Shown: piece by piece, positions 1-64,000 of the stretch
Numbering within the stretch: position 1 is the first letter of the stretch
Layout: each line of letters begins with the position of its first letter
Assembly: GCA_021647245.1 (NCBI GenBank)
Contig: JAKIVC010000008.1
Coordinates: 1-64,000 of the forward strand
Length of the DNA: 64,000 nt
Direction of reading: 5' to 3'
Origin: Gammaproteobacteria bacterium
Lineage (GTDB): Bacteria; Pseudomonadota; Gammaproteobacteria; RBG-16-57-12
The notes under the pieces: generated by a model
Database searches by the model: none
The model's input: only the letters and a program-made list of their open reading frames with translations
Told to the model about the DNA's origin: nothing
Translations under genes and position numbers: made by a program

Positions 1-363
1 GAAATGATCACCCTCTATCCTACGTTAGGAAAAGCCTATCGTTTAAAAGAGCTTTTTAACGATCTTTGGGGCATGCCAGACAAACAAACAGCAGAGGCTT
101 TTCTGGCGCAGTGGTGCGGCGAAGTAGAGGCTGCAAAAATACCTGCTTTTAAGAAGTTCTCCAGGACGGTCAAAGCACATTGGAGCGGGATTATTCATTT
201 TGTTGAAAGCCGTATTACCAACGGAATTCTTGAAGGCATCAACAGCAAGGTTCAGCTCGCCAAACGTCGAGCAAGAGGCTATCGCAATATTGATAACTTT
301 ATCAATATGGTTTATTTTCTTTGTGGAAAACTAAAGTTCAATTACCCATTCTATTTCACATAG
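1..363 (+). CDS. ISL3-family transposase, C-terminal part (cut by window edge)
   Basis: This is the C-terminal 119 or so residues of a DDE transposase of the ISL3 (IS204/IS1001/IS1096/IS1165) family. The pattern of a Trp-Ser-Gly-Ile-Ile segment, then SRITNGILEGINSKVQ, then KRRARGYRN and a hydrophobic Phe-rich tail, is the family's conserved catalytic-Glu end. The frame is open through the first base, so the gene begins outside the window and its completeness cannot be judged. The first in-frame ATG (position 4) is internal, not a start. It marks the left part of the window as mobile-element-rich. I did not identify the element's terminal inverted repeat in the following 120 bases. Confidence 0.8.
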   Translation, partial: EMITLYPTLGKAYRLKELFNDLWGMPDKQTAEAFLAQWCGEVEAAKIPAFKKFSRTVKAHWSGIIHFVESRITNGILEGINSKVQLAKRRARGYRNIDNFINMVYFLCGKLKFNYPFYFT

Positions 364-482
364 AGCCAGAAAAATCGCAAGGTACACACGGCAGCGTTTA
401 AGACGAAGATAGGTCTTGAAAACCCCGTAAGTGGAGCTTGTATTTCACCTAGTGCGCAACTTGTGATGGAGGAGGATGTCCA

Positions 483-1787
483 ATGTATCCATACATAAAA
501 CTATTTTCATTGAAATCCCGCGTAGTGTTATGGTGCTTTTTTTTAAATGCTTCTGCGTATGGCATCACTTTTGGTGAGTATCAGGGTGCTAAGCAATCTA
601 ATAGCCATCACCCTGTAGCTCAGCACCATAAAAATCATGGTGACAAAAAAATGATAAAATCCAACAATACAAACCCTGGGTGGCCACAACTTTTCATGTT
701 GGCGAAATGGGAAGAAAGCATGACCGTAGCCGGGAATAAATGGGGCCAATATCTGATGAACCCCGACATCAACATGAAGTGGGCAATCAGCAACACCACC
801 TATTACGATTCCCAGCGTATTTTCTTTCAAATTGCAGATTATACTGGACAAGATGAGCCATGGAATACTTACGCACAGCGCGCAGAAGAGATCTATCGAG
901 ATTTCTACGCTCGCCCAGATTATACCATGCCTGGTTATCGCCGATTTCCACATGGAATATATATGGACTTTGTCAGAACTGGCGACCCCATATCCGCAGC
1001 AGGCATCCCGCTAATCCGTGATGCACCAGCGTACTCCAATCCTGAGCAATTCGACGCGGCCTACATGTGGCACTGGCAGGATCTTTCGCGTGAAATAGCC
1101 TATGCTATTGGCGCGCATGTTCTTGCCGAGCGTGCGGGTCATGCGAGAAATCAAGATCGCGTACCGCTTTTTATTGCTATGGCATTGAGCCATATCAACG
1201 AATGGACAACAGGTGAACGTGGCAATCCAGATACAAGCAAACATCGTTTTTCACCTTTTATGTTTGCTTTAACAGCAGAAGCACTGATCAGTTACTATGA
1301 GTGGGAAGTTGAGCGCGGTGCAAATCCTGATAACACTATTCCTAACGCCCTTAGGACTGCTGCTGATTTCTTGTGGTCTGCTCGTGTTACAAAAGGGCCT
1401 AATACGGGCAAGACAATGTGGATACCTGATCTAAGCGGCCGGAGCTACTCTACTTGGGGCGACTTAGGTGGTACTGGCTATGGCGCCTTCAGGTATGAAG
1501 ATTGTGATTGTTCGCCTGCAGGGTCTCGGCCTGCGCCAGGGTTGAACCTACTGATTGTTCCAGCCTATGCTTGGCTGTTCAAACACTTTGGTGATCCTAA
1601 ATACCTGGAGAGAGGCGACTTGATTTGGGAAGGTGGAGTTAGCTTGTCTCAAGCTGACATCAGGTTTGCTGGCAAACAATTTAACCAAAATTATCGTTGG
1701 AGTTTTGAGTATGTTAAATGGCGGAGTGAAGGGACTTTGAAGTGGCCCCATAGTCAAGACAAGAGTGTAGCCCAAATCCCCAGATAG
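483..1787 (+). CDS. Secreted helical protein of unknown function, 3' end replaced by an IS1380
   Basis: A 434-residue protein. The start is fixed by a strong GGAGGAGG ribosome site at 468-475. The N-terminus (residues 4-27, ending around NASAYG) looks like a signal peptide, so a periplasmic or secreted location is likely. The body is rich in aromatic residues and helices (segments such as WHWQDLSREIAYAIGAHVLA and PFMFALTAEALISYYEWEVE), which recalls alpha/alpha-toroid proteins such as polysaccharide lyases or glycoside hydrolases. I cannot assign a family. The last four codons and the stop (CAA ATC CCC AGA TAG) lie inside the left inverted repeat of the IS1380 element, so the natural C-terminus has been lost. 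How much is missing is unknown; an in-frame continuation of about 15 codons may survive to the right of the element (3414-3457). Confidence 0.6.
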   Translation: MYPYIKLFSLKSRVVLWCFFLNASAYGITFGEYQGAKQSNSHHPVAQHHKNHGDKKMIKSNNTNPGWPQLFMLAKWEESMTVAGNKWGQYLMNPDINMKWAISNTTYYDSQRIFFQIADYTGQDEPWNTYAQRAEEIYRDFYARPDYTMPGYRRFPHGIYMDFVRTGDPISAAGIPLIRDAPAYSNPEQFDAAYMWHWQDLSREIAYAIGAHVLAERAGHARNQDRVPLFIAMALSHINEWTTGERGNPDTSKHRFSPFMFALTAEALISYYEWEVERGANPDNTIPNALRTAADFLWSARVTKGPNTGKTMWIPDLSGRSYSTWGDLGGTGYGAFRYEDCDCSPAGSRPAPGLNLLIVPAYAWLFKHFGDPKYLERGDLIWEGGVSLSQADIRFAGKQFNQNYRWSFEYVKWRSEGTLKWPHSQDKSVAQIPR

Positions 1788-3409
1788 GACTCCCTCCGAC
1801 CTCTAAGAACCACTATCTCCCTCTTTCAACGCTTATTGCTGGCCATTTCTTGCTCATCACCGTGTATATGACTGAGGAGTTTAGTCAAAAGCAGTTCTTC
1901 GGTGCCTGTTTAGCACGCCATGGGGCATTTTGGACAAAACTCTCCTGTCTAAACCGTCATTTGTGTCGCAAGTTTCTTTAAATGGGTGGCGGCTCAAACG
2001 CCTTCAGGGCGACCAGCACTTGCTCCAGTAGTGTTCGATGTTTTTCCTTTAGTTTTACAAATAATTGCCGTCCGCTCTTAACCACTTTGGCCGCCATGGC
2101 ATACAAGCGCCAGCGCAGAGTGATTGCACGATGGCTAGCCAGCGCTGCTGGCAACAACTGGCGCATCAGGGCAAACAAGTTATAGGAGAGTGCGGTGATT
2201 AAAAAGTACAGTGCATCGGCTTTGAAGTCCGAGCAAGGGAGCGTATCACCGCCAAAATCCAGTTTTAGTTCCTTGATGCGATTCTCGCTCTCCTCTGCGC
2301 GTTGGTTGTACCAATGGATAACTTGGCTATCGCTCAGTTCATCTCGGTTGGTGGCAATCGCACGGTAAAGATAACCGCCCAGGCTGATGCCTTCTGAGCT
2401 CTCTTGCGAATCCAGATCCAGATCCGCTTGCCCTTTAAGGGCTTTTCGCTGAATAACAAGGGTGAAGGCTTTCTCATAATCTCCGATATAGAAGCGTGTG
2501 CGGTAGCTCTCTTGGCCGCTTATCGCTGCACCATTCTTATCGCTCAACAGCTGCCAGTCTGAATCACTTGCAGCTTCAATCTGTGCGCGTATGGCCGCGC
2601 TGGTTTTGGCGCAAATCGCATAGTCGATGCCGTGCTCATCACAGTACTCGATGATTTTCGTTTGATAGCCCGCCGCATCAATACGCAGTGCATCCAGGAC
2701 GCACCCCTCGGGTAACGACTGTTGGCATTGCTGGATAAATGCAAGATTGTCCTTCGCCGGTGCGACATTGCCTTGGCGAAAGTCGATCGCCACAATCTGT
2801 CCGGTTTGTGCAATATGCCCGACCATGGGCATAAAGCCTTTGTTTTTGTTGTAGGTCCACTGCGCGCCCGCTTTATTGGCAATCAGTTCTGTGGCATCAA
2901 TATCCAGTGTCACTTTTTTGCGGCGGTGTAAGGCGGATTGTAGCAGGGCTTTGTTGACCTTTACCCAAGCATCCTGGGTTTTCGGCTGGCTGCTCATTCG
3001 CCTTAGCCAATCACCAAGAGTGGTCGCTTGGGGGAGTGTTTTGAGGCCCAGTACGGTGCGTAATGCTTCATCCTCCTGAAGGTGGCGAATGCCATCCAGA
3101 TGAAAGCTACCTTCGTGCTGCATCAAGATGAAGGTTTTGATGAATTCAGAAGGCTTATACCCACGATTACTTTTGGGCAGCGGAAAGTGATGGTCAATAC
3201 GCTCGGCGAGATTGAGAGAGCCCATTAACTGGACCGTGGCTAATAAGCCGGCACGGGATGTGAGTAAGTCGTTTGTGATATCAAGTTTGCAGGGTAGAAT
3301 CATCATAAGCCTTGAGCTGTACACCCATTGGGTGATGGTGTGTTTCGTTGCTAACCATTATACAGCCAAGGCTTTCTGCAGTTTAGAGGTTTCTATCTGG
3401 GGATTGGGG
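1771..3409 (-). mobile_element. IS1380-family insertion sequence, apparently complete
   Basis: About 1.64 kb bounded by imperfect inverted repeats: CCCAAATCCCCAGATAG at 1771-1787 and CTATCTGGGGATTGGGG at 3393-3409, whose reverse complement is CCCCAATCCCCAGATAG. A single transposase gene fills the element on the minus strand. I could not find a convincing 4-5 bp target duplication next to either end, so the exact outer base is uncertain and an old or rearranged insertion is possible. The left end lies inside the coding region of the upstream secreted-protein gene. Confidence 0.8.
1978..3324 (-). CDS. IS1380-family transposase
   Basis: A 448-residue DDE transposase. The first catalytic Asp lies in LDIDATE (residues 140-146), the second in LRIDAAGYQ, and the Glu in the WYNQRAEESENRIKELK segment. 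The last is the YxxRxxxExxIKELK-type signature of the IS1380 group. Length is normal for the family (about 430-480) and no internal stop is seen, so it may be active. A second ATG seven codons downstream (MILPCKLDIT) is an alternative start. Confidence 0.9.
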   Translation of the reverse strand: MYSSRLMMILPCKLDITNDLLTSRAGLLATVQLMGSLNLAERIDHHFPLPKSNRGYKPSEFIKTFILMQHEGSFHLDGIRHLQEDEALRTVLGLKTLPQATTLGDWLRRMSSQPKTQDAWVKVNKALLQSALHRRKKVTLDIDATELIANKAGAQWTYNKNKGFMPMVGHIAQTGQIVAIDFRQGNVAPAKDNLAFIQQCQQSLPEGCVLDALRIDAAGYQTKIIEYCDEHGIDYAICAKTSAAIRAQIEAASDSDWQLLSDKNGAAISGQESYRTRFYIGDYEKAFTLVIQRKALKGQADLDLDSQESSEGISLGGYLYRAIATNRDELSDSQVIHWYNQRAEESENRIKELKLDFGGDTLPCSDFKADALYFLITALSYNLFALMRQLLPAALASHRAITLRWRLYAMAAKVVKSGRQLFVKLKEKHRTLLEQVLVALKAFEPPPI

Positions 3410-3822
3410 GACTATGCTTTTCTTGCAATTACGCAGGCTATGAACTACATAGCCTGAAATGATAATAAAAAATATGTTACTGTGGAAAACTCAGCGTCAT
3501 AGCGTTGATATTGAAAAAGAAGAGACCTACAAAGGCTTGTTGCGCAACAGGAGAGAAATGGCTGGGTTATTGCCAAATGCTGGTAGTTTAGCCATTGGAT
3601 CAAGCGGTGGACTAGCAAGCACCTCCATTTCTCTTCGTGACTTGACTGGCAATGTTTAGCATCGAGTGTACTGATTACCTGAAGGAAAAAGTGCAGTTGC
3701 GACTAAGTGGATACCTTGGGGCACTTACTTAAACCCTTAGAGAGCGTTACCCAATGGGTTCCTGGTAATTACTGGATGCCTTTATCTTGAAGAATAAGAC
3801 GTAAGAGACTGTAAAGAGGTGT
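3410..3822. other. Intergenic stretch without recognisable gene
   Basis: Between the IS1380 right end and the next gene. Short open frames here have no recognisable domains. The first 48 bases read in one frame as DAFLAITQAMNYIA and stop, which may be the displaced C-terminus of the gene disrupted by the IS, but this is speculative. An AAAGAGGTGT ribosome site just before 3823 serves the next gene. Confidence 0.5.
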
Positions 3823-5424
3823 ATGCTAGTAATGAAAAAGATTAGTTTTTTTGTGGGAAGCCTTTCTTATTCAGTCAGAAGGGGAATACACGCTATCCAC
3901 GTAGCCTATCCAAATGCTCAGATCCTTATTGTCCACCAATCATCAAAAAAAAGTGTACCCCAACTTTTAAAAAGCCAGTGGCGAAACATGCTTAAAAATG
4001 GTTGGAGATGGATTCCATACCAGGTTGAAAATATATCAACAAAACTACTCCAAAAATACCCAAGTAAATTCACCACTTCACCTAAAACACCTGGCCTTCA
4101 GTATTCATGGGAAAGGATAAAATCAACACCTAACATTCAGTATATTTCCTGTAGGGACATACACTCGAAGGAGGTTCTGAGAAAGGTTCAATCATTCAAG
4201 CCTACCTTGGGTATCTCTTTGTCTTCGCCAATTTTAAAAGTATCAATATTTGCTATTCCAACGCTAGGAACCATAAACTTGCATAAAGGCAAGGTTCCGT
4301 ATTACAGAGGAATGCCTCCAGCTTTTTGGGAATTATGGAATAATGAAAAGGAGGTTGGCTGCACCATTCATAAAATTGAAAAAGGGTTAGATACAGGTGA
4401 CATTCTACTCGAAAGTGTAATGCCTATATCCAAATACTCAACTGTAAAAGGCTTGCAAATACAGCTTGATGAACTTGGTGTCTCTATGCTGGAGGAGGCT
4501 GTCGGGCTGATTTCAGCAGGAAGGGATGTTTGGCCCCCCCAACAAAAGGGTGGGCAAACATACTTCAAACCTACGCTGAAACAAAAAAATACCCTAGAAA
4601 AGAAGCTACCCACAAAAAATAATTCTCCATTTTTTCGGTATTTTGCGAAACAGGGGCTTTTTACATTACACATTCATGTATTCAGCCTATTACGAAAAAA
4701 ACTAACTCTAATGAACCAAAAACAAAAAGTGGTTGTCCTGCTTTATCACCGTGTAGATGATAATTTTCGTGATTCTGTAACGGTAGGAGTAGGTCAATTT
4801 GACAGGCAAATGGAAATTATTAAGCGATGCTACCCTGTTATCTCTATAGAAGACATCATTAATGATAACCTTCCTGGTTACACCTCCCAGCCATTGGTTG
4901 CAGTAACATTTGATGATGGCTATTTAGATAATTATAAAAATGCCATGCCTATACTGCTAAAGCACCAAATACCCGCTGCTTTTTTTGTAAGCACAGGTAT
5001 CGTCGGCACTGACAATGGCTTTGCACATGACATTGAAAAGATTAACCGCGCCCTTCCTAATATGACCTGGGAGCAAGTCGAACAAATGCACCAACTTGAT
5101 TTTACTATTGGCTCTCACACAGTGAGTCATATCAACTGTGCTAAAGATGACAAAGACCTTGTGATTGCTGAGTTGATAAAATCTAAAGAAGACCTAGAAG
5201 ATAGACTAAGCTTAAGTGAAATGATTTTTGCGTACCCTTTTGGGAAGAAAAATGACATTACCCCAGACATCCTTGAAGAGGTTAAAAAACAGGGATATAC
5301 GGGGTGTTTGTCTGCATATGGGGGTATCAACCAGGTGAAAGTTGATCCATATAATGTATTAAGGGTCGGCATTGACTACAACTTCACTGATAAAGCCTTT
5401 AGAGCGAAAATAGAGGGTTTGTGA
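3823..5424 (+). CDS. Formyltransferase / polysaccharide deacetylase fusion protein
   Basis: A 533-residue fusion. Residues of about 60-245 form a formyltetrahydrofolate-dependent formyltransferase domain of the Fmt/ArnA type. Asn152 and His154 sit in INLHKGKVPYYRG and Asp190 in GLDTGDIL, matching the catalytic Asn, His and Asp of the family. Residues of about 300-533 form a NodB-type deacetylase with TFDDGY (metal Asp, near residue 363), SHTVSH (metal His pair, near 431) and YPFGKK. The pair suggests N-acyl group exchange on an amino sugar: removal of an acetyl and addition of a formyl, or the reverse. It lies in an AT-rich stretch with a glycosyltransferase and an asparagine-synthase-like gene, which fits surface-polysaccharide modification. 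The family calls are firm; the substrate and coupling are inference. No signal peptide is seen. Confidence 0.82.
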   Translation: MLVMKKISFFVGSLSYSVRRGIHAIHVAYPNAQILIVHQSSKKSVPQLLKSQWRNMLKNGWRWIPYQVENISTKLLQKYPSKFTTSPKTPGLQYSWERIKSTPNIQYISCRDIHSKEVLRKVQSFKPTLGISLSSPILKVSIFAIPTLGTINLHKGKVPYYRGMPPAFWELWNNEKEVGCTIHKIEKGLDTGDILLESVMPISKYSTVKGLQIQLDELGVSMLEEAVGLISAGRDVWPPQQKGGQTYFKPTLKQKNTLEKKLPTKNNSPFFRYFAKQGLFTLHIHVFSLLRKKLTLMNQKQKVVVLLYHRVDDNFRDSVTVGVGQFDRQMEIIKRCYPVISIEDIINDNLPGYTSQPLVAVTFDDGYLDNYKNAMPILLKHQIPAAFFVSTGIVGTDNGFAHDIEKINRALPNMTWEQVEQMHQLDFTIGSHTVSHINCAKDDKDLVIAELIKSKEDLEDRLSLSEMIFAYPFGKKNDITPDILEEVKKQGYTGCLSAYGGINQVKVDPYNVLRVGIDYNFTDKAFRAKIEGL

Positions 5425-5433
5425 GTAAGTGCG

Positions 5434-5738
5434 CAAGACAAGCCCTACTCAGAGAGCCTGTTTAGAGCACTGAAATACACGCCCGCATATCCATCAAAGC
5501 CATTTGAAAGCCTGATGTCTGCAAGAGCATGGGGCCATCATTTTGTCGGTTGGTACAATGAAACAGTGGAATCCAATTCATCACTCCAGCCCAACGTCAC
5601 AACGGCGAAGAGCTGACGATATTGGCTAAGCGGAAAGCGGTCTATGAAGCGGCAAAGCAACGGAACCCGGAACACTGGAGTCGAGAAACCCGAAATTGGG
5701 CCGCCGTCAGTGAAGTGTGGTTGAACCCAGAAAATTAG
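5434..5738 (+). pseudogene. IS3-family OrfB transposase, C-terminal remnant with frameshift
   Basis: The reading DKPYSESLFRALKYTPAYP, then HHFVGWYNE, matches the conserved catalytic-Glu end of IS3-family OrfB. It resembles the intact copy at 10170-11183 (DNPYSESLFRTLKY, FVSWYNDE). A frameshift near 5575 breaks the frame; the shifted frame continues ITPAQRHNGEELTILAKR and RNPEHWSRETRNWAAV to a TAG at 5736-5738. Downstream, around 5784-5808, the sequence ACAACCACCTTGACAAAC resembles the 3' end of the intact copy. This is a dead, truncated element. Confidence 0.85.
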
Positions 5739-5931
5739 GGTAAAAAAGAGCCTGGAATTAGAGGAAAATCAGCAGATCGCTGGACAACCACCTTGACAAA
5801 CATCGCTGTACTGCGCGCACAAGTTGTTGACTCTGCCGACCCTTGTAGCTTCAAACCGCTAAGAGTAAATGGCCGCACCAACTGCCTGCTGCAGTAGTAT
5901 CGGCCAAGCAAAAAAATTCGAAAAAAAGTAT

Positions 5932-6036
5932 CTGCTGTTATTATGGCTTAATGGTCGGCCTAGAAAAAAGCTAGGGTATAAGGATTCAGCAAAATTAATG
6001 GCGGCACATGTAACTGCCATTGCAGCTTTGGCGGTT
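5932..6036 (+). pseudogene. IS30-family transposase, C-terminal fragment
   Basis: The translation LNGRPRKKLGYKDSAKLM resembles the extreme C-terminus of IS30-family transposases (…RPRKxLGYKTPxE…). No catalytic residues remain. The rest of 5739-6136 shows no gene. Other IS30 pieces lie at 7536-7800 and possibly 32069-32140. Confidence 0.6.
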
Positions 6037-6136
6037 ATGCGCTTCGAGGTCGAATCTGCCGGCCTCATATTTAAGGTCAAGTTTAGTTAATTGATTTCTC
6101 ACGGATGCTGTAATACGTATTTCGTTAATATTCAAT

Positions 6137-6292
6137 GAGGCCTTTGCACGAGAGGTACGCGAAAAAAAGAGATAAAAGTTGACTGATTGAGGTGGAAAAA
6201 GCAGGAAATAGCTAGCTATCCACAAAATTTCCAACGAAAATCAGCCGTATCTTAGCCTTTTTTATCCGCCCACCCCCTCGCACAAAAGCCTC
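6137..6292. mobile_element. MITE-like element with GAGGC(C/T)TTTG ends
   Basis: A 156-bp non-coding stretch bounded by inverted repeats: GAGGCCTTTGCACGAG at 6137-6152 and CTCGCACAAAAGCCTC at 6277-6292 (13 of 16 positions pair). The interior has no gene. The ends look like those of an insertion sequence, so this is probably a non-autonomous derivative or a solo-end remnant. A related short palindrome occurs at 28263-28294. I see no clear target duplication. Confidence 0.5.
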
Positions 6293-6331
6293 TCAGTACA
6301 TAGCATGAACTAGCAAAGGTAATCTCTTACG

Positions 6332-7453
6332 ATGGAAGTGTCGAAAAACCTTAATGTAATGGAAGTTATATACGGCTTTGAATTAGCTGGTTCAGAGCGC
6401 GTTGCTGCTTTGATTTCGGAGCAACTTAAGGCATCAGGTTGCAATGTCTCACTCTGTGCTACGCATACAGGCAAGGGGCCACTAAGTGATTTTCTCGAGG
6501 AAAGAGATATCAGCTGTTACGCTGCAAATATGGAAAAACGATCGAAGTATCAGGTTCTTTTTTTCCTTTATTTGCTGTTCAGACGTAAAAAAATTAATGT
6601 TTTACATGTACATCATCTGTCCATGTTTAGGCTTTGTTATTGGCCTGCAAAGCTGGCTGGTGTAAAGCGTATGATAGTTACTGAGCACTCGAATTATCTC
6701 ACAGGAAATAATAAAAGACTTGAAATGCTTGCCTATAAGTATTCGATGAAGGCCGACATGCTAACAGTTATTCACAGCGGTTTAATGGATTATTTCACCA
6801 ATGATTTGGGTGTTTGTAGCGATAAAATAAAGATTATACATAATGGTGTTGATGTTGATAAGTTTACCATCAAGGAGAAAGATTTTGAATTTAAACGGTC
6901 GATAAATGTTGATGATAATGCAGTGTTACTAGGTTTTGTTGGTCGCTTTCATCCAGCCAAAGACCTTGGAATGATGGTGCATGCTCTTAAGATTTTGATA
7001 GATATGGAGCTGACAAGACCAGTTGCTCTTGTCATGGTGGGCGATGGTGATTTGCGTGATGAAATAGAAAGTCTTTCTCGAGAATTGGGAGTGCGAGAGT
7101 TTATCCGTTTTTTAGGCGTGCGAGAGGATATCCCATACATTTTAAATAACTTGGATGTTTTTTTGCTGTCTTCAAAAACAGAAGGCCTGCCTATGGTTAT
7201 ACTTGAGGCGATGAGCTCTGGGGTGCCCTGTGTTGCAACAAACGTAGGGGGTATTTCAGAGGTTATATATAATGGAAATGGCTTTCTTTCTGCTGCTGGT
7301 GATAGCAAGGCGTTTGCAGATAATCTATACATGCTAGTTGAATCATTAGAATTACGAAAAAAAATGTCTGGTTTAGCTAGGCAGAGCGTAGTGGAAAAAT
7401 TTAGTCTACAGAAAATGATGGCTAGCTATCACAAAGTGCTGTTTGATAAATAG
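6332..7453 (+). CDS. Family 4 (GT-B) glycosyltransferase
   Basis: A 373-residue cytoplasmic glycosyltransferase that would transfer a sugar from a nucleotide sugar to a lipid-linked or saccharide acceptor. The N-terminal half has the GT4 acceptor-domain start (VIYGFELAGSERVAALI) and the VTEHSNY segment. The C-terminal half has FVGRFHPAKDLGMMV, then the EX7E signature in SSKTEGLPMVILEAMSSGVP near residue 285, the nucleotide-sugar site of the GT4 family. ATG at 6359 (MEVIYGFELAG) is an equally plausible start; neither has a strong ribosome site. It lies in an AT-rich context with other polysaccharide genes, so a role in surface glycan assembly is inferred. The sugar specificity cannot be read. 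Confidence 0.88.
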   Translation: MEVSKNLNVMEVIYGFELAGSERVAALISEQLKASGCNVSLCATHTGKGPLSDFLEERDISCYAANMEKRSKYQVLFFLYLLFRRKKINVLHVHHLSMFRLCYWPAKLAGVKRMIVTEHSNYLTGNNKRLEMLAYKYSMKADMLTVIHSGLMDYFTNDLGVCSDKIKIIHNGVDVDKFTIKEKDFEFKRSINVDDNAVLLGFVGRFHPAKDLGMMVHALKILIDMELTRPVALVMVGDGDLRDEIESLSRELGVREFIRFLGVREDIPYILNNLDVFLLSSKTEGLPMVILEAMSSGVPCVATNVGGISEVIYNGNGFLSAAGDSKAFADNLYMLVESLELRKKMSGLARQSVVEKFSLQKMMASYHKVLFDK

Positions 7454-7535
7454 AGCCCATTAAAAATTTGATTCAAACAAATAAGCTCATAACTTGAACA
7501 GAGCGCCTAGGTATTGTTGATAAAAAGAGCGTGAG

Positions 7536-7800
7536 GGCGACTGGAAAATAGACCTTGTGATTGGAGAGGGGCGCAATGGGGCGTTAGTGACAAGGTTTAC
7601 CGCTTCAAAGCGCATTGATGATAAGTCAGCGACTGCCGTCACAGCAGCAACGATTGAGTTACTATAACCGTTTAAGGGCGCGATACATGTCATCACAACA
7701 GACAGCAGAAAAGAGTTTGCCTACCATGAAGAAGTCGCGAAAGCATTAGATGCAACGGTTTATTTTTCAGACCCTTACGGCTTGTGGCAGCGGGGGGATA
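7536..7800 (+). pseudogene. IS30-family transposase, central fragment with in-frame stop
   Basis: The frame reads GDWKIDLVIGEGRNGALVT, then ATIELL, a TAA stop, PFKGAIHVITTDSRKEFAYH, EEVAKALDATVYFSDPYG and LWQRG. This is the IS30 catalytic core (canonical GDWEGDTVIG…GALVT…FDNGKEFA…ALD…YF…PY…WQRG). The second Asp region is altered (TTDSRKEF) and a stop interrupts the frame, so it is non-functional. It is fused on the right to an unrelated IS3 tail. Confidence 0.82.
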
Positions 7801-7804
7801 AACG

Positions 7805-7994
7805 AGCGTTTTAAACGTAATCCTGAGCGATTTGTTCAAGGGCCGCCGAAGGTGAAAATGCCCCCTGAATTCGTTGCAACCAACCCTATCTCCATTGAAG
7901 AGCATGACAATGCAGTGATCAGCGATTGTGGGATATCCCAACCCTGTCGGCTGCTGGTTATGTCAGTGGGAAACAGAGGTTAATTACTGAATAA
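7805..7994 (+). pseudogene. IS3-family OrfB C-terminal tail, frameshifted
   Basis: The reading NPERFVQGPPKVKMPPE, then NPIS, and after a frame change IPTLSAAGYVSGKQRLITE to a TAA at 7992-7994, matches the C-terminal tail of a class of IS3-family OrfB proteins (…NPERFV.G.P…PP..V.INPI…NFPTL.AAGY). The last part coincides with a 69-bp segment repeated in inverted orientation at 10060-10128. It marks the left of two facing IS ends around the asparagine-synthase-like gene. Confidence 0.65.
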
Positions 7995-8015
7995 CTGTCC
8001 ATATGAGGTTGACAC
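7947..8015 (+). repeat. Left arm of a 69-bp inverted repeat flanking the asnB-like gene (IS3 end)
   Basis: This segment pairs with the reverse complement of 10060-10128 at 62 of 69 positions by my count. The inner 24 bases are identical and include CTGTCCATATGAGGTTGACA. It carries the last codons of an IS3-type transposase and ends in TTGACA, the …CA-3' terminus expected for an IS3-family element. The IS end therefore points toward the asnB-like gene. Confidence 0.8.
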
Positions 8016-8040
8016 GTTTCGGAATTATGTTGTAGGAGTT

Positions 8041-8140
8041 ATGATGGGTGCAAGATGGTAGGGGTGCAAAAGGAGTCGGTTATCGCGCAGGCTAGTTACT
8101 TTTTGGCAGAGATGCCATGAATGTAATCGCGAGGTGGCAA
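8041..8140 (+). repeat. Copy 1 of a ~100-bp dispersed repeat with palindromic core
   Basis: This aligns by eye over about 100 bases with 11521-11620 in the same orientation, at roughly three-quarters identity. Shared blocks include GCAAAAGGA, TGGCAG.GA.GCCAT and GTAATC.CGAGGT. Here the central hairpin is degenerate. It lies directly upstream of the asnB-like gene and would be part of its leader. Confidence 0.65.
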
Positions 8141-8187
8141 AACACTCAAAGCAAGGTTCTAAGGTATTTAATCTAAGGTGGTCAGCT

Positions 8188-10011
8188 ATGCCAGGTATTG
8201 TAGGATGTATAAGCAAGGATTCATGTGCTGAAAATGATTTTGACATATCTTCTATGTCTAGTCAGTTGCTGCATAACGAATATCATCACGAGCAGCACGT
8301 TCATACTGCCCCTGGGACAAGTATCGCAGTAATAAATCCGGGGATATGTAGTGCATTATGTGCGACTACGTACTGTAGTGATAGAAAAATCAGTTTGGCG
8401 TACTACGGTGAGTTTTATGGTGGAAGGTTTTCACAGCTAGGTGATGGAGAGGCTATAGCGCAACACTTGCTAGACATGTACTTTAGCCAAGGAGAGAGCT
8501 TTGTTGATGGTTTAAATGGGTCTTTTTTGATTTTTATTGAAAACTTAAAAGATAATATTTCATTGATTTTTAATGATCATTATGCCTCACGCCCCTTGTT
8601 TTTCTCAATAAAGGGGGAGCGTATTTTTATTTCACCAGAGGTAAAGGCTATATATGGGTTACCTTTCATAAGCTCAGAAGTTGATAAGAGTGCAGTTATT
8701 TCATTTCTTGTAAATGGGCATGTGCTCAATGACCAAACATATTTTTCCAATATAAAGGCACTTTTACCCGGTAGTATTTTTCGCATCGAAAAGAACGCCA
8801 CCTCAATTGAAAGCTATCATAGTCATCGATTTGAAGTCGAGGAAGATCGAGGTGAAGATTATTATATAGATAGATTGTCTACACTTTTGAGACAAGCGGT
8901 GGCGGACAGGTTTACAGATGTAAATAATACCATTATCCCTATTAGTGGTGGTTATGATTCACGAGGAATATTGGGGTGTATCAGGGAATTAACGGAAGAG
9001 AAGATTAAAACGGTCTCCTGGGGGACAGATGAGGTAACGGTGGGTTCAGATGCGTATATAGGGCGTATGATTGCTGAAAAGCTTAATTGCCAACACTTTT
9101 TTCTTGAGCGCAGACCAGGGCAATTAATTTCTTCTTTTGAGGAAATGCAATACGTTACCGACAACTTGACAGATGACCCAGCAATACACAGCCAAGAGTT
9201 AATGATTATGAAGAGAATTCGTAGTGAATTGGGTGGCTTATTTATGATGCGGGGTGATGAGTGCTTTGGTTTCGGTGGCGAGGCAAATAATGATGATGAG
9301 GCATTAGGGAGGGTGGCCATTAATAAACTTAGAAGATTATCATCGCTCAAGGGACTCCTTAATCCAGAAGAACTTGATTCGTATATCATGAGCTACGATG
9401 CCGTTGTGGATGATATTGTGAGTAAATGCCCAGAATCAGATTTTTTAGACCGTAAAGATTATTATTACTTTAATCAGCGATTGTTTAATTATCTAAATAG
9501 ATCAAGCTATTATAAGATGGGCGTTTTGGAATTACAAAATCCATGGTTGGATAAAAGAATACTAGACTTCATCGCCACTGTACCGAGAAAGTACAGGCTT
9601 GATAAACAGTTGTATAAGAAAACATTGGAGACGATGTTTCCAGATTTATACTCTATACCGTTCGCGAGTAGTAGTAGCTTAGAAAGCTGGTCTGATATCT
9701 TTCAACGAGATGTAAATCTGCAAAAGTACCTTAGACATCATTTGCTTGAGGATAGCAATGAGTTTTATGGTTTTTTGAATATAAATAATTTAAATAGCAA
9801 GCTAGATATGATGTTTTCCGATAGAATAGAGCAGACTCCTTCCGTGTCATTCGCAAGTAAGATGAAGGCTTTATTAAGACGATTTCCACTAATATATCGT
9901 TTGATTAAGTCCACTGCAGTCAAATATATGCCTTCAAATGACGTGACGGATGAAACACTTATCTTGAGATTATTGTTAACAAAAACATGGTTTGATAAGT
10001 TGAAAAAATGA
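8188..10011 (+). CDS. Asparagine-synthase-like protein without glutaminase cysteine
   Basis: A 607-residue protein of the AsnB family: an N-terminal Ntn glutaminase-like domain (about 1-190) and a C-terminal ATP-pyrophosphatase synthetase domain. The PP-loop is IPISGGYDSRG near residue 252. The start at 8188 is chosen because it begins MPGIVGCI, the normal position of the family's MCGI start, and CTAAGGTGG precedes it; an upstream in-frame ATG (8134) adds 18 unrelated residues. The catalytic Cys2 is replaced by Pro, so glutamine hydrolysis by the standard mechanism is not possible. It may use ammonia or act as an ATP-dependent amide ligase. AsnB homologues are common in polysaccharide and peptide-modification loci. 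The gene is AT-rich and bracketed by facing IS3 ends. Confidence 0.82.
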   Translation: MPGIVGCISKDSCAENDFDISSMSSQLLHNEYHHEQHVHTAPGTSIAVINPGICSALCATTYCSDRKISLAYYGEFYGGRFSQLGDGEAIAQHLLDMYFSQGESFVDGLNGSFLIFIENLKDNISLIFNDHYASRPLFFSIKGERIFISPEVKAIYGLPFISSEVDKSAVISFLVNGHVLNDQTYFSNIKALLPGSIFRIEKNATSIESYHSHRFEVEEDRGEDYYIDRLSTLLRQAVADRFTDVNNTIIPISGGYDSRGILGCIRELTEEKIKTVSWGTDEVTVGSDAYIGRMIAEKLNCQHFFLERRPGQLISSFEEMQYVTDNLTDDPAIHSQELMIMKRIRSELGGLFMMRGDECFGFGGEANNDDEALGRVAINKLRRLSSLKGLLNPEELDSYIMSYDAVVDDIVSKCPESDFLDRKDYYYFNQRLFNYLNRSSYYKMGVLELQNPWLDKRILDFIATVPRKYRLDKQLYKKTLETMFPDLYSIPFASSSSLESWSDIFQRDVNLQKYLRHHLLEDSNEFYGFLNINNLNSKLDMMFSDRIEQTPSVSFASKMKALLRRFPLIYRLIKSTAVKYMPSNDVTDETLILRLLLTKTWFDKLKK

Positions 10012-10059
10012 ACCTTTCCTAATTCAACCGGGCAAACCCCAGCTATACTGGGGCGGAAG

Positions 10060-10128
10060 GTGTCAACCTCATATGGACAGTTACTCAATAATTAACCTCT
10101 ATTTCCCGCTAACATAACCGGCGGCCGA
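10060..10128 (-). repeat. Right arm of the 69-bp inverted repeat flanking the asnB-like gene
   Basis: This is the inverted partner of 7947-8015 with about 7 mismatches. Read on the minus strand it encodes SAAGYVSGK, a stop, then RLIIE and a stop, the degenerate tail of an IS3-family transposase, and it ends TTGACA toward the asnB-like gene. A CCCCAG/CTGGGG hairpin (10037-10053) just to the left may act in termination of the asnB-like transcript, though no T-run follows. Confidence 0.8.
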
Positions 10129-10169
10129 TAACGTTCGGTGTTTTTCAAGGTAGTTGTCGCCTTTTTTAG

Positions 10170-11183
10170 TTACGCGGCTTCTTTTGGTTTCTTTTTTTCT
10201 GGGTTCAATGTCACCGCACCTTCGGGGTTCCAGTTCCGCGTCTTGCCAGACCACCGTTCTGGATGTTTGGCTTTGGCCAGTTCGTAGGCATTATCGCGTT
10301 TTTTGAGTACCGCCTTGTCTTCTCCCCGGTGGCGTTGCGCCGGTGTCACAAACTTGATGCTGCTGTGACAGTGTTCATCGTTATACCAACTGACAAAGCT
10401 ACCCACCCATACTCGGGCCTCCTCCAGTGTGGCAAACCCATCTTTAGGCCACTGAGGACAGTATTTCAGGGTTCTAAACAGCGACTCCGAATAGGGGTTG
10501 TCGTTGCTCACCCGGGGTCGACTGTGCGAGGCGGTGATCCCCAGGTCAGCCAGCTTATTCTGCAAGGTGTGGCTCTTCATCGGTGCGCCGTTATCCGAGT
10601 GCAGTACCAGAGGCTCTCTAAAACACTGCTCCGCCAAGACAGCCCGTTGCATCAGTTCGGCCGCCAGCTCACCTGTCTCGCTCTCATGAACCTCCCAGCC
10701 AACGATCTTGCGACTGTAGATGTCGACGATCAGATAGAGGTAGTAGAACAGCCCTCGCACAGGCGTCGGCAGGTAACTGATATCCCAGGTCCAGACTTCA
10801 TTAGCGGTGTGTGTGGTGGGCGCCTTCCGACCTCTCGCCGCTTTGCTTCGTCCTCGGTGGTGCAATTGCTCAGCATCGTTCAATATCCGGTAAAAGCTCG
10901 ATTCCGAAGCAATGTATTCACCTTGGTCGGCCAGCTTGGGCACGATCTGACTTGGCGGCAAGCTGGCGTATTCTGGTCGATTACACACTTCGACAACCTG
11001 ACTGCGCTCGGCCTCGGAGAGTTTGTTCGCGGGCACAGGGTGCTTGGCTTGAGGGCGTTGGTCGGCCTTAACTTCGCCACCTTCCCCTTGCCAGCGCTGG
11101 ATCGTGCGTGTGGACAGCCCTACGGTGTCACACGCCCGGTCTTTTCTTGCACCGGATTGAACCGCCTCAGCAATCCACTTCAC
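10170..11183 (-). CDS. IS3-family transposase OrfB
   Basis: A 337-residue rve-type DDE integrase. It has a helix-turn-helix start (VGLSTRTIQRWQGEGGE), then WTWDISYLPTP (first Asp), LHSDNGAPMKS (second Asp) and NDNPYSESLFRTLKY (Glu), ending with the WYNDEHCHSSIKFVTPAQRH tail typical of the family. OrfB is normally made by frameshifting from OrfA. Since OrfA is cut, fusion transposase cannot be made and the element is probably immobile on its own. Confidence 0.92.
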   Translation of the reverse strand: MKWIAEAVQSGARKDRACDTVGLSTRTIQRWQGEGGEVKADQRPQAKHPVPANKLSEAERSQVVEVCNRPEYASLPPSQIVPKLADQGEYIASESSFYRILNDAEQLHHRGRSKAARGRKAPTTHTANEVWTWDISYLPTPVRGLFYYLYLIVDIYSRKIVGWEVHESETGELAAELMQRAVLAEQCFREPLVLHSDNGAPMKSHTLQNKLADLGITASHSRPRVSNDNPYSESLFRTLKYCPQWPKDGFATLEEARVWVGSFVSWYNDEHCHSSIKFVTPAQRHRGEDKAVLKKRDNAYELAKAKHPERWSGKTRNWNPEGAVTLNPEKKKPKEAA

Positions 11184-11209
11184 TATCTTTTGCCGCTCTG
11201 GAAGAGGCG

Positions 11210-11353
11210 TTAACTCGCCTCGTTTTCCTCCCAGAGGGCATTGAACTTTTTTCGCAATATCAGCAGTGCCGCTGCCTCCGCCAGTGCTTTCTCTTTGCGA
11301 ACAAGATCTTGCTTTAAGGCCTTGATCTCTTTCTTGTCCTTCTTCGACCGCTG
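11210..11353 (-). pseudogene. IS3-family OrfA, C-terminal remnant
   Basis: The last 47 codons of OrfA (QRSKKDKKEIKALKQDLVRK, then EKALAEAAALLILRKK). This is the leucine-zipper-like coiled coil that ends OrfA, and the N-terminal HTH is missing. The frame continues to the left of the boundary into unrelated repeat sequence, giving an artefactual longer reading. Confidence 0.8.
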
Positions 11354-11520
11354 ATCGCCATGGAGAGCGAAGCGAGGGCGATTAGTCGCCGATAGCCCAC
11401 GCCGTCTGCATATTCGTAGTGCGAGGAACGAGTTGCGAAGAAGATGCAGCAGCGGCTTTAGTGGGCGTAGAGTCATTGAGGGAGTCATGGAGTAGTGCAA
11501 CGAGGAACGATGTTGTACGG

Positions 11521-11620
11521 AGCCGTGATGGACGCAGGACGGTCGGGGCAAAAGGAATCAGTTGTCGCGTAGGCGAGTCACTTTATGGCAGGGACGCCAT
11601 AAAGTAATCACGAGGTAGCG
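11521..11620 (+). repeat. Copy 2 of the ~100-bp dispersed repeat, with a good hairpin
   Basis: Partner of 8041-8140. Here the core forms a strong hairpin: CTTTATGGC at 11581-11589 pairs perfectly with GCCATAAAG at 11596-11604 across a 6-base loop. An outer imperfect pair, TGTCGC with GCGACA, extends the palindrome to about 60 bases. The copy joins a truncated IS3 element on the left to a truncated Abi_2-like gene on the right. The 160 bases to its left carry related motifs (GCGAGGAACGA, CAACGAGGAACGA) and no gene. It is possibly a non-autonomous mobile element; the family is not recognised. Confidence 0.6.
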
Positions 11621-11626
11621 ACACAT

Positions 11627-11743
11627 TTGATCATTGATACTAAGGCCGCGATCTTTTAGTAGCTGGAGTTGTTCTGGTATGGATAGCGGGGTTTTATCGA
11701 ATGGCTTCAAACCTGTTTTCTCCAGACATAAAAAACCCCGCAC
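11627..11743 (-). pseudogene. Abi_2 (AbiD/AbiF-like) abortive-infection gene, N-terminal remnant
   Basis: About 39 codons containing KPFDKTPLSIPEQLQLLKDR and GLSINDQ. These match the N-terminal signature of Abi_2 family proteins, phage-abortive-infection effectors with a conserved Q-LLK-RGL motif. The frame then runs into the palindromic repeat and stops, so only the start of the gene is left. Confidence 0.55.
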
Positions 11744-11861
11744 GATTTGAGCTTGAAAACCGAAGTTAACCTAGGCTTGGCGGGTGTGTTGCTACTAAAG
11801 GTAGTAAATATAGACGCTCGCGTCAATAGATTAATGCTTTCATGTGTGGTGGTCACCCTTG

Positions 11862-11975
11862 CTAAGTATCCACTTTCAGCCTTTCGACCCCGTTCAAATC
11901 TACACGCTTTTTTGCATGCCATAGGTTGTAGGCATCTTTCATGGCTAGCCAGCTTTCTGGTGTTCGCCCGAGTGA
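11862..11975 (-). pseudogene. HigA-type antitoxin, C-terminal remnant
   Basis: The minus-strand frame SLGRTPESWLAMKDAYNLWH followed by AKKRVDLNGVERLKV and a TAG stop matches the C-terminal end of the HigA/VapI antitoxin family (…ALGRSPESWLxMQxxYDLWxA…). The HTH part is absent and no HigB toxin gene is visible, so this is a leftover of a toxin-antitoxin pair. Nothing else recognisable is seen between 11744 and 12081. Confidence 0.65.
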
Positions 11976-12081
11976 CTTTTCTTTGATGAATTAACCGGGA
12001 TGGGGTGGGGGTGGGTTGTGCATGGTCATTAGTGATAATCCTCATAATTCACAACATGGGTATGATAGGTGATCCAATAGG

Positions 12082-12306
12082 CTAAGACTTAACGCCATCC
12101 CTTATTTTCTTCAGCATTTTGGCAGGCCATTTGCCACTAGAGGTTGTCCGCTCTTTGCCATTAAGCTTAAAACAGTATTCAAAAGTTACTACAAGGCCGG
12201 TTTTCTGTACTCGCACCCGCCCATACAGCCCATTACCATCAAATAACTTGCGGCCGATATCATCCGGGGTGAGTGCTTCTAATTCCTTTACCGTTAATTT
12301 GCCCAT
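12082..12306 (-). pseudogene. Tyrosine integrase arm-binding domain fragment
   Basis: A 74-codon frame beginning MGKLTVKELEALTPDDIG, with LFDGNGLYGRV and TFEYCFKLNGKERTTSSG. It resembles the N-terminal DUF4102/arm-DNA-binding domain of P4-like integrases (DGxGLyLrV … fRY..nGK…lG). The catalytic domain is missing. It lies 145 bases from a tRNA 3' fragment, the expected place for such an integrase. The open frame extends upstream to 12498, but that extension translates the tRNA fragment and is not real. Confidence 0.6.
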
Positions 12307-12450
12307 AAAACGCTCCAATTGATATGGGTGGGGTGGCTTAACTAGGATTCTAGAGGATGTTGTTGGAAGGTTAAAGGGCGGTTTTTTCTGTAAGTTGTTG
12401 AATGTGGTGGGTTGATTGTCTTTTGTTGGATGTGCGTGGATTCCTGTTCC

Positions 12451-12498
12451 CTTAACTACGAACCAGGGGGTCGCAGGTTCGAATTCTGCCGAGCGCAC
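12451..12498 (+). other. tRNA 3'-end fragment, probable attachment-site scar
   Basis: The stretch contains a CTACGAA loop, GGGTCGCAGGTTCGAATTCTGC (a canonical T-arm, abbreviated at 12470-12489) and a GAGCGCAC acceptor 3' strand, but no D-arm or proper 5' half upstream. The loop resembles that of tRNA-Arg(ACG), though stem pairing is poor, so the tRNA identity is uncertain. A 3' tRNA remnant next to an integrase fragment and at the change from AT-rich accessory DNA to core genes fits an att site at the border of an integrated island. Confidence 0.6.
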
Positions 12499-12510
12499 TA
12501 TATAAAATAA

Positions 12511-12538
12511 AAAAAACCAGCAAATTGCTGGTTTTTTT
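12511..12538. terminator. Bidirectional intrinsic terminator
   Basis: The hairpin CCAGCA-AAT-TGCTGG at 12517-12531 has an A-run before it and a seven-T run after it, so it can end transcripts from both sides: the tRNA remnant on the plus strand and maf on the minus strand. Confidence 0.85.
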
Positions 12539-12597
12539 ATGTCTGCTAACTCTTATTTCCCCAGTCTAAAATTTAACCAGACTTGCTCAGAGGTGCT

Positions 12598-13188
12598 TTA
12601 AATAACCTCAACCCCTTCTTTGTTCAGCATGCGGATCAGCCTGATGAGGGGTAGGCCGATAAGGGTGTTGGGATCATCACCTTGTAGCTTTTGAAATAGG
12701 CTGATGCCTAGTCCTTCGGATTTGAAGCTGCCTGCACAGTTATAAGGTTGCTCCTTTTGTAGGTAGCTCTCTATTTGCTCGTTTGTTAATTTACGAAAAT
12801 AGACAGTGTAGGGCACGACATCTGTTTGCAGGGTGTGACTTGTTGTGTTGTAGAGGCTTAAGCCGGTGAGAAAAGTGATGATTTTTCCGGATGCTTGTTG
12901 TAGTTGCTGAGTTGCTCGGGTGTGGTTGCCTGGTTTGCCAAGGATCTGTTTGTTGAGTATTGCGACTTGGTCTGAGCCGATGATTAGGCTATTGGGGTGG
13001 TTGTTGGCAACGGCTTTGGCTTTCTGCTCGGCGAGGCGGGCGACTAACGCCGCTGGCTGCTCATCTGTGTGGCGGGATTCGTCAATATCGGGTGAAGCGC
13101 ACTGGAAGGGCAAGCCGAGCTTGCCCAACAGTTCGCGCCGAAACGGTGAGGTAGAGGCGAGTATCAGTGGTTGCACGTTATTTTTCAA
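12598..13188 (-). CDS. Maf/YceF-family nucleotide pyrophosphatase
   Basis: A 196-residue Maf-like protein that hydrolyses nucleoside triphosphates to monophosphates; in the YceF subgroup the preferred substrate is 7-methyl-GTP. The start ILASTSPFRRELL carries the signature ASxSxxR, and the GSDQV segment (rather than ADTVV) points to the YceF subgroup. Length is normal (about 195). The start overlaps the end of the upstream carboxylase gene by 11 bases, so the two are translationally linked on the minus strand. In most gammaproteobacteria yceF lies next to yceD-rpmF; here it is on the other side of the pyc genes, in opposite orientation. Confidence 0.88.
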   Translation of the reverse strand: MKNNVQPLILASTSPFRRELLGKLGLPFQCASPDIDESRHTDEQPAALVARLAEQKAKAVANNHPNSLIIGSDQVAILNKQILGKPGNHTRATQQLQQASGKIITFLTGLSLYNTTSHTLQTDVVPYTVYFRKLTNEQIESYLQKEQPYNCAGSFKSEGLGISLFQKLQGDDPNTLIGLPLIRLIRMLNKEGVEVI

Positions 13189-15004
13189 TTTCGATTAATA
13201 TTTCATCCGGGTTGACTGTTTCACCCTTGGCTACGTTGATGGCTTTAATGGTGCCATCAATGGGTGCTTGTATCTCGGTCTCCATTTTCATCGCTTCTGC
13301 GACCAGTAGTGGGTCACCTGCTTTTACTTCATCACCCTCTTTCACTAGAACCTCGACCACGGTGCCGGGCATGGAGGTGGTGACGTGGCCAGGTTCAGTG
13401 GCGCGGGGGCGTTTGCTGCCGCTGGAGCGTGGTGTGGTCATGGAGCCATCATCTGAAAGGGTAATCTCCTCCAGTGTCTCTACAATGATCTCTTCAGGCA
13501 TGCCGTCTACGGTGATATAGAAGGGGCGCGCTTGCTGGTTTTTGTGTCCGCTACCGGTGATTTTGACGTGGTAATCCTCGCCATGCAGGGTGACGGTCAT
13601 CTCGGTGGGCGCGCTTTTGATGCCAGATGCCTGGGCTGAGATGGGGGGTTCAAGTGGCTCTGGTGTCAGAGTGCCTGCCTTGCGTTGTTCCAGGAACTCT
13701 CTACCCACTTCAGGAAACATGGCGAAGGTGAGTATATCTTCTGCTGATTCTGCCAGATCACCCACTTGCTGTTTGAGGTTTTTCATTTCTGCTTTTAACA
13801 GGTCGGCAGGTCGGCAGTCGATAACAATTTCGTTGCCGATTGCTTGTTGGCGCACCATGCTGTTTACGGTGCCGGGCGGTGTGCCATATTTTCCTTGCAG
13901 GTAGAGTTTTACTTCGTTTGTGATGCTGCTGTAGCGCTTGCCGGTGAGTACGTTGAGTACTGCCTGGGTGCCAACAATCTGTGAGGTTGGGGTGACCAGC
14001 GGTGGAAAGCCTAGGTCTTCACGCACTTTGGGGATTTCGCTCAAAACCTCACTCATGCGGTTGAGCGCATTTTGCTCTTTCAGTTGATTGGATAGATTGG
14101 AGGTCATGCCGCCAGGTACTTGGTTCACTTGAACCCGGGTATCCATGCTAGTGAACTCACTCTCAAACTGGTGATATTTTTTGCGTACTTCGTAAAAGTA
14201 GCAGCCGATCTCCTGTAGTGCCTCCAGATTGAGTTCGCTGTCGTAAGGGGAGCCACGCAATGCGGCGACCATGCTCTCTGTAGGTGGGTGGCTGGTGCCT
14301 GATGAAAAGGCGGAGATGGCGGTGTCGATATGCCGGCAGCCACTCTCGATGGCTTTGAGGTGGCACATGCTGGCCAGGCCAGAGGTTGAGTGGCTATGCA
14401 GGTGTACCGGGATGGTGAGTTCGTTGACCAGTGCGGTGACGAGTTGTTCGGTAATATAGGGTGTCAGCAGTCCAGCCATATCTTTAATAGCGATGCTGTC
14501 GCAGCCCATGGTTTGCAGTTTTTTGGCATCACGAACAAATTGTTTGATGGTGTGTACCGGGCTCGTGGTGTAGGCGAGGGTGCCTTGTGCATGCTTGCCA
14601 CTGTTTTTAACCGCATCGACAGCGGTTTGTAGATTGCGCAAGTCATTCATGGCATCAAAGATACGGAAAACATCAATGCCACTCTTGGCGGCCTGTTTAA
14701 CAAAAGCCTGCACCACATCGTCAGCGTAGTGACGATAACCGAGCAGATTTTGTCCACGCAGTAGCATTTGCAATCGGGTGTTGGGCAGCGCCTCTTTCAG
14801 TTGGCGCAGGCGTTCCCACGGATCCTCCTTTAGGAATCGAATGCAGGCATCAAAGGTGGCTCCGCCCCAAACTTCCAGAGACCAGTAACCAATTTGGTCG
14901 AGTTTTTCGCAAATCGGCAGCATATCTTCGGTACGCATACGGGTGGCGATCAGCGATTGATGGGCATCTCGCAGGATGGTGTCAGTGATGTTGACACGGC
15001 TCAT
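13178..15004 (-). CDS. pycB: Pyruvate carboxylase subunit B / OadA-like carboxyltransferase
   Basis: A 608-residue protein with an HMGL-like carboxyltransferase domain (ITDTILRDAHQSL near the start; GGATFDACIRFLKEDPW), a conserved PYC/OADA middle domain, and a C-terminal biotinyl domain with EAMKME. The biotin-accepting Lys lies about 35 residues from the end. The start at 15004 is preceded by GAGAGAGGAA; an upstream ATG at 15049 would add 15 non-conserved residues. The upstream gene is a biotin carboxylase and there are no oadB/oadG sodium-pump genes nearby, so the pair is best read as a two-subunit (alpha4beta4-type) pyruvate carboxylase giving oxaloacetate for anaplerosis. An oxaloacetate decarboxylase role cannot be excluded. 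Confidence 0.85.
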   Translation of the reverse strand: MSRVNITDTILRDAHQSLIATRMRTEDMLPICEKLDQIGYWSLEVWGGATFDACIRFLKEDPWERLRQLKEALPNTRLQMLLRGQNLLGYRHYADDVVQAFVKQAAKSGIDVFRIFDAMNDLRNLQTAVDAVKNSGKHAQGTLAYTTSPVHTIKQFVRDAKKLQTMGCDSIAIKDMAGLLTPYITEQLVTALVNELTIPVHLHSHSTSGLASMCHLKAIESGCRHIDTAISAFSSGTSHPPTESMVAALRGSPYDSELNLEALQEIGCYFYEVRKKYHQFESEFTSMDTRVQVNQVPGGMTSNLSNQLKEQNALNRMSEVLSEIPKVREDLGFPPLVTPTSQIVGTQAVLNVLTGKRYSSITNEVKLYLQGKYGTPPGTVNSMVRQQAIGNEIVIDCRPADLLKAEMKNLKQQVGDLAESAEDILTFAMFPEVGREFLEQRKAGTLTPEPLEPPISAQASGIKSAPTEMTVTLHGEDYHVKITGSGHKNQQARPFYITVDGMPEEIIVETLEEITLSDDGSMTTPRSSGSKRPRATEPGHVTTSMPGTVVEVLVKEGDEVKAGDPLLVAEAMKMETEIQAPIDGTIKAINVAKGETVNPDEILIEIEK

Positions 15005-15184
15005 AGTCTGTTCCTCTCTCTCTGGGGCGCATTCAATATTATTCGTCACTACTCATCTTCTATCTTAATGCTTGGTTATTTTTGTACTTAATGGGTCACA
15101 TATGGCCTATATGTTCCCTCTTTGTGTTCAAAAATGCCTCGACTTGAGGGGAGACCTAAACACGCTGAGTAGTGGCTACTGTTA

Positions 15185-16615
15185 TTATAAGCCGAGGTGC
15201 GCGGCAACGGCAGCGGCAATAATGGCCGCTTCATGTTGTGGCGAGCGGCGCACCGAATAGTTAATTAATTCGGGGTGGGATTCGACAAAGCTGGTATCAA
15301 ATTTGGCATTTTGAAATTCAGCGGAGCGGACGATGGCAAGCTGGTAGGGGATGGTGGTTTTAATGCCATATACCCCAATGTCATTCAGTGCGCGTTCGGC
15401 TCTATTTAGTAGGTCGTCCCAGTCGAGTGCCCAGACAATCAGCTTGGCGCACATCGAGTCGTAGTAGGGCGGTATGTCATAGCCGGTATAGATGGCGCTG
15501 TCGGTGCGGACACCCGGGCCACCGGGAGCAAAATAACGTGTGATGCGACCAAAGCTGGGCAGGAAGTCATTTTGCGGGTCTTCCGCATTAATACGGAACT
15601 CCATGGCAAAGCCACGGCGCTGTATCTGCTCCTGTGTATAACGCAACTTGAGGCCGGAGGCGATGCGAATCTGTTCCTGCACGATATCAACGCCGGTAAT
15701 CTGCTCAGATATAGTGTGTTCTACCTGTAGGCGGGTGTTCATCTCCATGAAGTAGAAATCGTCATTTTCATCAAGTAGGAACTCGACGGTACCCGCATTT
15801 TCATAGTTCACCTGCCTGGCAGCAAGAACGGCTAAATTACCGATGTGGTCGCGCTGTTCGTCGTTGAGCTGAGGTGAGGGGGCGATTTCGATTAGTTTTT
15901 GATGGCGGCGCTGAATGGAGCAGTCTCGTTCATACAGGTGGATCGCATTGCCGTGGCCGTCTGCCAATATCTGTACTTCGATGTGGCGCGGATTGACGAC
16001 ACACTTCTCCATGAAGACTTCAGCACTGCCAAAGGCTTTTACCGCTTCGGATATGACGCGGTCATAGTTGCGATTGAGTTCAGCTTCATTATCACAACGA
16101 CGAATGCCGCGACCACCGCCGCCTGAGGTGGCTTTCAGCATAATGGGGTAACCAATTTTTTTAGCCAGTTCAATGGCTTCATCCAAATCAGCTAAGTTGC
16201 CCTCAGATCCCGGAGTGACGGGTACGCCAGCGGCAACCATTGATTTGCGCGCCTGGGTTTTATCCCCCATGCTGCGGATAACCTTGGCGCAGGGGCCGAT
16301 GAATTTAATGCCGCGTTTGGCGCAGGCTTCGGCGAGTAGTGGGTTTTCCGAAAGGAAGCCGTACCCTGGGTGGATCGCATCACAGCTGGTGGCAACCGCT
16401 AGATTGACGATGCGGTGTGCGTTAAGGTAGCCCGCCACGGTGTCTGGTCCCAGACTGTAGGCTTCGTCGGCTTTTTTGACGTGGAGTGCATTACGATCAG
16501 CATCGGCATAGATGGCGACAGAGGTGATGCCCATTTCGGCGCAGGCGCGGGCGATACGCACAGCGATCTCCCCTCGGTTTGCAATGAGGATCTTTTTAAT
16601 CAAGATGTGGTCCAC
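15185..16615 (-). CDS. pycA: Pyruvate carboxylase subunit A (biotin carboxylase)
   Basis: A 476-residue ATP-grasp biotin carboxylase with KILIANRGEIAVRIARACAE at the N-terminus, the glycine-rich ATP loop KATSGGGGRGIR, EVFMEKCVVNPRHIEVQ, and FMEMNTRLQVEH with the catalytic region. It carboxylates the biotin on the partner encoded 180 bp downstream (15004-13178). The length (476) and the C-terminal Ala-rich tail fit PycA better than AccC (about 447), and there is no accB nearby. The 15005-15184 gap holds no gene. Confidence 0.88.
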   Translation of the reverse strand: MDHILIKKILIANRGEIAVRIARACAEMGITSVAIYADADRNALHVKKADEAYSLGPDTVAGYLNAHRIVNLAVATSCDAIHPGYGFLSENPLLAEACAKRGIKFIGPCAKVIRSMGDKTQARKSMVAAGVPVTPGSEGNLADLDEAIELAKKIGYPIMLKATSGGGGRGIRRCDNEAELNRNYDRVISEAVKAFGSAEVFMEKCVVNPRHIEVQILADGHGNAIHLYERDCSIQRRHQKLIEIAPSPQLNDEQRDHIGNLAVLAARQVNYENAGTVEFLLDENDDFYFMEMNTRLQVEHTISEQITGVDIVQEQIRIASGLKLRYTQEQIQRRGFAMEFRINAEDPQNDFLPSFGRITRYFAPGGPGVRTDSAIYTGYDIPPYYDSMCAKLIVWALDWDDLLNRAERALNDIGVYGIKTTIPYQLAIVRSAEFQNAKFDTSFVESHPELINYSVRRSPQHEAAIIAAAVAAHLGL

Positions 16616-16652
16616 CTGGCATCGTTGGTTGTTGTTTCAAAGCTTCCCTAGA

Positions 16653-16681
16653 GTTCTACGTAAAATGGTAAAAGAAGTCAA
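16653..16681 (-). promoter_or_regulatory. Candidate sigma-70 promoter for pycA
   Basis: On the minus strand TTGACT (16681-16676) is followed by a 17-base spacer and TAGAAC (16658-16653). It lies about 40-65 bases upstream of the pycA start. The -10 element is weak, so confidence is moderate. Confidence 0.45.
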
Positions 16682-16752
16682 CAGCGATCACGCTATCGAG
16701 AGCTTAAGCGGTATGCCTGTTTCTATCCGAAGAGTAGGGGGTCTAATTCCCT

Positions 16753-16781
16753 TTGACATATTGGTGTTGCGCCGTTATTAT
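16753..16781 (+). promoter_or_regulatory. Near-consensus sigma-70 promoter for the yceD-rpmF-fab operon
   Basis: TTGACA at 16753-16758, a 17-base spacer, and TATTAT at 16776-16781. Transcription should begin near 16788, which coincides with the proposed yceD start codon at 16789 and implies a leaderless or almost leaderless message. Confidence 0.75.
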
Positions 16782-16788
16782 GCGCGCC

Positions 16789-17307
16789 ATGCCCGAGCCG
16801 TCATTAACATATATAGACCCGTTTGCACTCGCAAATAACGAGTCCATGGTTGAGCGTAAGGTGTCGTTGGGTAGCATGCAGCGACTGGCTGAGCTGGTAA
16901 TTAAATCGACCGGTGATGCGGCGGTATCGCTGCATTTTGGTTCAGATCCACTGGGCTTTCGGGTTATGCGGGGTACCATTACTGCCCCCGTCACCATGAA
17001 GTGCGAGCGCTGCCTGAAGCCGATGCCTGTCGAAGTGGTTGCCACTGTTAGCGTCGGGTTGGTGAAAAACAGCAAACAGGCCAAGAATTTGCCTGGGCAG
17101 TATGAACCACTGCTACTTGAAAGTGATGAGCCCGTTTCGTTGTCGGAGCTGGTTGAAGATGAGTTGATACTTTCCTTGCCGATCGCGCCACGGCATGAAT
17201 TGAAAGAGACGTGTATTGATCTGGATGAATACACTGCAAAGGATGATTTTCAGGAAGAGAAGAAAAGTCCTTTTGCTGCTTTGGCTGCATTGAAAGAGAA
17301 ACACTGA
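16789..17307 (+). CDS. yceD: YceD (DUF177), 23S rRNA accumulation protein
   Basis: A 172-residue protein of the YceD/DUF177 family, needed for 23S rRNA accumulation in E. coli and plants. Two Cys lie in TMKCERCLKPM as in the family. LVEDELILSLPIAPRH and the C-terminal KSPFAALAALK match the E. coli protein's VEDEIILALPVVP and NPFAVLASLK. The start at 16789 (MPEPSLTYIDPF) gives a normal N-terminus; ATG at 16780 is also possible but falls inside the -10 element. It is followed by rpmF 18 bp downstream, the standard order. Confidence 0.9.
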   Translation: MPEPSLTYIDPFALANNESMVERKVSLGSMQRLAELVIKSTGDAAVSLHFGSDPLGFRVMRGTITAPVTMKCERCLKPMPVEVVATVSVGLVKNSKQAKNLPGQYEPLLLESDEPVSLSELVEDELILSLPIAPRHELKETCIDLDEYTAKDDFQEEKKSPFAALAALKEKH

Positions 17308-17325
17308 TTTTTAAGGAGACGCCTG

Positions 17326-17505
17326 ATGGCCGTACAACAGAATAAAAAGACCCCTTCCAAGCGCGGAATGCGTCGTTCACATGATGCTCTATCCGGCCCT
17401 ACGCTGTCGATTGATCAGAGCACGGGTGAAACCCACCTGCGTCACCATGTTACACCTGATGGCTTCTACAAGGGCCGTAAGATCGTTTCAGGTAAAGGCG
17501 AGTAA
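17326..17505 (+). CDS. rpmF: 50S ribosomal protein L32
   Basis: A 59-residue protein, [20 protein letters not shown]…, the typical L32 start, with the [14 protein letters not shown]-terminal segment. AAGGAG at 17313-17318 is a good ribosome site. It sits between yceD and plsX, the conserved place for this gene. It is a structural protein of the large ribosomal subunit near the peptidyl-transferase centre. Confidence 0.96.
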
Positions 17506-17544
17506 TTGCTTTTTGTGCTGCGAGGCACAACCTGTAAAGATGGA

Positions 17545-17584
17545 GTGACCTCCACCGGCCATTTGGCTGGTGGGGGTCGCTTTT
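17545..17584 (+). terminator. Hairpin between rpmF and plsX (partial terminator)
   Basis: GTGACCTCCACCGGCC pairs with GGCTGGTGGGGGTCGC around an ATTT loop, followed by TTTT. It probably reduces read-through from the ribosomal-protein gene into the lipid genes. Confidence 0.65.
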
Positions 17585-17620
17585 GTTTATGCGCCCCGGT
17601 AATTTGGTGAATAAGACTCG

Positions 17621-18652
17621 ATGAGAGATTTTGTAACGATTGCGATTGATGCAATGGGTGGGGATCATGGCCCCTCGGTGACGGTCCCTGCCTCCATACA
17701 GGCGATTAAAGACAATACTCGTTTGCGTCTGATTCTTGTGGGGCTGGAAGATGAACTCAAGGGCGAGCTTTCCAACTATGGAATGGAGCAGTCAGAGCGC
17801 CTCTCAATTCATCATGCTTCACAGCAGGTTGCTATGTGTGAGCTGCCGTCGGTGGCGATGCGCAGCAAAAAAGACTCCTCAATGCGCGTCGCAATCAACC
17901 TAGTAAAAGAGGGTAAGGCGCAGGCGTGTGTTAGCGCGGGCAATACCGGTGCGCTGATGGCGACTGCTCGCTTTGTTTTAAAAATGCTCCCCGGAATTGA
18001 CCGCCCAGCGATTATCTCATCATTGCCAACCATCAAAGGCCACACCCATGTTTTGGATCTGGGTGCCAATGTCGACTCATCGGCAAAAAATCTATTTGAA
18101 TTTGCAGTGATGGGCTCGGCGTTAGTGAGCGCGGTTGATGGTGTAGAGAAACCAACGGTTGCTCTGCTTAATATTGGTGAGGAGGAGATTAAAGGCAATG
18201 AGCAAGTGAAAGAAGCCTCCCAGCTATTGGCAGAAAGCGATTTGAACTACATTGGCTATATTGAAGGTGATGGAATATTCAAGGGTGAGGCTGATGTGGT
18301 GGTTTGTGATGGCTTTGTCGGTAATGTTTCGTTAAAAACCACGGAAGGTGTGGCCAAAATGGTGGGGCATTACCTTAAAAGTGCCTTTAATAAAAATATT
18401 TTCACAAAAATGGCCGCGCTAGTTGCGATGCCAGTAATGAAAGCCTTTCGCAATAAAATAGATCCGGGTCGCTACAATGGTGCCAGTTTTGTTGGGCTGC
18501 GCGGTATCGTGGTGAAAAGTCACGGTGGGGCGGATCTCCCTTCGTATAATAATGCAATTCACGAAGCGGCCAGAGAGGTAGAGATGGATGTGCCGGTGCG
18601 CATCCGTGAGCAGCTTGAAGTGATTCATTCCCGGGGACAGGAGAAGCAATGA
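17621..18652 (+). CDS. plsX: Phosphate acyltransferase PlsX
   Basis: A 343-residue peripheral membrane enzyme that makes acyl-phosphate from acyl-ACP, the first step of phosphatidate synthesis with PlsY. It begins with the family signature [12 protein letters not shown], has [10 protein letters not shown] and DLGANVDSS, and the C-terminal [14 protein letters not shown] segment. Length is normal. The stop overlaps the fabH start (ATGA). Confidence 0.96.
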
Positions 18653-19617
18653 TTAATTCTCGTATAATCGGCACGGGTGGCTATCTGCCTGAGCGTGTGA
18701 TGACCAATCAGGATCTGGAAAAGATAGTTGATACCACTGATGACTGGATTGTAGAGCGCACCGGAATCAAGCAGCGACACATTGCAGCGGATGACCAGAG
18801 TACCTGTGATTTGGCAGAGCAGGCGGCACGCCAGGCGATTGATGCGGCGGGTATCCCAGTCGATAGTATCGATATGATCATTGTGGCAACCACCACGCCA
18901 GATCAGGTTTTCCCGAGTACCGCTTGCCTGCTTCAGCAACGCCTCGGTATTCATGGATGTCCGGCTTTTGATGTTCAGGCGGTCTGTACGGGCTTTATTT
19001 ATGGTCTCTCCGTGGCCGATAAATTTATTAAAACAGCTGCCTGTAAACGTGTGTTGGTGGTGGGCGCTGAAACGATGTCAAGAATTGTTGACTGGAGTGA
19101 CCGTACTACTTGTGTACTATTTGGTGATGGGGCCGGTGCGGTTGTGCTTGAAGCCAGTGCTGAGCAGGGTATTCTCTCGACACATATTCACGCCGATGGC
19201 CAATACAGTAAATTATTACAGGTTCCTGCCGGTGTTTCGTTTCGGCATGTTGAGTTTAAAACCGGTAAAATCGGCATACAGATGCAGGGTAATGAAGTGT
19301 TCAAAATGGCAGTGAATACCTTGGGGCGGATTGTTGATGAGACACTATCAGCGAACGGTCTGGATAAAGGCGATATTGATTGGCTAGTGCCACATCAGGC
19401 AAATGAACGGATTATCAAAGCCACAGCCAAAAAGTTACGCATGTCGATGGATCGCGTGGTAACCACGGTGCAGACCCACGGCAACACTTCAGCGGCATCG
19501 GTACCACTGGCGTTGAATGTAGCCGTGCGTGACGGGCGTATTCAGCGCGGTGAAACACTGCTGCTTGAGGCTTTTGGTGGTGGCTTTACTTGGGGCTCGG
19601 CACTCATTAAGTACTGA
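18649..19617 (+). CDS. fabH: Beta-ketoacyl-ACP synthase III
   Basis: A 322-residue condensing enzyme that starts fatty-acid synthesis from acetyl-CoA and malonyl-ACP. The catalytic triad is visible: Cys in [12 protein letters not shown], His in [10 protein letters not shown] and Asn in HGNTSAAS. It starts by ATGA overlap with plsX, which indicates translational coupling. Confidence 0.97.
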
Positions 19618-19649
19618 TCCGAATAATTTATAAAATTTTAGGGTAAATC

Positions 19650-20576
19650 ATGTCGCTAGCATTTGTTTTTCCAGGGCAAGGCTCTCAATCTATCGGTATG
19701 CTGTCAGATCTGGCAGCACTTCATCCTGTTGTTAACGAAACGTTCAACCAAGCCTCAGCGGTGCTGGGTTATGACGTGTGGCAAGTGGTACAAGAAGGGC
19801 CACTTGAGAAGCTGAATCAAACGGCAACCACGCAGCCCGCCATGTTGGCAGCGGGTGTGGCAACTTGGCGGGTGTGGCAATCACAATCAGAGCAGCTACC
19901 TGTGGTGATGGCAGGGCATAGCCTGGGTGAATATAGCGCGCTGGTTTGTGCCGGGGTTATCGACTTTGAAGAGGCGATTCAATTGGTGGCTGAGCGTGGC
20001 CGATTAATGCAGCAGGCAGTACCGGCAGGTGAGGGTGCTATGGCAGCCATTCTTGGCTTGGCTGATGAGGCGGTGATTGCGGTTTGTGAGCAGGCGGCAG
20101 ATAATGAAGTGGTCTCCTCCGTCAACTTTAACTCGCCGGGCCAGGTGGTGATTGCCGGTCAAAAAAACGCCGTGGAGCGTGCGATTGAGCTTGCCAAGCA
20201 GGCGGGTGCAAAACGTGCTCTGTTGCTGCCGGTAAGCGTACCTTCGCACTGCTCTTTGATGGAGCCGGCGGCGGAGCAACTTCGCCTGCGAATGGCTGAT
20301 ATGGTGTTCAGTGCGCCCACCCTGCCGGTTATTAATAACGTAGATGTTAAAGCTGAGAATGATCCGCAGGCGATTCGTGATGCGCTGGCACGCCAGCTCT
20401 ATAGGCCGGTGCGCTGGGTCGAGTCGGTTAACGTGATGGCAGATCAGGGTGTTGATCGCCTTGTTGAGTGTGGTCCTGGTAAGGTGTTGGCTGGTTTGAC
20501 CAAACGCATTAATAAAACAATTTCGGCGCAAGCTGTTTTTGATCAGGTGTCTTTGCAGAAAGCACTGGCAGAGTAA
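19650..20576 (+). CDS. fabD: Malonyl-CoA:ACP transacylase
   Basis: A 308-residue enzyme with FPGQGSQSIGM, the active Ser in MAGHSLGEYSAL and the His in VSVPSHCSLM. It loads malonyl groups on ACP. It lies 32 bp after fabH and 11 bp before fabG. Confidence 0.97.
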   Translation: MSLAFVFPGQGSQSIGMLSDLAALHPVVNETFNQASAVLGYDVWQVVQEGPLEKLNQTATTQPAMLAAGVATWRVWQSQSEQLPVVMAGHSLGEYSALVCAGVIDFEEAIQLVAERGRLMQQAVPAGEGAMAAILGLADEAVIAVCEQAADNEVVSSVNFNSPGQVVIAGQKNAVERAIELAKQAGAKRALLLPVSVPSHCSLMEPAAEQLRLRMADMVFSAPTLPVINNVDVKAENDPQAIRDALARQLYRPVRWVESVNVMADQGVDRLVECGPGKVLAGLTKRINKTISAQAVFDQVSLQKALAE

Positions 20577-20587
20577 GGAGAGAGTTG

Positions 20588-21331
20588 ATGAACTTGGAAA
20601 ATGAAATTGCGCTGGTAACTGGCGCAAGTCGTGGTATTGGTCAGGCGATTGCGCTGCAGCTGGGCAGTGCAGGGGCAACGGTTATCGGCACCGCAACCTC
20701 GGAGTCAGGCGCACAAAGCATCACTGATTATTTGCAGGAAAAGGGCATTAAAGGCTCTGGTTTGGCGCTTAATGTCACTGATCAGGACTCCATTGATGCA
20801 CTCTTCGCGCAGCTAAAAAGCGGAGTTGGAATGCCGACCATCCTGGTTAATAATGCGGGAATTACCCGTGATAATCTGCTGATGCGTATGAAAGATGATG
20901 AGTGGAATTCGATTATCGATACCAACCTGAGCTCTATCTACCGCTTGAGCAAGGCGTGTATGCGCCCGATGATGAAGGCGCGCCAAGGGCGAATCATCAA
21001 TATTACCTCGGTAGTGGGTGTGATGGGTAATGCAGGACAGACTAATTATGCTGCGGCTAAGGCTGGGGTGATTGGCTTTACTAAAGCTTTGGCACGCGAG
21101 GTGGGTAATCGTGGCATTACTGTTAATGCGATTGCCCCCGGCTTTATTGATACCGACATGACCCGTGCGCTACCGGAAGAGCAGCGTAACGCGTTGACTT
21201 CGCAGATTCCACTGGCGCGTCTTGGTGCCACAAAAGAGATTGCGGCGACCGTTGTATTCCTTGCTTCAGAAGGTGCTGCTTATATTACAGGTGAAACGAT
21301 TCATGTTAATGGTGGTATGTACATGAGTTAA
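20588..21331 (+). CDS. fabG: 3-oxoacyl-ACP reductase
   Basis: A 247-residue short-chain dehydrogenase that reduces 3-ketoacyl-ACP with NADPH. The cofactor motif is TGASRGIG, the catalytic Ser is in ITSVVGVMG, and Tyr/Lys in TNYAAAKAG. The ATG at 20588 is chosen because AAGGAGAGA (20576-20584) is well spaced; an in-frame TTG at 20585 is also open. Confidence 0.96.
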   Translation: MNLENEIALVTGASRGIGQAIALQLGSAGATVIGTATSESGAQSITDYLQEKGIKGSGLALNVTDQDSIDALFAQLKSGVGMPTILVNNAGITRDNLLMRMKDDEWNSIIDTNLSSIYRLSKACMRPMMKARQGRIINITSVVGVMGNAGQTNYAAAKAGVIGFTKALAREVGNRGITVNAIAPGFIDTDMTRALPEEQRNALTSQIPLARLGATKEIAATVVFLASEGAAYITGETIHVNGGMYMS

Positions 21332-21436
21332 TTTCTGCTATGATGCTGCAAATTTTGTGGCGTCGCGCAGTGCTTTAAACTAAAATACTCGCACGTAAGA
21401 ATTCTATGATAAAAAATACGAGAGGAAACATTCATC

Positions 21437-21670
21437 ATGAGTACTATTGAGGATCGCGTCAAAAAGATCGTTATTGAGCAACTGGGTGTTAAAGAAGATG
21501 AAGTGACTCTGGAAGCTTCTTTCGTAGATGACCTTGGCGCTGATTCACTGGACACTGTGGAGCTGGTAATGGCTCTGGAAGAGGAGTTTGAAACTGAAAT
21601 TCCTGATGAAAGTGCTGAAAAAATCACCACCGTTAAAGAAGCTGTGAACTACATTAACTCTAACGGTTAA
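21437..21670 (+). CDS. acpP: Acyl carrier protein
   Basis: A 77-residue acidic protein with the phosphopantetheine-accepting Ser37 in [10 protein letters not shown]. It is preceded by GAGAGGAA. The 105-base gap upstream suggests an extra promoter, as usual for this highly expressed gene. Confidence 0.98.
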
Positions 21671-21690
21671 TTAGTTTTTACCGCTTACCG

Positions 21691-21725
21691 GAGGCCGCCC
21701 ACATTTTGTGGTTGCGGCCTCTTCT
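21691..21725 (+). terminator. Hairpin after acpP
   Basis: GAGGCCGC (21691-21698) pairs with GCGGCCTC (21714-21721), with an inner CACA/TGTG pair, followed by TTCT. The weak T-run suggests partial termination that lets acpP be expressed more than fabF. Confidence 0.6.
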
Positions 21726-21758
21726 ATATCTGCGCTGCTAAAGTGTGAGGGCAATCCA

Positions 21759-23000
21759 TTGGCAAAACGTCGTGTTGTAGTAACGGGTTTAGGCTTGGTT
21801 ACACCGGTTGGTTTGAGTGTAAAAGAGTCCTGGGGTAATATTTTGGCGGGCAAAAGCGGCATTGCTGAGCTAAACGAATTTGATGTCAGTCTGTTTTCAA
21901 CTCGTTTTGGTGGCGCGGTGAAGGGCTTTGAGGCGACTAACTACATGTCGGCAAAAGAGGCGCGCAAAATGGATCCCTTTATCCATTATGGGATTGCCGC
22001 CGCCAAAGAGGCCATTGCAGACTCGGGACTGGAAGTGACCGAAGAGAATGCGGAACGAATTGGTGTGGCGATTGGTTCGGGTATTGGCGGTCTGCCGGGT
22101 ATAGAGAAGGGGCGAATTGCCTTTGAAAAGGGTGGTCCGCGAAAAATATCCCCCTTCTTTGTGCCCAGTAATATTATCAACATGATCTCGGGTAACCTCT
22201 CCATTATGTACGGCATGAAAGGCCCCAATATTGCGTTGGTGACAGCTTGTGCAACCGGTACTCACTCTATTGGTGATGCGGGGCGTATTATCGAATACGG
22301 TGATGCGGATGTGATGCTTGCCGGTGGTGCAGAAATGGCCACTTCACCTTGTGGCCTAGCAGGTTTTGCAGCGGCACGCGCACTCTCCTCACGCAATGAT
22401 GACCCGGAGGCGGCGAGCCGCCCGTGGGATAAGGGGCGTGATGGGTTTGTGCTGGCAGATGGCGCAGGCGTGGTAGTGCTGGAAGAGTACGAGCATGCAA
22501 AAGCACGCGGTGCGACCATCTATGCGGAGCTAACAGGTTACGGTATGAGTGGTGATGCCTTTCATATGACACTCCCCTCAAAAGGCGGCGAAGGGGCAAA
22601 ACGCTGTATGCAGGCGGCAATGCGAAATGGCGGCATTAACCCTGATCAAGTGAACTATATTAATGCACATGGCACCTCAACACCGGCAGGTGATGCGGCA
22701 GAAACAGAAGCGATTAAGGGTGCCTTTGGCGATCATGCTCATACCTTATCGGTGAGTTCGACCAAATCGATGATTGGCCACGCACTGGGTGCGGCGGGTG
22801 GCATGGAGGGGGTTTTCAGCGTGCTGGCTATTCGTGATCAAGTGGCACCGCCCACCATTAACCTCGACGACCCCAGTGATGGCTGTGACCTGGACTATGT
22901 GCCACACACGGCTCGTGAGATGAAAATCGATGTTGTCATGTCCAACTCATTTGGTTTCGGTGGGACCAATGGCACGCTGCTTTTCAGTAAGTTGAAGTGA
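21759..23000 (+). CDS. fabF: Beta-ketoacyl-ACP synthase II
   Basis: A 413-residue condensing enzyme for chain elongation. Cys lies in [12 protein letters not shown] and the two His in [11 protein letters not shown] and [11 protein letters not shown]. The TTG at 21759 is taken as start: it gives [18 protein letters not shown], matching E. coli FabF in position and total length (413), and GAGG lies 8 bases upstream. An in-frame GTG/ATG-type start 51 bases upstream overlaps the acpP terminator hairpin and adds non-conserved residues. Confidence 0.95.
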
Positions 23001-23049
23001 GTGGTTAACGGGCTGTGATCTCTTCAACAACCTGCTAACGTGTACAGTT

Positions 23050-24417
23050 ATGGCCAGACCTGAAATTACGCTGGATAACGCGGTTATCCGCACCTTTGAT
23101 ATGCAGCCAGATTTGGCTGCTTTCTCATATCAGAACCGCAAGCGCTACCCCTATCTTCTACAGAGCGTCGCCCACGGCACCGCGATTGCCCGTTTCGATA
23201 TTCTCTTCTCCTTTCCCGGTGATACGTTGCAGCTCTCCACAATGACGCAGCACGCTGACTTTTTAGCAGATTTTGATGAGATATTTTCAGCGCAACAGTG
23301 TGCTGATGAGTCAGTAACAGCAGCGCTCCCTTTTTATGGTGGGTGGTTTGTCTATTTGGGGTACGAGCTTGCGCAACAGATTGAACCTACGCTCAAGTTG
23401 CCTGACTTTGAGGGGGCGCTGCCGGTTGCCTTTGCCACGCGCTGCCCTGCTGCGATAGTGTTTGATCATCAAAAGCAGCAGCTACTGCTGGTAGCGGAAA
23501 AAAAGTATTGCGAACTGCTGGATGTAATGGAACATGACTTGCTACAGTTAGCGCCGTCCTTGCCGGAGCTAACACTGCAAATCAACGATATCAGTGAAGA
23601 TGAACCACATAATTACACAGCGGGTATTGCACGGATCAAGCAGTACATCATCGAAGGTGATGTTTTTCAGGTCAACCTCTCCCGCGCCTGGCGTGCTCAA
23701 CTGCCTGAAAATCAACATGCGGTGCCGATGGCGTTATATCAGCGGTTGCGTCGAACTAATCCGGCACCCTTTGCCGCATTGGTCCATTATGAAAATCAAT
23801 CGATTATCAGCTCCTCTCCCGAACGCCTGGTAAAGGTTAAAAAGGGGGTGGTGGAGGTGCGGCCAATTGCCGGCACGCGCCCCCGAGGCGAAGGTGCACG
23901 CTCCGATGAGGCGAAGAGAGAGGAGCTGATCAGCCACCCCAAAGAGCGAGCCGAACATATCATGTTAATCGACCTCGAGCGCAATGATCTGGGGCGTATT
24001 GCCGAGCCGGGTAGCGTTGAGGTGGATGAACTGATGATCTTGGAGAGCTACGCCCATGTGCATCATATTGTCTCCAATATACGCGGTAGACTGCGCGAAG
24101 GCGTGACGCCCGGTGAAGTGATTCGGGCAGTATTTCCGGGTGGAACCATCACCGGCTGCCCAAAAATACGCTGTATGGAGATCATTGCCGAGTTGGAGCA
24201 GACAGCCCGAGGGCCCTACACCGGCTCATTGGGTTATATTAATCGCGATGGCAGCATGGAGCTGAATATTTTGATACGCACCTTACACTTTGATGGTGAC
24301 AAAATCACCCTGCGAGCGGGGGGTGGTATTGTGCATGATTCTGAGCCAGTATCTGAGTTACAGGAGAGCCGTAGCAAAGCGCGAGGGCTGCTGTTGGCTC
24401 TGGAAAATTCGGCATGA
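23050..24417 (+). CDS. pabB: Aminodeoxychorismate synthase component I
   Basis: A 455-residue chorismate-binding enzyme that, with a PabA glutaminase, makes 4-amino-4-deoxychorismate for folate synthesis. Motifs are RPIAGTRPRGEGA, LIDLERNDLGR, HHIVSNIRGRL and FPGGTITGCPKIRCMEII. The PIAGT Lys/Ala position is of the PabB type rather than TrpE. It lies between fabF and pabC, putting both pABA steps in one operon; the last bases overlap pabC (ATGA). Confidence 0.93.
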   Translation: MARPEITLDNAVIRTFDMQPDLAAFSYQNRKRYPYLLQSVAHGTAIARFDILFSFPGDTLQLSTMTQHADFLADFDEIFSAQQCADESVTAALPFYGGWFVYLGYELAQQIEPTLKLPDFEGALPVAFATRCPAAIVFDHQKQQLLLVAEKKYCELLDVMEHDLLQLAPSLPELTLQINDISEDEPHNYTAGIARIKQYIIEGDVFQVNLSRAWRAQLPENQHAVPMALYQRLRRTNPAPFAALVHYENQSIISSSPERLVKVKKGVVEVRPIAGTRPRGEGARSDEAKREELISHPKERAEHIMLIDLERNDLGRIAEPGSVEVDELMILESYAHVHHIVSNIRGRLREGVTPGEVIRAVFPGGTITGCPKIRCMEIIAELEQTARGPYTGSLGYINRDGSMELNILIRTLHFDGDKITLRAGGGIVHDSEPVSELQESRSKARGLLLALENSA

Positions 24418-25235
24418 TGATGCGGGTGAATGGTGAGGCAACCGATCGTATTTCCGCACTTGATCGGGGCTTTTTATACGGTGATGGCCTGTTTGAAACA
24501 CTCGCTATTGTTAACGGCGAGCCGTTACAGTGGCCCCGCCATTTTGCGCGCCTTGACCGGAGCTGTCAGCGCTTGAAGATCACCACTCCGGATGATCAGC
24601 AGCTGCTTACGGAGCTGCGTGAGCTGTGTGCAGGCAAGAGGCAGGCCGTGGCTAAAATTATTGTGACGCGAGGTGAGGGTGGGCGTGGCTATCATCCTGT
24701 TGCCAGCACCTCGAGCTGGGTTACCCAGTGCTTCCCCTGGCCAGATTTTCCAGCGGATAATAGCGAAAAAGGGGTTGTGGTTCGGGTTTGTGATCTGCGT
24801 TTGGCTGCTCAACCGCTGTTGGCGGGTATGAAGCATCTGAATCGTCTGGAGAGCGTGCTGGCGCGAGCCGAGTGGCATGACAACACTATTGTGGAAGGGT
24901 TGATGCGTGATACCTTGGGGCACTATATTGAAGGAACCATGAGCAATCTATTCGTAGTCAGATCGGGTCAGTTGATTACCGATCCTCTACAGCAGTGCGG
25001 TGTTGCCGGTATTATGCGTGAGCTGATTATCTTGCTGGCGGATAGTCTGGGTATTGGCTGCTCACAACAGCCGATTAATGAACAGCAGCTTGCAACCGCA
25101 GATGAGCTGTTTATCTGTAACAGCGTGATCAGTATTTGGCCCATTCGACGGGTGATTGAGTGCGGCGACTATTCGGTTGGCCCAGTGACGCAGCAGTTGC
25201 AGCGAGTGGTTAAGGAGTCTCTTAAAAAATCATGA
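24414..25235 (+). CDS. pabC: 4-amino-4-deoxychorismate lyase
   Basis: A 273-residue PLP enzyme of fold type IV that releases pyruvate to give p-aminobenzoate. It shows SALDRGFLYGDGLFET at the start, the PLP Lys in MKHLNRLESVLARAE, and EGTMSNLFVV. ATG codons at 24414, 24417 and 24420 are all possible; the first overlaps the pabB stop. Confidence 0.93.
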   Translation: MMMRVNGEATDRISALDRGFLYGDGLFETLAIVNGEPLQWPRHFARLDRSCQRLKITTPDDQQLLTELRELCAGKRQAVAKIIVTRGEGGRGYHPVASTSSWVTQCFPWPDFPADNSEKGVVVRVCDLRLAAQPLLAGMKHLNRLESVLARAEWHDNTIVEGLMRDTLGHYIEGTMSNLFVVRSGQLITDPLQQCGVAGIMRELIILLADSLGIGCSQQPINEQQLATADELFICNSVISIWPIRRVIECGDYSVGPVTQQLQRVVKESLKKS

Positions 25236-26263
25236 CTACGGTGCGTAAACTGATCGGTTTTGGGTTGCTGGTGCTGGTACTCGCTGTTGGCGGGGTATGG
25301 GTTAAATTCGACATCTATAAGGATACGCCACTCTTTGAAGGTGATGAGATTTTTTACTACACCGTAAAGCCGGGCAGCAGTGTTAAAAGTATCGCCAAAG
25401 CGTTGGCAGTGGAAAACATAATAGAGCAACCCCGCCTCTTTGAGTGGTTTGCACGATCAGAAGGGTTGGCGCAACGTATCCAAAGTGGTGAATACGCTAT
25501 TGATGGCAACATGACACCGCGCCAGCTGTTATCTGATATGGTGACGGGTAAGGTAGTACAACACCCGATGACCATCATTGAAGGGTGGAGTTTCAAGCAG
25601 TTGCGGGGTTTTCTGGCGCAACATGAAGCGCTGCAACATACGCTAGATGGCCTGAGTGATGCGCAAGTGATGTCAAGAATAGGCTTCCCGGGTGAGCACC
25701 CTGAAGGGCGATTTTTGCCCGATACCTACCACTTTCCGCGTGGCACAACCGACCTGGCATTTCTAAAGCGTGCTCACCAGATGATGGATGAGACGCTGGC
25801 TCAGCTATGGGAGACGCGAGCAGAAGGGTTGCCGATTAAAACCCCCTATCAAGCGCTGATACTCGCTTCCATCATAGAAAAGGAGACGGGATTAGCCCGT
25901 GAGCGAGCAGAAATTGCCGGTGTCTTTGTACGCCGCCTACAGAAAAAAATGCGTCTGCAAACAGACCCGACCGTTATTTATGGAATGGGTGATCTGTACC
26001 AAGGAAATATACGTCGCCGTGATCTGCGGCGTGATACACCCTATAACACATACACGCGTCACGGCCTGCCACCCACCCCGATTGCACTGCCCAGCGCGGC
26101 GGCAATTAAAGCGGCACTGCACCCCTTGCCGGGTGAAACATTCTACTTTGTGGCGCGGGGAGATGGTTCGCACGCCTTCTCAGTCACCTTGGCTGAACAT
26201 AACAGAGCCGTTGTAAAATATCAGTTGAAGGGCAAAAATCGGCCCTTTTCATCCAACCCATAA
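25232..26263 (+). CDS. mltG: Endolytic murein transglycosylase MltG (YceG)
   Basis: A 343-residue inner-membrane protein with one N-terminal transmembrane segment (residues 6-24) and a periplasmic YceG domain. A LysM-like part (PGSSVKSIAKAL) precedes the catalytic region, with the conserved Glu in ASIIEKETG and QTDPTVIYGMG. It cuts nascent glycan strands. It starts by ATGA overlap with pabC, the usual order. Confidence 0.95.
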   Translation: MTTVRKLIGFGLLVLVLAVGGVWVKFDIYKDTPLFEGDEIFYYTVKPGSSVKSIAKALAVENIIEQPRLFEWFARSEGLAQRIQSGEYAIDGNMTPRQLLSDMVTGKVVQHPMTIIEGWSFKQLRGFLAQHEALQHTLDGLSDAQVMSRIGFPGEHPEGRFLPDTYHFPRGTTDLAFLKRAHQMMDETLAQLWETRAEGLPIKTPYQALILASIIEKETGLARERAEIAGVFVRRLQKKMRLQTDPTVIYGMGDLYQGNIRRRDLRRDTPYNTYTRHGLPPTPIALPSAAAIKAALHPLPGETFYFVARGDGSHAFSVTLAEHNRAVVKYQLKGKNRPFSSNP

Positions 26264-27897
<1,634 letters not shown>

Positions 27898-27901
27898 CAC
27901 G

Positions 27902-28264
27902 GTGTCAAATCAGCCCGCTGCACCCATGAAGCAAGGTGGTATCCTAACCCTGACCATTCGCGACAAAGGGGCGCTCTATTCGGCTTACATGTCCTTCATC
28001 AAAAATGGCGGTGTGTTTGTGCCGACCAATAAAAATTATCAACTGAGTGAAGAGGTCTTCATGTTGATGACCCTGATGGATGAAAAAGAGAAAATTCCGG
28101 TTGCCGGACGTGTTGTCTGGATTACTCCAAAGGGAGCCCAAGGTAACCGGCTGGCCGGAATCGGCATACAATTCAGTGACCAGGATGGAGGTGCGGTGCG
28201 TAATAAAATTGAGACCTACCTCGCGGGCACACAAGATTCAGAACGAGTCACCTATACTATTTGA
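27902..28264 (+). CDS. pilZ: Type IV pilus PilZ-domain protein
   Basis: A 120-residue PilZ protein. The GTG at 27902, five bases after holB, is chosen since the resulting protein matches Pseudomonas PilZ in length and in the blocks AYMSFIKNGGVFVPT, EVFMLMTLMDE, KIPVAGRVVWITPKGAQGNR and RNKIETYLAG. As in that protein, the RxxxR c-di-GMP motif is absent, so it acts in pilus assembly rather than as a c-di-GMP receptor. The stop codon lies in the start of a small palindrome. Confidence 0.93.
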   Translation: MSNQPAAPMKQGGILTLTIRDKGALYSAYMSFIKNGGVFVPTNKNYQLSEEVFMLMTLMDEKEKIPVAGRVVWITPKGAQGNRLAGIGIQFSDQDGGAVRNKIETYLAGTQDSERVTYTI

Positions 28265-28294
28265 GGCCTTTGCACCCTCTTGTGCAAAAGTCTC
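28263..28294. repeat. Short palindrome with GAGGCCTTTGCAC ends
   Basis: GAGGCCTTTGCAC (28263-28275) faces GTGCAAAAGTCTC (28282-28294), 11 of 13 positions pairing. The arms resemble the ends of the MITE-like element at 6137-6292. It may be a collapsed IS remnant, and it could also act as the pilZ terminator hairpin. Confidence 0.5.
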
Positions 28295-28368
28295 TATTTA
28301 ACCCAAAAACCTGTTATGGCTGTCACCACCCGGGTTGGCAGCAGGCCTCACCTAAAAGCACCCCTATT

Positions 28369-29166
28369 ATGAAACCGTTATTGATTGATTCACACTGCCA
28401 CCTTGATCGTCTCGACTTAAGTAAATACCCCGATGGGCTGGATGGCGCACTCGCCGCAGCGCGTGAAAAAGGGGTTGCTCATTTTTTAAATGTCTCGATT
28501 AACATGGAGAGCTATCCGGCCATTCGTTACATGGCTGAGCGGCATGACGACATCTCAATCTCAGTGGGTGTGCACCCAAACGAAATGGAGGGTGAAAACC
28601 CTACCGCTGCACAGTTGGTTGCCGAGGCACAACACCCCAAAGTGGTGGCTATTGGTGAAACTGGCCTAGATTTTTTTCGAACCCAAGGAGATCAAGCGTG
28701 GCAGCGTGAGCGCTTTTGCAACCACATCACCGCCGCCAAAGAGAGCAGCAAGCCGCTGATAATTCATATGCGTGAAGCGACGGAAGCGACCTTGCAGATG
28801 ATGCAGCAAGAGTGCGCCAGTGATGCCGGTGGCGTAATGCACTGTTTTGTGGAAGATTGGGAAATAGCCCAGCGAGTGCTGGATATGGGTTTTTATATCT
28901 CATTTTCAGGAATAGTCACCTTCAAAAGTGCCAAAAAACTACAAGAGGTGGCACGCAAAGCACCCCTGGAGTCGATCCTGATAGAGACCGACTCCCCCTA
29001 TCTCGCACCCGCCCCGTTTCGCGGTAAACCAAATGAACCCGCCTATCTCCCACATGTCGCACAATTTGTGGCGGATCAGCGCGAAATGTCGCTTGAGGCG
29101 CTGGGCGAGGCAACCACCCACAACTTCTTCAAACTTTTTAAAAAGGCTGTGAATGGATCGGCTTGA
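28369..29166 (+). CDS. tatD: TatD-family metal-dependent hydrolase
   Basis: A 265-residue TIM-barrel deoxyribonuclease of the TatD/YcfH family. Metal ligands show in DSHCHLDRLD, GVHPNE, AIGETGLDFF, IHMREATE and MHCF, and ETDSPYLAP. The ATG at 28369 is chosen because the protein should begin shortly before DSHCH; the longer open frame from 28261 adds 36 unrelated residues covering the palindrome. The order pilZ-tatD is conserved in pseudomonads. Confidence 0.93.
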   Translation: MKPLLIDSHCHLDRLDLSKYPDGLDGALAAAREKGVAHFLNVSINMESYPAIRYMAERHDDISISVGVHPNEMEGENPTAAQLVAEAQHPKVVAIGETGLDFFRTQGDQAWQRERFCNHITAAKESSKPLIIHMREATEATLQMMQQECASDAGGVMHCFVEDWEIAQRVLDMGFYISFSGIVTFKSAKKLQEVARKAPLESILIETDSPYLAPAPFRGKPNEPAYLPHVAQFVADQREMSLEALGEATTHNFFKLFKKAVNGSA

Positions 29167-29223
29167 AACAGGTGAAAGTCCAAAAACCGCCGGATCTTTT
29201 TAAGGTTTCAGAGGTCTATCTAG

Positions 29224-29382
29224 GAGGCTGTCGGACTTAGGGTGAATCTACTGCGGAAAAGCCATTCAGGCCCATTTCTCCGATCATTTTCGTTGAATAT
29301 GCTCAATATTCGCCTCAAACGATCAAAAAAATGGACTCAAAATGGCTTTCCCTCGCTACGATCACCTAAGTCCGACAGCCTC
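29224..29382 (+). mobile_element. 159-bp MITE, copy 1
   Basis: A non-coding element with terminal inverted repeats GAGGCTGTCGGACTTAG (29224-29240) and CTAAGTCCGACAGCCTC (29366-29382), flanked on both sides by CTAG (29220-29223 and 29383-29386), the likely target duplication. It is identical to copy 2 (31570-31728, opposite orientation) except for one base. A CTAG-type 4-bp target is typical of IS5-family elements, so mobilisation by an IS5-family transposase elsewhere in the genome is inferred. Confidence 0.9.
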
Positions 29383-29443
29383 CTAGCAGTCTGAACCAGT
29401 CTCGACTGAATGAACGTCCCCTTAATTACAGTGGAATTAGCCA

Positions 29444-30688
29444 ATGCAAAGCCAACTCACTATCAGCCTGCTCATTATCACCGCACTGTTCCTTAATGGT
29501 TGTGCCAGTAGTGGCGTGAATGAAAACAACATCGATGAAAAAGAGCCACGGCCACTGATTGGTGACCCAGAGCTTCCTTACCCACCCGAAAAAGAGCCTG
29601 AAGTGGGCGATATCTTACACATGCCAACAGGCCTCTATGTGAGTCAGCAGCAGATGCTGGATAGCATCGTCGATCACCGTATGGTGTATGTTGGAGAGAC
29701 CCATGACAGCCCGGCAGCACACCGCTTTCAGCTTGAGGTACTCAAGGCGATGTTCGCTCGCCACCCGGGTGAAGTGGTGCTGGGGATGGAGGTCTTTGTG
29801 CCTGGCCAGCAAGCCGTCATTGATAAATGGATTGCCGGTGAATTGGATGAGCCCTCTTTCTTGCGTCAATCGCAATGGTTCAAAATTTGGCGTGCCGACT
29901 TTGCCTATTATCGGGAGCTGTTGACCTTTGCCCGAGATAACAAGATCCCGGTACGGGCGCTTAATATAGAAAAAGACCTGGTGCGAGCAGTCGGCAGCAA
30001 CCCCCTCGATCAATTGGACGAACAGCAGCGCCAGCGCCTGCCGGATATGAGCTTCGTTGATGAGTATCAACAAGCGATGGTGGATGCAGTCTTTAGCGGC
30101 CATGGCCCAGGTGGAAAACATGCTGAAGGCTTTAAGCGTGTACAGATGCTGTGGGACCAAACCATGGCAGAGAATATTGTCGACTACCTTAAAAGCCCCG
30201 AAGGGGCAGGCAAACGGATGATGGTGGTGGCGGGTGGCCACCACGTTCGCTATGGCTACGGCATTCCACGCCGGGTGTTTAATCTAATGCCGAGCTCATA
30301 CACCTTTGTGGGTACACGGGAAATAGTGATTCCCGAAGAGAAACAGCACCAGATTATGGACATTACCCTGCCGCGCTTTCCGATGACAGCATACGAATTT
30401 GTTAAACACGTGGTGTACGAAACACTGCCGCAACAAGGTGTAAAGCTGGGCATTATGTTTGGCATGGTTGATGGCGGGTTGCAAATCAACCAAATAGTAC
30501 CGGAGAGCAATGCCGAACGGGCAGCGCTTCAAGTGGCTGACATCATCACCCACCTAGATGGCGTGGTGATGAAGGATCTGTATGACATCAAATACCTGCT
30601 GCTGGAAAAGAGTATCGGCGATACTGCGGAAATAGAGCTCAAGCGCGGCGATGAAGTGATTAAAATCACCCTGCCCTTTGAGAAGTAA
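29444..30688 (+). CDS. ChaN-family lipoprotein with C-terminal PDZ domain
   Basis: A 414-residue lipoprotein. The signal peptide ends with the lipobox LNGC (Cys19-20), with acidic residues following, so outer-membrane or periplasmic-facing anchoring is likely. Residues of about 65-300 form a ChaN/DUF399 domain (YVGETHDSPAAHRFQLEVL, LGMEVF, WFKIWRADFAYY, VAGGHHVRYGYGIP), which in Campylobacter binds haem in the family's cofacial mode. Residues of about 330-412 form a PDZ domain (GIMFGMVDGG, ERAALQVADIITHLDG). A role in haem or iron handling, or in protein quality control through the PDZ part, is inferred. The gene lies between two inverted MITEs. Confidence 0.85.
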   Translation: MQSQLTISLLIITALFLNGCASSGVNENNIDEKEPRPLIGDPELPYPPEKEPEVGDILHMPTGLYVSQQQMLDSIVDHRMVYVGETHDSPAAHRFQLEVLKAMFARHPGEVVLGMEVFVPGQQAVIDKWIAGELDEPSFLRQSQWFKIWRADFAYYRELLTFARDNKIPVRALNIEKDLVRAVGSNPLDQLDEQQRQRLPDMSFVDEYQQAMVDAVFSGHGPGGKHAEGFKRVQMLWDQTMAENIVDYLKSPEGAGKRMMVVAGGHHVRYGYGIPRRVFNLMPSSYTFVGTREIVIPEEKQHQIMDITLPRFPMTAYEFVKHVVYETLPQQGVKLGIMFGMVDGGLQINQIVPESNAERAALQVADIITHLDGVVMKDLYDIKYLLLEKSIGDTAEIELKRGDEVIKITLPFEK

Positions 30689-30963
30689 GGAGCTATCGGC
30701 TACTGCTGATGCTGAGGAAAGCTTGGCCCAGAAGGCTCCGCCCCGCTAAGTGGAATGCCCTGCGCTACCTGTTTACAGAGCTAACATCGAAGCCCTGTGC
30801 CTCGGCGTCCAATAAAGACAACACCGTGGCTGCCTTCTTGCAACCACGGCCTGAGAATACTTATCGGCTACACCGGCTCAGGGGTTTATGTAGCTTGCGC
30901 CTCCATGCCCGGCCGAATTAAGGATCGAAGAAGACTCCCGGTTGCCCAATTTATGTGTGTTTT

Positions 30964-31266
30964 TCATTTAAAGCTTGAGGATGGTCTTTTGGGCATTTTT
31001 TGGAGCTTTTCAATAACATTTTTCGGCCCAGTTACCCATATTTGAACAGGAAATGACTCCAGAACCATTACGTCCCTAAGAACTCCCTTCTCTTCTAGGT
31101 CTTGAACCCTTTCTAAGATTGGGTCAGGGTGTTCGGTGCTCCCAATGATAAGTACACTTTCAGCGTCTCTAACGGTCGTTGAGTCACTGGCGTAAACTAA
31201 CGCTCCTCCTGCAAAGAGCAGAGCCAATAGATAAATAATGGCAGTGGCCTGTTGTTTAATAAGCAT
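30964..31266 (-). CDS. Small secreted protein of unknown function
   Basis: A 100-residue protein. Residues 1-27 form a clear signal peptide (AIIYLLALLFAGGALVYA-SD). The mature part is about 73 residues, mixed alpha/beta, with no family that I recognise (SVLIIGSTEHPDPILERV, then ESFPVQIWVTGPKNV). It precedes no recognised partner; the adjacent minus-strand gene upstream is the MITE-split membrane protein. The 30689-30963 gap to its right-hand neighbour's end holds no convincing gene. Confidence 0.55.
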   Translation of the reverse strand: MLIKQQATAIIYLLALLFAGGALVYASDSTTVRDAESVLIIGSTEHPDPILERVQDLEEKGVLRDVMVLESFPVQIWVTGPKNVIEKLQKMPKRPSSSFK

Positions 31267-31332
31267 AATGACTGGTTTCTATCCCGTGCTCCAAACCTAA
31301 ATGCCGCAGAGAACTGCCTAGGTTAATGGGCC

Positions 31333-31930
31333 TTATGTGTGACGGCATGCGCGTGCTCGCTTTGCTATCCGCCAATGAAAAAAGAATACTACTGATGCAA
31401 TAAGAACAATGATGAGAGACCTAACCATACTCATAATTGAGTCGGTTCTCATTCGTTGTTCTGCCATCTCTAAATTCCGTTTATTGTTCTCTTGAATCAG
31501 TTTATCTCTTTCATCATCACTAGTGATGGTTTTTTGCACTGGGGGAGGTGGCAATGGCTGGCCTGCTAGGAGGCTGTCGGGCTTAGGTGATCGTAGCGAG
31601 GGAAAGCCATTTTGAGTCCATTTTTTTGATCGTTTGAGGCGAATATTGAGCATATTCAACGAAAATGATCGGAGAAATGGGCCTGAATGGCTTTTCCGCA
31701 GTAGATTCACCCTAAGTCCGACAGCCTCCTAGAGGTGTTGCTGGGTTTATACTCGTAACCCCATGGTTATAAAACTGAGTAGGAGGGTAATGCATTATTG
31801 GGGCATTCATGGTTGATGGGAATGAGACTTCAACGGCATTGTATAAAAATATGCCACTAAATATGCTCAAGCACCCCATAGAAACGAAGCACACGGATAA
31901 CGCATACATTTGCAATAATTTTTCATTCAT
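31333..31930 (-). pseudogene. Small two-TM membrane protein gene split by a MITE
   Basis: The N-terminal part (31930 down to 31729) starts MNEKLLQMYALSVCFVSMG and has one hydrophobic segment. The C-terminal part (31569 down to 31333) has LPPPPVQ, an acidic/helical stretch, and a second hydrophobic segment (MVRSLIIVLIASVVFFF) before a basic tail. Removing the 159-bp MITE and one CTAG copy joins the halves in frame as …NPATPLAGQPLPPPPVQ…, giving about 144 residues. As it stands the N-terminal reading stops within the element. The function of the original protein is not recognised. Confidence 0.8.
31570..31728 (-). mobile_element. 159-bp MITE, copy 2 (inverted relative to copy 1)
   Basis: Same element as 29224-29382 in the opposite orientation, one base different (GGGC for GGAC in one inverted repeat). 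CTAG flanks both sides (31566-31569 and 31729-31732). It interrupts a minus-strand membrane-protein gene. Confidence 0.9.
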
Positions 31931-32068
31931 TCGAAATGTCCCGCCTGAATTCGTATGATAAGTGCATGACCTTTGATGTTGATTGAGCACAAACCCTGTA
32001 GCCTGTAAGAAGAGTAGGACTCAGGGTTACGCTGCAAGGTTACGAAACCAAAAGCAGAGGCCACAAAA

Positions 32069-32140
32069 ATGAGTGACAAGCACCTGAGTCTTGAGGAAAT
32101 AAATTATATCGAGCTTTCAATGAAAAACGATAAGAGATGA
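32069..32140 (+). pseudogene. Possible IS30-family transposase N-terminal fragment
   Basis: A 23-codon frame with ATG, reading MSDKHLSLEEINYIELSM and then a stop. It resembles the conserved start of IS30-family transposases (MSYxHLTxEERYxIxxxL). It is very short, so this is tentative. The surrounding 31931-32193 holds nothing else recognisable. Confidence 0.35.
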
Positions 32141-32193
32141 AAGAAAGTAGGGAGCAGGTCACAATTTTTTCATCTACTCCTCTCCTTTGTAGC

Positions 32194-32873
32194 TTATTCA
32201 TCATGCTGGCAGCTTACAGAGTCCAGATAGTCACTTAATGTTTGACCGGCTACGGTGCTGAATATTGTGTTTAAGGGTTCTATGTCGCTCATTCGGTCGA
32301 GCCGGAAGTGGCGGAACTGATTACGTAGTTCGCACCACGCCACCAGGGTCCAGGTGCGCCCCCAGTAAAATAGTCCCAATGGGTGGACGGTGCGTGATGA
32401 GTGTTGGCCATCTTCTCGGGTGTAGTTGAAGGTTACTTTTTGCTGTTGGCTGGTGCTGCTGCGGAGTAGCGCCAGGTGTGTTTTGGTTTTGGTGTCTGTA
32501 TTGAAGTCGGGCACCAGTAACTCTTGGCGTTTGAGTTCGGGTTTGAGTCGTTCGGGTAGGCTATTTTCAATTTTATTCAGTGCCTGATTTGCAGCTTGTG
32601 CCAGCCCTTTGTCTGTCCAAGCTTGTACCATGCGAGCGCCGAGCATCAGAGCGGCTAGCTGCTCTTCATTAATGGTAGATGGAAGCCTTTCATGAGGCGA
32701 TAACCACTGCCGGTTTCTGCCTCGATAGGAATGCCTGAGAGGGAGAGATCCTGAATATACCGGTAGATGGTGCGTTCTGATACTTCCAGGGCATCCGACA
32801 AGTCACGGGCGGTGGTGAACTGGTTCTGTTTTAACAGGCCAACAATTTGGAAGAGGCGATCAGCGCGGCGCAT
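32194..32873 (-). pseudogene. YafY-like HTH/WYL regulator, frameshifted
   Basis: The N-terminal frame (32873-32655) carries a DeoR/HTH_11-type domain (MRRADRLFQIVGLLKQN, LSDALEVSERTIYRYIQDL, GSGYRLMKGFHLP). The second frame (to 32194) continues INEEQLAALMLGARMVQAW and has the WYL domain (VHPLGLFYWGRTWTLVAWC, FRHFRLDRM). Relatives read …GFxLPPLMxxxEEAxALxLGARMV… without a break, so a short deletion near 32690 has shifted the frame. The gene is likely inactive as a full-length regulator unless this is a sequencing error. Confidence 0.82.
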
Positions 32874-33560
32874 TTAGAAACGTAGATCCAGCGCTTTACA
32901 CAGAAAGTGCATGAGCGGTGTTGCCTGTGAAAAGTGATTGGCGACTCGGGGTAGCAGTGTGGTGGAGGTGATGTTGCTATGGCGGAGGTCGGCTATGGCG
33001 ATAAACTCTTTTCGCCTGAGGTCTGAGATGAGCGGGTGGTGTTTGTCGTAGCCACGAGGATAGGTTTTCAACGCACTGCCCGAGAGTGCAAAATGGTCTG
33101 CGAAAGCTTTGTTATCGCGTGCTGCCAGCCAGCCATCGCCGTTTTCAATAATGGCATCGCGAACCTTGCTCAGTGCTCTGGCATCAGGCTGCCAAATACC
33201 CACGCCAACAAAGCAGGCACCTTTTTCGATGTGAAGGTAGAAGCCGGGGGCATGAACATCTTTGCCCCGTTCATGGCGAAACTGAATACCAATGTTGGTT
33301 TTATAGGGGCGCTTGTTTTTACCAAACCGAATATCACGATTCACCCGCATTAATGAGCCACCTACTTTTTTGGGTAGGGCAACGAAATGGGGAGAGATCA
33401 TGGCCAGGTCGGTGCTCATGTCGCGGATAAAATCCAGAGCAGGCTGGCGAACCGTCTCTTCATAGCGCGCTCTGTTCTCCTGAAACCAGTTACGCTGGTT
33501 ATTGGCCGCCAACGCGGTGAGGAAATCAAATGTTTGCGCAGTGAAATAACGCTTCGCCAC
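32874..33560 (-). CDS. DUF2461 (TIGR02453) family protein
   Basis: A 228-residue protein of the DUF2461 family, found in bacteria and fungi without established function. Family blocks include LAANNQRNWFQENRARYEE, GGSLMRVNRDIRFGKNKRPY-K (split here), GFYLHIE and GVGIWQPDA. It directly abuts the regulator gene downstream and follows the VOC gene by five bases, so all are probably co-transcribed. Confidence 0.88.
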   Translation of the reverse strand: MAKRYFTAQTFDFLTALAANNQRNWFQENRARYEETVRQPALDFIRDMSTDLAMISPHFVALPKKVGGSLMRVNRDIRFGKNKRPYKTNIGIQFRHERGKDVHAPGFYLHIEKGACFVGVGIWQPDARALSKVRDAIIENGDGWLAARDNKAFADHFALSGSALKTYPRGYDKHHPLISDLRRKEFIAIADLRHSNITSTTLLPRVANHFSQATPLMHFLCKALDLRF

Positions 33561-33565
33561 CTCGG

Positions 33566-33958
33566 TTAGCTTTTTTCGAAATAGGTGATCAGCATCAGCA
33601 CGGCACCTTGTGGATCCTGAATGACGGTAAAGCGCCCGACATCGGGGATATCCTGCGGTGGTGCCAATACTTTACCGCCCAGTTTTTCAACCTGTGTGGG
33701 TATGGCATCCACATCATTCACGGTGACATAGGCTCCCCAGCAGGGAGGCATTCCTTTAGCTTCTGTGGGCGTGGCCATGATGCCAGCGACTTCTGTATCA
33801 TCTGCTTTGGCCATGGTGTAGCTGCCGCAGCTGCTCTCCATATCGGTTAGTTTCCATCCCAATAATTCGCTATAGAAGCTTTTCGCTCCCGCTACGTCAT
33901 TGGTCATTAACTCATTCCAACTGAATGCTCCGTGTTGTTTCATGGCTTGCGTCGTCAT
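33566..33958 (-). CDS. VOC-family (glyoxalase-like) protein
   Basis: A 130-residue protein with the paired beta-alpha-beta-beta-beta modules of the vicinal-oxygen-chelate superfamily: FSWNELMTNDVAGAKSFYSE and LLGW in the first, WGAYVTVNDVDAIPTQVEKL and FTVIQDPQGAVLML in the second. Relatives include small glyoxalase/dioxygenase-like proteins. The substrate is not evident. Confidence 0.85.
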   Translation of the reverse strand: MTTQAMKQHGAFSWNELMTNDVAGAKSFYSELLGWKLTDMESSCGSYTMAKADDTEVAGIMATPTEAKGMPPCWGAYVTVNDVDAIPTQVEKLGGKVLAPPQDIPDVGRFTVIQDPQGAVLMLITYFEKS

Positions 33959-34035
33959 TGTTGATCTCCTTGTGGGTGATTGGTGACATGACTATAGCGC
34001 AGGGCTACTGACAGCGTGGTGTCAGTAGTAAAAAA

Positions 34036-34341
34036 TTAAATAACTGTTTCAAATCCTTCGAATTGTGGCGGCCCGAGGTAGATCTCCCTGCTTTTGCCAC
34101 CGGCACCGGCATGGGCCTTGCGAAACTGCTCCGACTCGGTCCAGTGGGTGAAGTCCTGTTTTGAATTCCAAGTGGTGTGAGAGGCAAACAGTGTGTGATC
34201 ATCGTGGCTGGGGCCTTGGGCCAGGTGAAACTCCTTGAAGCCAACTACGGAGTCCAAGTGGGTTTCACGGTTTTTCCAGATGTCGATGAACGCCTGTTCA
34301 CAGCCTGGTTTTATTTTGAAACGATTCATGGCGATGTACAT
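34036..34341 (-). CDS. Antibiotic-biosynthesis-monooxygenase-fold protein, IsdG/HmoA-like
   Basis: A 101-residue dimeric alpha+beta-barrel type protein. Asn6 (YIAMNRFKIKPGCEQAF), Trp in FTHWTESEQF and the following His (RKAH) match the Asn-Trp-His set of IsdG-type haem-degrading monooxygenases. It could therefore degrade haem, which may fit the ChaN-like lipoprotein nearby, but a quinol monooxygenase role is also possible. Confidence 0.75.
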   Translation of the reverse strand: MYIAMNRFKIKPGCEQAFIDIWKNRETHLDSVVGFKEFHLAQGPSHDDHTLFASHTTWNSKQDFTHWTESEQFRKAHAGAGGKSREIYLGPPQFEGFETVI

Positions 34342-34371
34342 GATATTACTCCTTCTTATGAATAAAAGTAT

Positions 34372-34983
34372 TTATGGGGTTGGGGGGTTCTCACTGTCTG
34401 GCAAGTTTTCCAGCACTTGTTGGTAATGGGTAGATGATGCGAGAACCTGAACCACTTCAGTTAATGGCTCTGGCCATATCCCTTGGAAATCGACCTCCCC
34501 CGCCACTGTAATGGGAAAGGCTAACCTCTCTATAGGGGGCGTAAATTCTGCCATAACACCCTTTTTATTACCCCTAGCATCCATACGATACCACCCCTGC
34601 TCAGGCAAGTAGACCGCATTAAGACCATGCAAACAGTAGGGTGGTACGCTGTTTTCAAGGGTGAGCCGCTGGTAGCAAAGCCCCGCAGGCATACGGTTTG
34701 CTCTGAGTAATGCTGCTAAGAGATGGCTTTTTGCATAGCAGTAACCGGTTTGATGTTTAAGCACATCGGATGCCTTGCAAGTCACCGGATTGAGTCGATA
34801 ATCACTACTGTGCTTTATCTCATCTCGCACATACTCAAAGCAGCTTTTTGCAACCGCCACAGGGGAGGTCCTTCCCTGTGACAACGTTTGCGCCATTTTG
34901 AGTATTTCAGGGTGCTTCCAATCGATAAACGCACTGGATACTAAGTATTTATCGACGGTGGGTTTAACCTCCGCCAATGGCAT
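34372..34983 (-). CDS. Transglutaminase-like protein
   Basis: A 203-residue cytoplasmic protein of the transglutaminase-like (papain-fold) superfamily. The catalytic triad is visible: Cys in HQTGYCYAKSHLLAALLR, His in YCLHGLNAVYL, and Asp in WYRMDARGNKKG. It probably acts as a cysteine peptidase or amidase. Its start overlaps the end of thiS by 20 bases. Confidence 0.87.
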   Translation of the reverse strand: MPLAEVKPTVDKYLVSSAFIDWKHPEILKMAQTLSQGRTSPVAVAKSCFEYVRDEIKHSSDYRLNPVTCKASDVLKHQTGYCYAKSHLLAALLRANRMPAGLCYQRLTLENSVPPYCLHGLNAVYLPEQGWYRMDARGNKKGVMAEFTPPIERLAFPITVAGEVDFQGIWPEPLTEVVQVLASSTHYQQVLENLPDSENPPTP

Positions 34984-35164
34984 GAACCACCTCTATTTTG
35001 TCACCCTCACTAAACGTGTGTTGCGGGTATTGGCTGCGCGTGACAATGTCGAGGTTAACCTCCATCGCCACACGTTGGCCGGTAAGGCCCAGCTCCTCTA
35101 CCAGTTGTGCGGCGGTAAATCCTTCTTTAACCGTGCGGCTTTCACCATTAACAAAGATTTGCAT
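34964..35164 (-). CDS. thiS: ThiS-like sulfur carrier protein
   Basis: A 66-residue ubiquitin-fold protein ending in GG (…VVHAIGGG), with MQIFVNGESRTV at the start and NLDIVTRSQYPQHTFSEGDKIE (shown in part: VNLDIVTRSQYP). In thiamine synthesis the C-terminal glycine carries sulfur as thiocarboxylate for ThiG. No thiG or thiF lies in the window; instead the gene leads a small minus-strand operon with a transglutaminase-like gene. The ending has three glycines. Confidence 0.85.
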   Translation of the reverse strand: MQIFVNGESRTVKEGFTAAQLVEELGLTGQRVAMEVNLDIVTRSQYPQHTFSEGDKIEVVHAIGGG

Positions 35165-35309
35165 ATTAAATATCCAAGTTTAGATCGCTCCATTTTACGT
35201 TTTTTGTTGCGATAGCTCCAAAGGTTTTACTTGATGACGACTTAGAGTGCGCCTATCTGGGGATTAAGGCTTTGTATATGGCGGGGGTTTTTGATAAGTT
35301 GGTGTCATT

Positions 35310-35384
35310 GCGGGTGTCGTATAATGGCTATTACTCCAGCTTCCCAAGCTCGAGACGTGGGTTCGATTCCCATCACCCGCTCCA
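35310..35384 (+). tRNA. tRNA-Gly (anticodon CCC)
   Basis: A 75-base cloverleaf. The acceptor arm GCGGGTG pairs with CACCCGC, followed by TCCA including encoded CCA. The sequence TCGTATAATGGCTATTAC is the D-arm typical of bacterial tRNA-Gly, the anticodon loop is TTCCCAA (CCC), and the T-arm is GTGGGTTCGATTCCCAT. It resembles E. coli tRNA-Gly in the D-arm and T-arm. Confidence 0.93.
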
Positions 35385-35562
35385 CTCTTTAGCTTTGCAT
35401 GACGGGCGCTCTATATTGTGTAGAAAATGGCGGCTGGCTATATCTTAATTCGGTGATATTAAAGATGTTTTTGTTATGGCTGGAAGGTTTATACTGGCTG
35501 CTTTTATGAGGTGGAGTGTATCGGAATGGCTAGCTCTTCAGAAATTCCTATTGGATTGATGT

Positions 35563-37602
35563 GTGAATAAGCCATTAACATCAAAATATTCAGGTATCAG
35601 GGGCACATTGCTGGTCTTGGCCATTACGCTACTTACCACGATGAGCGCCCTCACTACACAATCTGGTGGCTGGCTGTATGATCTTTTTAACCGCCTCTCT
35701 CCACTGACCAATGAGCAGGGTTCATCGGTTGTTTTGGTGACAGCCTCACCCGAGCAGCTCTACGCGGATGATGCGCTGTGGCAAGTGGCCGTTGAAAGGC
35801 TGTTTTCCGCAGGTGCCAAAGGGGTTGTGTTTGGTTTTCAGCCCAAGGGGCTTTCTGGTGACTATTTCTCTGAGCTGTTCTCCAGTGGTGGGGTTATCTT
35901 GGCCCGACAGCTAGCCCGTGACCCGATCAGTGATCAGCTTTCTACCCTTGAGCCTTTGCCCTCATCCGTTGATAACGGGGAGATTACCTGGGGCGTGGTC
36001 TATATTGCAGACGACAGTGATGGTATCTACCGTAGCCACAAAAGCTCACAGACACGCTATACAACACTCGAACAGCTTGCCGCCATAACATTTGCCAGCA
36101 CACGGTATTCGTCACAAAACCCGCCGGGGGATTATTTGATAAATTTTCTCGCGGGGCGGGATGCGTTACCCCGAGTGACGATAGAGCGGGTTGTTGAGCG
36201 TGGCGTTATACCCGAACTGGTCTCTGGCAAGGTTGTGCTGATTGGCCTGCATGATGCCTACCAGCAAGTTGGCCTGCCCACACCTATTGGCAGTGGTCGT
36301 GATAGCTTATCGTTGCTGGAGTACCAGGGCTTTGCGGTGGATACGCTGTTGAATGCGCGCCCGATTCACCTTGCGCCCATCTGGCTGGTGCTGCTGCTAT
36401 TATGGGGTGCCGCGCTGTTAAGTTTAGTGTTGTTGCAGTGGGTTGGGGTGATGGTGGCAACGCGTATTATGGCGTTGATGCTGGTGTTGCACCTTATTTC
36501 TGCGACGGTTGCACTCGGAGTGTTTCTGCTCTGGATACCTTTGGCGGAGCTGCTATTTCTGCAAATAGTCATTTACGTGCTGCTGCTGCGCTCACAGGCG
36601 GTTAATCAGACGGTACAAATCTACAAAATGATAGCCAACCGCTCTTCAGCCAATGCGGTGGCGGGTGTGGCAACCAGTTTTTATGCCATAGAGGAGCACT
36701 GGTCGCGGGTTATTACACTGGTTAATCAGTTGTTGGATCTTGATCGGGTGATCTTTCTTGAGCGCGTTCAGGGAGATCATCGCGTGCGTGAGGTCAAGGC
36801 ACTGAATTGCAGCGTGAATGATATTGATGAAATGCGTCGTGATTATCTGCGTACCCCCTACAGCACCGCAATTGAACAGCGCTCGGTGCTGCTGTTGCAA
36901 CGCAACTTTTTGGCTAATGAGCAGGAGGGTGAGGTGCAATATCTCTCCCCCTTGATTTTTGCTGGCGAGGTGTTGGGTTTTTGGGCCTTCTCAATTAACC
37001 AACAAAAAGTAGGCTTGATTGCCGATTTTGAGCGGCGTATTGATGAGTTTTCGTTACAGATAGCGGAACTCCTTTATCACCGCCAGCAGTGGCAACAGCA
37101 GATGGCAGACGAACAGCGGATATTATCAAAATATCTGCGTCTTGAAGGGGGAGACCAAGTGAGCCGGGCACTCTCACAGATGCTGGCGCTGATGGATAAA
37201 CGCCTGCGTAGTTTTGAGGATGTATTTGCCGGTATGGGAACCGCCGCAGTGCTTTACGATCTGTTTGGCACGGTGTTACAGATTAATGCTGAAATGTCCC
37301 GCCTGGTGCAGGGTATGGCGTTGGCCGCTTACGACATGACCGCACTTGATATGATGGTCAGCTTAACGGGTGTTGATCTGGTTGAAGGGCGGCGCTACCT
37401 GCGCACGGTTATTGTCGATCAACAAAAGGTGACACTGGCCGTGACGCTGGGTGATGTGGACAAGCGAGCTTATATGCTGAGTATGCGTCCGCTCTTTCAC
37501 CAGAGTAAGGTGGACTATGTGAGTGATGAAGTGTTGCCGTTTGAAACAGTGGGTGTGCTGTTTGAGCTGATCAGTACGCCGACTTTACAGCACTCATCTT
37601 GA
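35563..37602 (+). CDS. CHASE2-domain membrane sensor without output domain
   Basis: A 679-residue protein with GTG start. An N-terminal membrane segment (residues 12-32) is followed by an extracytoplasmic CHASE2 domain (LYDLFNRLSPL, AGAKGVVFGF, FLAGRDALPRVTIERVVERG, SGKVVLIGLHDAYQQVG, LEYQGFAVDTLLNARP). Three C-terminal membrane helices follow (about 265-345), then a cytoplasmic GAF-like region (about 365-500) and a PAS-like region (about 555-665). No kinase, cyclase, EAL/GGDEF or phosphatase domain follows, so it probably signals by contact or regulates the polymer-synthesis proteins encoded next. It opens the six-gene cluster; the 178 bases upstream hold no gene. Confidence 0.8.
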   Translation: MNKPLTSKYSGIRGTLLVLAITLLTTMSALTTQSGGWLYDLFNRLSPLTNEQGSSVVLVTASPEQLYADDALWQVAVERLFSAGAKGVVFGFQPKGLSGDYFSELFSSGGVILARQLARDPISDQLSTLEPLPSSVDNGEITWGVVYIADDSDGIYRSHKSSQTRYTTLEQLAAITFASTRYSSQNPPGDYLINFLAGRDALPRVTIERVVERGVIPELVSGKVVLIGLHDAYQQVGLPTPIGSGRDSLSLLEYQGFAVDTLLNARPIHLAPIWLVLLLLWGAALLSLVLLQWVGVMVATRIMALMLVLHLISATVALGVFLLWIPLAELLFLQIVIYVLLLRSQAVNQTVQIYKMIANRSSANAVAGVATSFYAIEEHWSRVITLVNQLLDLDRVIFLERVQGDHRVREVKALNCSVNDIDEMRRDYLRTPYSTAIEQRSVLLLQRNFLANEQEGEVQYLSPLIFAGEVLGFWAFSINQQKVGLIADFERRIDEFSLQIAELLYHRQQWQQQMADEQRILSKYLRLEGGDQVSRALSQMLALMDKRLRSFEDVFAGMGTAAVLYDLFGTVLQINAEMSRLVQGMALAAYDMTALDMMVSLTGVDLVEGRRYLRTVIVDQQKVTLAVTLGDVDKRAYMLSMRPLFHQSKVDYVSDEVLPFETVGVLFELISTPTLQHSS

Positions 37603-37656
37603 TGGGGGCTGCGGTATGATTTTACTATTCAACGCAGTGTGTGGAGGGTAGCTTAG

Positions 37657-40600
37657 GTGGATTTTTTCCCACTACAGCTGTTTCCGCAAGGTGGTCTCTC
37701 CAGTTCGGTTATTACCACTGTTTGGGTGGGGGTGGCGGTTGTTGTTTTTTTCAACCTCCGCTTTGGCTGGGTGTTGTCGGGGTTGATCGTTCCCGGTTAC
37801 CTGGTTCCGCTGTTGTTGGTGAAACCGTGGGCTGCCGGGGCTATTCTATTTGAAGCGCTGCTCACCTATCTCATCGTCAGGCTCTATTCAGAGCACCTCA
37901 ACCACCCAGGATGGTGGGGAAGTCTGTTTGGTCGAGACCGCTTTTTTGCTTTTGTGCTGGCGAGTATTGTGGTGCGGCTGGTTTGTGACGGGCTTCTTTT
38001 CCCCTGGGTCGGATCGACCCTTGAACAGCAGTTTCAGATAAATTTTGCCTATCAAAGCAACCTGCACAGCTTTGGTCTGGTGGTCGTTGCGCTGATGGCC
38101 AACCAGCTCTGGAAGCCCGGAGTGCGGCGCGGCCTGATGCCGATGCTACTGACGATCGGTTTAACCTACTTGATTGTCCGCTATGGACTGATGGAGTTCA
38201 CTAACTTCAGCATTAGCAACCTCGGCTATATGTATGAAGGGATCGCCTCCAACATATTGGCATCACCCAAGTCCTATATCATTTTACTGGTTGCCGCTTT
38301 CATCGCTTCGCGGATGAACCTTCACTATGGCTGGGATTATAACGGGATTCTGATTCCGGCACTGCTGGCGCTTCAGTGGTATGACCCGATGAAAATCCTC
38401 GCCTCATTTGCAGAAGCATGGGTGATCTACCTCATTGCGTTGGCGCTCTTTAAAACCCCCTTGTTTAATAATGCCAATATTGAGGGGGGGCGTAAGTTAC
38501 TGCTGTTTTTCAATATCGGCTTTGTCTATAAGCTGGTGCTGGGCTATGTGGTGCTTGCCTGGTTCCCTGAGTTTAAAGTGACCGATAGTTACGCATTCGG
38601 TTACCTCCTGGCGACGCTGATGGCGTTGAAAATGCACGATAAAGATATTGCTGCACGTCTTACCCGTACCACCCTGCAAACATCGGTGGCGGGCGTATTG
38701 GTGGGCGGGAGTATCGGCTTTGCTTTGACATTTTTGCCGGTGTTCCACTGGTCTAAATCGAGCGATGTCACGGTGCAGTCGGCTGAGGTGAAGTCATCAT
38801 CTGATGTGGATTTGATGACACGCCTAAATCAAGACAAGGTGGTGCTTTATCAAAGCAGTAGTGGTGATGGCATGCAGGTGCCGTCGATTGCTGAAATTGA
38901 CCGCTTTAGTGAGGCGCTCAGCTATCTGGATAAGTACCGTATCAATCCAGATGAGCAGTATTTGATAGCAGCCAGAGGGTTGCTGGCCTCGTTAAATTAT
39001 CAACTGGAACGGGTGGATCAGCACTACCTCTACCTCTCTGAGTCTGGGCCGGTGCGGGGCTGGGGGATCTATCTCTATAACTTGAAATCGACCGGCTCGA
39101 TGCTGCTTGAGGTGCCGGCACCCCTGGACGAGAAGGGAACCATTGAAACCGCTGCCTGGCTGTTTGATCTGCTGGACGCTTCTGCTTTGGCGATTGCCGG
39201 TAGCCGACGTAAAATAAATTCGGATGGCAGCTCTGACGTATTACGCAACGCGCAGACGCTCTATCACGCCTTTCATCGTCACAACAATCGTTTGAATCTA
39301 TTGCAACTGCGTGGTTACACGCCGGAAACCATTCGAGCCCTCTCAGGTATTCGACAGGATGCCAACCTGCTGACTCTCGCAGAGCCAGAGAGTACCTTGT
39401 GGGTTAAAAGCACACTGCCGGAAGGGGTTGACCTGGTGCAGTTAAAAAACTTGTTGGGGAGTTACCAGCTTCACTGGGAAACCACGCCATTTGACAATCT
39501 GCAACGCACCGAAAGTCGCCGTGGTTTTGCTGAGCTTTTTATTAATCGTACCGACATGCGTCGCCTGATTACTCGCAGCATGCGCCTGGACGAGCACGTG
39601 CCCATCAATATCAATACGCAACGAATTGATGGTTACCTGCAAGAGTGGCTGGTGAGCGGCAAGGGGGCGATTGCTCCCCGGGGGAGTGGTGGCTATCAGG
39701 TTCCAAAACTGGAAGAGCTGCTCTTTTTTGATGAAGAGGTGATCACCCCGCTGTTGCGAGTGATGGAGCGCGAGTATGTCGATGGCGAGTGGCGCGATGG
39801 CGGGGTGAAAGCGCTGGCGGTGATCGCTCAGGCAGCGGCTGTATTTGATTATCAGATTGTGCGTTATCGCCACCAGCAGAGTGGTCAGGATTATCTTATT
39901 TTACGAGAAGATCCGGCGGCTGAAAAAATGCGCCACTGGGGGAGTTATGTCTTTCGCCTCGGTGAGAGTGATGATTATCTTATTCAGGTGCCGCGTCCGC
40001 TGTATGAGCATAACAGCTTTGAGTTTGGGGTCTCTATGTTTGAGCGCCTGAAGGCGCGGGTGTTACTGCTGGCGGGTACCCACCCCATTAGTAATCTGGA
40101 TGGCAGCTCGGATCTGATCCGTCTCTCCAATATCCGCAGCCTGTTTACACTGGTCAACCAGGTGGTGTTGCGTGAATCACGACAAGAGCCGCTGCTGGTG
40201 CTCCACAGTCGTGCCTATGGTGTGCGCAGTGATCTACCCATGCCCGATGCTGATTTACTATTAGCTTTTTACTCGGGAGCCAACCTTCAGGGTGGGCTGC
40301 ATCCCAATGCCGAGGCGCTGGTGGAGGTGTTGGCACAGGATGGTTTTAACTATCAGTTTGTTGATGGCAGTATCAGTACCTCGGGTTATGAAGTGGGCAG
40401 TGTGCCGCAATCGCTCTACCTTAATGCCAGCGTGAATAAGGATTTTGGCATTATTTGGGTATCCCCCAAAATCCGCGCCAGTTACCGCCAGCAGAGTGCC
40501 AACCGACAGCAACAAAAACAGTTTTTGGCGTTGGGCATTTCGACCACTGAAGTTGATGTGGCCTCACATCTGCCGTTATATCCTCTGCTCTCTGATCACT

Positions 40601-40896
40601 CTATTACGGCGGCGTTTCGCGGGGTGGTCAGTGACTATTTGCGTTATCAAAACATTGTCTCACTGCATCGCTTACAGCGTGAGTGGCCTCAGTTTAGTTA
40701 TCAGCACCTTGTGGATCGTGACTCAAGGCAGTCATTTTTGATGATTGCTTACAAGGGAGCTGTGGCATTGGTTAATTTGGCACCGCGTCGTATTGGTAGC
40801 GTGATTACGACGTTGAAGTCCCCGGTGGATGCCAGTGTCATTCAGCGCTATCTGGAAGTTCGTAGCACCTGGCTATTGCTTCGGGAGGACGGATGA
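37657..40896 (+). CDS. Tandem CapC/PgsC-like membrane protein fused to two hydrolase-like domains
   Basis: A 1079-residue protein; the GTG start has GGAGGG 8 bases upstream. The N-terminal ~370 residues are polytopic and contain two CapC/PgsC-like modules: the first with RFGWVLSGLIVPGYLVPLLL and LLTYLIVRLYSE, the second with LHYGWDYNGILIPALLALQW. CapC is the membrane partner of the poly-gamma-glutamate ligase CapB. The rest carries two tandem copies of an alpha/beta domain (about 430-590 and 720-890), each with a WG.Y...L...…L..VP.PL segment and a (N/S).DGSSD(V/L)(L/I)R motif. A third copy is the separate gene at 43342. These domains recall the N-formylglutamate amidohydrolase/PGA-hydrolase fold but lack the expected metal-ligand His. 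The gene overlaps the next by ATGA. CapC homology is good; catalytic roles are inference. Confidence 0.8.
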   Translation: MDFFPLQLFPQGGLSSSVITTVWVGVAVVVFFNLRFGWVLSGLIVPGYLVPLLLVKPWAAGAILFEALLTYLIVRLYSEHLNHPGWWGSLFGRDRFFAFVLASIVVRLVCDGLLFPWVGSTLEQQFQINFAYQSNLHSFGLVVVALMANQLWKPGVRRGLMPMLLTIGLTYLIVRYGLMEFTNFSISNLGYMYEGIASNILASPKSYIILLVAAFIASRMNLHYGWDYNGILIPALLALQWYDPMKILASFAEAWVIYLIALALFKTPLFNNANIEGGRKLLLFFNIGFVYKLVLGYVVLAWFPEFKVTDSYAFGYLLATLMALKMHDKDIAARLTRTTLQTSVAGVLVGGSIGFALTFLPVFHWSKSSDVTVQSAEVKSSSDVDLMTRLNQDKVVLYQSSSGDGMQVPSIAEIDRFSEALSYLDKYRINPDEQYLIAARGLLASLNYQLERVDQHYLYLSESGPVRGWGIYLYNLKSTGSMLLEVPAPLDEKGTIETAAWLFDLLDASALAIAGSRRKINSDGSSDVLRNAQTLYHAFHRHNNRLNLLQLRGYTPETIRALSGIRQDANLLTLAEPESTLWVKSTLPEGVDLVQLKNLLGSYQLHWETTPFDNLQRTESRRGFAELFINRTDMRRLITRSMRLDEHVPININTQRIDGYLQEWLVSGKGAIAPRGSGGYQVPKLEELLFFDEEVITPLLRVMEREYVDGEWRDGGVKALAVIAQAAAVFDYQIVRYRHQQSGQDYLILREDPAAEKMRHWGSYVFRLGESDDYLIQVPRPLYEHNSFEFGVSMFERLKARVLLLAGTHPISNLDGSSDLIRLSNIRSLFTLVNQVVLRESRQEPLLVLHSRAYGVRSDLPMPDADLLLAFYSGANLQGGLHPNAEALVEVLAQDGFNYQFVDGSISTSGYEVGSVPQSLYLNASVNKDFGIIWVSPKIRASYRQQSANRQQQKQFLALGISTTEVDVASHLPLYPLLSDHSITAAFRGVVSDYLRYQNIVSLHRLQREWPQFSYQHLVDRDSRQSFLMIAYKGAVALVNLAPRRIGSVITTLKSPVDASVIQRYLEVRSTWLLLREDG

Positions 40897-43349
40897 GACG
40901 CTTAAGACGACTCATAATGTGGCTGTTACTGCTGGTTTTTGGTGGCTGGTTGCTGCTTGAGGCACTGGCGGTTTATGACGACTATCAGCAGGCCAAATAC
41001 CGCTCGGCATGGATTGATCAAGGGGTGAGCAGCACCGGTTATGTACTCACAGAGCAGCCGTGGTTGGAGTTTGAAATTCCTGATCAACAGTATGTGATTC
41101 GTGTTTTAAGCAATGCCAGTTTGCGCCACGACCAGTGGGTGATGGATGATGAAAAATACCACTATCAAATTGAGTATCAGATTCTGGATGATGATGGCAA
41201 AGTGTTGTCGGAGTCGCTCTATTATCAACGCAGCCATGTTTCTCAGCCAAAAGAGGATGAGCTGCTGGGGGTGATTCCACGGCAGTTTTATACCGAGAGT
41301 GATCTGCTACCCGCTGATGGGCGGGTGATGATGTTAAATTTGCACAACCTGCAACAGCCGAGTCGACTGCGGCTGCGCCTCTATAGCCAGGATCCCGGGA
41401 TCGTGGATGTGATTGTAAGGTGTTATCTCCGTGAGGGTGTGGCCGATCACAAACTGGCTTATCAGTGGACGAGAACGAGTGAGCGTAAGCGCGACTACCT
41501 GGCAAGGGGTAGTATCTATGATCATGGGCTGCTGACGGATTTAGAGAGACGCAATCTATTAAAAAACAGATGGCAGCCGATGGGTCCGAAGGGGGTGCGC
41601 GGGAAGGATTATTATGACCGAACCCTCTATACATTGAGAGACTATGATGAGCTATTTGAGCTACAGGGGGAGGATATTCAACCCTCTGGCCTGTGGGTGG
41701 ATCGTTGGGTAAATGGCATGGTTAGCATCCCTTACGGTGGTGGTGAAGTTGAACTGCTGTTTGCCGCACTCGACCCCAACCAGCCGATGACGGGAGAGGT
41801 GCACCTCCACTGGTCGGGTCCCGGTATCAATAATCAACAGCAATTTGTGGTGCCCGTTACGCAAGGGGAGGGACGCTTCCAGGCAGAACTGCCAAACGGT
41901 ATTGTGGAGATCCGTAGTCAATTACCATTAAAGGTACAGGCTTACTTGACCACTGCTGCTCAGCGGCTGGAGATTACCCCGGAGGTCAGTTACTTGCGTG
42001 GTTATGCTATTTCAGCAACCGAGTGGGTTGAGTTTCCTATTGAACATTATGACGTGCAACCGATGCCCGCACGTTTTGATTTCCGCCGCAGTGTCATGGA
42101 TCCCGCAGTGGTGGATAATCGCCCGGCGGTTATTGATTATGAGGTGCTGAATCACCATGGCGAAGTGTTGCAGCGTGGCTCTATGGATTATCAATTCCAC
42201 TTCTCCCACTATGATCGCTCAATGGAGCGTGAGTGGGGTCATTACCTGTCACTGCCACAGCGCTACTATTTTAATTTTGATACCCAGGCCTCTGTGGTGC
42301 GTTTTCGCAGCTCAAATCCGTTGCTGGTGAGTGGTTATAGTCGTCCCTACGACTTACCGCTGCTTACCCGTGTACCAATGGACTATTTTGGCCAGCATAA
42401 AGATGAGCAACCGAGCTGGTTTGTCATGTTGCCTGCAAGCCGTGAGACGCTGGTAAAAGAGTCGCGGGATTTTCTGATGCGCCTACAGAGCGCTCCGCCA
42501 CAGGAGGACCCACGGTTGTTGAGGGGAGAGTATCAATGGTTGGCGTACCGCCCTGATGGGGAGTGGCTGGCCCGTGACCTGTTACTACCCCGCGAGCCGG
42601 GCTTACCACTGCAACCCCATTCGCTGGGGGCGGTTTTTCATCGCTTGCAAGCCAATAAAAACTATCGCTTAGCGTTGAAGGGTGCGGAGGGGCTGACGCA
42701 GCTTTACCCTACGCTGTTTTATCAGCGTTACCGTGAAGAGCCGATGACGCTGCAAATTTTACTTAATGGTGTGGTGTGGTATCAGGTGGAGGTCGCACAA
42801 CTTCGTGGTGAGCTGCAACTGCCGATGCTGCCCGCTGGCGAGCATCAGCTGGCGATTGTGGCCGGTGCCGAAACTGAGCTGTTTCTCAACTATATTCAGG
42901 GTGATGAGCCACTGATTAAACGCTTGAGTAATCGCTTTGAGGGGTCACGTTTGAGCTTTAACTACACCAAGCCGTCAGGGGAGGCGGCAATCCTCTCAGG
43001 GCTTTGGCATGTGGCGGCACATCGTCAGGCTGCAACGCGCCTTGAGGTGACTATTGAGGTAGGCGAACGCCCCAAAAACCAACCGCTACCCGGTTGGACG
43101 ATTCATCGAAGAATCTACCAATTGCAGCCAAACAATCAACAGCGTACCGCACTCTGGGGGACTCAGCGGCAGTGGCTGGATGGTGGGCAGCGATTTTTCA
43201 TCGCCATGGAAAATGATATGCCTGCGGGAGAGTATCGGATCACCTTGCAACAACCTCCGGAAAGAGAAGGCTATATCAGCTTGAGCCAACTGAAGCCGGG
43301 CGCGGTGGCACTGGAGCGGCGATTTAATGAGGCGGCGGACTATGAATAA
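40893..43349 (+). CDS. Membrane-anchored periplasmic protein of the CapBC-like cluster, function unknown
   Basis: An 818-residue protein with one N-terminal transmembrane segment (residues 6-26, RLIMWLLLLVFGGWLLLEAL after basic residues), so the bulk is periplasmic. The rest is predominantly beta-rich (repeated short strands such as YQIEYQILDDDGKVLSESLY and VIDYEVLNHHGEVLQRGSMD, which look like repeats of one another) and I recognise no family. The position between the CapC-like and barrel genes suggests a periplasmic bridge or adaptor for the exported polymer. It overlaps both neighbours, so it is translationally coupled. Confidence 0.65.
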   Translation: MRRLRRLIMWLLLLVFGGWLLLEALAVYDDYQQAKYRSAWIDQGVSSTGYVLTEQPWLEFEIPDQQYVIRVLSNASLRHDQWVMDDEKYHYQIEYQILDDDGKVLSESLYYQRSHVSQPKEDELLGVIPRQFYTESDLLPADGRVMMLNLHNLQQPSRLRLRLYSQDPGIVDVIVRCYLREGVADHKLAYQWTRTSERKRDYLARGSIYDHGLLTDLERRNLLKNRWQPMGPKGVRGKDYYDRTLYTLRDYDELFELQGEDIQPSGLWVDRWVNGMVSIPYGGGEVELLFAALDPNQPMTGEVHLHWSGPGINNQQQFVVPVTQGEGRFQAELPNGIVEIRSQLPLKVQAYLTTAAQRLEITPEVSYLRGYAISATEWVEFPIEHYDVQPMPARFDFRRSVMDPAVVDNRPAVIDYEVLNHHGEVLQRGSMDYQFHFSHYDRSMEREWGHYLSLPQRYYFNFDTQASVVRFRSSNPLLVSGYSRPYDLPLLTRVPMDYFGQHKDEQPSWFVMLPASRETLVKESRDFLMRLQSAPPQEDPRLLRGEYQWLAYRPDGEWLARDLLLPREPGLPLQPHSLGAVFHRLQANKNYRLALKGAEGLTQLYPTLFYQRYREEPMTLQILLNGVVWYQVEVAQLRGELQLPMLPAGEHQLAIVAGAETELFLNYIQGDEPLIKRLSNRFEGSRLSFNYTKPSGEAAILSGLWHVAAHRQAATRLEVTIEVGERPKNQPLPGWTIHRRIYQLQPNNQQRTALWGTQRQWLDGGQRFFIAMENDMPAGEYRITLQQPPEREGYISLSQLKPGAVALERRFNEAADYE

Positions 43350-44208
43350 TCGCTGGTATTACAGCTTGTTGCCACTGTTGTTGTTTGCTACAGCAAGTAA
43401 CGGGGCAGCGACCCTCTACCAACAGTGGCAGCAGAATCGCCATTCGAATTTCAGCATCCCGTTACAGAGTGATTATCGGCTGGCAATTGAGCTGTTTGAT
43501 CAGTTATTGCAAGGAGTAGAGCCAACCAAATCCCAGCGTGAACGCTGGAGAGCGATCGGTATTTCAATACAGTCATGGGGTGACTACTGGCTACTGATGG
43601 ATGATCCGGAGCGTCCGTCAGGGCATGGATTTTATGTTATCTGCAAACAGTGCAATAGCGCCCTGGTTTTGCAGGCACCCCACGGTGATAGTGATCTGAA
43701 TACCGCTAAAATCACACTGGCTCTTCTGGCGTTGGGTGGTGTGGCCGCCGTAGCGCTTAACAGCGCACCGCGCACCCTTGATGACGGGATGGTGAAGAGT
43801 GATTTGGCAAAACTTAACGGTACCCTGTTTAATGCATTCAGTGCCGCTGTGGCGCATCAAAAGCAGCTCACGAGGGTTGTTCAGCTGCATGGCTTTAATC
43901 AAAAACGGCGGCAGAGCCGTGTAGCAGCCAGTGCAGATATTATTTTGAGTAATGGTACCCGGCTCAGTTCGCCTTCACTTAGAGAGCTACAGAGTTGTCT
44001 GGCAGATCATCTAGGGGTCGTGCTGGCCTATCCCCAGCAAGTCAAAGAGCTGGGCGGGCGGCGCAATCAGCAGGGAATTCTACTGCGGTCGGCGGGTTTT
44101 AAGGGCTTTATCCACTTGGAGATGGCCTACCCACTACGGCAGCGTCTGGCGCTGTCGGGTGATGCGCAACGGGCGCTGCACCGCTGTCTAGTCGGTGGCA
44201 CAACATGA
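43342..44208 (+). CDS. Secreted hydrolase-like protein, PGA-hydrolase/N-formylglutamate-amidohydrolase-like
   Basis: A 288-residue protein; the ATG at 43342 is chosen for the signal peptide MNNRWYYSLLPLLLFATASN. The core LVLQAPHGDSDLNTAKITLA followed by a VAAVALNSAPRT segment aligns with the two domains of the CapC-like protein (VPAPLDEKGTIETAAWLF with ALAIAGSRRK). Only this copy keeps the His in PHGDSD, a plausible metal ligand. It may trim or release the polymer in the periplasm, a role comparable to CapD or PghP. The family link is by motif pattern and not certain. Confidence 0.6.
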   Translation: MNNRWYYSLLPLLLFATASNGAATLYQQWQQNRHSNFSIPLQSDYRLAIELFDQLLQGVEPTKSQRERWRAIGISIQSWGDYWLLMDDPERPSGHGFYVICKQCNSALVLQAPHGDSDLNTAKITLALLALGGVAAVALNSAPRTLDDGMVKSDLAKLNGTLFNAFSAAVAHQKQLTRVVQLHGFNQKRRQSRVAASADIILSNGTRLSSPSLRELQSCLADHLGVVLAYPQQVKELGGRRNQQGILLRSAGFKGFIHLEMAYPLRQRLALSGDAQRALHRCLVGGTT

Positions 44209-47200
44209 AGTTGATCACTCTACTACTGCTCTACGGGTTTTTGGTTAATACGGCTTCTGCTCAGTTTGATGAGGCGACACTGCCCTATGCCGCATCGTTT
44301 AACCCGGTGATTTATTGGGATAATTTTGAGGGCGCGCCCTATCATGTTTCAGGTCCTTTGCCGGGAAAAAATGATCCGCAGGGGATCGCCTGGGTTTATC
44401 TGGAGAAGCAAGCGCTGGTGCTGCAACTGCCAGCAAACAAGCAGCTGCGAATCGATTTGGCGAAAGCCGGACAGCGGGAAAATATCCAGATTTGGGGCTC
44501 CAATGGCTCACTGGCAGCGCGTGAATTGTGGTTACGGCCCGCCGCCCAAGAGCGTACCGCCTACCTTGCCGCTGCATCAGCTCCAAGGTTGATTATTATT
44601 GAATCAGTCAACCAGCAGGCCATCTCACTGGCGCTGTTTTTATCCCGCACGGAACAGCAGAGCGCCACACAGCATTATCGCCACACCTTGAGTCTGCCCC
44701 GCCTGACTCAGGCCGCCCTGCGCCAGGGTGTGAAGCAGAGTGAACAGGGTTTTTACCACCTACCGCCTCAACAGCGGCTGCGCTTACCGCTGGTTGGCCC
44801 CCAGCGCTTGATGATAGAAGAGCATCTCTACTACGCTGACGAGCAGACCACCCGTCGACCAAGCTACCAGATCGATGTGCATATAGCAGGACTGGCCGCG
44901 CAACAATTTTTTATCAGAGGGCGGATGAACAGTCGCCTGCCAAGTTATGTTAATGGCAAGCTGCAAACACTGGGTTATCGACAGCAACACTATCTGGACA
45001 TTCCGTCGGGTGAACACCTGATCGAAATATCGAGTAGCCATGATCTGTTATTGCGGTTGCGCGCTAGCTCAGGATCAGCGCTGTTATTGCCAAAACTGAA
45101 TGGAGCCACTTTAGTCAGTGATGAGGTCTCGGAATCGCTACCGGCGCTGACTCGACAAAACTATCCGCTGGTGGAGGCGTGGGTAGCGCGACAGCTGGCA
45201 GAGGCTACGCGGGTACGGGTGGCAGATGAGCTGCTGGCGTGGTTGGAGCGCAGCACTTTGCCGATATACCAGGCACTGGTTGCAAGGCTATTGCGGGATG
45301 AGTTTTCATACGCCGATCTGGCACCCTTTGATACCGATAGTGGTGAAACCTACCAGCGCAGTTTTGTGCCGGTGGCGCTGGCTCCGCTGGCGGGTGAATC
45401 GCCGCTGTGGCGTTATCCCCAGCACCAGGCTATTGCACAACTCTCGGCAATCAACCGTGGACGGTTTTTTGAGCTCTCTTCGGCTGAGGGGAGTCAACTG
45501 GCCTTTTCATTGGCCGCGCAGCGCCCGCAGGATCGTCTGCGTGTTGCTATCGATGCGCAAAGCATACAGCAGCCACTGGTACTGGAGTTACGAGATCAAA
45601 GTGAGGTGTTACAGCGGATTAAAATTGACCCCGCCTGGCGCACTTGGCAAAAGCGGCAGCGACATCAACCGGCGCTGGCTTCACTGAAACAGTTAAAAAG
45701 CACCACCATGGGGGGGCGTTACGGACTCTATCAAACTGCAGCACCTTACACACCGGTCGCTACAGCCGAGTTCGAGCTGCCGGCACAACAGCGCAACGTG
45801 CAACTTCATCTGCTGCCACAGTCGGTAGCGCCGCAACAACTGTTTATCAACCTGCAACAGTTGAATAGCCGAGCAGGGCGAGTGACCCCTGCTCACTATA
45901 TGGAATTGATTGGCAGAATGGATAGTGCATCAAGAGTGGCGCTTTTCTGGCAGGCCCTTCAAGGTGAGTCCCCCGCGCTGAATGCAGGGCAGCCATCGGT
46001 TGTTAAGCAGTGGTCGGCGGTTATTCGACAGTTGCGTGATAGCCAGCAGCGTTATCTCTATCGACTGGATCGCTCACCACTGCCACCCTTGGCGGATGAA
46101 ACTGAGCCACAGGCCGAGCTGCATCAAGCTGCCGTTGTTGCCGAACAAAAGGGTGACTGGCTGGCAGCACTGGAGGCTTGGGGGGCGTTGCAGCGCCACA
46201 GTAGTGATCTGGATTTACAGCAGGCGGCACTGCGCGGCAAGGCGACAGCACTGGTTGCCCTCTCGGAACACCCGCTGGCTGAGCGTGAATTGATGCGTTA
46301 CGCCTTTTTACACCCCGAGCAGTCGCTGCGAAAAATGGCCCGAGAGCAGTTGTTGGCGTACTACGCACTATGGGGTGATGAGGTTGATTACGATGCGCTG
46401 CTGGTGGCGGCTGCATTGCACGAGCAGTCTGATGAACTGCTGTTTAAGGTGCTGGATCGCTGGGCATCGCAGGGCAGAATGGAGGCGCTCTTTACGGTGG
46501 GCTTGGTTTTTTCTCCTGCAAAGGCTCTTAACCCGTTGTTGATTGCAACAAGTTATCAGCTGCAATGCTGGTACTGCTTTGATGTACTATTACAGCGCAT
46601 AACAGACCCGATGTTAGCCGCTTATTGGCAGGGTTATAAATCGATGTGGTGGGGCCGTATTTCACAGGCTGCCGCGCAGTGGAAAACAGCGGGAGAGGCC
46701 GGTGAGAGGCTCTTAAAACAGCTGCGTCAAGGTGAGGTGAGTCGCTTATTTGCAGCGAGGGCTCCTGTCTCGGCAGAAAGTGTATTGAGATGGCCTGAGT
46801 TTTACCAAAAAACCCCTGGGCCACGGCACTGGATCTCCGCCGGCCCGCAGGCGATCACCTCCAGTTCCGGCGCAGTGAAAGTGTATAACCGGGTAAATGA
46901 CCGTTCAGGTATCGCCTACCTGATTGAATCAGAGGAGTCGCTGAAAATGAGGGTGCTAGGGCCTCGTAAATTACGACTAAAAGTCCGTCTACTGCACCCA
47001 ACAGATGATCCGAATCAGTTGCTGAATGGCTGGCTGAAAATGAAAAGCAATCACTCAGTGTGGCAGTACCCGCTACTCGATAGCCGTCCAGCCAGCACAC
47101 TGACAATCGAAGAGACGTCACTCGGCTACCCTGGTCAGGCTCACCTCATTGAGTTTGAGGTGAGTGCCGGGATAAATGATCTCGAAATTCAGGTGCCAGG

Positions 47201-49244
47201 CTATCAGGTGTTATTGGATCTGGAGATGGATGCGCCGCAGCGGCCGCTGGCAAATTATCCCGATCCCCAGCGGGCTCTCCAGTTGATCGATAATTTACCG
47301 GCACTGCCCCGTGGTCGAGTGATCTCCACGGCTGAATCGCTGTTGACTCCTCAGCCGCAGCGCTGGGGTGAACATGAGCAGAGCGATACAGCTGTACAAC
47401 AGTTGGTTCGCCTGTTGTGGTGGACGGAACGCAAGCCAGAGCATAATAGTGATGGCGTGGTACTCGCTGCCCAGCTACAGCAGCAGTACCCACAACACGC
47501 TTTAGTGAGGAGGCTGGCACGAAAAATATTACAGCGAGGCAAGTGGCAACGGCAGAAAAACATCTTGCAGAGTGCTGGAAAGCAGAGGGTTTCCCAGCCA
47601 CGTTGGAACCCGGAATCTCCTCGCCTGCGGGTGCGTAATGCACTGTTGCCTCCCCTTCATGGGCATGAGTTTCGCCTGTTTGGGTCTAATGTCTGGGGTC
47701 TCTCCAGCGCGGCGGCTACGCCGATCTACTGGCAAGTAGCGTTAACATTGGAGGGGCTTAACAGCCAGCGGCAGCCACTTAAAGTCATGCTGCAACTGGA
47801 TGAAAAAGCGCCCGTGGAGGTGGAGCTGACCCCCAATGATCCCCACCATTTAGAGGCGTTTTCTCTGCCTGCTGGTACGCATCAGTGGCGGCTCTGGGTT
47901 GCGGAGAGTGTCGCGGGTCAGTCGTTGCGGGTTGGCTTGCATCGGGGTGAGTCAACGGAGTTGCATTCGCCATGGCCAGTGGCAAGTGAGCGCAGCTATT
48001 TTGTGAGTACCCCGCAAGAGCCGCTACAAATGCGTTTGAAGGGGCCGCAGATGTTGAAGGTGGTTGAGCGGGTGGCAGCCCGTGATCACGTTTACTATCA
48101 CCCGCTGAATGAGGGGTGGCACACCCTTGAGTTGCCTCCCCGGTCGGGTGCGCCGCGTGCGCTGTTACGGGTGTTTTCGCTGCAAGTTGATAATAAGTGG
48201 CAAGCGCTTAAGCGTCGTTATCAACCTCGGGTGGTTGAAGCACCCGCACGGTTTGAGCCGTTGCCAGATGAGCTATTGGTGGAGCCTTTTGAATACCTGT
48301 CACCGTTTGAACCGGGTGGTTATGAGGAGGGTAGTGAACACTATTATGCACTGTTCAGGCAGCGCCGATTCAGCGATGAGTTTTCGGAGCAGGAGCGTTT
48401 TCTTGCCATTGGCGGGCAGCACCGTCAGCACCATTCGGCCTTGCAGCTCTATCATCGTCTCTCTGCAGAGCTGCGCTTTAGGGAGCTTGGTAACCCCAGT
48501 CTGGCACTTGAGGGGCGTGTGGAGTGGGTGCCACAACAGAGCCAGTGGCGTGGGAGTGCACAGCTAAAAAGTTACTGGCAAAAACCGGACTCACAAAATG
48601 GCCAACTGGAGTGGGCCAACTATCTGGATGCGACAGTGTATCGTGTGTACCGTTTAACGCCAAAAAGCTACCATATACCGCGATTCACACTGTTTGCACG
48701 CCATATGAGCCTGGGTGCTAACCCCTATCAACGGGGTCGTTTGGATCAGGATATTTTTACCGAATACAAGGCGCAGCACCGCTATGGCTGGCAGTTTGCG
48801 GATAGTTATACCTACCAACCCTGGCTGGATACGGCGTGGACACTTCGCGGCTGGCTGAGAAGTAATGACAGCTTGCAGGATCGCCTGCTGGATGTGGTGG
48901 GTATCTCTGCTCGCTGGCGACAGATGCTCGGCGAGGGTGAGTTGGCAGTGACACTATCTCAACGCTATTTTTTCTCTGATGATGAGCGCAGAACCCGCTT
49001 CTCCAGTACCACGCTTTCGCTACAGAGTGAGTGGGGGCAGTGGAGTGATGGCTGGAATCTCTGGCAGTTGCAAGGGGGGATTAATTACCAGCTGCAAAAA
49101 GGGGATTTCAGTTTTATGTTGCAGCTGAGCTGGCAGGGTCTGCAAGGGCGAGGCTATCGTGATGCCCTGCCGGGTGAGGTTTTCTTTAAGCCACTGCGTC
49201 AGTGGCGTTTGCCAAGTGTTGGTTATAGCGAGGGTGAGCAATGA
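44205..49244 (+). CDS. Large secreted protein with TPR-like middle and probable outer-membrane beta-barrel
   Basis: A 1679-residue protein with signal peptide (residues 1-20, KLITLLLLYGFLVNTASA). Residues of about 625-865 are helical repeat-like (QKGDWLAALEAWGALQRHSS, RGKATALVALSEHPLAEREL, then similar helix pairs), recalling TPRs. The C-terminal ~320 residues consist of amphipathic strands with alternating aromatic and polar residues (LRFRELGNPSLALEGRVEWV, WRGSAQLKSYWQK, FSFMLQLSWQGLQGRGYRD) and the order TPR then barrel resembles PgaA, BcsC and PelB exporters. I infer an outer-membrane export channel for the cluster's polymer. The final residue is not Phe, and the barrel should be tested by structure prediction. 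ATGA overlaps link it to both neighbours. Confidence 0.6.
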   Translation: MKLITLLLLYGFLVNTASAQFDEATLPYAASFNPVIYWDNFEGAPYHVSGPLPGKNDPQGIAWVYLEKQALVLQLPANKQLRIDLAKAGQRENIQIWGSNGSLAARELWLRPAAQERTAYLAAASAPRLIIIESVNQQAISLALFLSRTEQQSATQHYRHTLSLPRLTQAALRQGVKQSEQGFYHLPPQQRLRLPLVGPQRLMIEEHLYYADEQTTRRPSYQIDVHIAGLAAQQFFIRGRMNSRLPSYVNGKLQTLGYRQQHYLDIPSGEHLIEISSSHDLLLRLRASSGSALLLPKLNGATLVSDEVSESLPALTRQNYPLVEAWVARQLAEATRVRVADELLAWLERSTLPIYQALVARLLRDEFSYADLAPFDTDSGETYQRSFVPVALAPLAGESPLWRYPQHQAIAQLSAINRGRFFELSSAEGSQLAFSLAAQRPQDRLRVAIDAQSIQQPLVLELRDQSEVLQRIKIDPAWRTWQKRQRHQPALASLKQLKSTTMGGRYGLYQTAAPYTPVATAEFELPAQQRNVQLHLLPQSVAPQQLFINLQQLNSRAGRVTPAHYMELIGRMDSASRVALFWQALQGESPALNAGQPSVVKQWSAVIRQLRDSQQRYLYRLDRSPLPPLADETEPQAELHQAAVVAEQKGDWLAALEAWGALQRHSSDLDLQQAALRGKATALVALSEHPLAERELMRYAFLHPEQSLRKMAREQLLAYYALWGDEVDYDALLVAAALHEQSDELLFKVLDRWASQGRMEALFTVGLVFSPAKALNPLLIATSYQLQCWYCFDVLLQRITDPMLAAYWQGYKSMWWGRISQAAAQWKTAGEAGERLLKQLRQGEVSRLFAARAPVSAESVLRWPEFYQKTPGPRHWISAGPQAITSSSGAVKVYNRVNDRSGIAYLIESEESLKMRVLGPRKLRLKVRLLHPTDDPNQLLNGWLKMKSNHSVWQYPLLDSRPASTLTIEETSLGYPGQAHLIEFEVSAGINDLEIQVPGYQVLLDLEMDAPQRPLANYPDPQRALQLIDNLPALPRGRVISTAESLLTPQPQRWGEHEQSDTAVQQLVRLLWWTERKPEHNSDGVVLAAQLQQQYPQHALVRRLARKILQRGKWQRQKNILQSAGKQRVSQPRWNPESPRLRVRNALLPPLHGHEFRLFGSNVWGLSSAAATPIYWQVALTLEGLNSQRQPLKVMLQLDEKAPVEVELTPNDPHHLEAFSLPAGTHQWRLWVAESVAGQSLRVGLHRGESTELHSPWPVASERSYFVSTPQEPLQMRLKGPQMLKVVERVAARDHVYYHPLNEGWHTLELPPRSGAPRALLRVFSLQVDNKWQALKRRYQPRVVEAPARFEPLPDELLVEPFEYLSPFEPGGYEEGSEHYYALFRQRRFSDEFSEQERFLAIGGQHRQHHSALQLYHRLSAELRFRELGNPSLALEGRVEWVPQQSQWRGSAQLKSYWQKPDSQNGQLEWANYLDATVYRVYRLTPKSYHIPRFTLFARHMSLGANPYQRGRLDQDIFTEYKAQHRYGWQFADSYTYQPWLDTAWTLRGWLRSNDSLQDRLLDVVGISARWRQMLGEGELAVTLSQRYFFSDDERRTRFSSTTLSLQSEWGQWSDGWNLWQLQGGINYQLQKGDFSFMLQLSWQGLQGRGYRDALPGEVFFKPLRQWRLPSVGYSEGEQ

Positions 49245-52200
49245 ACTCAGCTGACGACATTAAAGCCATTTTGTTGGCAGATAGAAACGTGCTGTTGTTG
49301 CAGATTGATGAGCCTAAGCTACAGAAATTATTGGATGCTTTTTTTCGCTGGCTGAAAAAACAGTCGGAAAAAGGTCATGATGATGAATCCTATCAGGATT
49401 GGTTGCTGCGCCGTTTTAGTGACTTTTTGCTTTCAGAACTGAAAAAAACTGAGGCCGAGCTGAAACAGCGTGAGCAACAGGCCACTCTTTTCCAAAGCCG
49501 CTTTCGCCATGCGGCCACAGATGAAGAGCGTCGCCACCACATTCTGGAATTTGCCAGCACCTTGGGGCGTGATGCAAAAAAACTGGAGCAAGACCGCAAA
49601 GCCTTCGAACGCTGGTTTGGTGAAGATACGGTGCGTGAGCGTTACTTTAACCGTCTGATTGCCGCAGAGCGTTATTTGCTGCTGTTGATTGAAGCGCGAG
49701 GGCGCATTGCGGTGGCGTGGCTGGGAAGTACGGATCAGCTGACAGCTATCCGCCAGCGCTGGCAAGTGTTGGCACTGCCAGCCCAATGTGACTCACTGTT
49801 GGGTTATAGCCGGGATGCGCGGATTAAACAGTCGCTGCTAAAAAGTATCTGGCAGGTGATCGAGGCGATTCCCGCCGCTGATCGTCATGAGGTTATCGAA
49901 CAAAATTTCATCAAGCGCTTGGTGCAGATTGCAGAAGATCGCTCAGCAACCGTGTGGGTGCAGTGCGAGGCACTGCGCTCGATTAAGCAACTCTCTGAGA
50001 CGCTGTTTTCTGAACTGGCGGCTGAACGGCTGGAGAACCCCTCACCGGATGATGACTTGTTTGTGCGCCGCTGTGTCGTCCAGTTACTGCCGTGCGAAGC
50101 GGGTGTGGCAGTGCACTACCGGTCACACGAACAGTGGGCGGTGCAAGATAGCAGCCCCTATGTGCGCCAAGCCTTGTTGCAGCGCATTGTACAACATGGC
50201 CATATCGATTCCGCAGAACATTATGCCGCCTTGTTGCAACATGACCCCGAGCCATCGGTGCGGGTGGCGGCACTCTGCCATCTGGCGGAGTTACTGAGTG
50301 AGCCGATGTGGCAGCAACAGGCGGCGTGCTGGCTGAGCTTTGTGCTGCAAAATGAGCCACAGCCGCAGGTGCTGCGTGCGGCACTCAAGGTGTTGCCGGC
50401 GTGTCACCAGCAGCTGCTTAACCACGGGCCGCAACAGGCTAAAACATGGCTCACTCCGTTACTGCTGGCACTGGAGAATCTTCACTTTTCAGCCCCCTCA
50501 CTGGCGATTAGAACCTATACCGCGCAGTGCCGAGAGCATTTGTGGTGTCAAGTTTCAGTAGAGCGCATGGCTGCATTGAGCTTGCTGCAAACAGAGTTGT
50601 CGAGCCTGCCTGTGGGGCGACGCGTGCGGATTAAACGCAGCAAGTTGCCTGCACTTGATGCCTTGGAACTGGGGCGTATTCTGGCGTTGATCGCGCAGCA
50701 TGAACACGGCTTTGATATCAGCTTTACACGCCGTTACCTGTTAATCACCCGGGGCGAACACTTTGCCCGTCGATTGTGGCGTATTCTTCACGAGTTTTTC
50801 CACCCATCCACAGATAAGCGCCAAGGGTTTCCCCACACCATTGGCCGTCATTACCACGGCACCCTTTACGCCCCTTCCGGGGTGTTGGCAGAGCAAGCGC
50901 AAACCACCGTGCCGGGGGAGCCGCTGCACATGGCGGAGGAGGGTGGCTGGCGCAACTATCTGCCGCTGGTGGATGAGCTTCTCTCCGCCTGTGATCAGGA
51001 TAAAGTAACGGTAATCCGTCGCGTCAGCAGTGCCGGTATTACCGAAATCACCCCACCGCGCAGCCTACTTAAACGCCTCTGGGTGATGCAGCAGTTAACA
51101 CGGCGTTTTAGTCAATATGCGGCACTGCGTAACTGGCAACCGGGTGATGGAGCGGCGTGTGAAGCGTATGTGAATGCTATCCGGGCACTGGGCTTTAAGG
51201 TCCGTTTCATACCGCACCAATACGATAATCAGCAGTGGCGGGCCGATCCGGCGGTGAGCCGCTTCTTCCCGGTGGCAATCCCCTTTTCTGGTTACGACTG
51301 GAGTGATCGTATCAGCGGTTATTTCTTTTCTATTTATGAGAACAGCCTACAACATCTCGCCATCGTGCTGGCGGTTGGCTGTGCCGGTTTTTTTGCCCGT
51401 CATGTCTACCTGACAAGGCGAATTCGTACAGCACGTAAAAAACTCCCCTTGGTGATCGGTGGCTGGGGAACCCGGGGTAAGTCCGGTACCGAGCGCCTTA
51501 AAGCTGCACTATTTAATGCGCTGGGCTATAACGTGGTCTCTAAAACCACTGGCTGTGAGGCGATGTTTGTCTACGCCAGAGGCTTCTCTGAATTGCGCGA
51601 AATGTTTCTGTTTCGCCCCTACGATAAAGCCACCATCTGGGAGCAGGAGCAGCTGTTGCAAATATCAACGGGGCTGGGTGCCGAAGTGTTTTTATGGGAG
51701 TGCATGGCGCTAAATCCCGATTTTGTCACTATTCTTCAGCGCCAGTGGATGAATGATGATATTGCCACGATTACCAATTGCTATCCAGATCACGAAAATT
51801 TGCAGGGGCCAGCAGGGATCAACATTCCACAAGTGATGCAGCGTTTTATTCCCCGTAACAGCTGCCTGGTAACCAGTGAGGAGAGTATGTTGCCTCTGCT
51901 GCGTGATGAGGCCAGCGCACAGCAGAGCCGGCTACGTCATGTCGGGTGGCTGGAGGCTGCACAACTCACCCCCGATGTTATGCAGCGGTTTCCGTATCAG
52001 GAGCACCCTTATAACATTGCACTGATTCTGGCGTTATGCGACGAGTTGGGGGTAGATCATGACTTTGCGCTGAAAGAGATGGCCGACCGGGTAGTGGAAG
52101 ATTTAGGGGTTTTGAAATGTTACCCCCCGGCTCAAGTCGACGGACGACGCTTGGAATTTATTAACGGCATGTCTGCCAATGAACGCTTTGGCACACTGGA

Positions 52201-53401
52201 TAACTGGCAGCGTGTGGGCCTGCAGGCGCAATCGCGAGAGTGGAGTGATGAGGGTTGGATTGCAACGGTGGTTAATAACCGCGCTGATCGAGTGGTTCGC
52301 TCTCAGGTCTTTGCCGAAATAATCGTTAACGATTTACAGCAGGATTGTTGCTATCTGATCGGCACCAATCTGGATGGTTTACAGAGCTATATTCAGCTGG
52401 CATGGCATAAGCTGCTCAGAGACTTTACGCTTTGGGGGGGTACTCATACACCCGAGGCAGCAATGGTGAGTTGGCAGCAGTGGGCTGAACGGCTGCGTAT
52501 TCCGACCTCGCGCAGTCAGCTGGATGGGCGCTTGCAGGCGCAGTTAGCTGATCTGCAACTGCTGCCCTATGCAGAGCGTCTGAAAGCCTGCTGGGAGCAA
52601 CCCACGAAATGGCTGGAGATACTACCCACAGAGCTCCCCTGCCGTCAGGCGTTAGTCGAGAGTGCCGAGCAACTGCTTAGGAAGTACCAAGCATTTTGTG
52701 ACTTTTCTGCGGCGCTGCCGAAAGCTACCGATGCCAGTCAGCGTCACCACCTTGATCAGCAAGCCAAACAGCTGCTGGGTGAGTGGTTTAAGGGTAAATT
52801 TGTAGTGATTGAGGATGCCCGTGCCAGTGGTGAACAGGTGATCAGGCGGATTATCGATAGCACCCCGCCCGGCCTGTTAGCCCGGGTGATGGGCTTGCAG
52901 AATATCAAAGGTACCGGCCTCGATTTTGTCTATCGATTACAGGCGTGGGAGGCGTGTTATCGCAGCTGTGAAAAGGCTCGTTCCACTGAGGTCGAGCAGC
53001 TTCGCAGTGGCTTAGCCGCTTTGGCAGACTTTCACGAATTTGGACAACTGAGCGAACAGCACCTCAACCAAACATTAGAGGTACTGCGTGGCTCGCCGCT
53101 GGCACAGACCGAATCGGTACATGCGGAGTTGGAAGTGATCGCCAGCCGTCACCACGAAGCGATGAAAACGCTACAAAAAGAGTTGCAGCAAGGGCCGATT
53201 AATAGCTTGTTTGAGAAGGTGGTTGATGCGGTCGAATCATTTGCCGATGCCGGAGATGCGGTTCGCCGCCGCAAACGCGCCAATCAAATATACAAAGACC
53301 TGGTGAATGAGCAGATCAGCAGCGGCAAGGCAGCACGCCTGCTAAAGGCGTTGAACAGCCGGCAAAAAGGAGGCTGGCTGGCACGAGGCGGTAGCTTTTA
53401 G
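49241..53401 (+). CDS. HEAT-repeat / CapB (PgsB)-like Mur-ligase fusion
   Basis: A 1386-residue protein. Residues of about 45-120 are charged and coiled-coil-like, and 170-460 contain HEAT-like helix pairs (SSPYVRQALLQRIVQHGH, PEPSVRVAALCHLAELL). A hydrophobic segment at 704-722 anchors the C-terminal domain, which matches CapB/PgsB: P-loop GWGTRGKSGTERL (Lys747), VVSKTTGCEA, ECMALNPD (Glu820), NCYPDHENLQGP, FINGMSANERFGTLDNWQRV and NNRADR. In Bacillus, PgsB joins glutamates by ATP-dependent ligation as part of the PgsBCA complex. The ~380 residues after the ligase have no recognised family. The fold and motifs are clear; that the substrate is glutamate is inference. The stop at 53401 ends the cluster. 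Confidence 0.82.
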   Translation: MNSADDIKAILLADRNVLLLQIDEPKLQKLLDAFFRWLKKQSEKGHDDESYQDWLLRRFSDFLLSELKKTEAELKQREQQATLFQSRFRHAATDEERRHHILEFASTLGRDAKKLEQDRKAFERWFGEDTVRERYFNRLIAAERYLLLLIEARGRIAVAWLGSTDQLTAIRQRWQVLALPAQCDSLLGYSRDARIKQSLLKSIWQVIEAIPAADRHEVIEQNFIKRLVQIAEDRSATVWVQCEALRSIKQLSETLFSELAAERLENPSPDDDLFVRRCVVQLLPCEAGVAVHYRSHEQWAVQDSSPYVRQALLQRIVQHGHIDSAEHYAALLQHDPEPSVRVAALCHLAELLSEPMWQQQAACWLSFVLQNEPQPQVLRAALKVLPACHQQLLNHGPQQAKTWLTPLLLALENLHFSAPSLAIRTYTAQCREHLWCQVSVERMAALSLLQTELSSLPVGRRVRIKRSKLPALDALELGRILALIAQHEHGFDISFTRRYLLITRGEHFARRLWRILHEFFHPSTDKRQGFPHTIGRHYHGTLYAPSGVLAEQAQTTVPGEPLHMAEEGGWRNYLPLVDELLSACDQDKVTVIRRVSSAGITEITPPRSLLKRLWVMQQLTRRFSQYAALRNWQPGDGAACEAYVNAIRALGFKVRFIPHQYDNQQWRADPAVSRFFPVAIPFSGYDWSDRISGYFFSIYENSLQHLAIVLAVGCAGFFARHVYLTRRIRTARKKLPLVIGGWGTRGKSGTERLKAALFNALGYNVVSKTTGCEAMFVYARGFSELREMFLFRPYDKATIWEQEQLLQISTGLGAEVFLWECMALNPDFVTILQRQWMNDDIATITNCYPDHENLQGPAGINIPQVMQRFIPRNSCLVTSEESMLPLLRDEASAQQSRLRHVGWLEAAQLTPDVMQRFPYQEHPYNIALILALCDELGVDHDFALKEMADRVVEDLGVLKCYPPAQVDGRRLEFINGMSANERFGTLDNWQRVGLQAQSREWSDEGWIATVVNNRADRVVRSQVFAEIIVNDLQQDCCYLIGTNLDGLQSYIQLAWHKLLRDFTLWGGTHTPEAAMVSWQQWAERLRIPTSRSQLDGRLQAQLADLQLLPYAERLKACWEQPTKWLEILPTELPCRQALVESAEQLLRKYQAFCDFSAALPKATDASQRHHLDQQAKQLLGEWFKGKFVVIEDARASGEQVIRRIIDSTPPGLLARVMGLQNIKGTGLDFVYRLQAWEACYRSCEKARSTEVEQLRSGLAALADFHEFGQLSEQHLNQTLEVLRGSPLAQTESVHAELEVIASRHHEAMKTLQKELQQGPINSLFEKVVDAVESFADAGDAVRRRKRANQIYKDLVNEQISSGKAARLLKALNSRQKGGWLARGGSF

Positions 53402-53513
53402 TCGGAAAGCGGGTTGGGTTGAACTTTTTGACTGAATTTTCACTCCAAAATGGCGCGGTCATCTGTACAATAAAGCCCAAAGATGATGGGTAAATGAAAC
53501 TCAGGAGAATAAA

Positions 53514-54191
53514 ATGCGAATAGCGATAGCCAGTGCCGTTGCGGTACTCATCAGCAGCACTGCGGTAGCAGAAACCCCTCAACCACTGCAAAGTGAAGAG
53601 GATCAACTCAGCTATACCCTGGGTTACCAGCTAGGGCAGAGGCTGGCCGCTGAAGGGGTTGAAATCAATGCCGACCTCTATAGCGCTGCACTTCGAGAAG
53701 GGCTGCAAGGTGCTGAATCCCGGCTCTCACCCCAAGAGAACCGGCAAGTGATGGAGCGCTTTCAACAGCGTGGCGAAGAGCGACGCAAAGCTTCGAGTGA
53801 AAACAATCTCGCCCAAGGGATGGCCTACCTAGAAGAGAACAGCAAAAAGCCAGACGTTACCGTGCTGGATAGTGGTCTGCAATATAAAATAATCACCCAG
53901 GGTGAGGGGGGAAAACCCAGTGCAACGGACACCGTGAAAGTACACTATCGAGGTGTGTTGATTAATGGGCTTGAGTTCGATAGCTCATATAGCCGAAATG
54001 AGCCGGCCACATTTCCGGTTAATCGCGTGATTCCAGGTTGGACCGCTATACTGCAAATGATGCCAGTGGGCTCGCACTATCAGGTCACCATCCCTTCTGA
54101 ATTGGCATACGGTGAACGCGGCGCGCCACCGATGATTGGACCAAATGCGGTGCTGGTTTTTGATATAGAATTGCTGAATATTGAAAAATAG
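53514..54191 (+). CDS. fkpA: Periplasmic FKBP-type peptidyl-prolyl isomerase (FkpA/Mip-like)
   Basis: A 225-residue protein with signal peptide (MRIAIASAVAVLISSTAVAE), an N-terminal helical dimerisation part (LSYTLGYQLGQRLAAEGVEI) and a C-terminal FKBP domain (VKVHYRGVLINGLEFDSSY, VIPGWTAILQMMPVGSHY, IPSELAYGERGAPPMIGPNA). It folds periplasmic and outer-membrane proteins. It follows the CapBC-like cluster by 112 bases and may help fold its large exported proteins, though FkpA is also a general factor. TACAAT at 53466-53471 may be a promoter -10. Confidence 0.93.
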   Translation: MRIAIASAVAVLISSTAVAETPQPLQSEEDQLSYTLGYQLGQRLAAEGVEINADLYSAALREGLQGAESRLSPQENRQVMERFQQRGEERRKASSENNLAQGMAYLEENSKKPDVTVLDSGLQYKIITQGEGGKPSATDTVKVHYRGVLINGLEFDSSYSRNEPATFPVNRVIPGWTAILQMMPVGSHYQVTIPSELAYGERGAPPMIGPNAVLVFDIELLNIEK

Positions 54192-54208
54192 CATATCAGG
54201 AGTATGAA

Positions 54209-54517
54209 ATGAGTTACCAAAATTCAGAAATCACTAAAAAAGCCAATATTTATGATGGCGGAAGAGTGACCAGTCGCCGAGTGGTTACATCAGATGGTGA
54301 GGTGGTTACACTGGGCATTATGCAGCTTGGCGGCTATCACTTTGCCACTGAAGCGGCAGAGGTGATGGAGCTGTTGCAGGGCGCTTGCCGCGTCAAGCTG
54401 GCGGACAGTGAGGAGTGGGTGACCTATAAAGCCGGTCAGCGTTTTGATGTGGCCGCTAACTCATCATTTGACATAGAAATAACCGAGTTGCTCGATTACA
54501 TCTGTCACTACGTTTGA
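54209..54517 (+). CDS. ppnP: Pyrimidine/purine nucleoside phosphorylase PpnP (DUF1255)
   Basis: A 102-residue cupin-like protein. Similar in pattern to E. coli YaiE/PpnP: GIMQLGGYHFATEAAEVMEL (E. coli VGVMVEGEYTFSTAEPEEM), then EEWVTYKAGQRFDVAANSSF, with the final YICHYV. The enzyme splits several nucleosides with phosphate. It starts 18 bases after fkpA with AGGAGT as ribosome site. Confidence 0.88.
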   Translation: MSYQNSEITKKANIYDGGRVTSRRVVTSDGEVVTLGIMQLGGYHFATEAAEVMELLQGACRVKLADSEEWVTYKAGQRFDVAANSSFDIEITELLDYICHYV

Positions 54518-54584
54518 TCATTGGGCACCCTAATAAACCGATATTTTTTACCGATGGATCGTTTGGAATTGAAGTCTGGCTGCC

Positions 54585-55436
54585 GTGTTAACGGCTAAGT
54601 GGAGAACTGTTTTGGCTGTACGAATATTGTTTGCTGTGGCGCTACTCTCGCTCTGTTTTACGCAGGTGATTGCCAGTGAAATGAAAGAGAGAAAGATTCT
54701 TGAGGCGCTGCAATTACTGGGTATCGATAACCACTTCAGTGAACTGCACAGCACCATGGTGCGCGGCTTGAATCAACGCCGCCTTGAAGGGGTCGCTTCC
54801 GGCGCACACGACTATGACGAGTTGGAGGGTTTTATTGATCGCTACTTTGCCCCGCAGCTGCTGACCCGAAAACTCGCGACACAGCTGGTTGATAGCTACG
54901 ATGCAAACCGTTTTGAACTGCTGATTTCGAGCCTGCGCTCAGAGCAGATTCAGAGAGTGCGTACGCAGGTTGAACAGGTTGCTGCTGCCGAAAATATGGC
55001 GGCATTGCGTGCCTACGCTAAAGAGTATCCATCAGCACCCTTGAGCCGACAAAAAACCTACATTATTGATGGGCTGGACCGCGCCAGTGCCGGAAATGAG
55101 CTCTATGCCGGTGTACAGGCACTGGCCACATTAACCATGTTGCGACTGCAAGAGGTACAGCAAGGCGTGCCCGCACAGTTTTCAGAAGAGCTTCTACTGC
55201 AACAGCTCTATACTGATTACCTTGAAAGTGGCCGATACACCACAGAGATGATCTATCGCTCAGCACTAGGCGATATGAGTGCCGAAGAGCTGCAACTCTC
55301 ACTTCGAGTTTACCGCAGCACCGTGGTACAGTGGTTTTTAGGCGCAGCGGTTGAGCACTTCACAACGGTTGCTGCCGCGCAAAGAGAGCAACTCCTAAAG
55401 GCAGTCGGCAAGGTGGAAAAACCATCCGCCGCATAA
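54585..55436 (+). CDS. Secreted helical protein of unknown function
   Basis: A 283-residue protein (from GTG 54585; TTG at 54612, with GTGGAGAA upstream, would give a cleaner signal peptide LAVRILFAVALLSLCFTQV). The mature part is alpha-helical with Leu/Glu-rich helices (KERKILEALQLLGIDNHFSE, QPQLLTRKLATQLVDSYD as RYFAPQLLTRKLATQLVDSY), reminiscent of DUF2059-type periplasmic proteins. I do not claim a family or function. Confidence 0.6.
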   Translation: MLTAKWRTVLAVRILFAVALLSLCFTQVIASEMKERKILEALQLLGIDNHFSELHSTMVRGLNQRRLEGVASGAHDYDELEGFIDRYFAPQLLTRKLATQLVDSYDANRFELLISSLRSEQIQRVRTQVEQVAAAENMAALRAYAKEYPSAPLSRQKTYIIDGLDRASAGNELYAGVQALATLTMLRLQEVQQGVPAQFSEELLLQQLYTDYLESGRYTTEMIYRSALGDMSAEELQLSLRVYRSTVVQWFLGAAVEHFTTVAAAQREQLLKAVGKVEKPSAA

Positions 55437-55497
55437 TAACAGGATGAAAATCTGTTTTGGCGAGTCGTTGAGTTGTTAACCGTCTCAGGAGGTGGTC

Positions 55498-56280
55498 GTG
55501 GATTTTTCGGATCTTTCAATAGTCGTCGTTGAGCCTTCACGCACCCAGGGGCGCATCATAGGAAAAAACCTTTTAGACGAAGGGGTCGCCCATTACAAAT
55601 GGTTCTCCAGTGGTGAAGCCGCATTATCCGCGCTGCCCCGGTTACTGCCCGACCTGGTCGTAAGTGCCCTCTACCTCCCCGACATGACCGGAGTTGAACT
55701 GGTCCATGCCATTCGCAAAAACGAACGCTTTGAACAGATCATGTTCATGCTGATCTCCAGCGAGACAGATGAACAGGCACTCGATCCCATTCGTCAGGCG
55801 GGTGTCGTGGCCATTCTGCCCAAACCATTCGAATCAAAAGACCTGCACCGCGCCCTGGCCGCCACAATGGATTTTGTAGAGCCAGCGTCTCAAGTCAATG
55901 ATGAGTTCTTTGAAGACCTGCGCGTACTGCTGGTGGATGACAGCAATATCTCTCGCAGCATGCTGCGGCGTATTCTGAATAGCTTGGGTATTGAAAGTAT
56001 TGTAGAAGCAACCAATGGCTCAGAAGCCGTCACCGCACTGGAAAGCGGTTATTTTGACTTGGTGATTACCGACTTCAACATGCCCGAGATGGATGGACAG
56101 GCGCTGGTACGTTACGTGCGTTCATCCGATACCCTGAGCAGCATCCCGGTGTTAATGGTCACCGGCGAACATGACGAACAGCGCCTAGCCGCCGTACACC
56201 AAGAAGGCATCTCCGCCGTCTGTGATAAACCCTTCCAGCCCGCCTCATTCTCCGCACTGCTGCGCAGTCTTATTGAGTAA
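55498..56280 (+). CDS. Double receiver-domain protein with degenerate first receiver
   Basis: A 260-residue protein with two CheY-like receivers and no output domain. The GTG at 55498 has AGGAGG 5 bases upstream. In receiver 1 the acidic pocket reads VVVEPSRTQ and the phosphoacceptor position is SALYLPDM where Asp is expected (Ala), so it cannot be phosphorylated normally. Receiver 2 is canonical: LLVDDSNISRS, VITDFNMPEMDGQ, MVTGEHD and CDKPF. The pair may work as a phospho-switch in which receiver 1 is a protein-binding module. The partner kinase is unknown. Confidence 0.88.
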   Translation: MDFSDLSIVVVEPSRTQGRIIGKNLLDEGVAHYKWFSSGEAALSALPRLLPDLVVSALYLPDMTGVELVHAIRKNERFEQIMFMLISSETDEQALDPIRQAGVVAILPKPFESKDLHRALAATMDFVEPASQVNDEFFEDLRVLLVDDSNISRSMLRRILNSLGIESIVEATNGSEAVTALESGYFDLVITDFNMPEMDGQALVRYVRSSDTLSSIPVLMVTGEHDEQRLAAVHQEGISAVCDKPFQPASFSALLRSLIE

Positions 56281-56528
56281 TTTTTAAAAATATCTATCCC
56301 GCCACTCTCTCGTCAAATGCTTTAGCGCCTAACCAATGGGCAAGGTGCTAACCACTTGCAAAAGACCTAAGGTGTATTTTGCATCTCTTCTCACTCATTA
56401 CCTCCTCAGTCAATGTACGGTTTTATGAGGCCGTTGCAAGCCGCTTAAAGTCACCCCACCGTATAGCAAAGCACAAAAACGCTACGTGTGGTGTAGTGAT
56501 GATCCGGGGGGTAGGGTGGTTGCATTCG

Positions 56529-56557
56529 TTGTTGTTCGTGGTTGTTTGTGGTATAAA
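56529..56557 (+). promoter_or_regulatory. Candidate sigma-70 promoter for rpsB-tsf
   Basis: TTGTTG (56529-56534), a 17-base spacer, and TATAAA (56552-56557). It is followed by a GCGCCGC-rich discriminator region, as in stringently controlled ribosomal promoters. Transcripts would carry a leader of about 150 bases. Confidence 0.6.
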
Positions 56558-56675
56558 GAGCGCCGCTAATAGCGCAATATGTTTTTGGTGGATGATTCAC
56601 CAGAAATTTACTTAAAAATACTCACATAAACCGTCACATTTTCTTGGGTGCCTTTTGATATTGAGGTTGGGAGAT

Positions 56676-56698
56676 GGGGTTTATGGAGGTCTAACCCA
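56676..56698 (+). promoter_or_regulatory. Candidate S2 autoregulatory leader hairpin
   Basis: TGGGTT pairs with AACCCA around a TATGGAGGTCT loop directly upstream of the rpsB ribosome site (TTTAGGAG). S2 is known to repress its own rpsB-tsf leader in E. coli; whether this hairpin is the S2 site is inferred from position. Confidence 0.35.
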
Positions 56699-56715
56699 TA
56701 ATTTAGGAGATTTTC

Positions 56716-57513
56716 GTGAGCAATACTACAATGCGTCAAATGCTGGAGGCCGGTGTTCACTTCGGTCATCAAACCCGTTACTGGAATCCAAAGATGGATG
56801 AGTTCATCTTTGGTGCGCGTAACAAGATCCATATCATCAATCTGGAAAAAACACTGCCCCTCTATAAAGATGCAATGAGCTACATTGGCGGTATTGCGGC
56901 TAAAGGTGGCAAGGTTCTGTTGGTAGGCACCAAGCGTGCAGCCCGTGATGTGATCAAGGAGCAAGCTGAGGCTTGTGGTATGCCATACGTTAACCAACGC
57001 TGGTTAGGCGGTATGCTGACTAACTTCCAGACGGTTAAGCAGTCAATCAAACGCTTGAAAGAGCTGGAAGCGCAGCGTCAGGATGGAACCTTTGAACGCT
57101 TGACCAAAAAAGAGGCGTTGATGCGTACCCGTGAGCTTGAGAAGCTGGATCGTAGCCTGGGTGGTATTAAGGATATGGGCGGTTTGCCGGCAGCTATCTT
57201 TGTGGTTGATGCAGGTCATGAGAAAATTGCTATCTGTGAGGCTAAGAAGCTGGGCATTCCCGTGGTCAGTATCGTTGATACCAATACCGACCCTAGAGGC
57301 ATTGATTATATCATTCCGGGTAATGATGACGCGATGCGTGCTATCAAGCTGTATGTTGAGGGTGTTGCTGAGGCCGTCTCTAATGCGCGCACTGCATCAA
57401 CCGTTGCAGGTGTCGCATCGGATGAGTTTATAGAGGTTGAAGCGAAGACTGAAGCGAAAGTTGAAGTCAAAGTTAAGACTGAAGCTAAGACTGAAGAGGC
57501 CAAGTCAGCTTAG
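56716..57513 (+). CDS. rpsB: 30S ribosomal protein S2
   Basis: A 265-residue protein with [20 protein letters not shown], the zinc-region-free GGMLTNF segment, [15 protein letters not shown], and the [20 protein letters not shown] block. The C-terminal 30 residues are a low-complexity Lys/Glu/Val/Thr tail ([20 protein letters not shown]). A leader promoter lies upstream. Confidence 0.98.
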
Positions 57514-57540
57514 GCGAACGACGACTATTTGTCGATAGAA

Positions 57541-57562
57541 GGGGGCGTAGCCCCCTTTTTTT
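57541..57562 (+). terminator. Intrinsic terminator between rpsB and tsf
   Basis: The hairpin GGGGGC-GTA-GCCCCC is followed by seven T. As in E. coli, it should be partial and let tsf be expressed at a lower level than rpsB. Confidence 0.85.
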
Positions 57563-57623
57563 GAAATTTTTTCCACACCTGCAGCAGCGGGTATGCGTAA
57601 TATCTATTATAGAGGGTTTTCAA

Positions 57624-58496
57624 ATGAGCATTACTGCGTCAATGGTTAAAGAGCTGCGTGAGCGCACTGGCTCAGGCATGATGGAGTGCAAAAAAGCCTT
57701 GGTTGAGACCAGTGGTGATATTGAACAAGCGATTGAGAACATGCGTAAAAATGGCATGGCCAAAGCAGATAAAAAGGCGGATCGTGTGGCTGCCGAAGGG
57801 CTGATTGGCGTGCAGGCAAATGCAGATGCCAGCGTAGTGGCGATGGTTGAGGTGAATTCTGAAACTGACTTTGTCGCTAAGAATGAAGACTTTTTAGCCT
57901 TTACTCGCAATGTGGCTGAGTTGGCACTCAATAATGAGGTGGCTAATGCAGAGGCACTACTGGCGACTGGCATGGGTGATGGCACAGTTGATGATGCGCG
58001 CAGAGGCTTGATTGCGACCATTGGTGAAAATATTACGGTACGGCGTGTGGCAAAAGTATCTGCACCGGTTGTGGGTGCTTATCAGCACGGTACTCGTATT
58101 GCTGTATTGGTTGGTATGGAAGGTGGCAGTGCCGAGTTGGCGCGTGATGTTGCGATGCACATTGCCGCAAGCAAGCCGGTTTGTGTTGATGAAAGTGGTG
58201 TTGATGCCTCTCTGATTGAAAAAGAGAAAGCAATCTTTACTGCGCAGGCGCAAGAGTCAGGTAAGCCCGCTGAGATTATCGAAAAGATGATTGGTGGTCG
58301 TATCAATAAACTGTTGAAAGAGATTACTTTGTTGGGCCAGCCTTTTGTTAAGAACCCCGATCAAACGGTTGCGCAGTTGCTGAAAGAGGCGGGTGCCACG
58401 GTGACCTGTTTTACACGTTTTGAAGTGGGTGAAGGTGTTGAGAAAGCAGAGGCGGATTTCGCAGCAGAGGTTATGGCTCAAGCAAAAGGAGCTTAA
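57624..58496 (+). CDS. tsf: Elongation factor Ts
   Basis: A 290-residue nucleotide exchange factor for EF-Tu, with [20 protein letters not shown] at the start and [12 protein letters not shown] in the core. The ATG at 57624 gives the standard start; the longer open frame adds 21 residues over the terminator region. The pyrH start overlaps the stop. Confidence 0.97.
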
Positions 58497-59245
58497 TGAA
58501 AATGGCAGAGCAAGCGGGCAAGAGAGGATATAAGCGCGTATTACTCAAGTTGAGTGGTGAGGCGCTAATGGGCGGGCAGGAGTTTGGTGTTGATCCTGTC
58601 GTCATAAAACGTGTTGCGGAAGAGGTGGCCGAACTGCATGAGACTGGCGTGGAGCTGGGGCTTGTTGTGGGGGGGGGTAATATTTTTCGCGGCATTAGCT
58701 TGTCCGCAAGTGGTATGGATCGATCGACCGCTGACTACATGGGAATGCTGGCAACTGTGATGAATGCCCTTTCTTTACAGGATGCTGTTGAACGTGCCGG
58801 TGTTGATTGTCGGGTGATGTCGGCTCTGCCTATTAACCAGGTTTGTGAAGAGTATATTCGTCGTCGTGCGGTTCGCCACATGGAAAAAGGGCGGGTGGTG
58901 ATTTTTGCTGCGGGTACCGGTAACCCCTTTTTCACCACCGACTCGGCGGCCAGTCTGCGAGGTATCGAAATTGGTGCTGAGGTGGTGCTGAAAGCGACCA
59001 AGGTAGACGGGGTTTATAGTAGTGACCCAGTGAAAGACCCCTCTGCGACGCGATACAGCAAATTAAGTTACGATGAAGTGTTAAATAAGAACTTAAAAGT
59101 AATGGATGCAACGGCCATTGCACTGTGCCGTGATTATAATATGCCGTTACGTATTTTTGATATGAATAAGCCGGGTGCGCTGATGCGAATTATCGCCGGT
59201 GAAAATGAAGGCACCTTGGTCTATCAGGGAGAAAACAATGATTAA
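58496..59245 (+). CDS. pyrH: Uridylate kinase
   Basis: A 249-residue hexameric UMP kinase of the amino-acid-kinase family, with [47 protein letters not shown] and a [13 protein letters not shown] segment. ATG at 58496 or 58502 may serve. It overlaps frr by 8 bases. Confidence 0.97.
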
Positions 59246-59795
59246 CGAAATTAAGAGCGATGCGGACTCTCGCATGAAAAAAAGCATCGAGTCACTGACT
59301 AAAGAGTTGAGCAAGCTGCGTACAGGGCGTGCTCACCCCTCTATACTTGATCAGGTGATGGTTGACTATTACGGCACACCAACTCCGTTGAGTCAGGTGG
59401 CCTCAGTGTCGGTAACTGATGCTCGTACGCTGACCGTTACACCCTGGGAAAAACCATTGGTACCCGTGATTGATAAGGCGATATTGACCGCTAACCTGGG
59501 GTTGAACCCTGTCACATCGGGCAGTAATATCCGCGTCCCTCTCCCACCACTGACGGAAGAGCGTCGTCGCGACTTGATTAAAGTGATGCGCGGTGAAGGA
59601 GAGCAAGGCCGCGTGGCAATACGCAATATTCGTCGTGATGCGATCAGTGATATTAAATCACTACTGAAAGATAAAGAGATTACGGAAGATGAATCGCGCA
59701 AAGCAGAAGATGATATTCAAAAAATCACCGATAAAAATATTGCTGAAATTGAGAAGTTGCTGGATGCTAAAGAGAAGGATCTCATGGAGATCTAG
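59238..59795 (+). CDS. frr: Ribosome recycling factor
   Basis: A 185-residue factor, the same length as in E. coli, with [31 protein letters not shown] and [16 protein letters not shown]. The ATG at 59238 is chosen; it lies within the end of pyrH. Confidence 0.97.
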
Positions 59796-59806
59796 AGGTG
59801 AAGTTG

Positions 59807-59843
59807 TGCTTTGTTTATACTCGGATAGGTTATAAACAAAGCA
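59807..59843. repeat. Perfect 13-bp inverted repeat between frr and uppS
   Basis: TGCTTTGTTTATA (59807-59819) and TATAAACAAAGCA (59831-59843) pair perfectly across an 11-base loop. No T-run follows, so it is not a standard terminator; it could be an operator or an RNA-stability element. Confidence 0.7.
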
Positions 59844-59913
59844 GGTTGTATCGGCCCCATTACCTTTGCGCAACCGGTGGTGCTGCTAATTTGCAATTCA
59901 AGTATGGATAGTA

Positions 59914-60672
59914 ATGTCTGAATCCAAAATAAAGCTACTAACAGCAGCCTCTACTCCAAGGCATGTTGCTGTGATTATGGATGGAAATGGTCGTTGGGCT
60001 AAGGCACGCAGACGACCGCGCTTTATGGGGCACAAGGCGGGTGTTGAGTCGGTTCGTACGGTTGTTAATAGCTGTGTCGATAGTGGTGTTGAAGTGTTGA
60101 CACTGTTTGCTTTCAGCAGCGAAAACTGGCGTCGGCCTGAAGAGGAGGTGGGGGCCTTAATGTCTCTTTTTGCCACCGTGCTTGAACGAGAGGTTAAGAA
60201 GCTTCATAAGAGTAATGTCTCCCTGCGCATCATCGGCGAACTCAATGCATTTACGCCTAAGATGCAGAAGCTGATTGAAAAGGCGGAGAGCCTTACCGCC
60301 AACAATACCGGATTGATACTTGTTATAGCCGCTAATTACGGCGGCCGCTGGGATATTGCCCAAGCGACGATGAAGCTGGCATACCAGGTGGAGCGGGGTG
60401 AGCTGGGTGCCGCTGATATCAATCCTGAAAGGGTGGCGGAAATGCTCTCACTTGCTGACCTTCCTGAACCCGACCTCTTTATTCGTACCGGCGGTGAAAA
60501 ACGCATTAGTAACTTTTTGTTGTGGCAACTGGCTTATACCGAACTCTATTTTACCGATACGCTGTGGCCAGACTTTAAAGAAGAGGCTTTTAACGAGGCG
60601 CTACTCTCTTTTGCACAACGCCAGCGCCGCTTTGGTAAAACGGGTGATCAAATAGAGCAGGAAAAAAAATAG
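59914..60672 (+). CDS. uppS: Undecaprenyl diphosphate synthase
   Basis: A 252-residue cis-prenyltransferase that makes the lipid carrier for peptidoglycan and surface polymers. It has [29 protein letters not shown], and the C-terminal [21 protein letters not shown] (in part). The stop overlaps the cdsA GTG start. Confidence 0.97.
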
Positions 60673-61490
60673 TGTTGAAGCAGCGCGTGATCACGGCTGT
60701 GATATTAGTTCCCCTTTTTGTCTGGGCAATTTTCTACCTGCCCAATCCCTATTTCGCTATTTTATTTGGCCTGATTGCCACTATTGGCGCTACTGAGTGG
60801 TGCCGGTTGGCGGGGATTCCTGCTGGTTTTGCAAGTGGCAGTTTCAGTGCCGTTGTCGTGGTGTTGATGGGGCTTATGTGGGTGATTTCCACAGATAATG
60901 TCGCACTGTTAATGCTGCTGTTTGGTGGCGTTGTTGCCTGGTGGCTGCTGGTGTTGGCTATGGTGCTTAACTACCCGAATGGCAGCTTACTGAAAAGTAG
61001 CTTCTTTAAGGTGTTTGCCGGCCTGCTGTTGTTGCCACCTTGCTGGTTCGCATTGGTTATTTTGCATGACCGCCTTAACGATGGCCCTGCCTATGTGCTC
61101 TTTTTACTCAGCCTTATCTGGGTGGCTGATAGTGCGGCCTATTTCGTTGGTCGTCAATGGGGCCAAAAAAAGATGGCACCGAATGTCAGCCCGGGGAAGA
61201 CCATGGCGGGGTTGTGGGGTGCCATTGGGGGCGGGGCACTCTGGTCAATAGTGGGCATCGTCTGGCTACAACCCACTCAGAGTATCGGTTTTATTGGGTT
61301 GTGTATGGTGACGGTGCTGTTTTCAATTCTTGGGGATCTGGCTGAAAGTATGTTTAAGCGAAATGCTGGCGTTAAGGATAGTGGTCGTCTGTTACCCGGG
61401 CATGGTGGCGTGTTAGATCGTATCGATAGCATCACGGCGGCTGCGCCGGTCTTTGTGCTGGGTTTGTTGCTGCTGGAGTGCGGTCTATGA
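60672..61490 (+). CDS. cdsA: Phosphatidate cytidylyltransferase
   Basis: A 272-residue polytopic membrane enzyme that makes CDP-diacylglycerol. The family signature [19 protein letters not shown] followed by VLDRIDS is complete near the C-terminus. GTG start at 60672, and ATGA overlap with dxr. Confidence 0.96.
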
Positions 61491-62665
61491 TTGGTGTCTG
61501 TCTGCTCGGGGCGACCGGTTCCATTGGTGATAGCACGCTGGATGTCATTGCACGCCACGCTGATAACTATCGAATTATTGCACTAACAGCGAACGCTCAG
61601 GTGCCTAAAATGGTCAAACTGTGCCAGCAGTTTGAGCCTGACTATGCGGTGATGGCATCGGAACCGGCGGCGGAAATACTTCAACAGCAACTGAAGTCGC
61701 TCTCTTTGTCCACGCAAGTGCTCTCGGGAACTGCAGGGCTTGAGCATGTCGCTGCGCTGCCAAGTGTTGATTATGTGATGGCGGCGATTGTGGGTGCAGC
61801 GGGTCTGTTGCCAACATTAGCCGCTGCTCGTGCGGGAAAGCGTATTCTCTTGGCCAATAAAGAGGCGCTGGTGATGTCGGGCCGGCTCTTTATGGATGAG
61901 ATCCAACGCAGCGGTGCTGAATTGCTGCCGATTGATAGTGAGCACAATGCGATTTTCCAGAGTATGCCGGTGGACTTCTCCCGTGGTCTTGCGGCATCGG
62001 GGGTACGCCGAATTCTGCTGACAGCATCGGGCGGCCCTTTTCGAACCAAAAGTCTTGATCAGTTGCAGCATGTGACACCTGAGCAGGCGATTGCTCACCC
62101 CAACTGGGTGATGGGACGTAAAATTTCGGTGGACTCGGCATCGATGATGAATAAGGGGCTCGAGTTGATTGAGGCATGCTGGTTGTTTGATGCCAAACCA
62201 AGTCAGGTGCAGATCGTAGTGCACCCTGAGAGTATGATTCACTCGATGGTGGAGTATGTGGATGGCTCGGTTATCTCGCAAATGGGTAATCCCGATATGC
62301 GCATTCCAATTGCACATGCGATGGCGTGGCCAAAGCGGATGGCATCGGGTGATAAAGGAATGAATATTTTTGAGGTGGCACAGCTCAACTTTGAAAAAGC
62401 GGATGAACAGCGCTTCCCCTGCTTGCGTCTTGCCCGTGAGGCGATTGAGGCGGGGGGTACTTTGCCAACGGTTCTTAATGCCGCCAATGAAGTTGCGGTT
62501 GAGGCCTTTTTAGAGAGTGGCCTGCCATTCTTAGCGATTCCGCAAGTGATTGAAAAAACGCTTGAAGAGAGTACCCATAAAAAAGCACGCTCGTTGGAGG
62601 TTATCTTTGATGAAGATAGAGAGGCCAGAGTATTGGCCACGCAGTTTGTTCGTCAGTTAGGTTGA
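61487..62665 (+). CDS. dxr: 1-deoxy-D-xylulose-5-phosphate reductoisomerase
   Basis: A 392-residue enzyme of the MEP isoprenoid pathway, with the NADPH site [36 protein letters not shown] and [16 protein letters not shown] at 61487 overlaps the cdsA stop; an upstream GTG at 61478 is open. Confidence 0.97.
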
Positions 62666-62672
62666 ATAAATA

Positions 62673-64000
62673 ATGGTAGAAAACTTACTGATTGCGATAC
62701 CCGCTTTTATTGTTGCTCTCGGGCTGCTGATTGTTATTCACGAGTTTGGCCACTACTGGGTTGCACGTAAGGTGGGTGTCAAAGTGCTGCGCTTTTCAGT
62801 GGGTTTTGGTAAGCCTATCTGGCGTTATCAGCGCAGTGAAGATGATACCGAGTTTGTGGTGTCAGCGATCCCTCTCGGCGGTTACGTGAGCATGCTGGAT
62901 GAACGTGTGGCTGAGGTGCCGGCGTCGCAACGTGGTCAGGCGTTTAACCAGCAAAAAATTCACCACCGTGTTGCTATTGTGGCAGCAGGGCCACTGTTTA
63001 ATTTTATGTTTGCCATTCTGGCCTACTGGATGATGTTTGTGGTAGGGCTGCCAGGGTTAAAGCCGGTCGTGGGTGATGTGGCGGCTAACTCGATCGCGGC
63101 CACGGTTGATATTCGTGTGGGTGATCAAATTGTTGCGATAAATGGAGAGCCCACCGCAACTTGGGGCGCCGCCAGTCTTGGGGTATTGGCCAGCAACCTT
63201 GATCAGCAAACACTGCGAATGACACTGCTCGATGAGTGGCAACAGAGCCGCGAAGTTGAGTTGACCCTGCCGGAGGTAGGTGAAGAGTTTGGTAAGCAGG
63301 GTGGTTTGCAGCAACTTGGCTTAACGCCGCTTCGCCCCCAAATTGAGGCGGTGATTGGCAGGGTGCTGGATAACAGCCCAGCCGCTGCAGCGGGTCTGAT
63401 GATCAATGATAAGCTGCTCGCTGCGGATGGCCAGCCGATGGAAGATTGGATGAGCTGGGTAAGCTATGTGCGAGACCGTCCGGGGCAGATGATTTCGCTG
63501 CGGGTGTTGCGTGATGGTCAGGAGCAGTGGCTAACCATCACGCCGGAGCGGGTAGAAGAGAATGGCGTTGCCGTCGGCAAAATTGGTGCCGGGGTGAGCA
63601 TGCTCAAACGTACTATCCCGGATGAGTTGCTAGCGGTGCAAAAATATGGGCCGCTAGAGGCTATTTCAGCTTCTTTCGAAAAAACCTGGGATATGAGCCT
63701 GATGAGCCTGCAGGTGATGGGTAAAATGTTGACAGGTCAGGTTTCGCTGAGTAATTTGAGTGGCCCAATCACCATTGCCCAGTATGCCGGTTATTCGGCG
63801 CAGGGTGGCCTACCCACTTTTCTGGCTTTTTTGGCCGTCATCAGTCTGAGCCTTGGGGTGCTGAATCTGTTGCCTATCCCAATGCTGGATGGCGGGCACT
63901 TGCTCTACTACCTGATTGAATATGTGAAGGGTTCACCACTCTCGGATGAATCACAGGCAGTGGGTATGCGTATTGGAATGTTCTGCATTCTGATGTTGAT
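62673..64000 (+). CDS. rseP: Site-2 protease RseP (cut by window end)
   Basis: The first 442 codons of RseP, the inner-membrane protease that cleaves RseA in the sigma-E envelope response. Zinc motif HEFGH is at residues 23-27, GGYVSMLDE follows, there are two PDZ domains (LKPVVGDVAANS and AVIGRVLDNSPAAAAG), and the C-terminal NLLPIPMLDGGHL motif is present. Only a few C-terminal residues are missing. It starts 8 bases after dxr. Confidence 0.96.
   Translation, partial: MVENLLIAIPAFIVALGLLIVIHEFGHYWVARKVGVKVLRFSVGFGKPIWRYQRSEDDTEFVVSAIPLGGYVSMLDERVAEVPASQRGQAFNQQKIHHRVAIVAAGPLFNFMFAILAYWMMFVVGLPGLKPVVGDVAANSIAATVDIRVGDQIVAINGEPTATWGAASLGVLASNLDQQTLRMTLLDEWQQSREVELTLPEVGEEFGKQGGLQQLGLTPLRPQIEAVIGRVLDNSPAAAAGLMINDKLLAADGQPMEDWMSWVSYVRDRPGQMISLRVLRDGQEQWLTITPERVEENGVAVGKIGAGVSMLKRTIPDELLAVQKYGPLEAISASFEKTWDMSLMSLQVMGKMLTGQVSLSNLSGPITIAQYAGYSAQGGLPTFLAFLAVISLSLGVLNLLPIPMLDGGHLLYYLIEYVKGSPLSDESQAVGMRIGMFCILML

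What the first reader, a model, noticed from the sequence alone, without database searches (positions are those of the whole stretch)
35563..53401. Gram-negative CapB/CapC-type polymer locus with unusual multi-domain proteins
Seen: six co-directional genes, four junctions overlapping, encode a CHASE2 protein, a tandem CapC protein with extra domains, a periplasmic anchored protein, a secreted hydrolase-like protein, a large TPR-like plus probable barrel protein, and a HEAT/CapB fusion. Known: CapB (Mur-ligase) and CapC (membrane) are the core of poly-gamma-glutamate synthesis in Bacillus. Inference: this is an envelope-spanning system that makes an amide-linked polymer and exports it through its own outer-membrane channel. 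No CapA metallophosphatase-type gene and no glycosyltransferase is present, unlike known PGA and exopolysaccharide loci.
Basis: partly seen in the sequence, partly recalled or inferred. Interest (0 to 1): 0.92.

Follow-up and report, generated by a model that had tools for sequence, protein, structure and literature searches.

The report
Gram-negative polyglutamate-type synthase with hydrolase domains
Six overlapping genes in a Gram-negative bacterium look like a rebuilt version of the machine that makes poly-gamma-glutamate (the nylon-like capsule polymer of Bacillus), now combined with one intact and two catalytically dead copies of a polymer-cutting domain; if true, this is an unrecognised way for double-membraned bacteria to make and handle such a polymer.

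Summary
Six co-directional genes (35563-53401, four overlapping junctions) encode a CHASE2 sensor-like protein, a tandem-CapC protein with a long C-terminal extension, an anchored beta-rich protein, a secreted alpha/beta protein, a 1,679-aa secreted protein, and a HEAT/CapB fusion. I found the same set in ten genomes (four families, two classes). A congener has lost it by a clean deletion that left the last ~33 codons of gene 6.

The main new result concerns the 'extra domains'. CapC carries two copies, and gene 4 is a third, of one undescribed domain. Its profile matches the PghP/PF05908 gamma-polyglutamate hydrolases: score 37.9, against a maximum of 22.6 in 200 shuffles, with the PghP metal and catalytic residues in register. 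Gene 4 keeps these residues in 8/8 sequences. Both CapC-fused copies have lost them, with His replaced by Arg in 9/9.

So the locus is most likely a Gram-negative polyamide (probably gamma-glutamate) synthase with its own periplasmic hydrolase and two pseudo-hydrolase polymer-binding domains. I found no description of it in the papers searched. The outer-membrane barrel was not confirmed. CapA is absent from the locus and from four near-complete genomes that carry it. Polymer chemistry is untested.

The parts
35563..37602 (+). Gene 1: CHASE2 extracytoplasmic sensor-like protein (679 aa) with membrane helices and a GAF/PAS-like cytoplasmic part. Relatives are 869-934 aa with a weak histidine-kinase ATPase end, and in four genomes a receiver gene lies between it and gene 2. 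The kinase end is absent in this genus.
   Evidence: PF05226 E=3.9e-16; relatives: HATPase_c E=4.9e-4 in L022, 0.006 in L020, 0.074 in L042; receiver PF00072 E down to 1.5e-24
37657..40896 (+). Gene 2: tandem CapC (about 12 membrane helices) fused to two copies of the PghP-like domain ('domain X')
   Evidence: PF14102 two stretches E=9.4e-43; 37-81% identical full-length relatives
37726..38130 (+). CapC repeat 1 of gene 2
   Evidence: PF14102 E=8.2e-26
38293..38658 (+). CapC repeat 2 of gene 2
   Evidence: PF14102 E=2.6e-19
38839..39456 (+). Domain X copy 1 in gene 2 (residues ~395-600), truncated, catalytic residues lost (H119->A/K/S/D, H188->R in 9/9)
   Evidence: hhalign to domain-X profile score 144.5; residue table
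39574..40536 (+). Domain X copy 2 in gene 2 (residues ~640-960), catalytic residues lost (H119->R, H188->R, E265->S in 9/9)
   Evidence: hhalign to domain-X profile score 133.9; residue table
40893..43349 (+). Gene 3: one N-terminal membrane anchor plus a large beta-rich periplasmic part; no known family
   Evidence: no Pfam hit; one hydrophobic segment, 4-22; conserved in 8 genomes
43327..44208 (+). Gene 4: secreted stand-alone domain X, candidate zinc-dependent gamma-glutamyl polymer hydrolase; H119, D123, H188, E265, R271 intact
   Evidence: hhalign to PghP/PF05908 score 37.9 vs 200-shuffle max 22.6, 40.3 vs 100-shuffle max 24.5; invariant residues 8/8
44205..49244 (+). Gene 5: 1,679-aa protein with signal peptide, repeat-rich middle (weak BamD/TPR-like match) and a conserved ~300-aa C-terminal region; outer-membrane barrel possible but unproven
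   Evidence: TIGR03302 E=0.018; conserved C-terminus; barrel tests inconclusive
49241..53401 (+). Gene 6: HEAT-like N-terminal part, membrane segment (residues ~706-724), CapB/PgsB Mur-ligase-type amide ligase, helical tail
   Evidence: TIGR04012 E=5.4e-62; motifs GTRGKS, KTTG, ECMA, DHxxxxGP, NxRADR, NIKG aligned with four other CapB proteins
51383..52396 (+). CapB/PgsB catalytic core inside gene 6
   Evidence: TIGR04012 match, 213.2 bits
35490..53302 (.). Block missing as a unit in congener G002, which keeps both flanks (~86% identical) and the last ~33 codons and stop of gene 6

Best explanation
This is a Gram-negative variant of the poly-gamma-glutamate (PGA) synthase. Gene 6 (CapB) would join amino acids, most likely glutamate through the gamma-carboxyl, at the cytoplasmic face, using ATP in the Mur-ligase manner. 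The tandem CapC of gene 2 would form the inner-membrane exit path. The emerging polyanion would be received in the periplasm by two PghP-like domains fused to CapC, in which the metal-binding histidines have become arginines or other residues: they should bind the polymer and no longer cut it. Gene 4, a secreted PghP-like enzyme with an intact active site, would trim or release chains. Anchored gene 3 and the very large secreted gene 5 would carry the polymer across the periplasm and probably the outer membrane. Gene 1 (CHASE2) would sense an envelope signal; relatives keep a kinase-like end and a receiver. Shown here: gene order, conservation, CapB/CapC identity, PghP relationship, residue loss pattern, loss as a unit in a congener. 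Inferred: polymer identity, direction, hydrolytic activity, binding by the dead copies, outer-membrane crossing.
For: CapC x2 above cut-off and CapB at 5e-62; CapB motifs conserved. Domain X in gene 4 and twice in gene 2. Domain X matches PghP including characterised phiNIT1 PghP: score 37.9 vs max 22.6 in 200 column shuffles and 13.7-16.4 against four unrelated profiles (the distantly related FGase family scored 24.3), with H40/E45/H103/E165 of PghP facing H119/D123/H188/E265 (PghP residues and roles from PMC6506827). Active-site residues kept in 8/8 stand-alone copies and lost in 9/9 fused ones. All 10 genomes with the fused CapC carry domain X; three genomes with ordinary single CapC and the deleted congener carry none. 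Chroococcidiopsis plasmid pCHRO.01 has pgsB, a two-repeat pgsC and a stand-alone domain X as neighbours. Loss as one block in G002. Purifying selection on all six genes.
Against: No chemistry: CapB-type ligases of unknown substrate exist. Both CapB and CapC score below NCBI's equivalog cut-offs. The AlphaFold model of gene 4 was poor (pLDDT 50) and its fold search gave nothing. The PghP link is a profile match of moderate strength (hhalign probability 46-74% with the larger alignments, 17% for gene 4 orthologues alone against the small PF05908 set); no Pfam hit was obtained for any gene 4 protein scanned. No barrel confirmed in gene 5. With one membrane segment just before CapB, the side of the membrane on which the HEAT part lies is unresolved.
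Confidence: 0.66

Rival explanations
1. It is a synthase of the same architecture for a different amide-linked product (another amino acid, or a gamma-glutamyl modification of an envelope glycan or lipid); domain X hydrolyses that bond.
For: CapB and CapC fall below the equivalog cut-offs; domain X is not in PF05908 and has Asp where PghP has Glu; the fused periplasmic domains and giant genes 3 and 5 are unlike any PGA locus.
Against: The partner hydrolase resembles PGA hydrolases more than FGase or any other profile tried; in Chroococcidiopsis the same domain sits beside a gene annotated pgsB.
Confidence: 0.22
2. The locus makes the stalk or sheath matrix of iron-oxidising bacteria (the sfz cluster, also six genes).
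For: Same gene number, a regulator first, several unknown proteins; five carriers belong to one small-genome family of another class, whose name was not available.
Against: sfz2 is a type-2 glycosyltransferase with an EpsE-like domain, sfz4 is a GH10-like protein and sfz6 is SH3-CotH; gene lengths differ (PMC8250860). None of the six genes here matches.
Confidence: 0.02
3. It is an envelope maintenance or sensing machine in which CapB/CapC have lost synthase activity, and the PghP-like domains act on peptidoglycan or on PGA from neighbours.
For: Two of three domain X copies are dead; the HEAT fusion and large beta-rich proteins suggest a scaffold; domain X without any CapC match occurs in G369.
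Against: CapB nucleotide- and substrate-binding motifs are intact and gene 6 has the lowest dN/dS of the six.
Confidence: 0.1

Closest known systems
Poly-gamma-glutamate synthase PgsB-PgsC-PgsA(-PgsE) / CapBCA(E) of Bacillus
   Same: CapB-type Mur-ligase-like enzyme with the conserved motifs, and CapC membrane protein
   Different: CapC doubled and fused to two dead hydrolase domains; CapB fused to HEAT-like and helical parts with an insertion; no CapA in the locus; extra periplasmic and secreted giants
Single-CapC cap loci of other Gammaproteobacteria (G190, G289, G368 here)
   Same: adjacent CapB and CapC genes, CapB 30-31% identical
   Different: CapC is one repeat (186-225 aa), third gene 380-393 aa and unrelated to genes 2-5; no domain X anywhere in those genomes
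pgs locus of Chroococcidiopsis thermalis plasmid pCHRO.01
   Same: pgsB, two-repeat pgsC and a stand-alone domain X protein side by side
   Different: domain X not fused to CapC; followed by HlyD-type, metallophosphoesterase and BamA-type genes instead of genes 3, 5 and the HEAT fusion
PghP/PghL gamma-PGA hydrolases (PF05908)
   Same: profile similarity with His, acidic, His, Glu and Arg in register
   Different: no Pfam hit; Asp for Glu at one metal ligand; secreted or fused domain in a synthase locus, whereas PghP itself is a phage enzyme
TPR-plus-barrel polysaccharide exporters (BcsC, PgaA)
   Same: size, signal peptide, repeat-like middle and proposed export role of gene 5
   Different: no detectable similarity to BcsC_C beyond noise (20.7 vs shuffle max 18.1), no Pfam or PDB match

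Membership tests
Poly-gamma-glutamate synthase (PgsBCA/CapBCA) | CapB/PgsB ligase with P-loop and Mur-like motifs | tested here: met
   TIGR04012 E=5.4e-62; GTRGKS, KTTG, ECMA, DHxxxxGP, NxRADR, NIKG conserved; below the equivalog cut-off, 209.7 vs 222.7 bits
Poly-gamma-glutamate synthase (PgsBCA/CapBCA) | CapC/PgsC membrane protein | tested here: met
   PF14102 145.9 bits, cut-off 27; below TIGR04011 equivalog cut-off, 74.6 vs 96.45
Poly-gamma-glutamate synthase (PgsBCA/CapBCA) | CapA/PgsA (PF09587) partner | tested here: not met
   No PF09587 gene in the locus; one elsewhere in G000 and G001, none in G065, G145, G409, G413
Poly-gamma-glutamate synthase (PgsBCA/CapBCA) | makes gamma-linked polyglutamate | not testable with these tools
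   needs polymer analysis
PghP gamma-PGA hydrolases (PF05908) | zinc ligands His/Glu/His and catalytic Glu | tested here: met
   H119, D123 (Asp for Glu), H188, E265 align with H40, E45, H103, E165 of PghP; invariant 8/8
PghP gamma-PGA hydrolases (PF05908) | match to the family model | tested here: not met
   No Pfam hit for gene 4 (E<=0.1), three of its orthologues and two stand-alone relatives (E<=1); similarity only profile to profile
BcsC/PgaA-type export porin (gene 5) | C-terminal outer-membrane beta-barrel | tested here: inconclusive
   AF2 pLDDT 33; no Pfam or PDB match; strand periodicity 12-17 vs shuffled 9.5-10.6, sd ~2.2
CHASE2 sensor histidine kinase (gene 1) | CHASE2 sensor domain | tested here: met
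   PF05226 E=3.9e-16
CHASE2 sensor histidine kinase (gene 1) | kinase ATPase domain | tested here: not met
   absent in the 679-aa proteins of this genus; weak in 869-934-aa relatives
sfz/sfb stalk-formation cluster | GT2 glycosyltransferase (sfz2) and SH3-CotH protein (sfz6) | tested here: not met
   PMC8250860 against domain content here

The most novel reading that the evidence does not exclude
A dedicated trans-envelope polyamide secretion system: a synthase whose membrane exit protein carries two decommissioned polymer hydrolases as arginine-lined polymer-holding domains, passing the chain to a living hydrolase and to a giant outer-membrane exporter. It would be the amino-acid counterpart of the BcsABC and PgaABCD polysaccharide systems.
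Probability: 0.4. Interest if true: 0.85.

Novelty: new variant of a known kind. Interest (0 to 1): 0.72.

Why it matters
PGA synthases are known mainly from Gram-positive bacteria, and how a Gram-negative cell would move such a polymer across two membranes is open. This set gives a concrete candidate with testable parts. The undescribed PghP-like domain ties CapC-type proteins to polymer recognition, and its conversion to a presumed binding domain (metal-site His replaced, by Arg at three of the four positions) in every CapC fusion is a specific, falsifiable prediction. It also gives a marker (tandem CapC plus domain X) for finding such polymers in uncultured bacteria.

Tried and rejected
1) sfz stalk cluster: suggested by gene number; rejected on domain content (PMC8250860). 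2) AlphaFold of gene 4 (6-row alignment): pLDDT 50, no usable fold match. 3) AlphaFold of the gene 5 C-terminus: pLDDT 33. 4) PDB sequence searches with domain X, the CapC fusion, gene 6 and the gene 5 C-terminus: nothing significant. 5) FGase (PF05013) as closest family of domain X: weaker than PF05908 (24.3 vs 37.9-40.3). 6) BcsC_C and NfrA_C as relatives of gene 5: none. 7) Third gene of ordinary cap loci as a relative of genes 2-5: none. 8) Viral contigs: no relative; plasmids: only the Chroococcidiopsis domain X. 9) Promoter and terminator scan: no clear excess over shuffles. 10) Paper searches for a description of this set: none found in the open-access library.
Full report
Check of the observation. 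The six ORFs, their strand and their four overlapping junctions are as described. CHASE2 (gene 1), two CapC repeats (gene 2) and a CapB core (gene 6) are detected by curated models; genes 3, 4 and 5 match no curated family above its cut-off. In gene 6 the HEAT call is weak and below its cut-off. Alignment with four other CapB proteins shows every conserved CapB motif, an insertion of about 190 residues before the NIKG strand, and a helical tail.

Conservation. Searching relatives, the class (369 genomes) and the phylum (398 genomes) gave ten genomes with the ~1,080-aa tandem-CapC fusion, in four families and two classes. Gene order 1-2-3-4-5-6 is complete in the window, G001, G065 and G145, and is consistent up to contig ends in G301, G413, G492 and G500. 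G409 departs after gene 3 and keeps a domain X elsewhere; G571 is in fragments. A receiver gene follows gene 1 in G145, G492 and G500, and precedes gene 2 near a contig edge in G413; gene 1 relatives are longer and several end in a weak kinase ATPase match. So a two-component regulator is probably the older form, and this genus has lost the kinase end. Five other genomes of the class survey carry an ordinary single CapC.

Loss as a unit. G002, a congener, keeps both flanks at about 86% identity but lacks 35490-53302; its junction retains the last ~33 codons and the stop of gene 6. This reads as deletion of an ancestral locus, not insertion in the window lineage, and the six genes went together.

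The domain that links the locus. Profile comparison showed that gene 4 and two segments of gene 2 are one domain, also present as a stand-alone neighbour of pgsB and a two-repeat pgsC on a Chroococcidiopsis plasmid. Pfam does not know it. Against PF05908 gamma-PGA hydrolases, including the characterised phiNIT1 PghP, the profile score is 37.9, and 40.3 with bacterial PF05908 members only; 200 and 100 column shuffles reached at most 22.6 and 24.5, and four unrelated profiles gave 13.7-16.4. The alignment places H119, D123, H188 and E265 of gene 4 on H40, E45, H103 and E165 of PghP, whose roles are established (PMC6506827), and R271 at the same +6 spacing from the Glu as Arg171 of PghL. All are invariant in eight stand-alone copies. 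In nine CapC fusions the positions of H119 and H188 are Ala/Lys/Ser/Asp and Arg (copy 1) or Arg and Arg (copy 2), and E265 is Ser (copy 2). The fused copies therefore cannot be metal hydrolases of this kind; they are conserved for another purpose, most simply binding the polyanion. Domain X is present in all ten fusion genomes and absent from three single-CapC genomes and from G002.

Limits. The fold was not confirmed by structure prediction, because only shallow alignments could be used. The outer-membrane barrel in gene 5 is possible but unproven: strand-like periodicity is slightly above shuffles (12-17 vs about 10, sd 2.2), similarity to BcsC_C is at noise level, and the AlphaFold model failed. 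Periplasmic placement of the gene 2 extension rests on charge distribution around the last membrane segment and on the secreted stand-alone relatives (inference). Where the HEAT part of gene 6 lies is unresolved. CapA (PF09587) is not in the locus; a member exists elsewhere in G000 and G001 but not in four near-complete carriers, so it is unlikely to be an obligatory partner.

Known systems. It works like a PGA synthase and shares CapB and CapC, but the CapA criterion is not met and both core proteins fall below equivalog cut-offs, so I file it as a new variant and not as a member of PgsBCA. Homologues of PgsB and PgsC were already known to be widespread (250 bacterial species, PMC4497714), and that paper cites Fusobacterium nucleatum as the first Gram-negative polyglutamate producer, so 'Gram-negative CapB/CapC' alone is not new. 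New here are the fusion architecture, the PghP-like domain and its dead copies, and the conserved six-gene set. The sfz stalk cluster was considered and rejected. Paper searches covered only an open-access library, so a description elsewhere cannot be excluded.

Noticed in passing
window 29219-29389 and 31563-31733: A 171-nt, 99% complementary inverted repeat (2,173 nt between the arms) flanks the ChaN/PDZ gene at 29444-30688. Pieces of it also match two places in the congener G001, so it is probably a dispersed repeat or mobile-element end.
   Followed up: partly
window 35310-35381: A tRNA gene (Rfam RF00005 match) stands about 110 bp upstream of the deletion junction seen in G002; the corresponding tRNA in G002 reads as tRNA-Gly(ccc). 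In G001 a different gene order lies upstream of the same locus.
   Followed up: partly
window 53514-54191: An FKBP-type peptidyl-prolyl isomerase follows the locus in the genus (also in G001 and, with the locus deleted, in G002); it is not apparent downstream of gene 6 in G065 or G145, so it is probably only a neighbour.
   Followed up: partly
G002 C108 near 6069 (L072), facing window 32874-33560: The DUF2461 gene of the window is reduced to two short pieces in G002 (about 40 and 28 codons), another deletion a few kb from the first.
   Followed up: no
L037 (G369), ~862-2238: A lipoprotein-like stand-alone domain X protein just downstream of an mnmE-like gene (by eye), in a genome where no CapC match was found with the fusion profile.
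   Followed up: no
L041 7342-12963 (G413): The gene 5 relative is longer (1,873 aa) and seems to contain an inserted SPOR-like stretch, a possible peptidoglycan-binding module (by eye).
   Followed up: no
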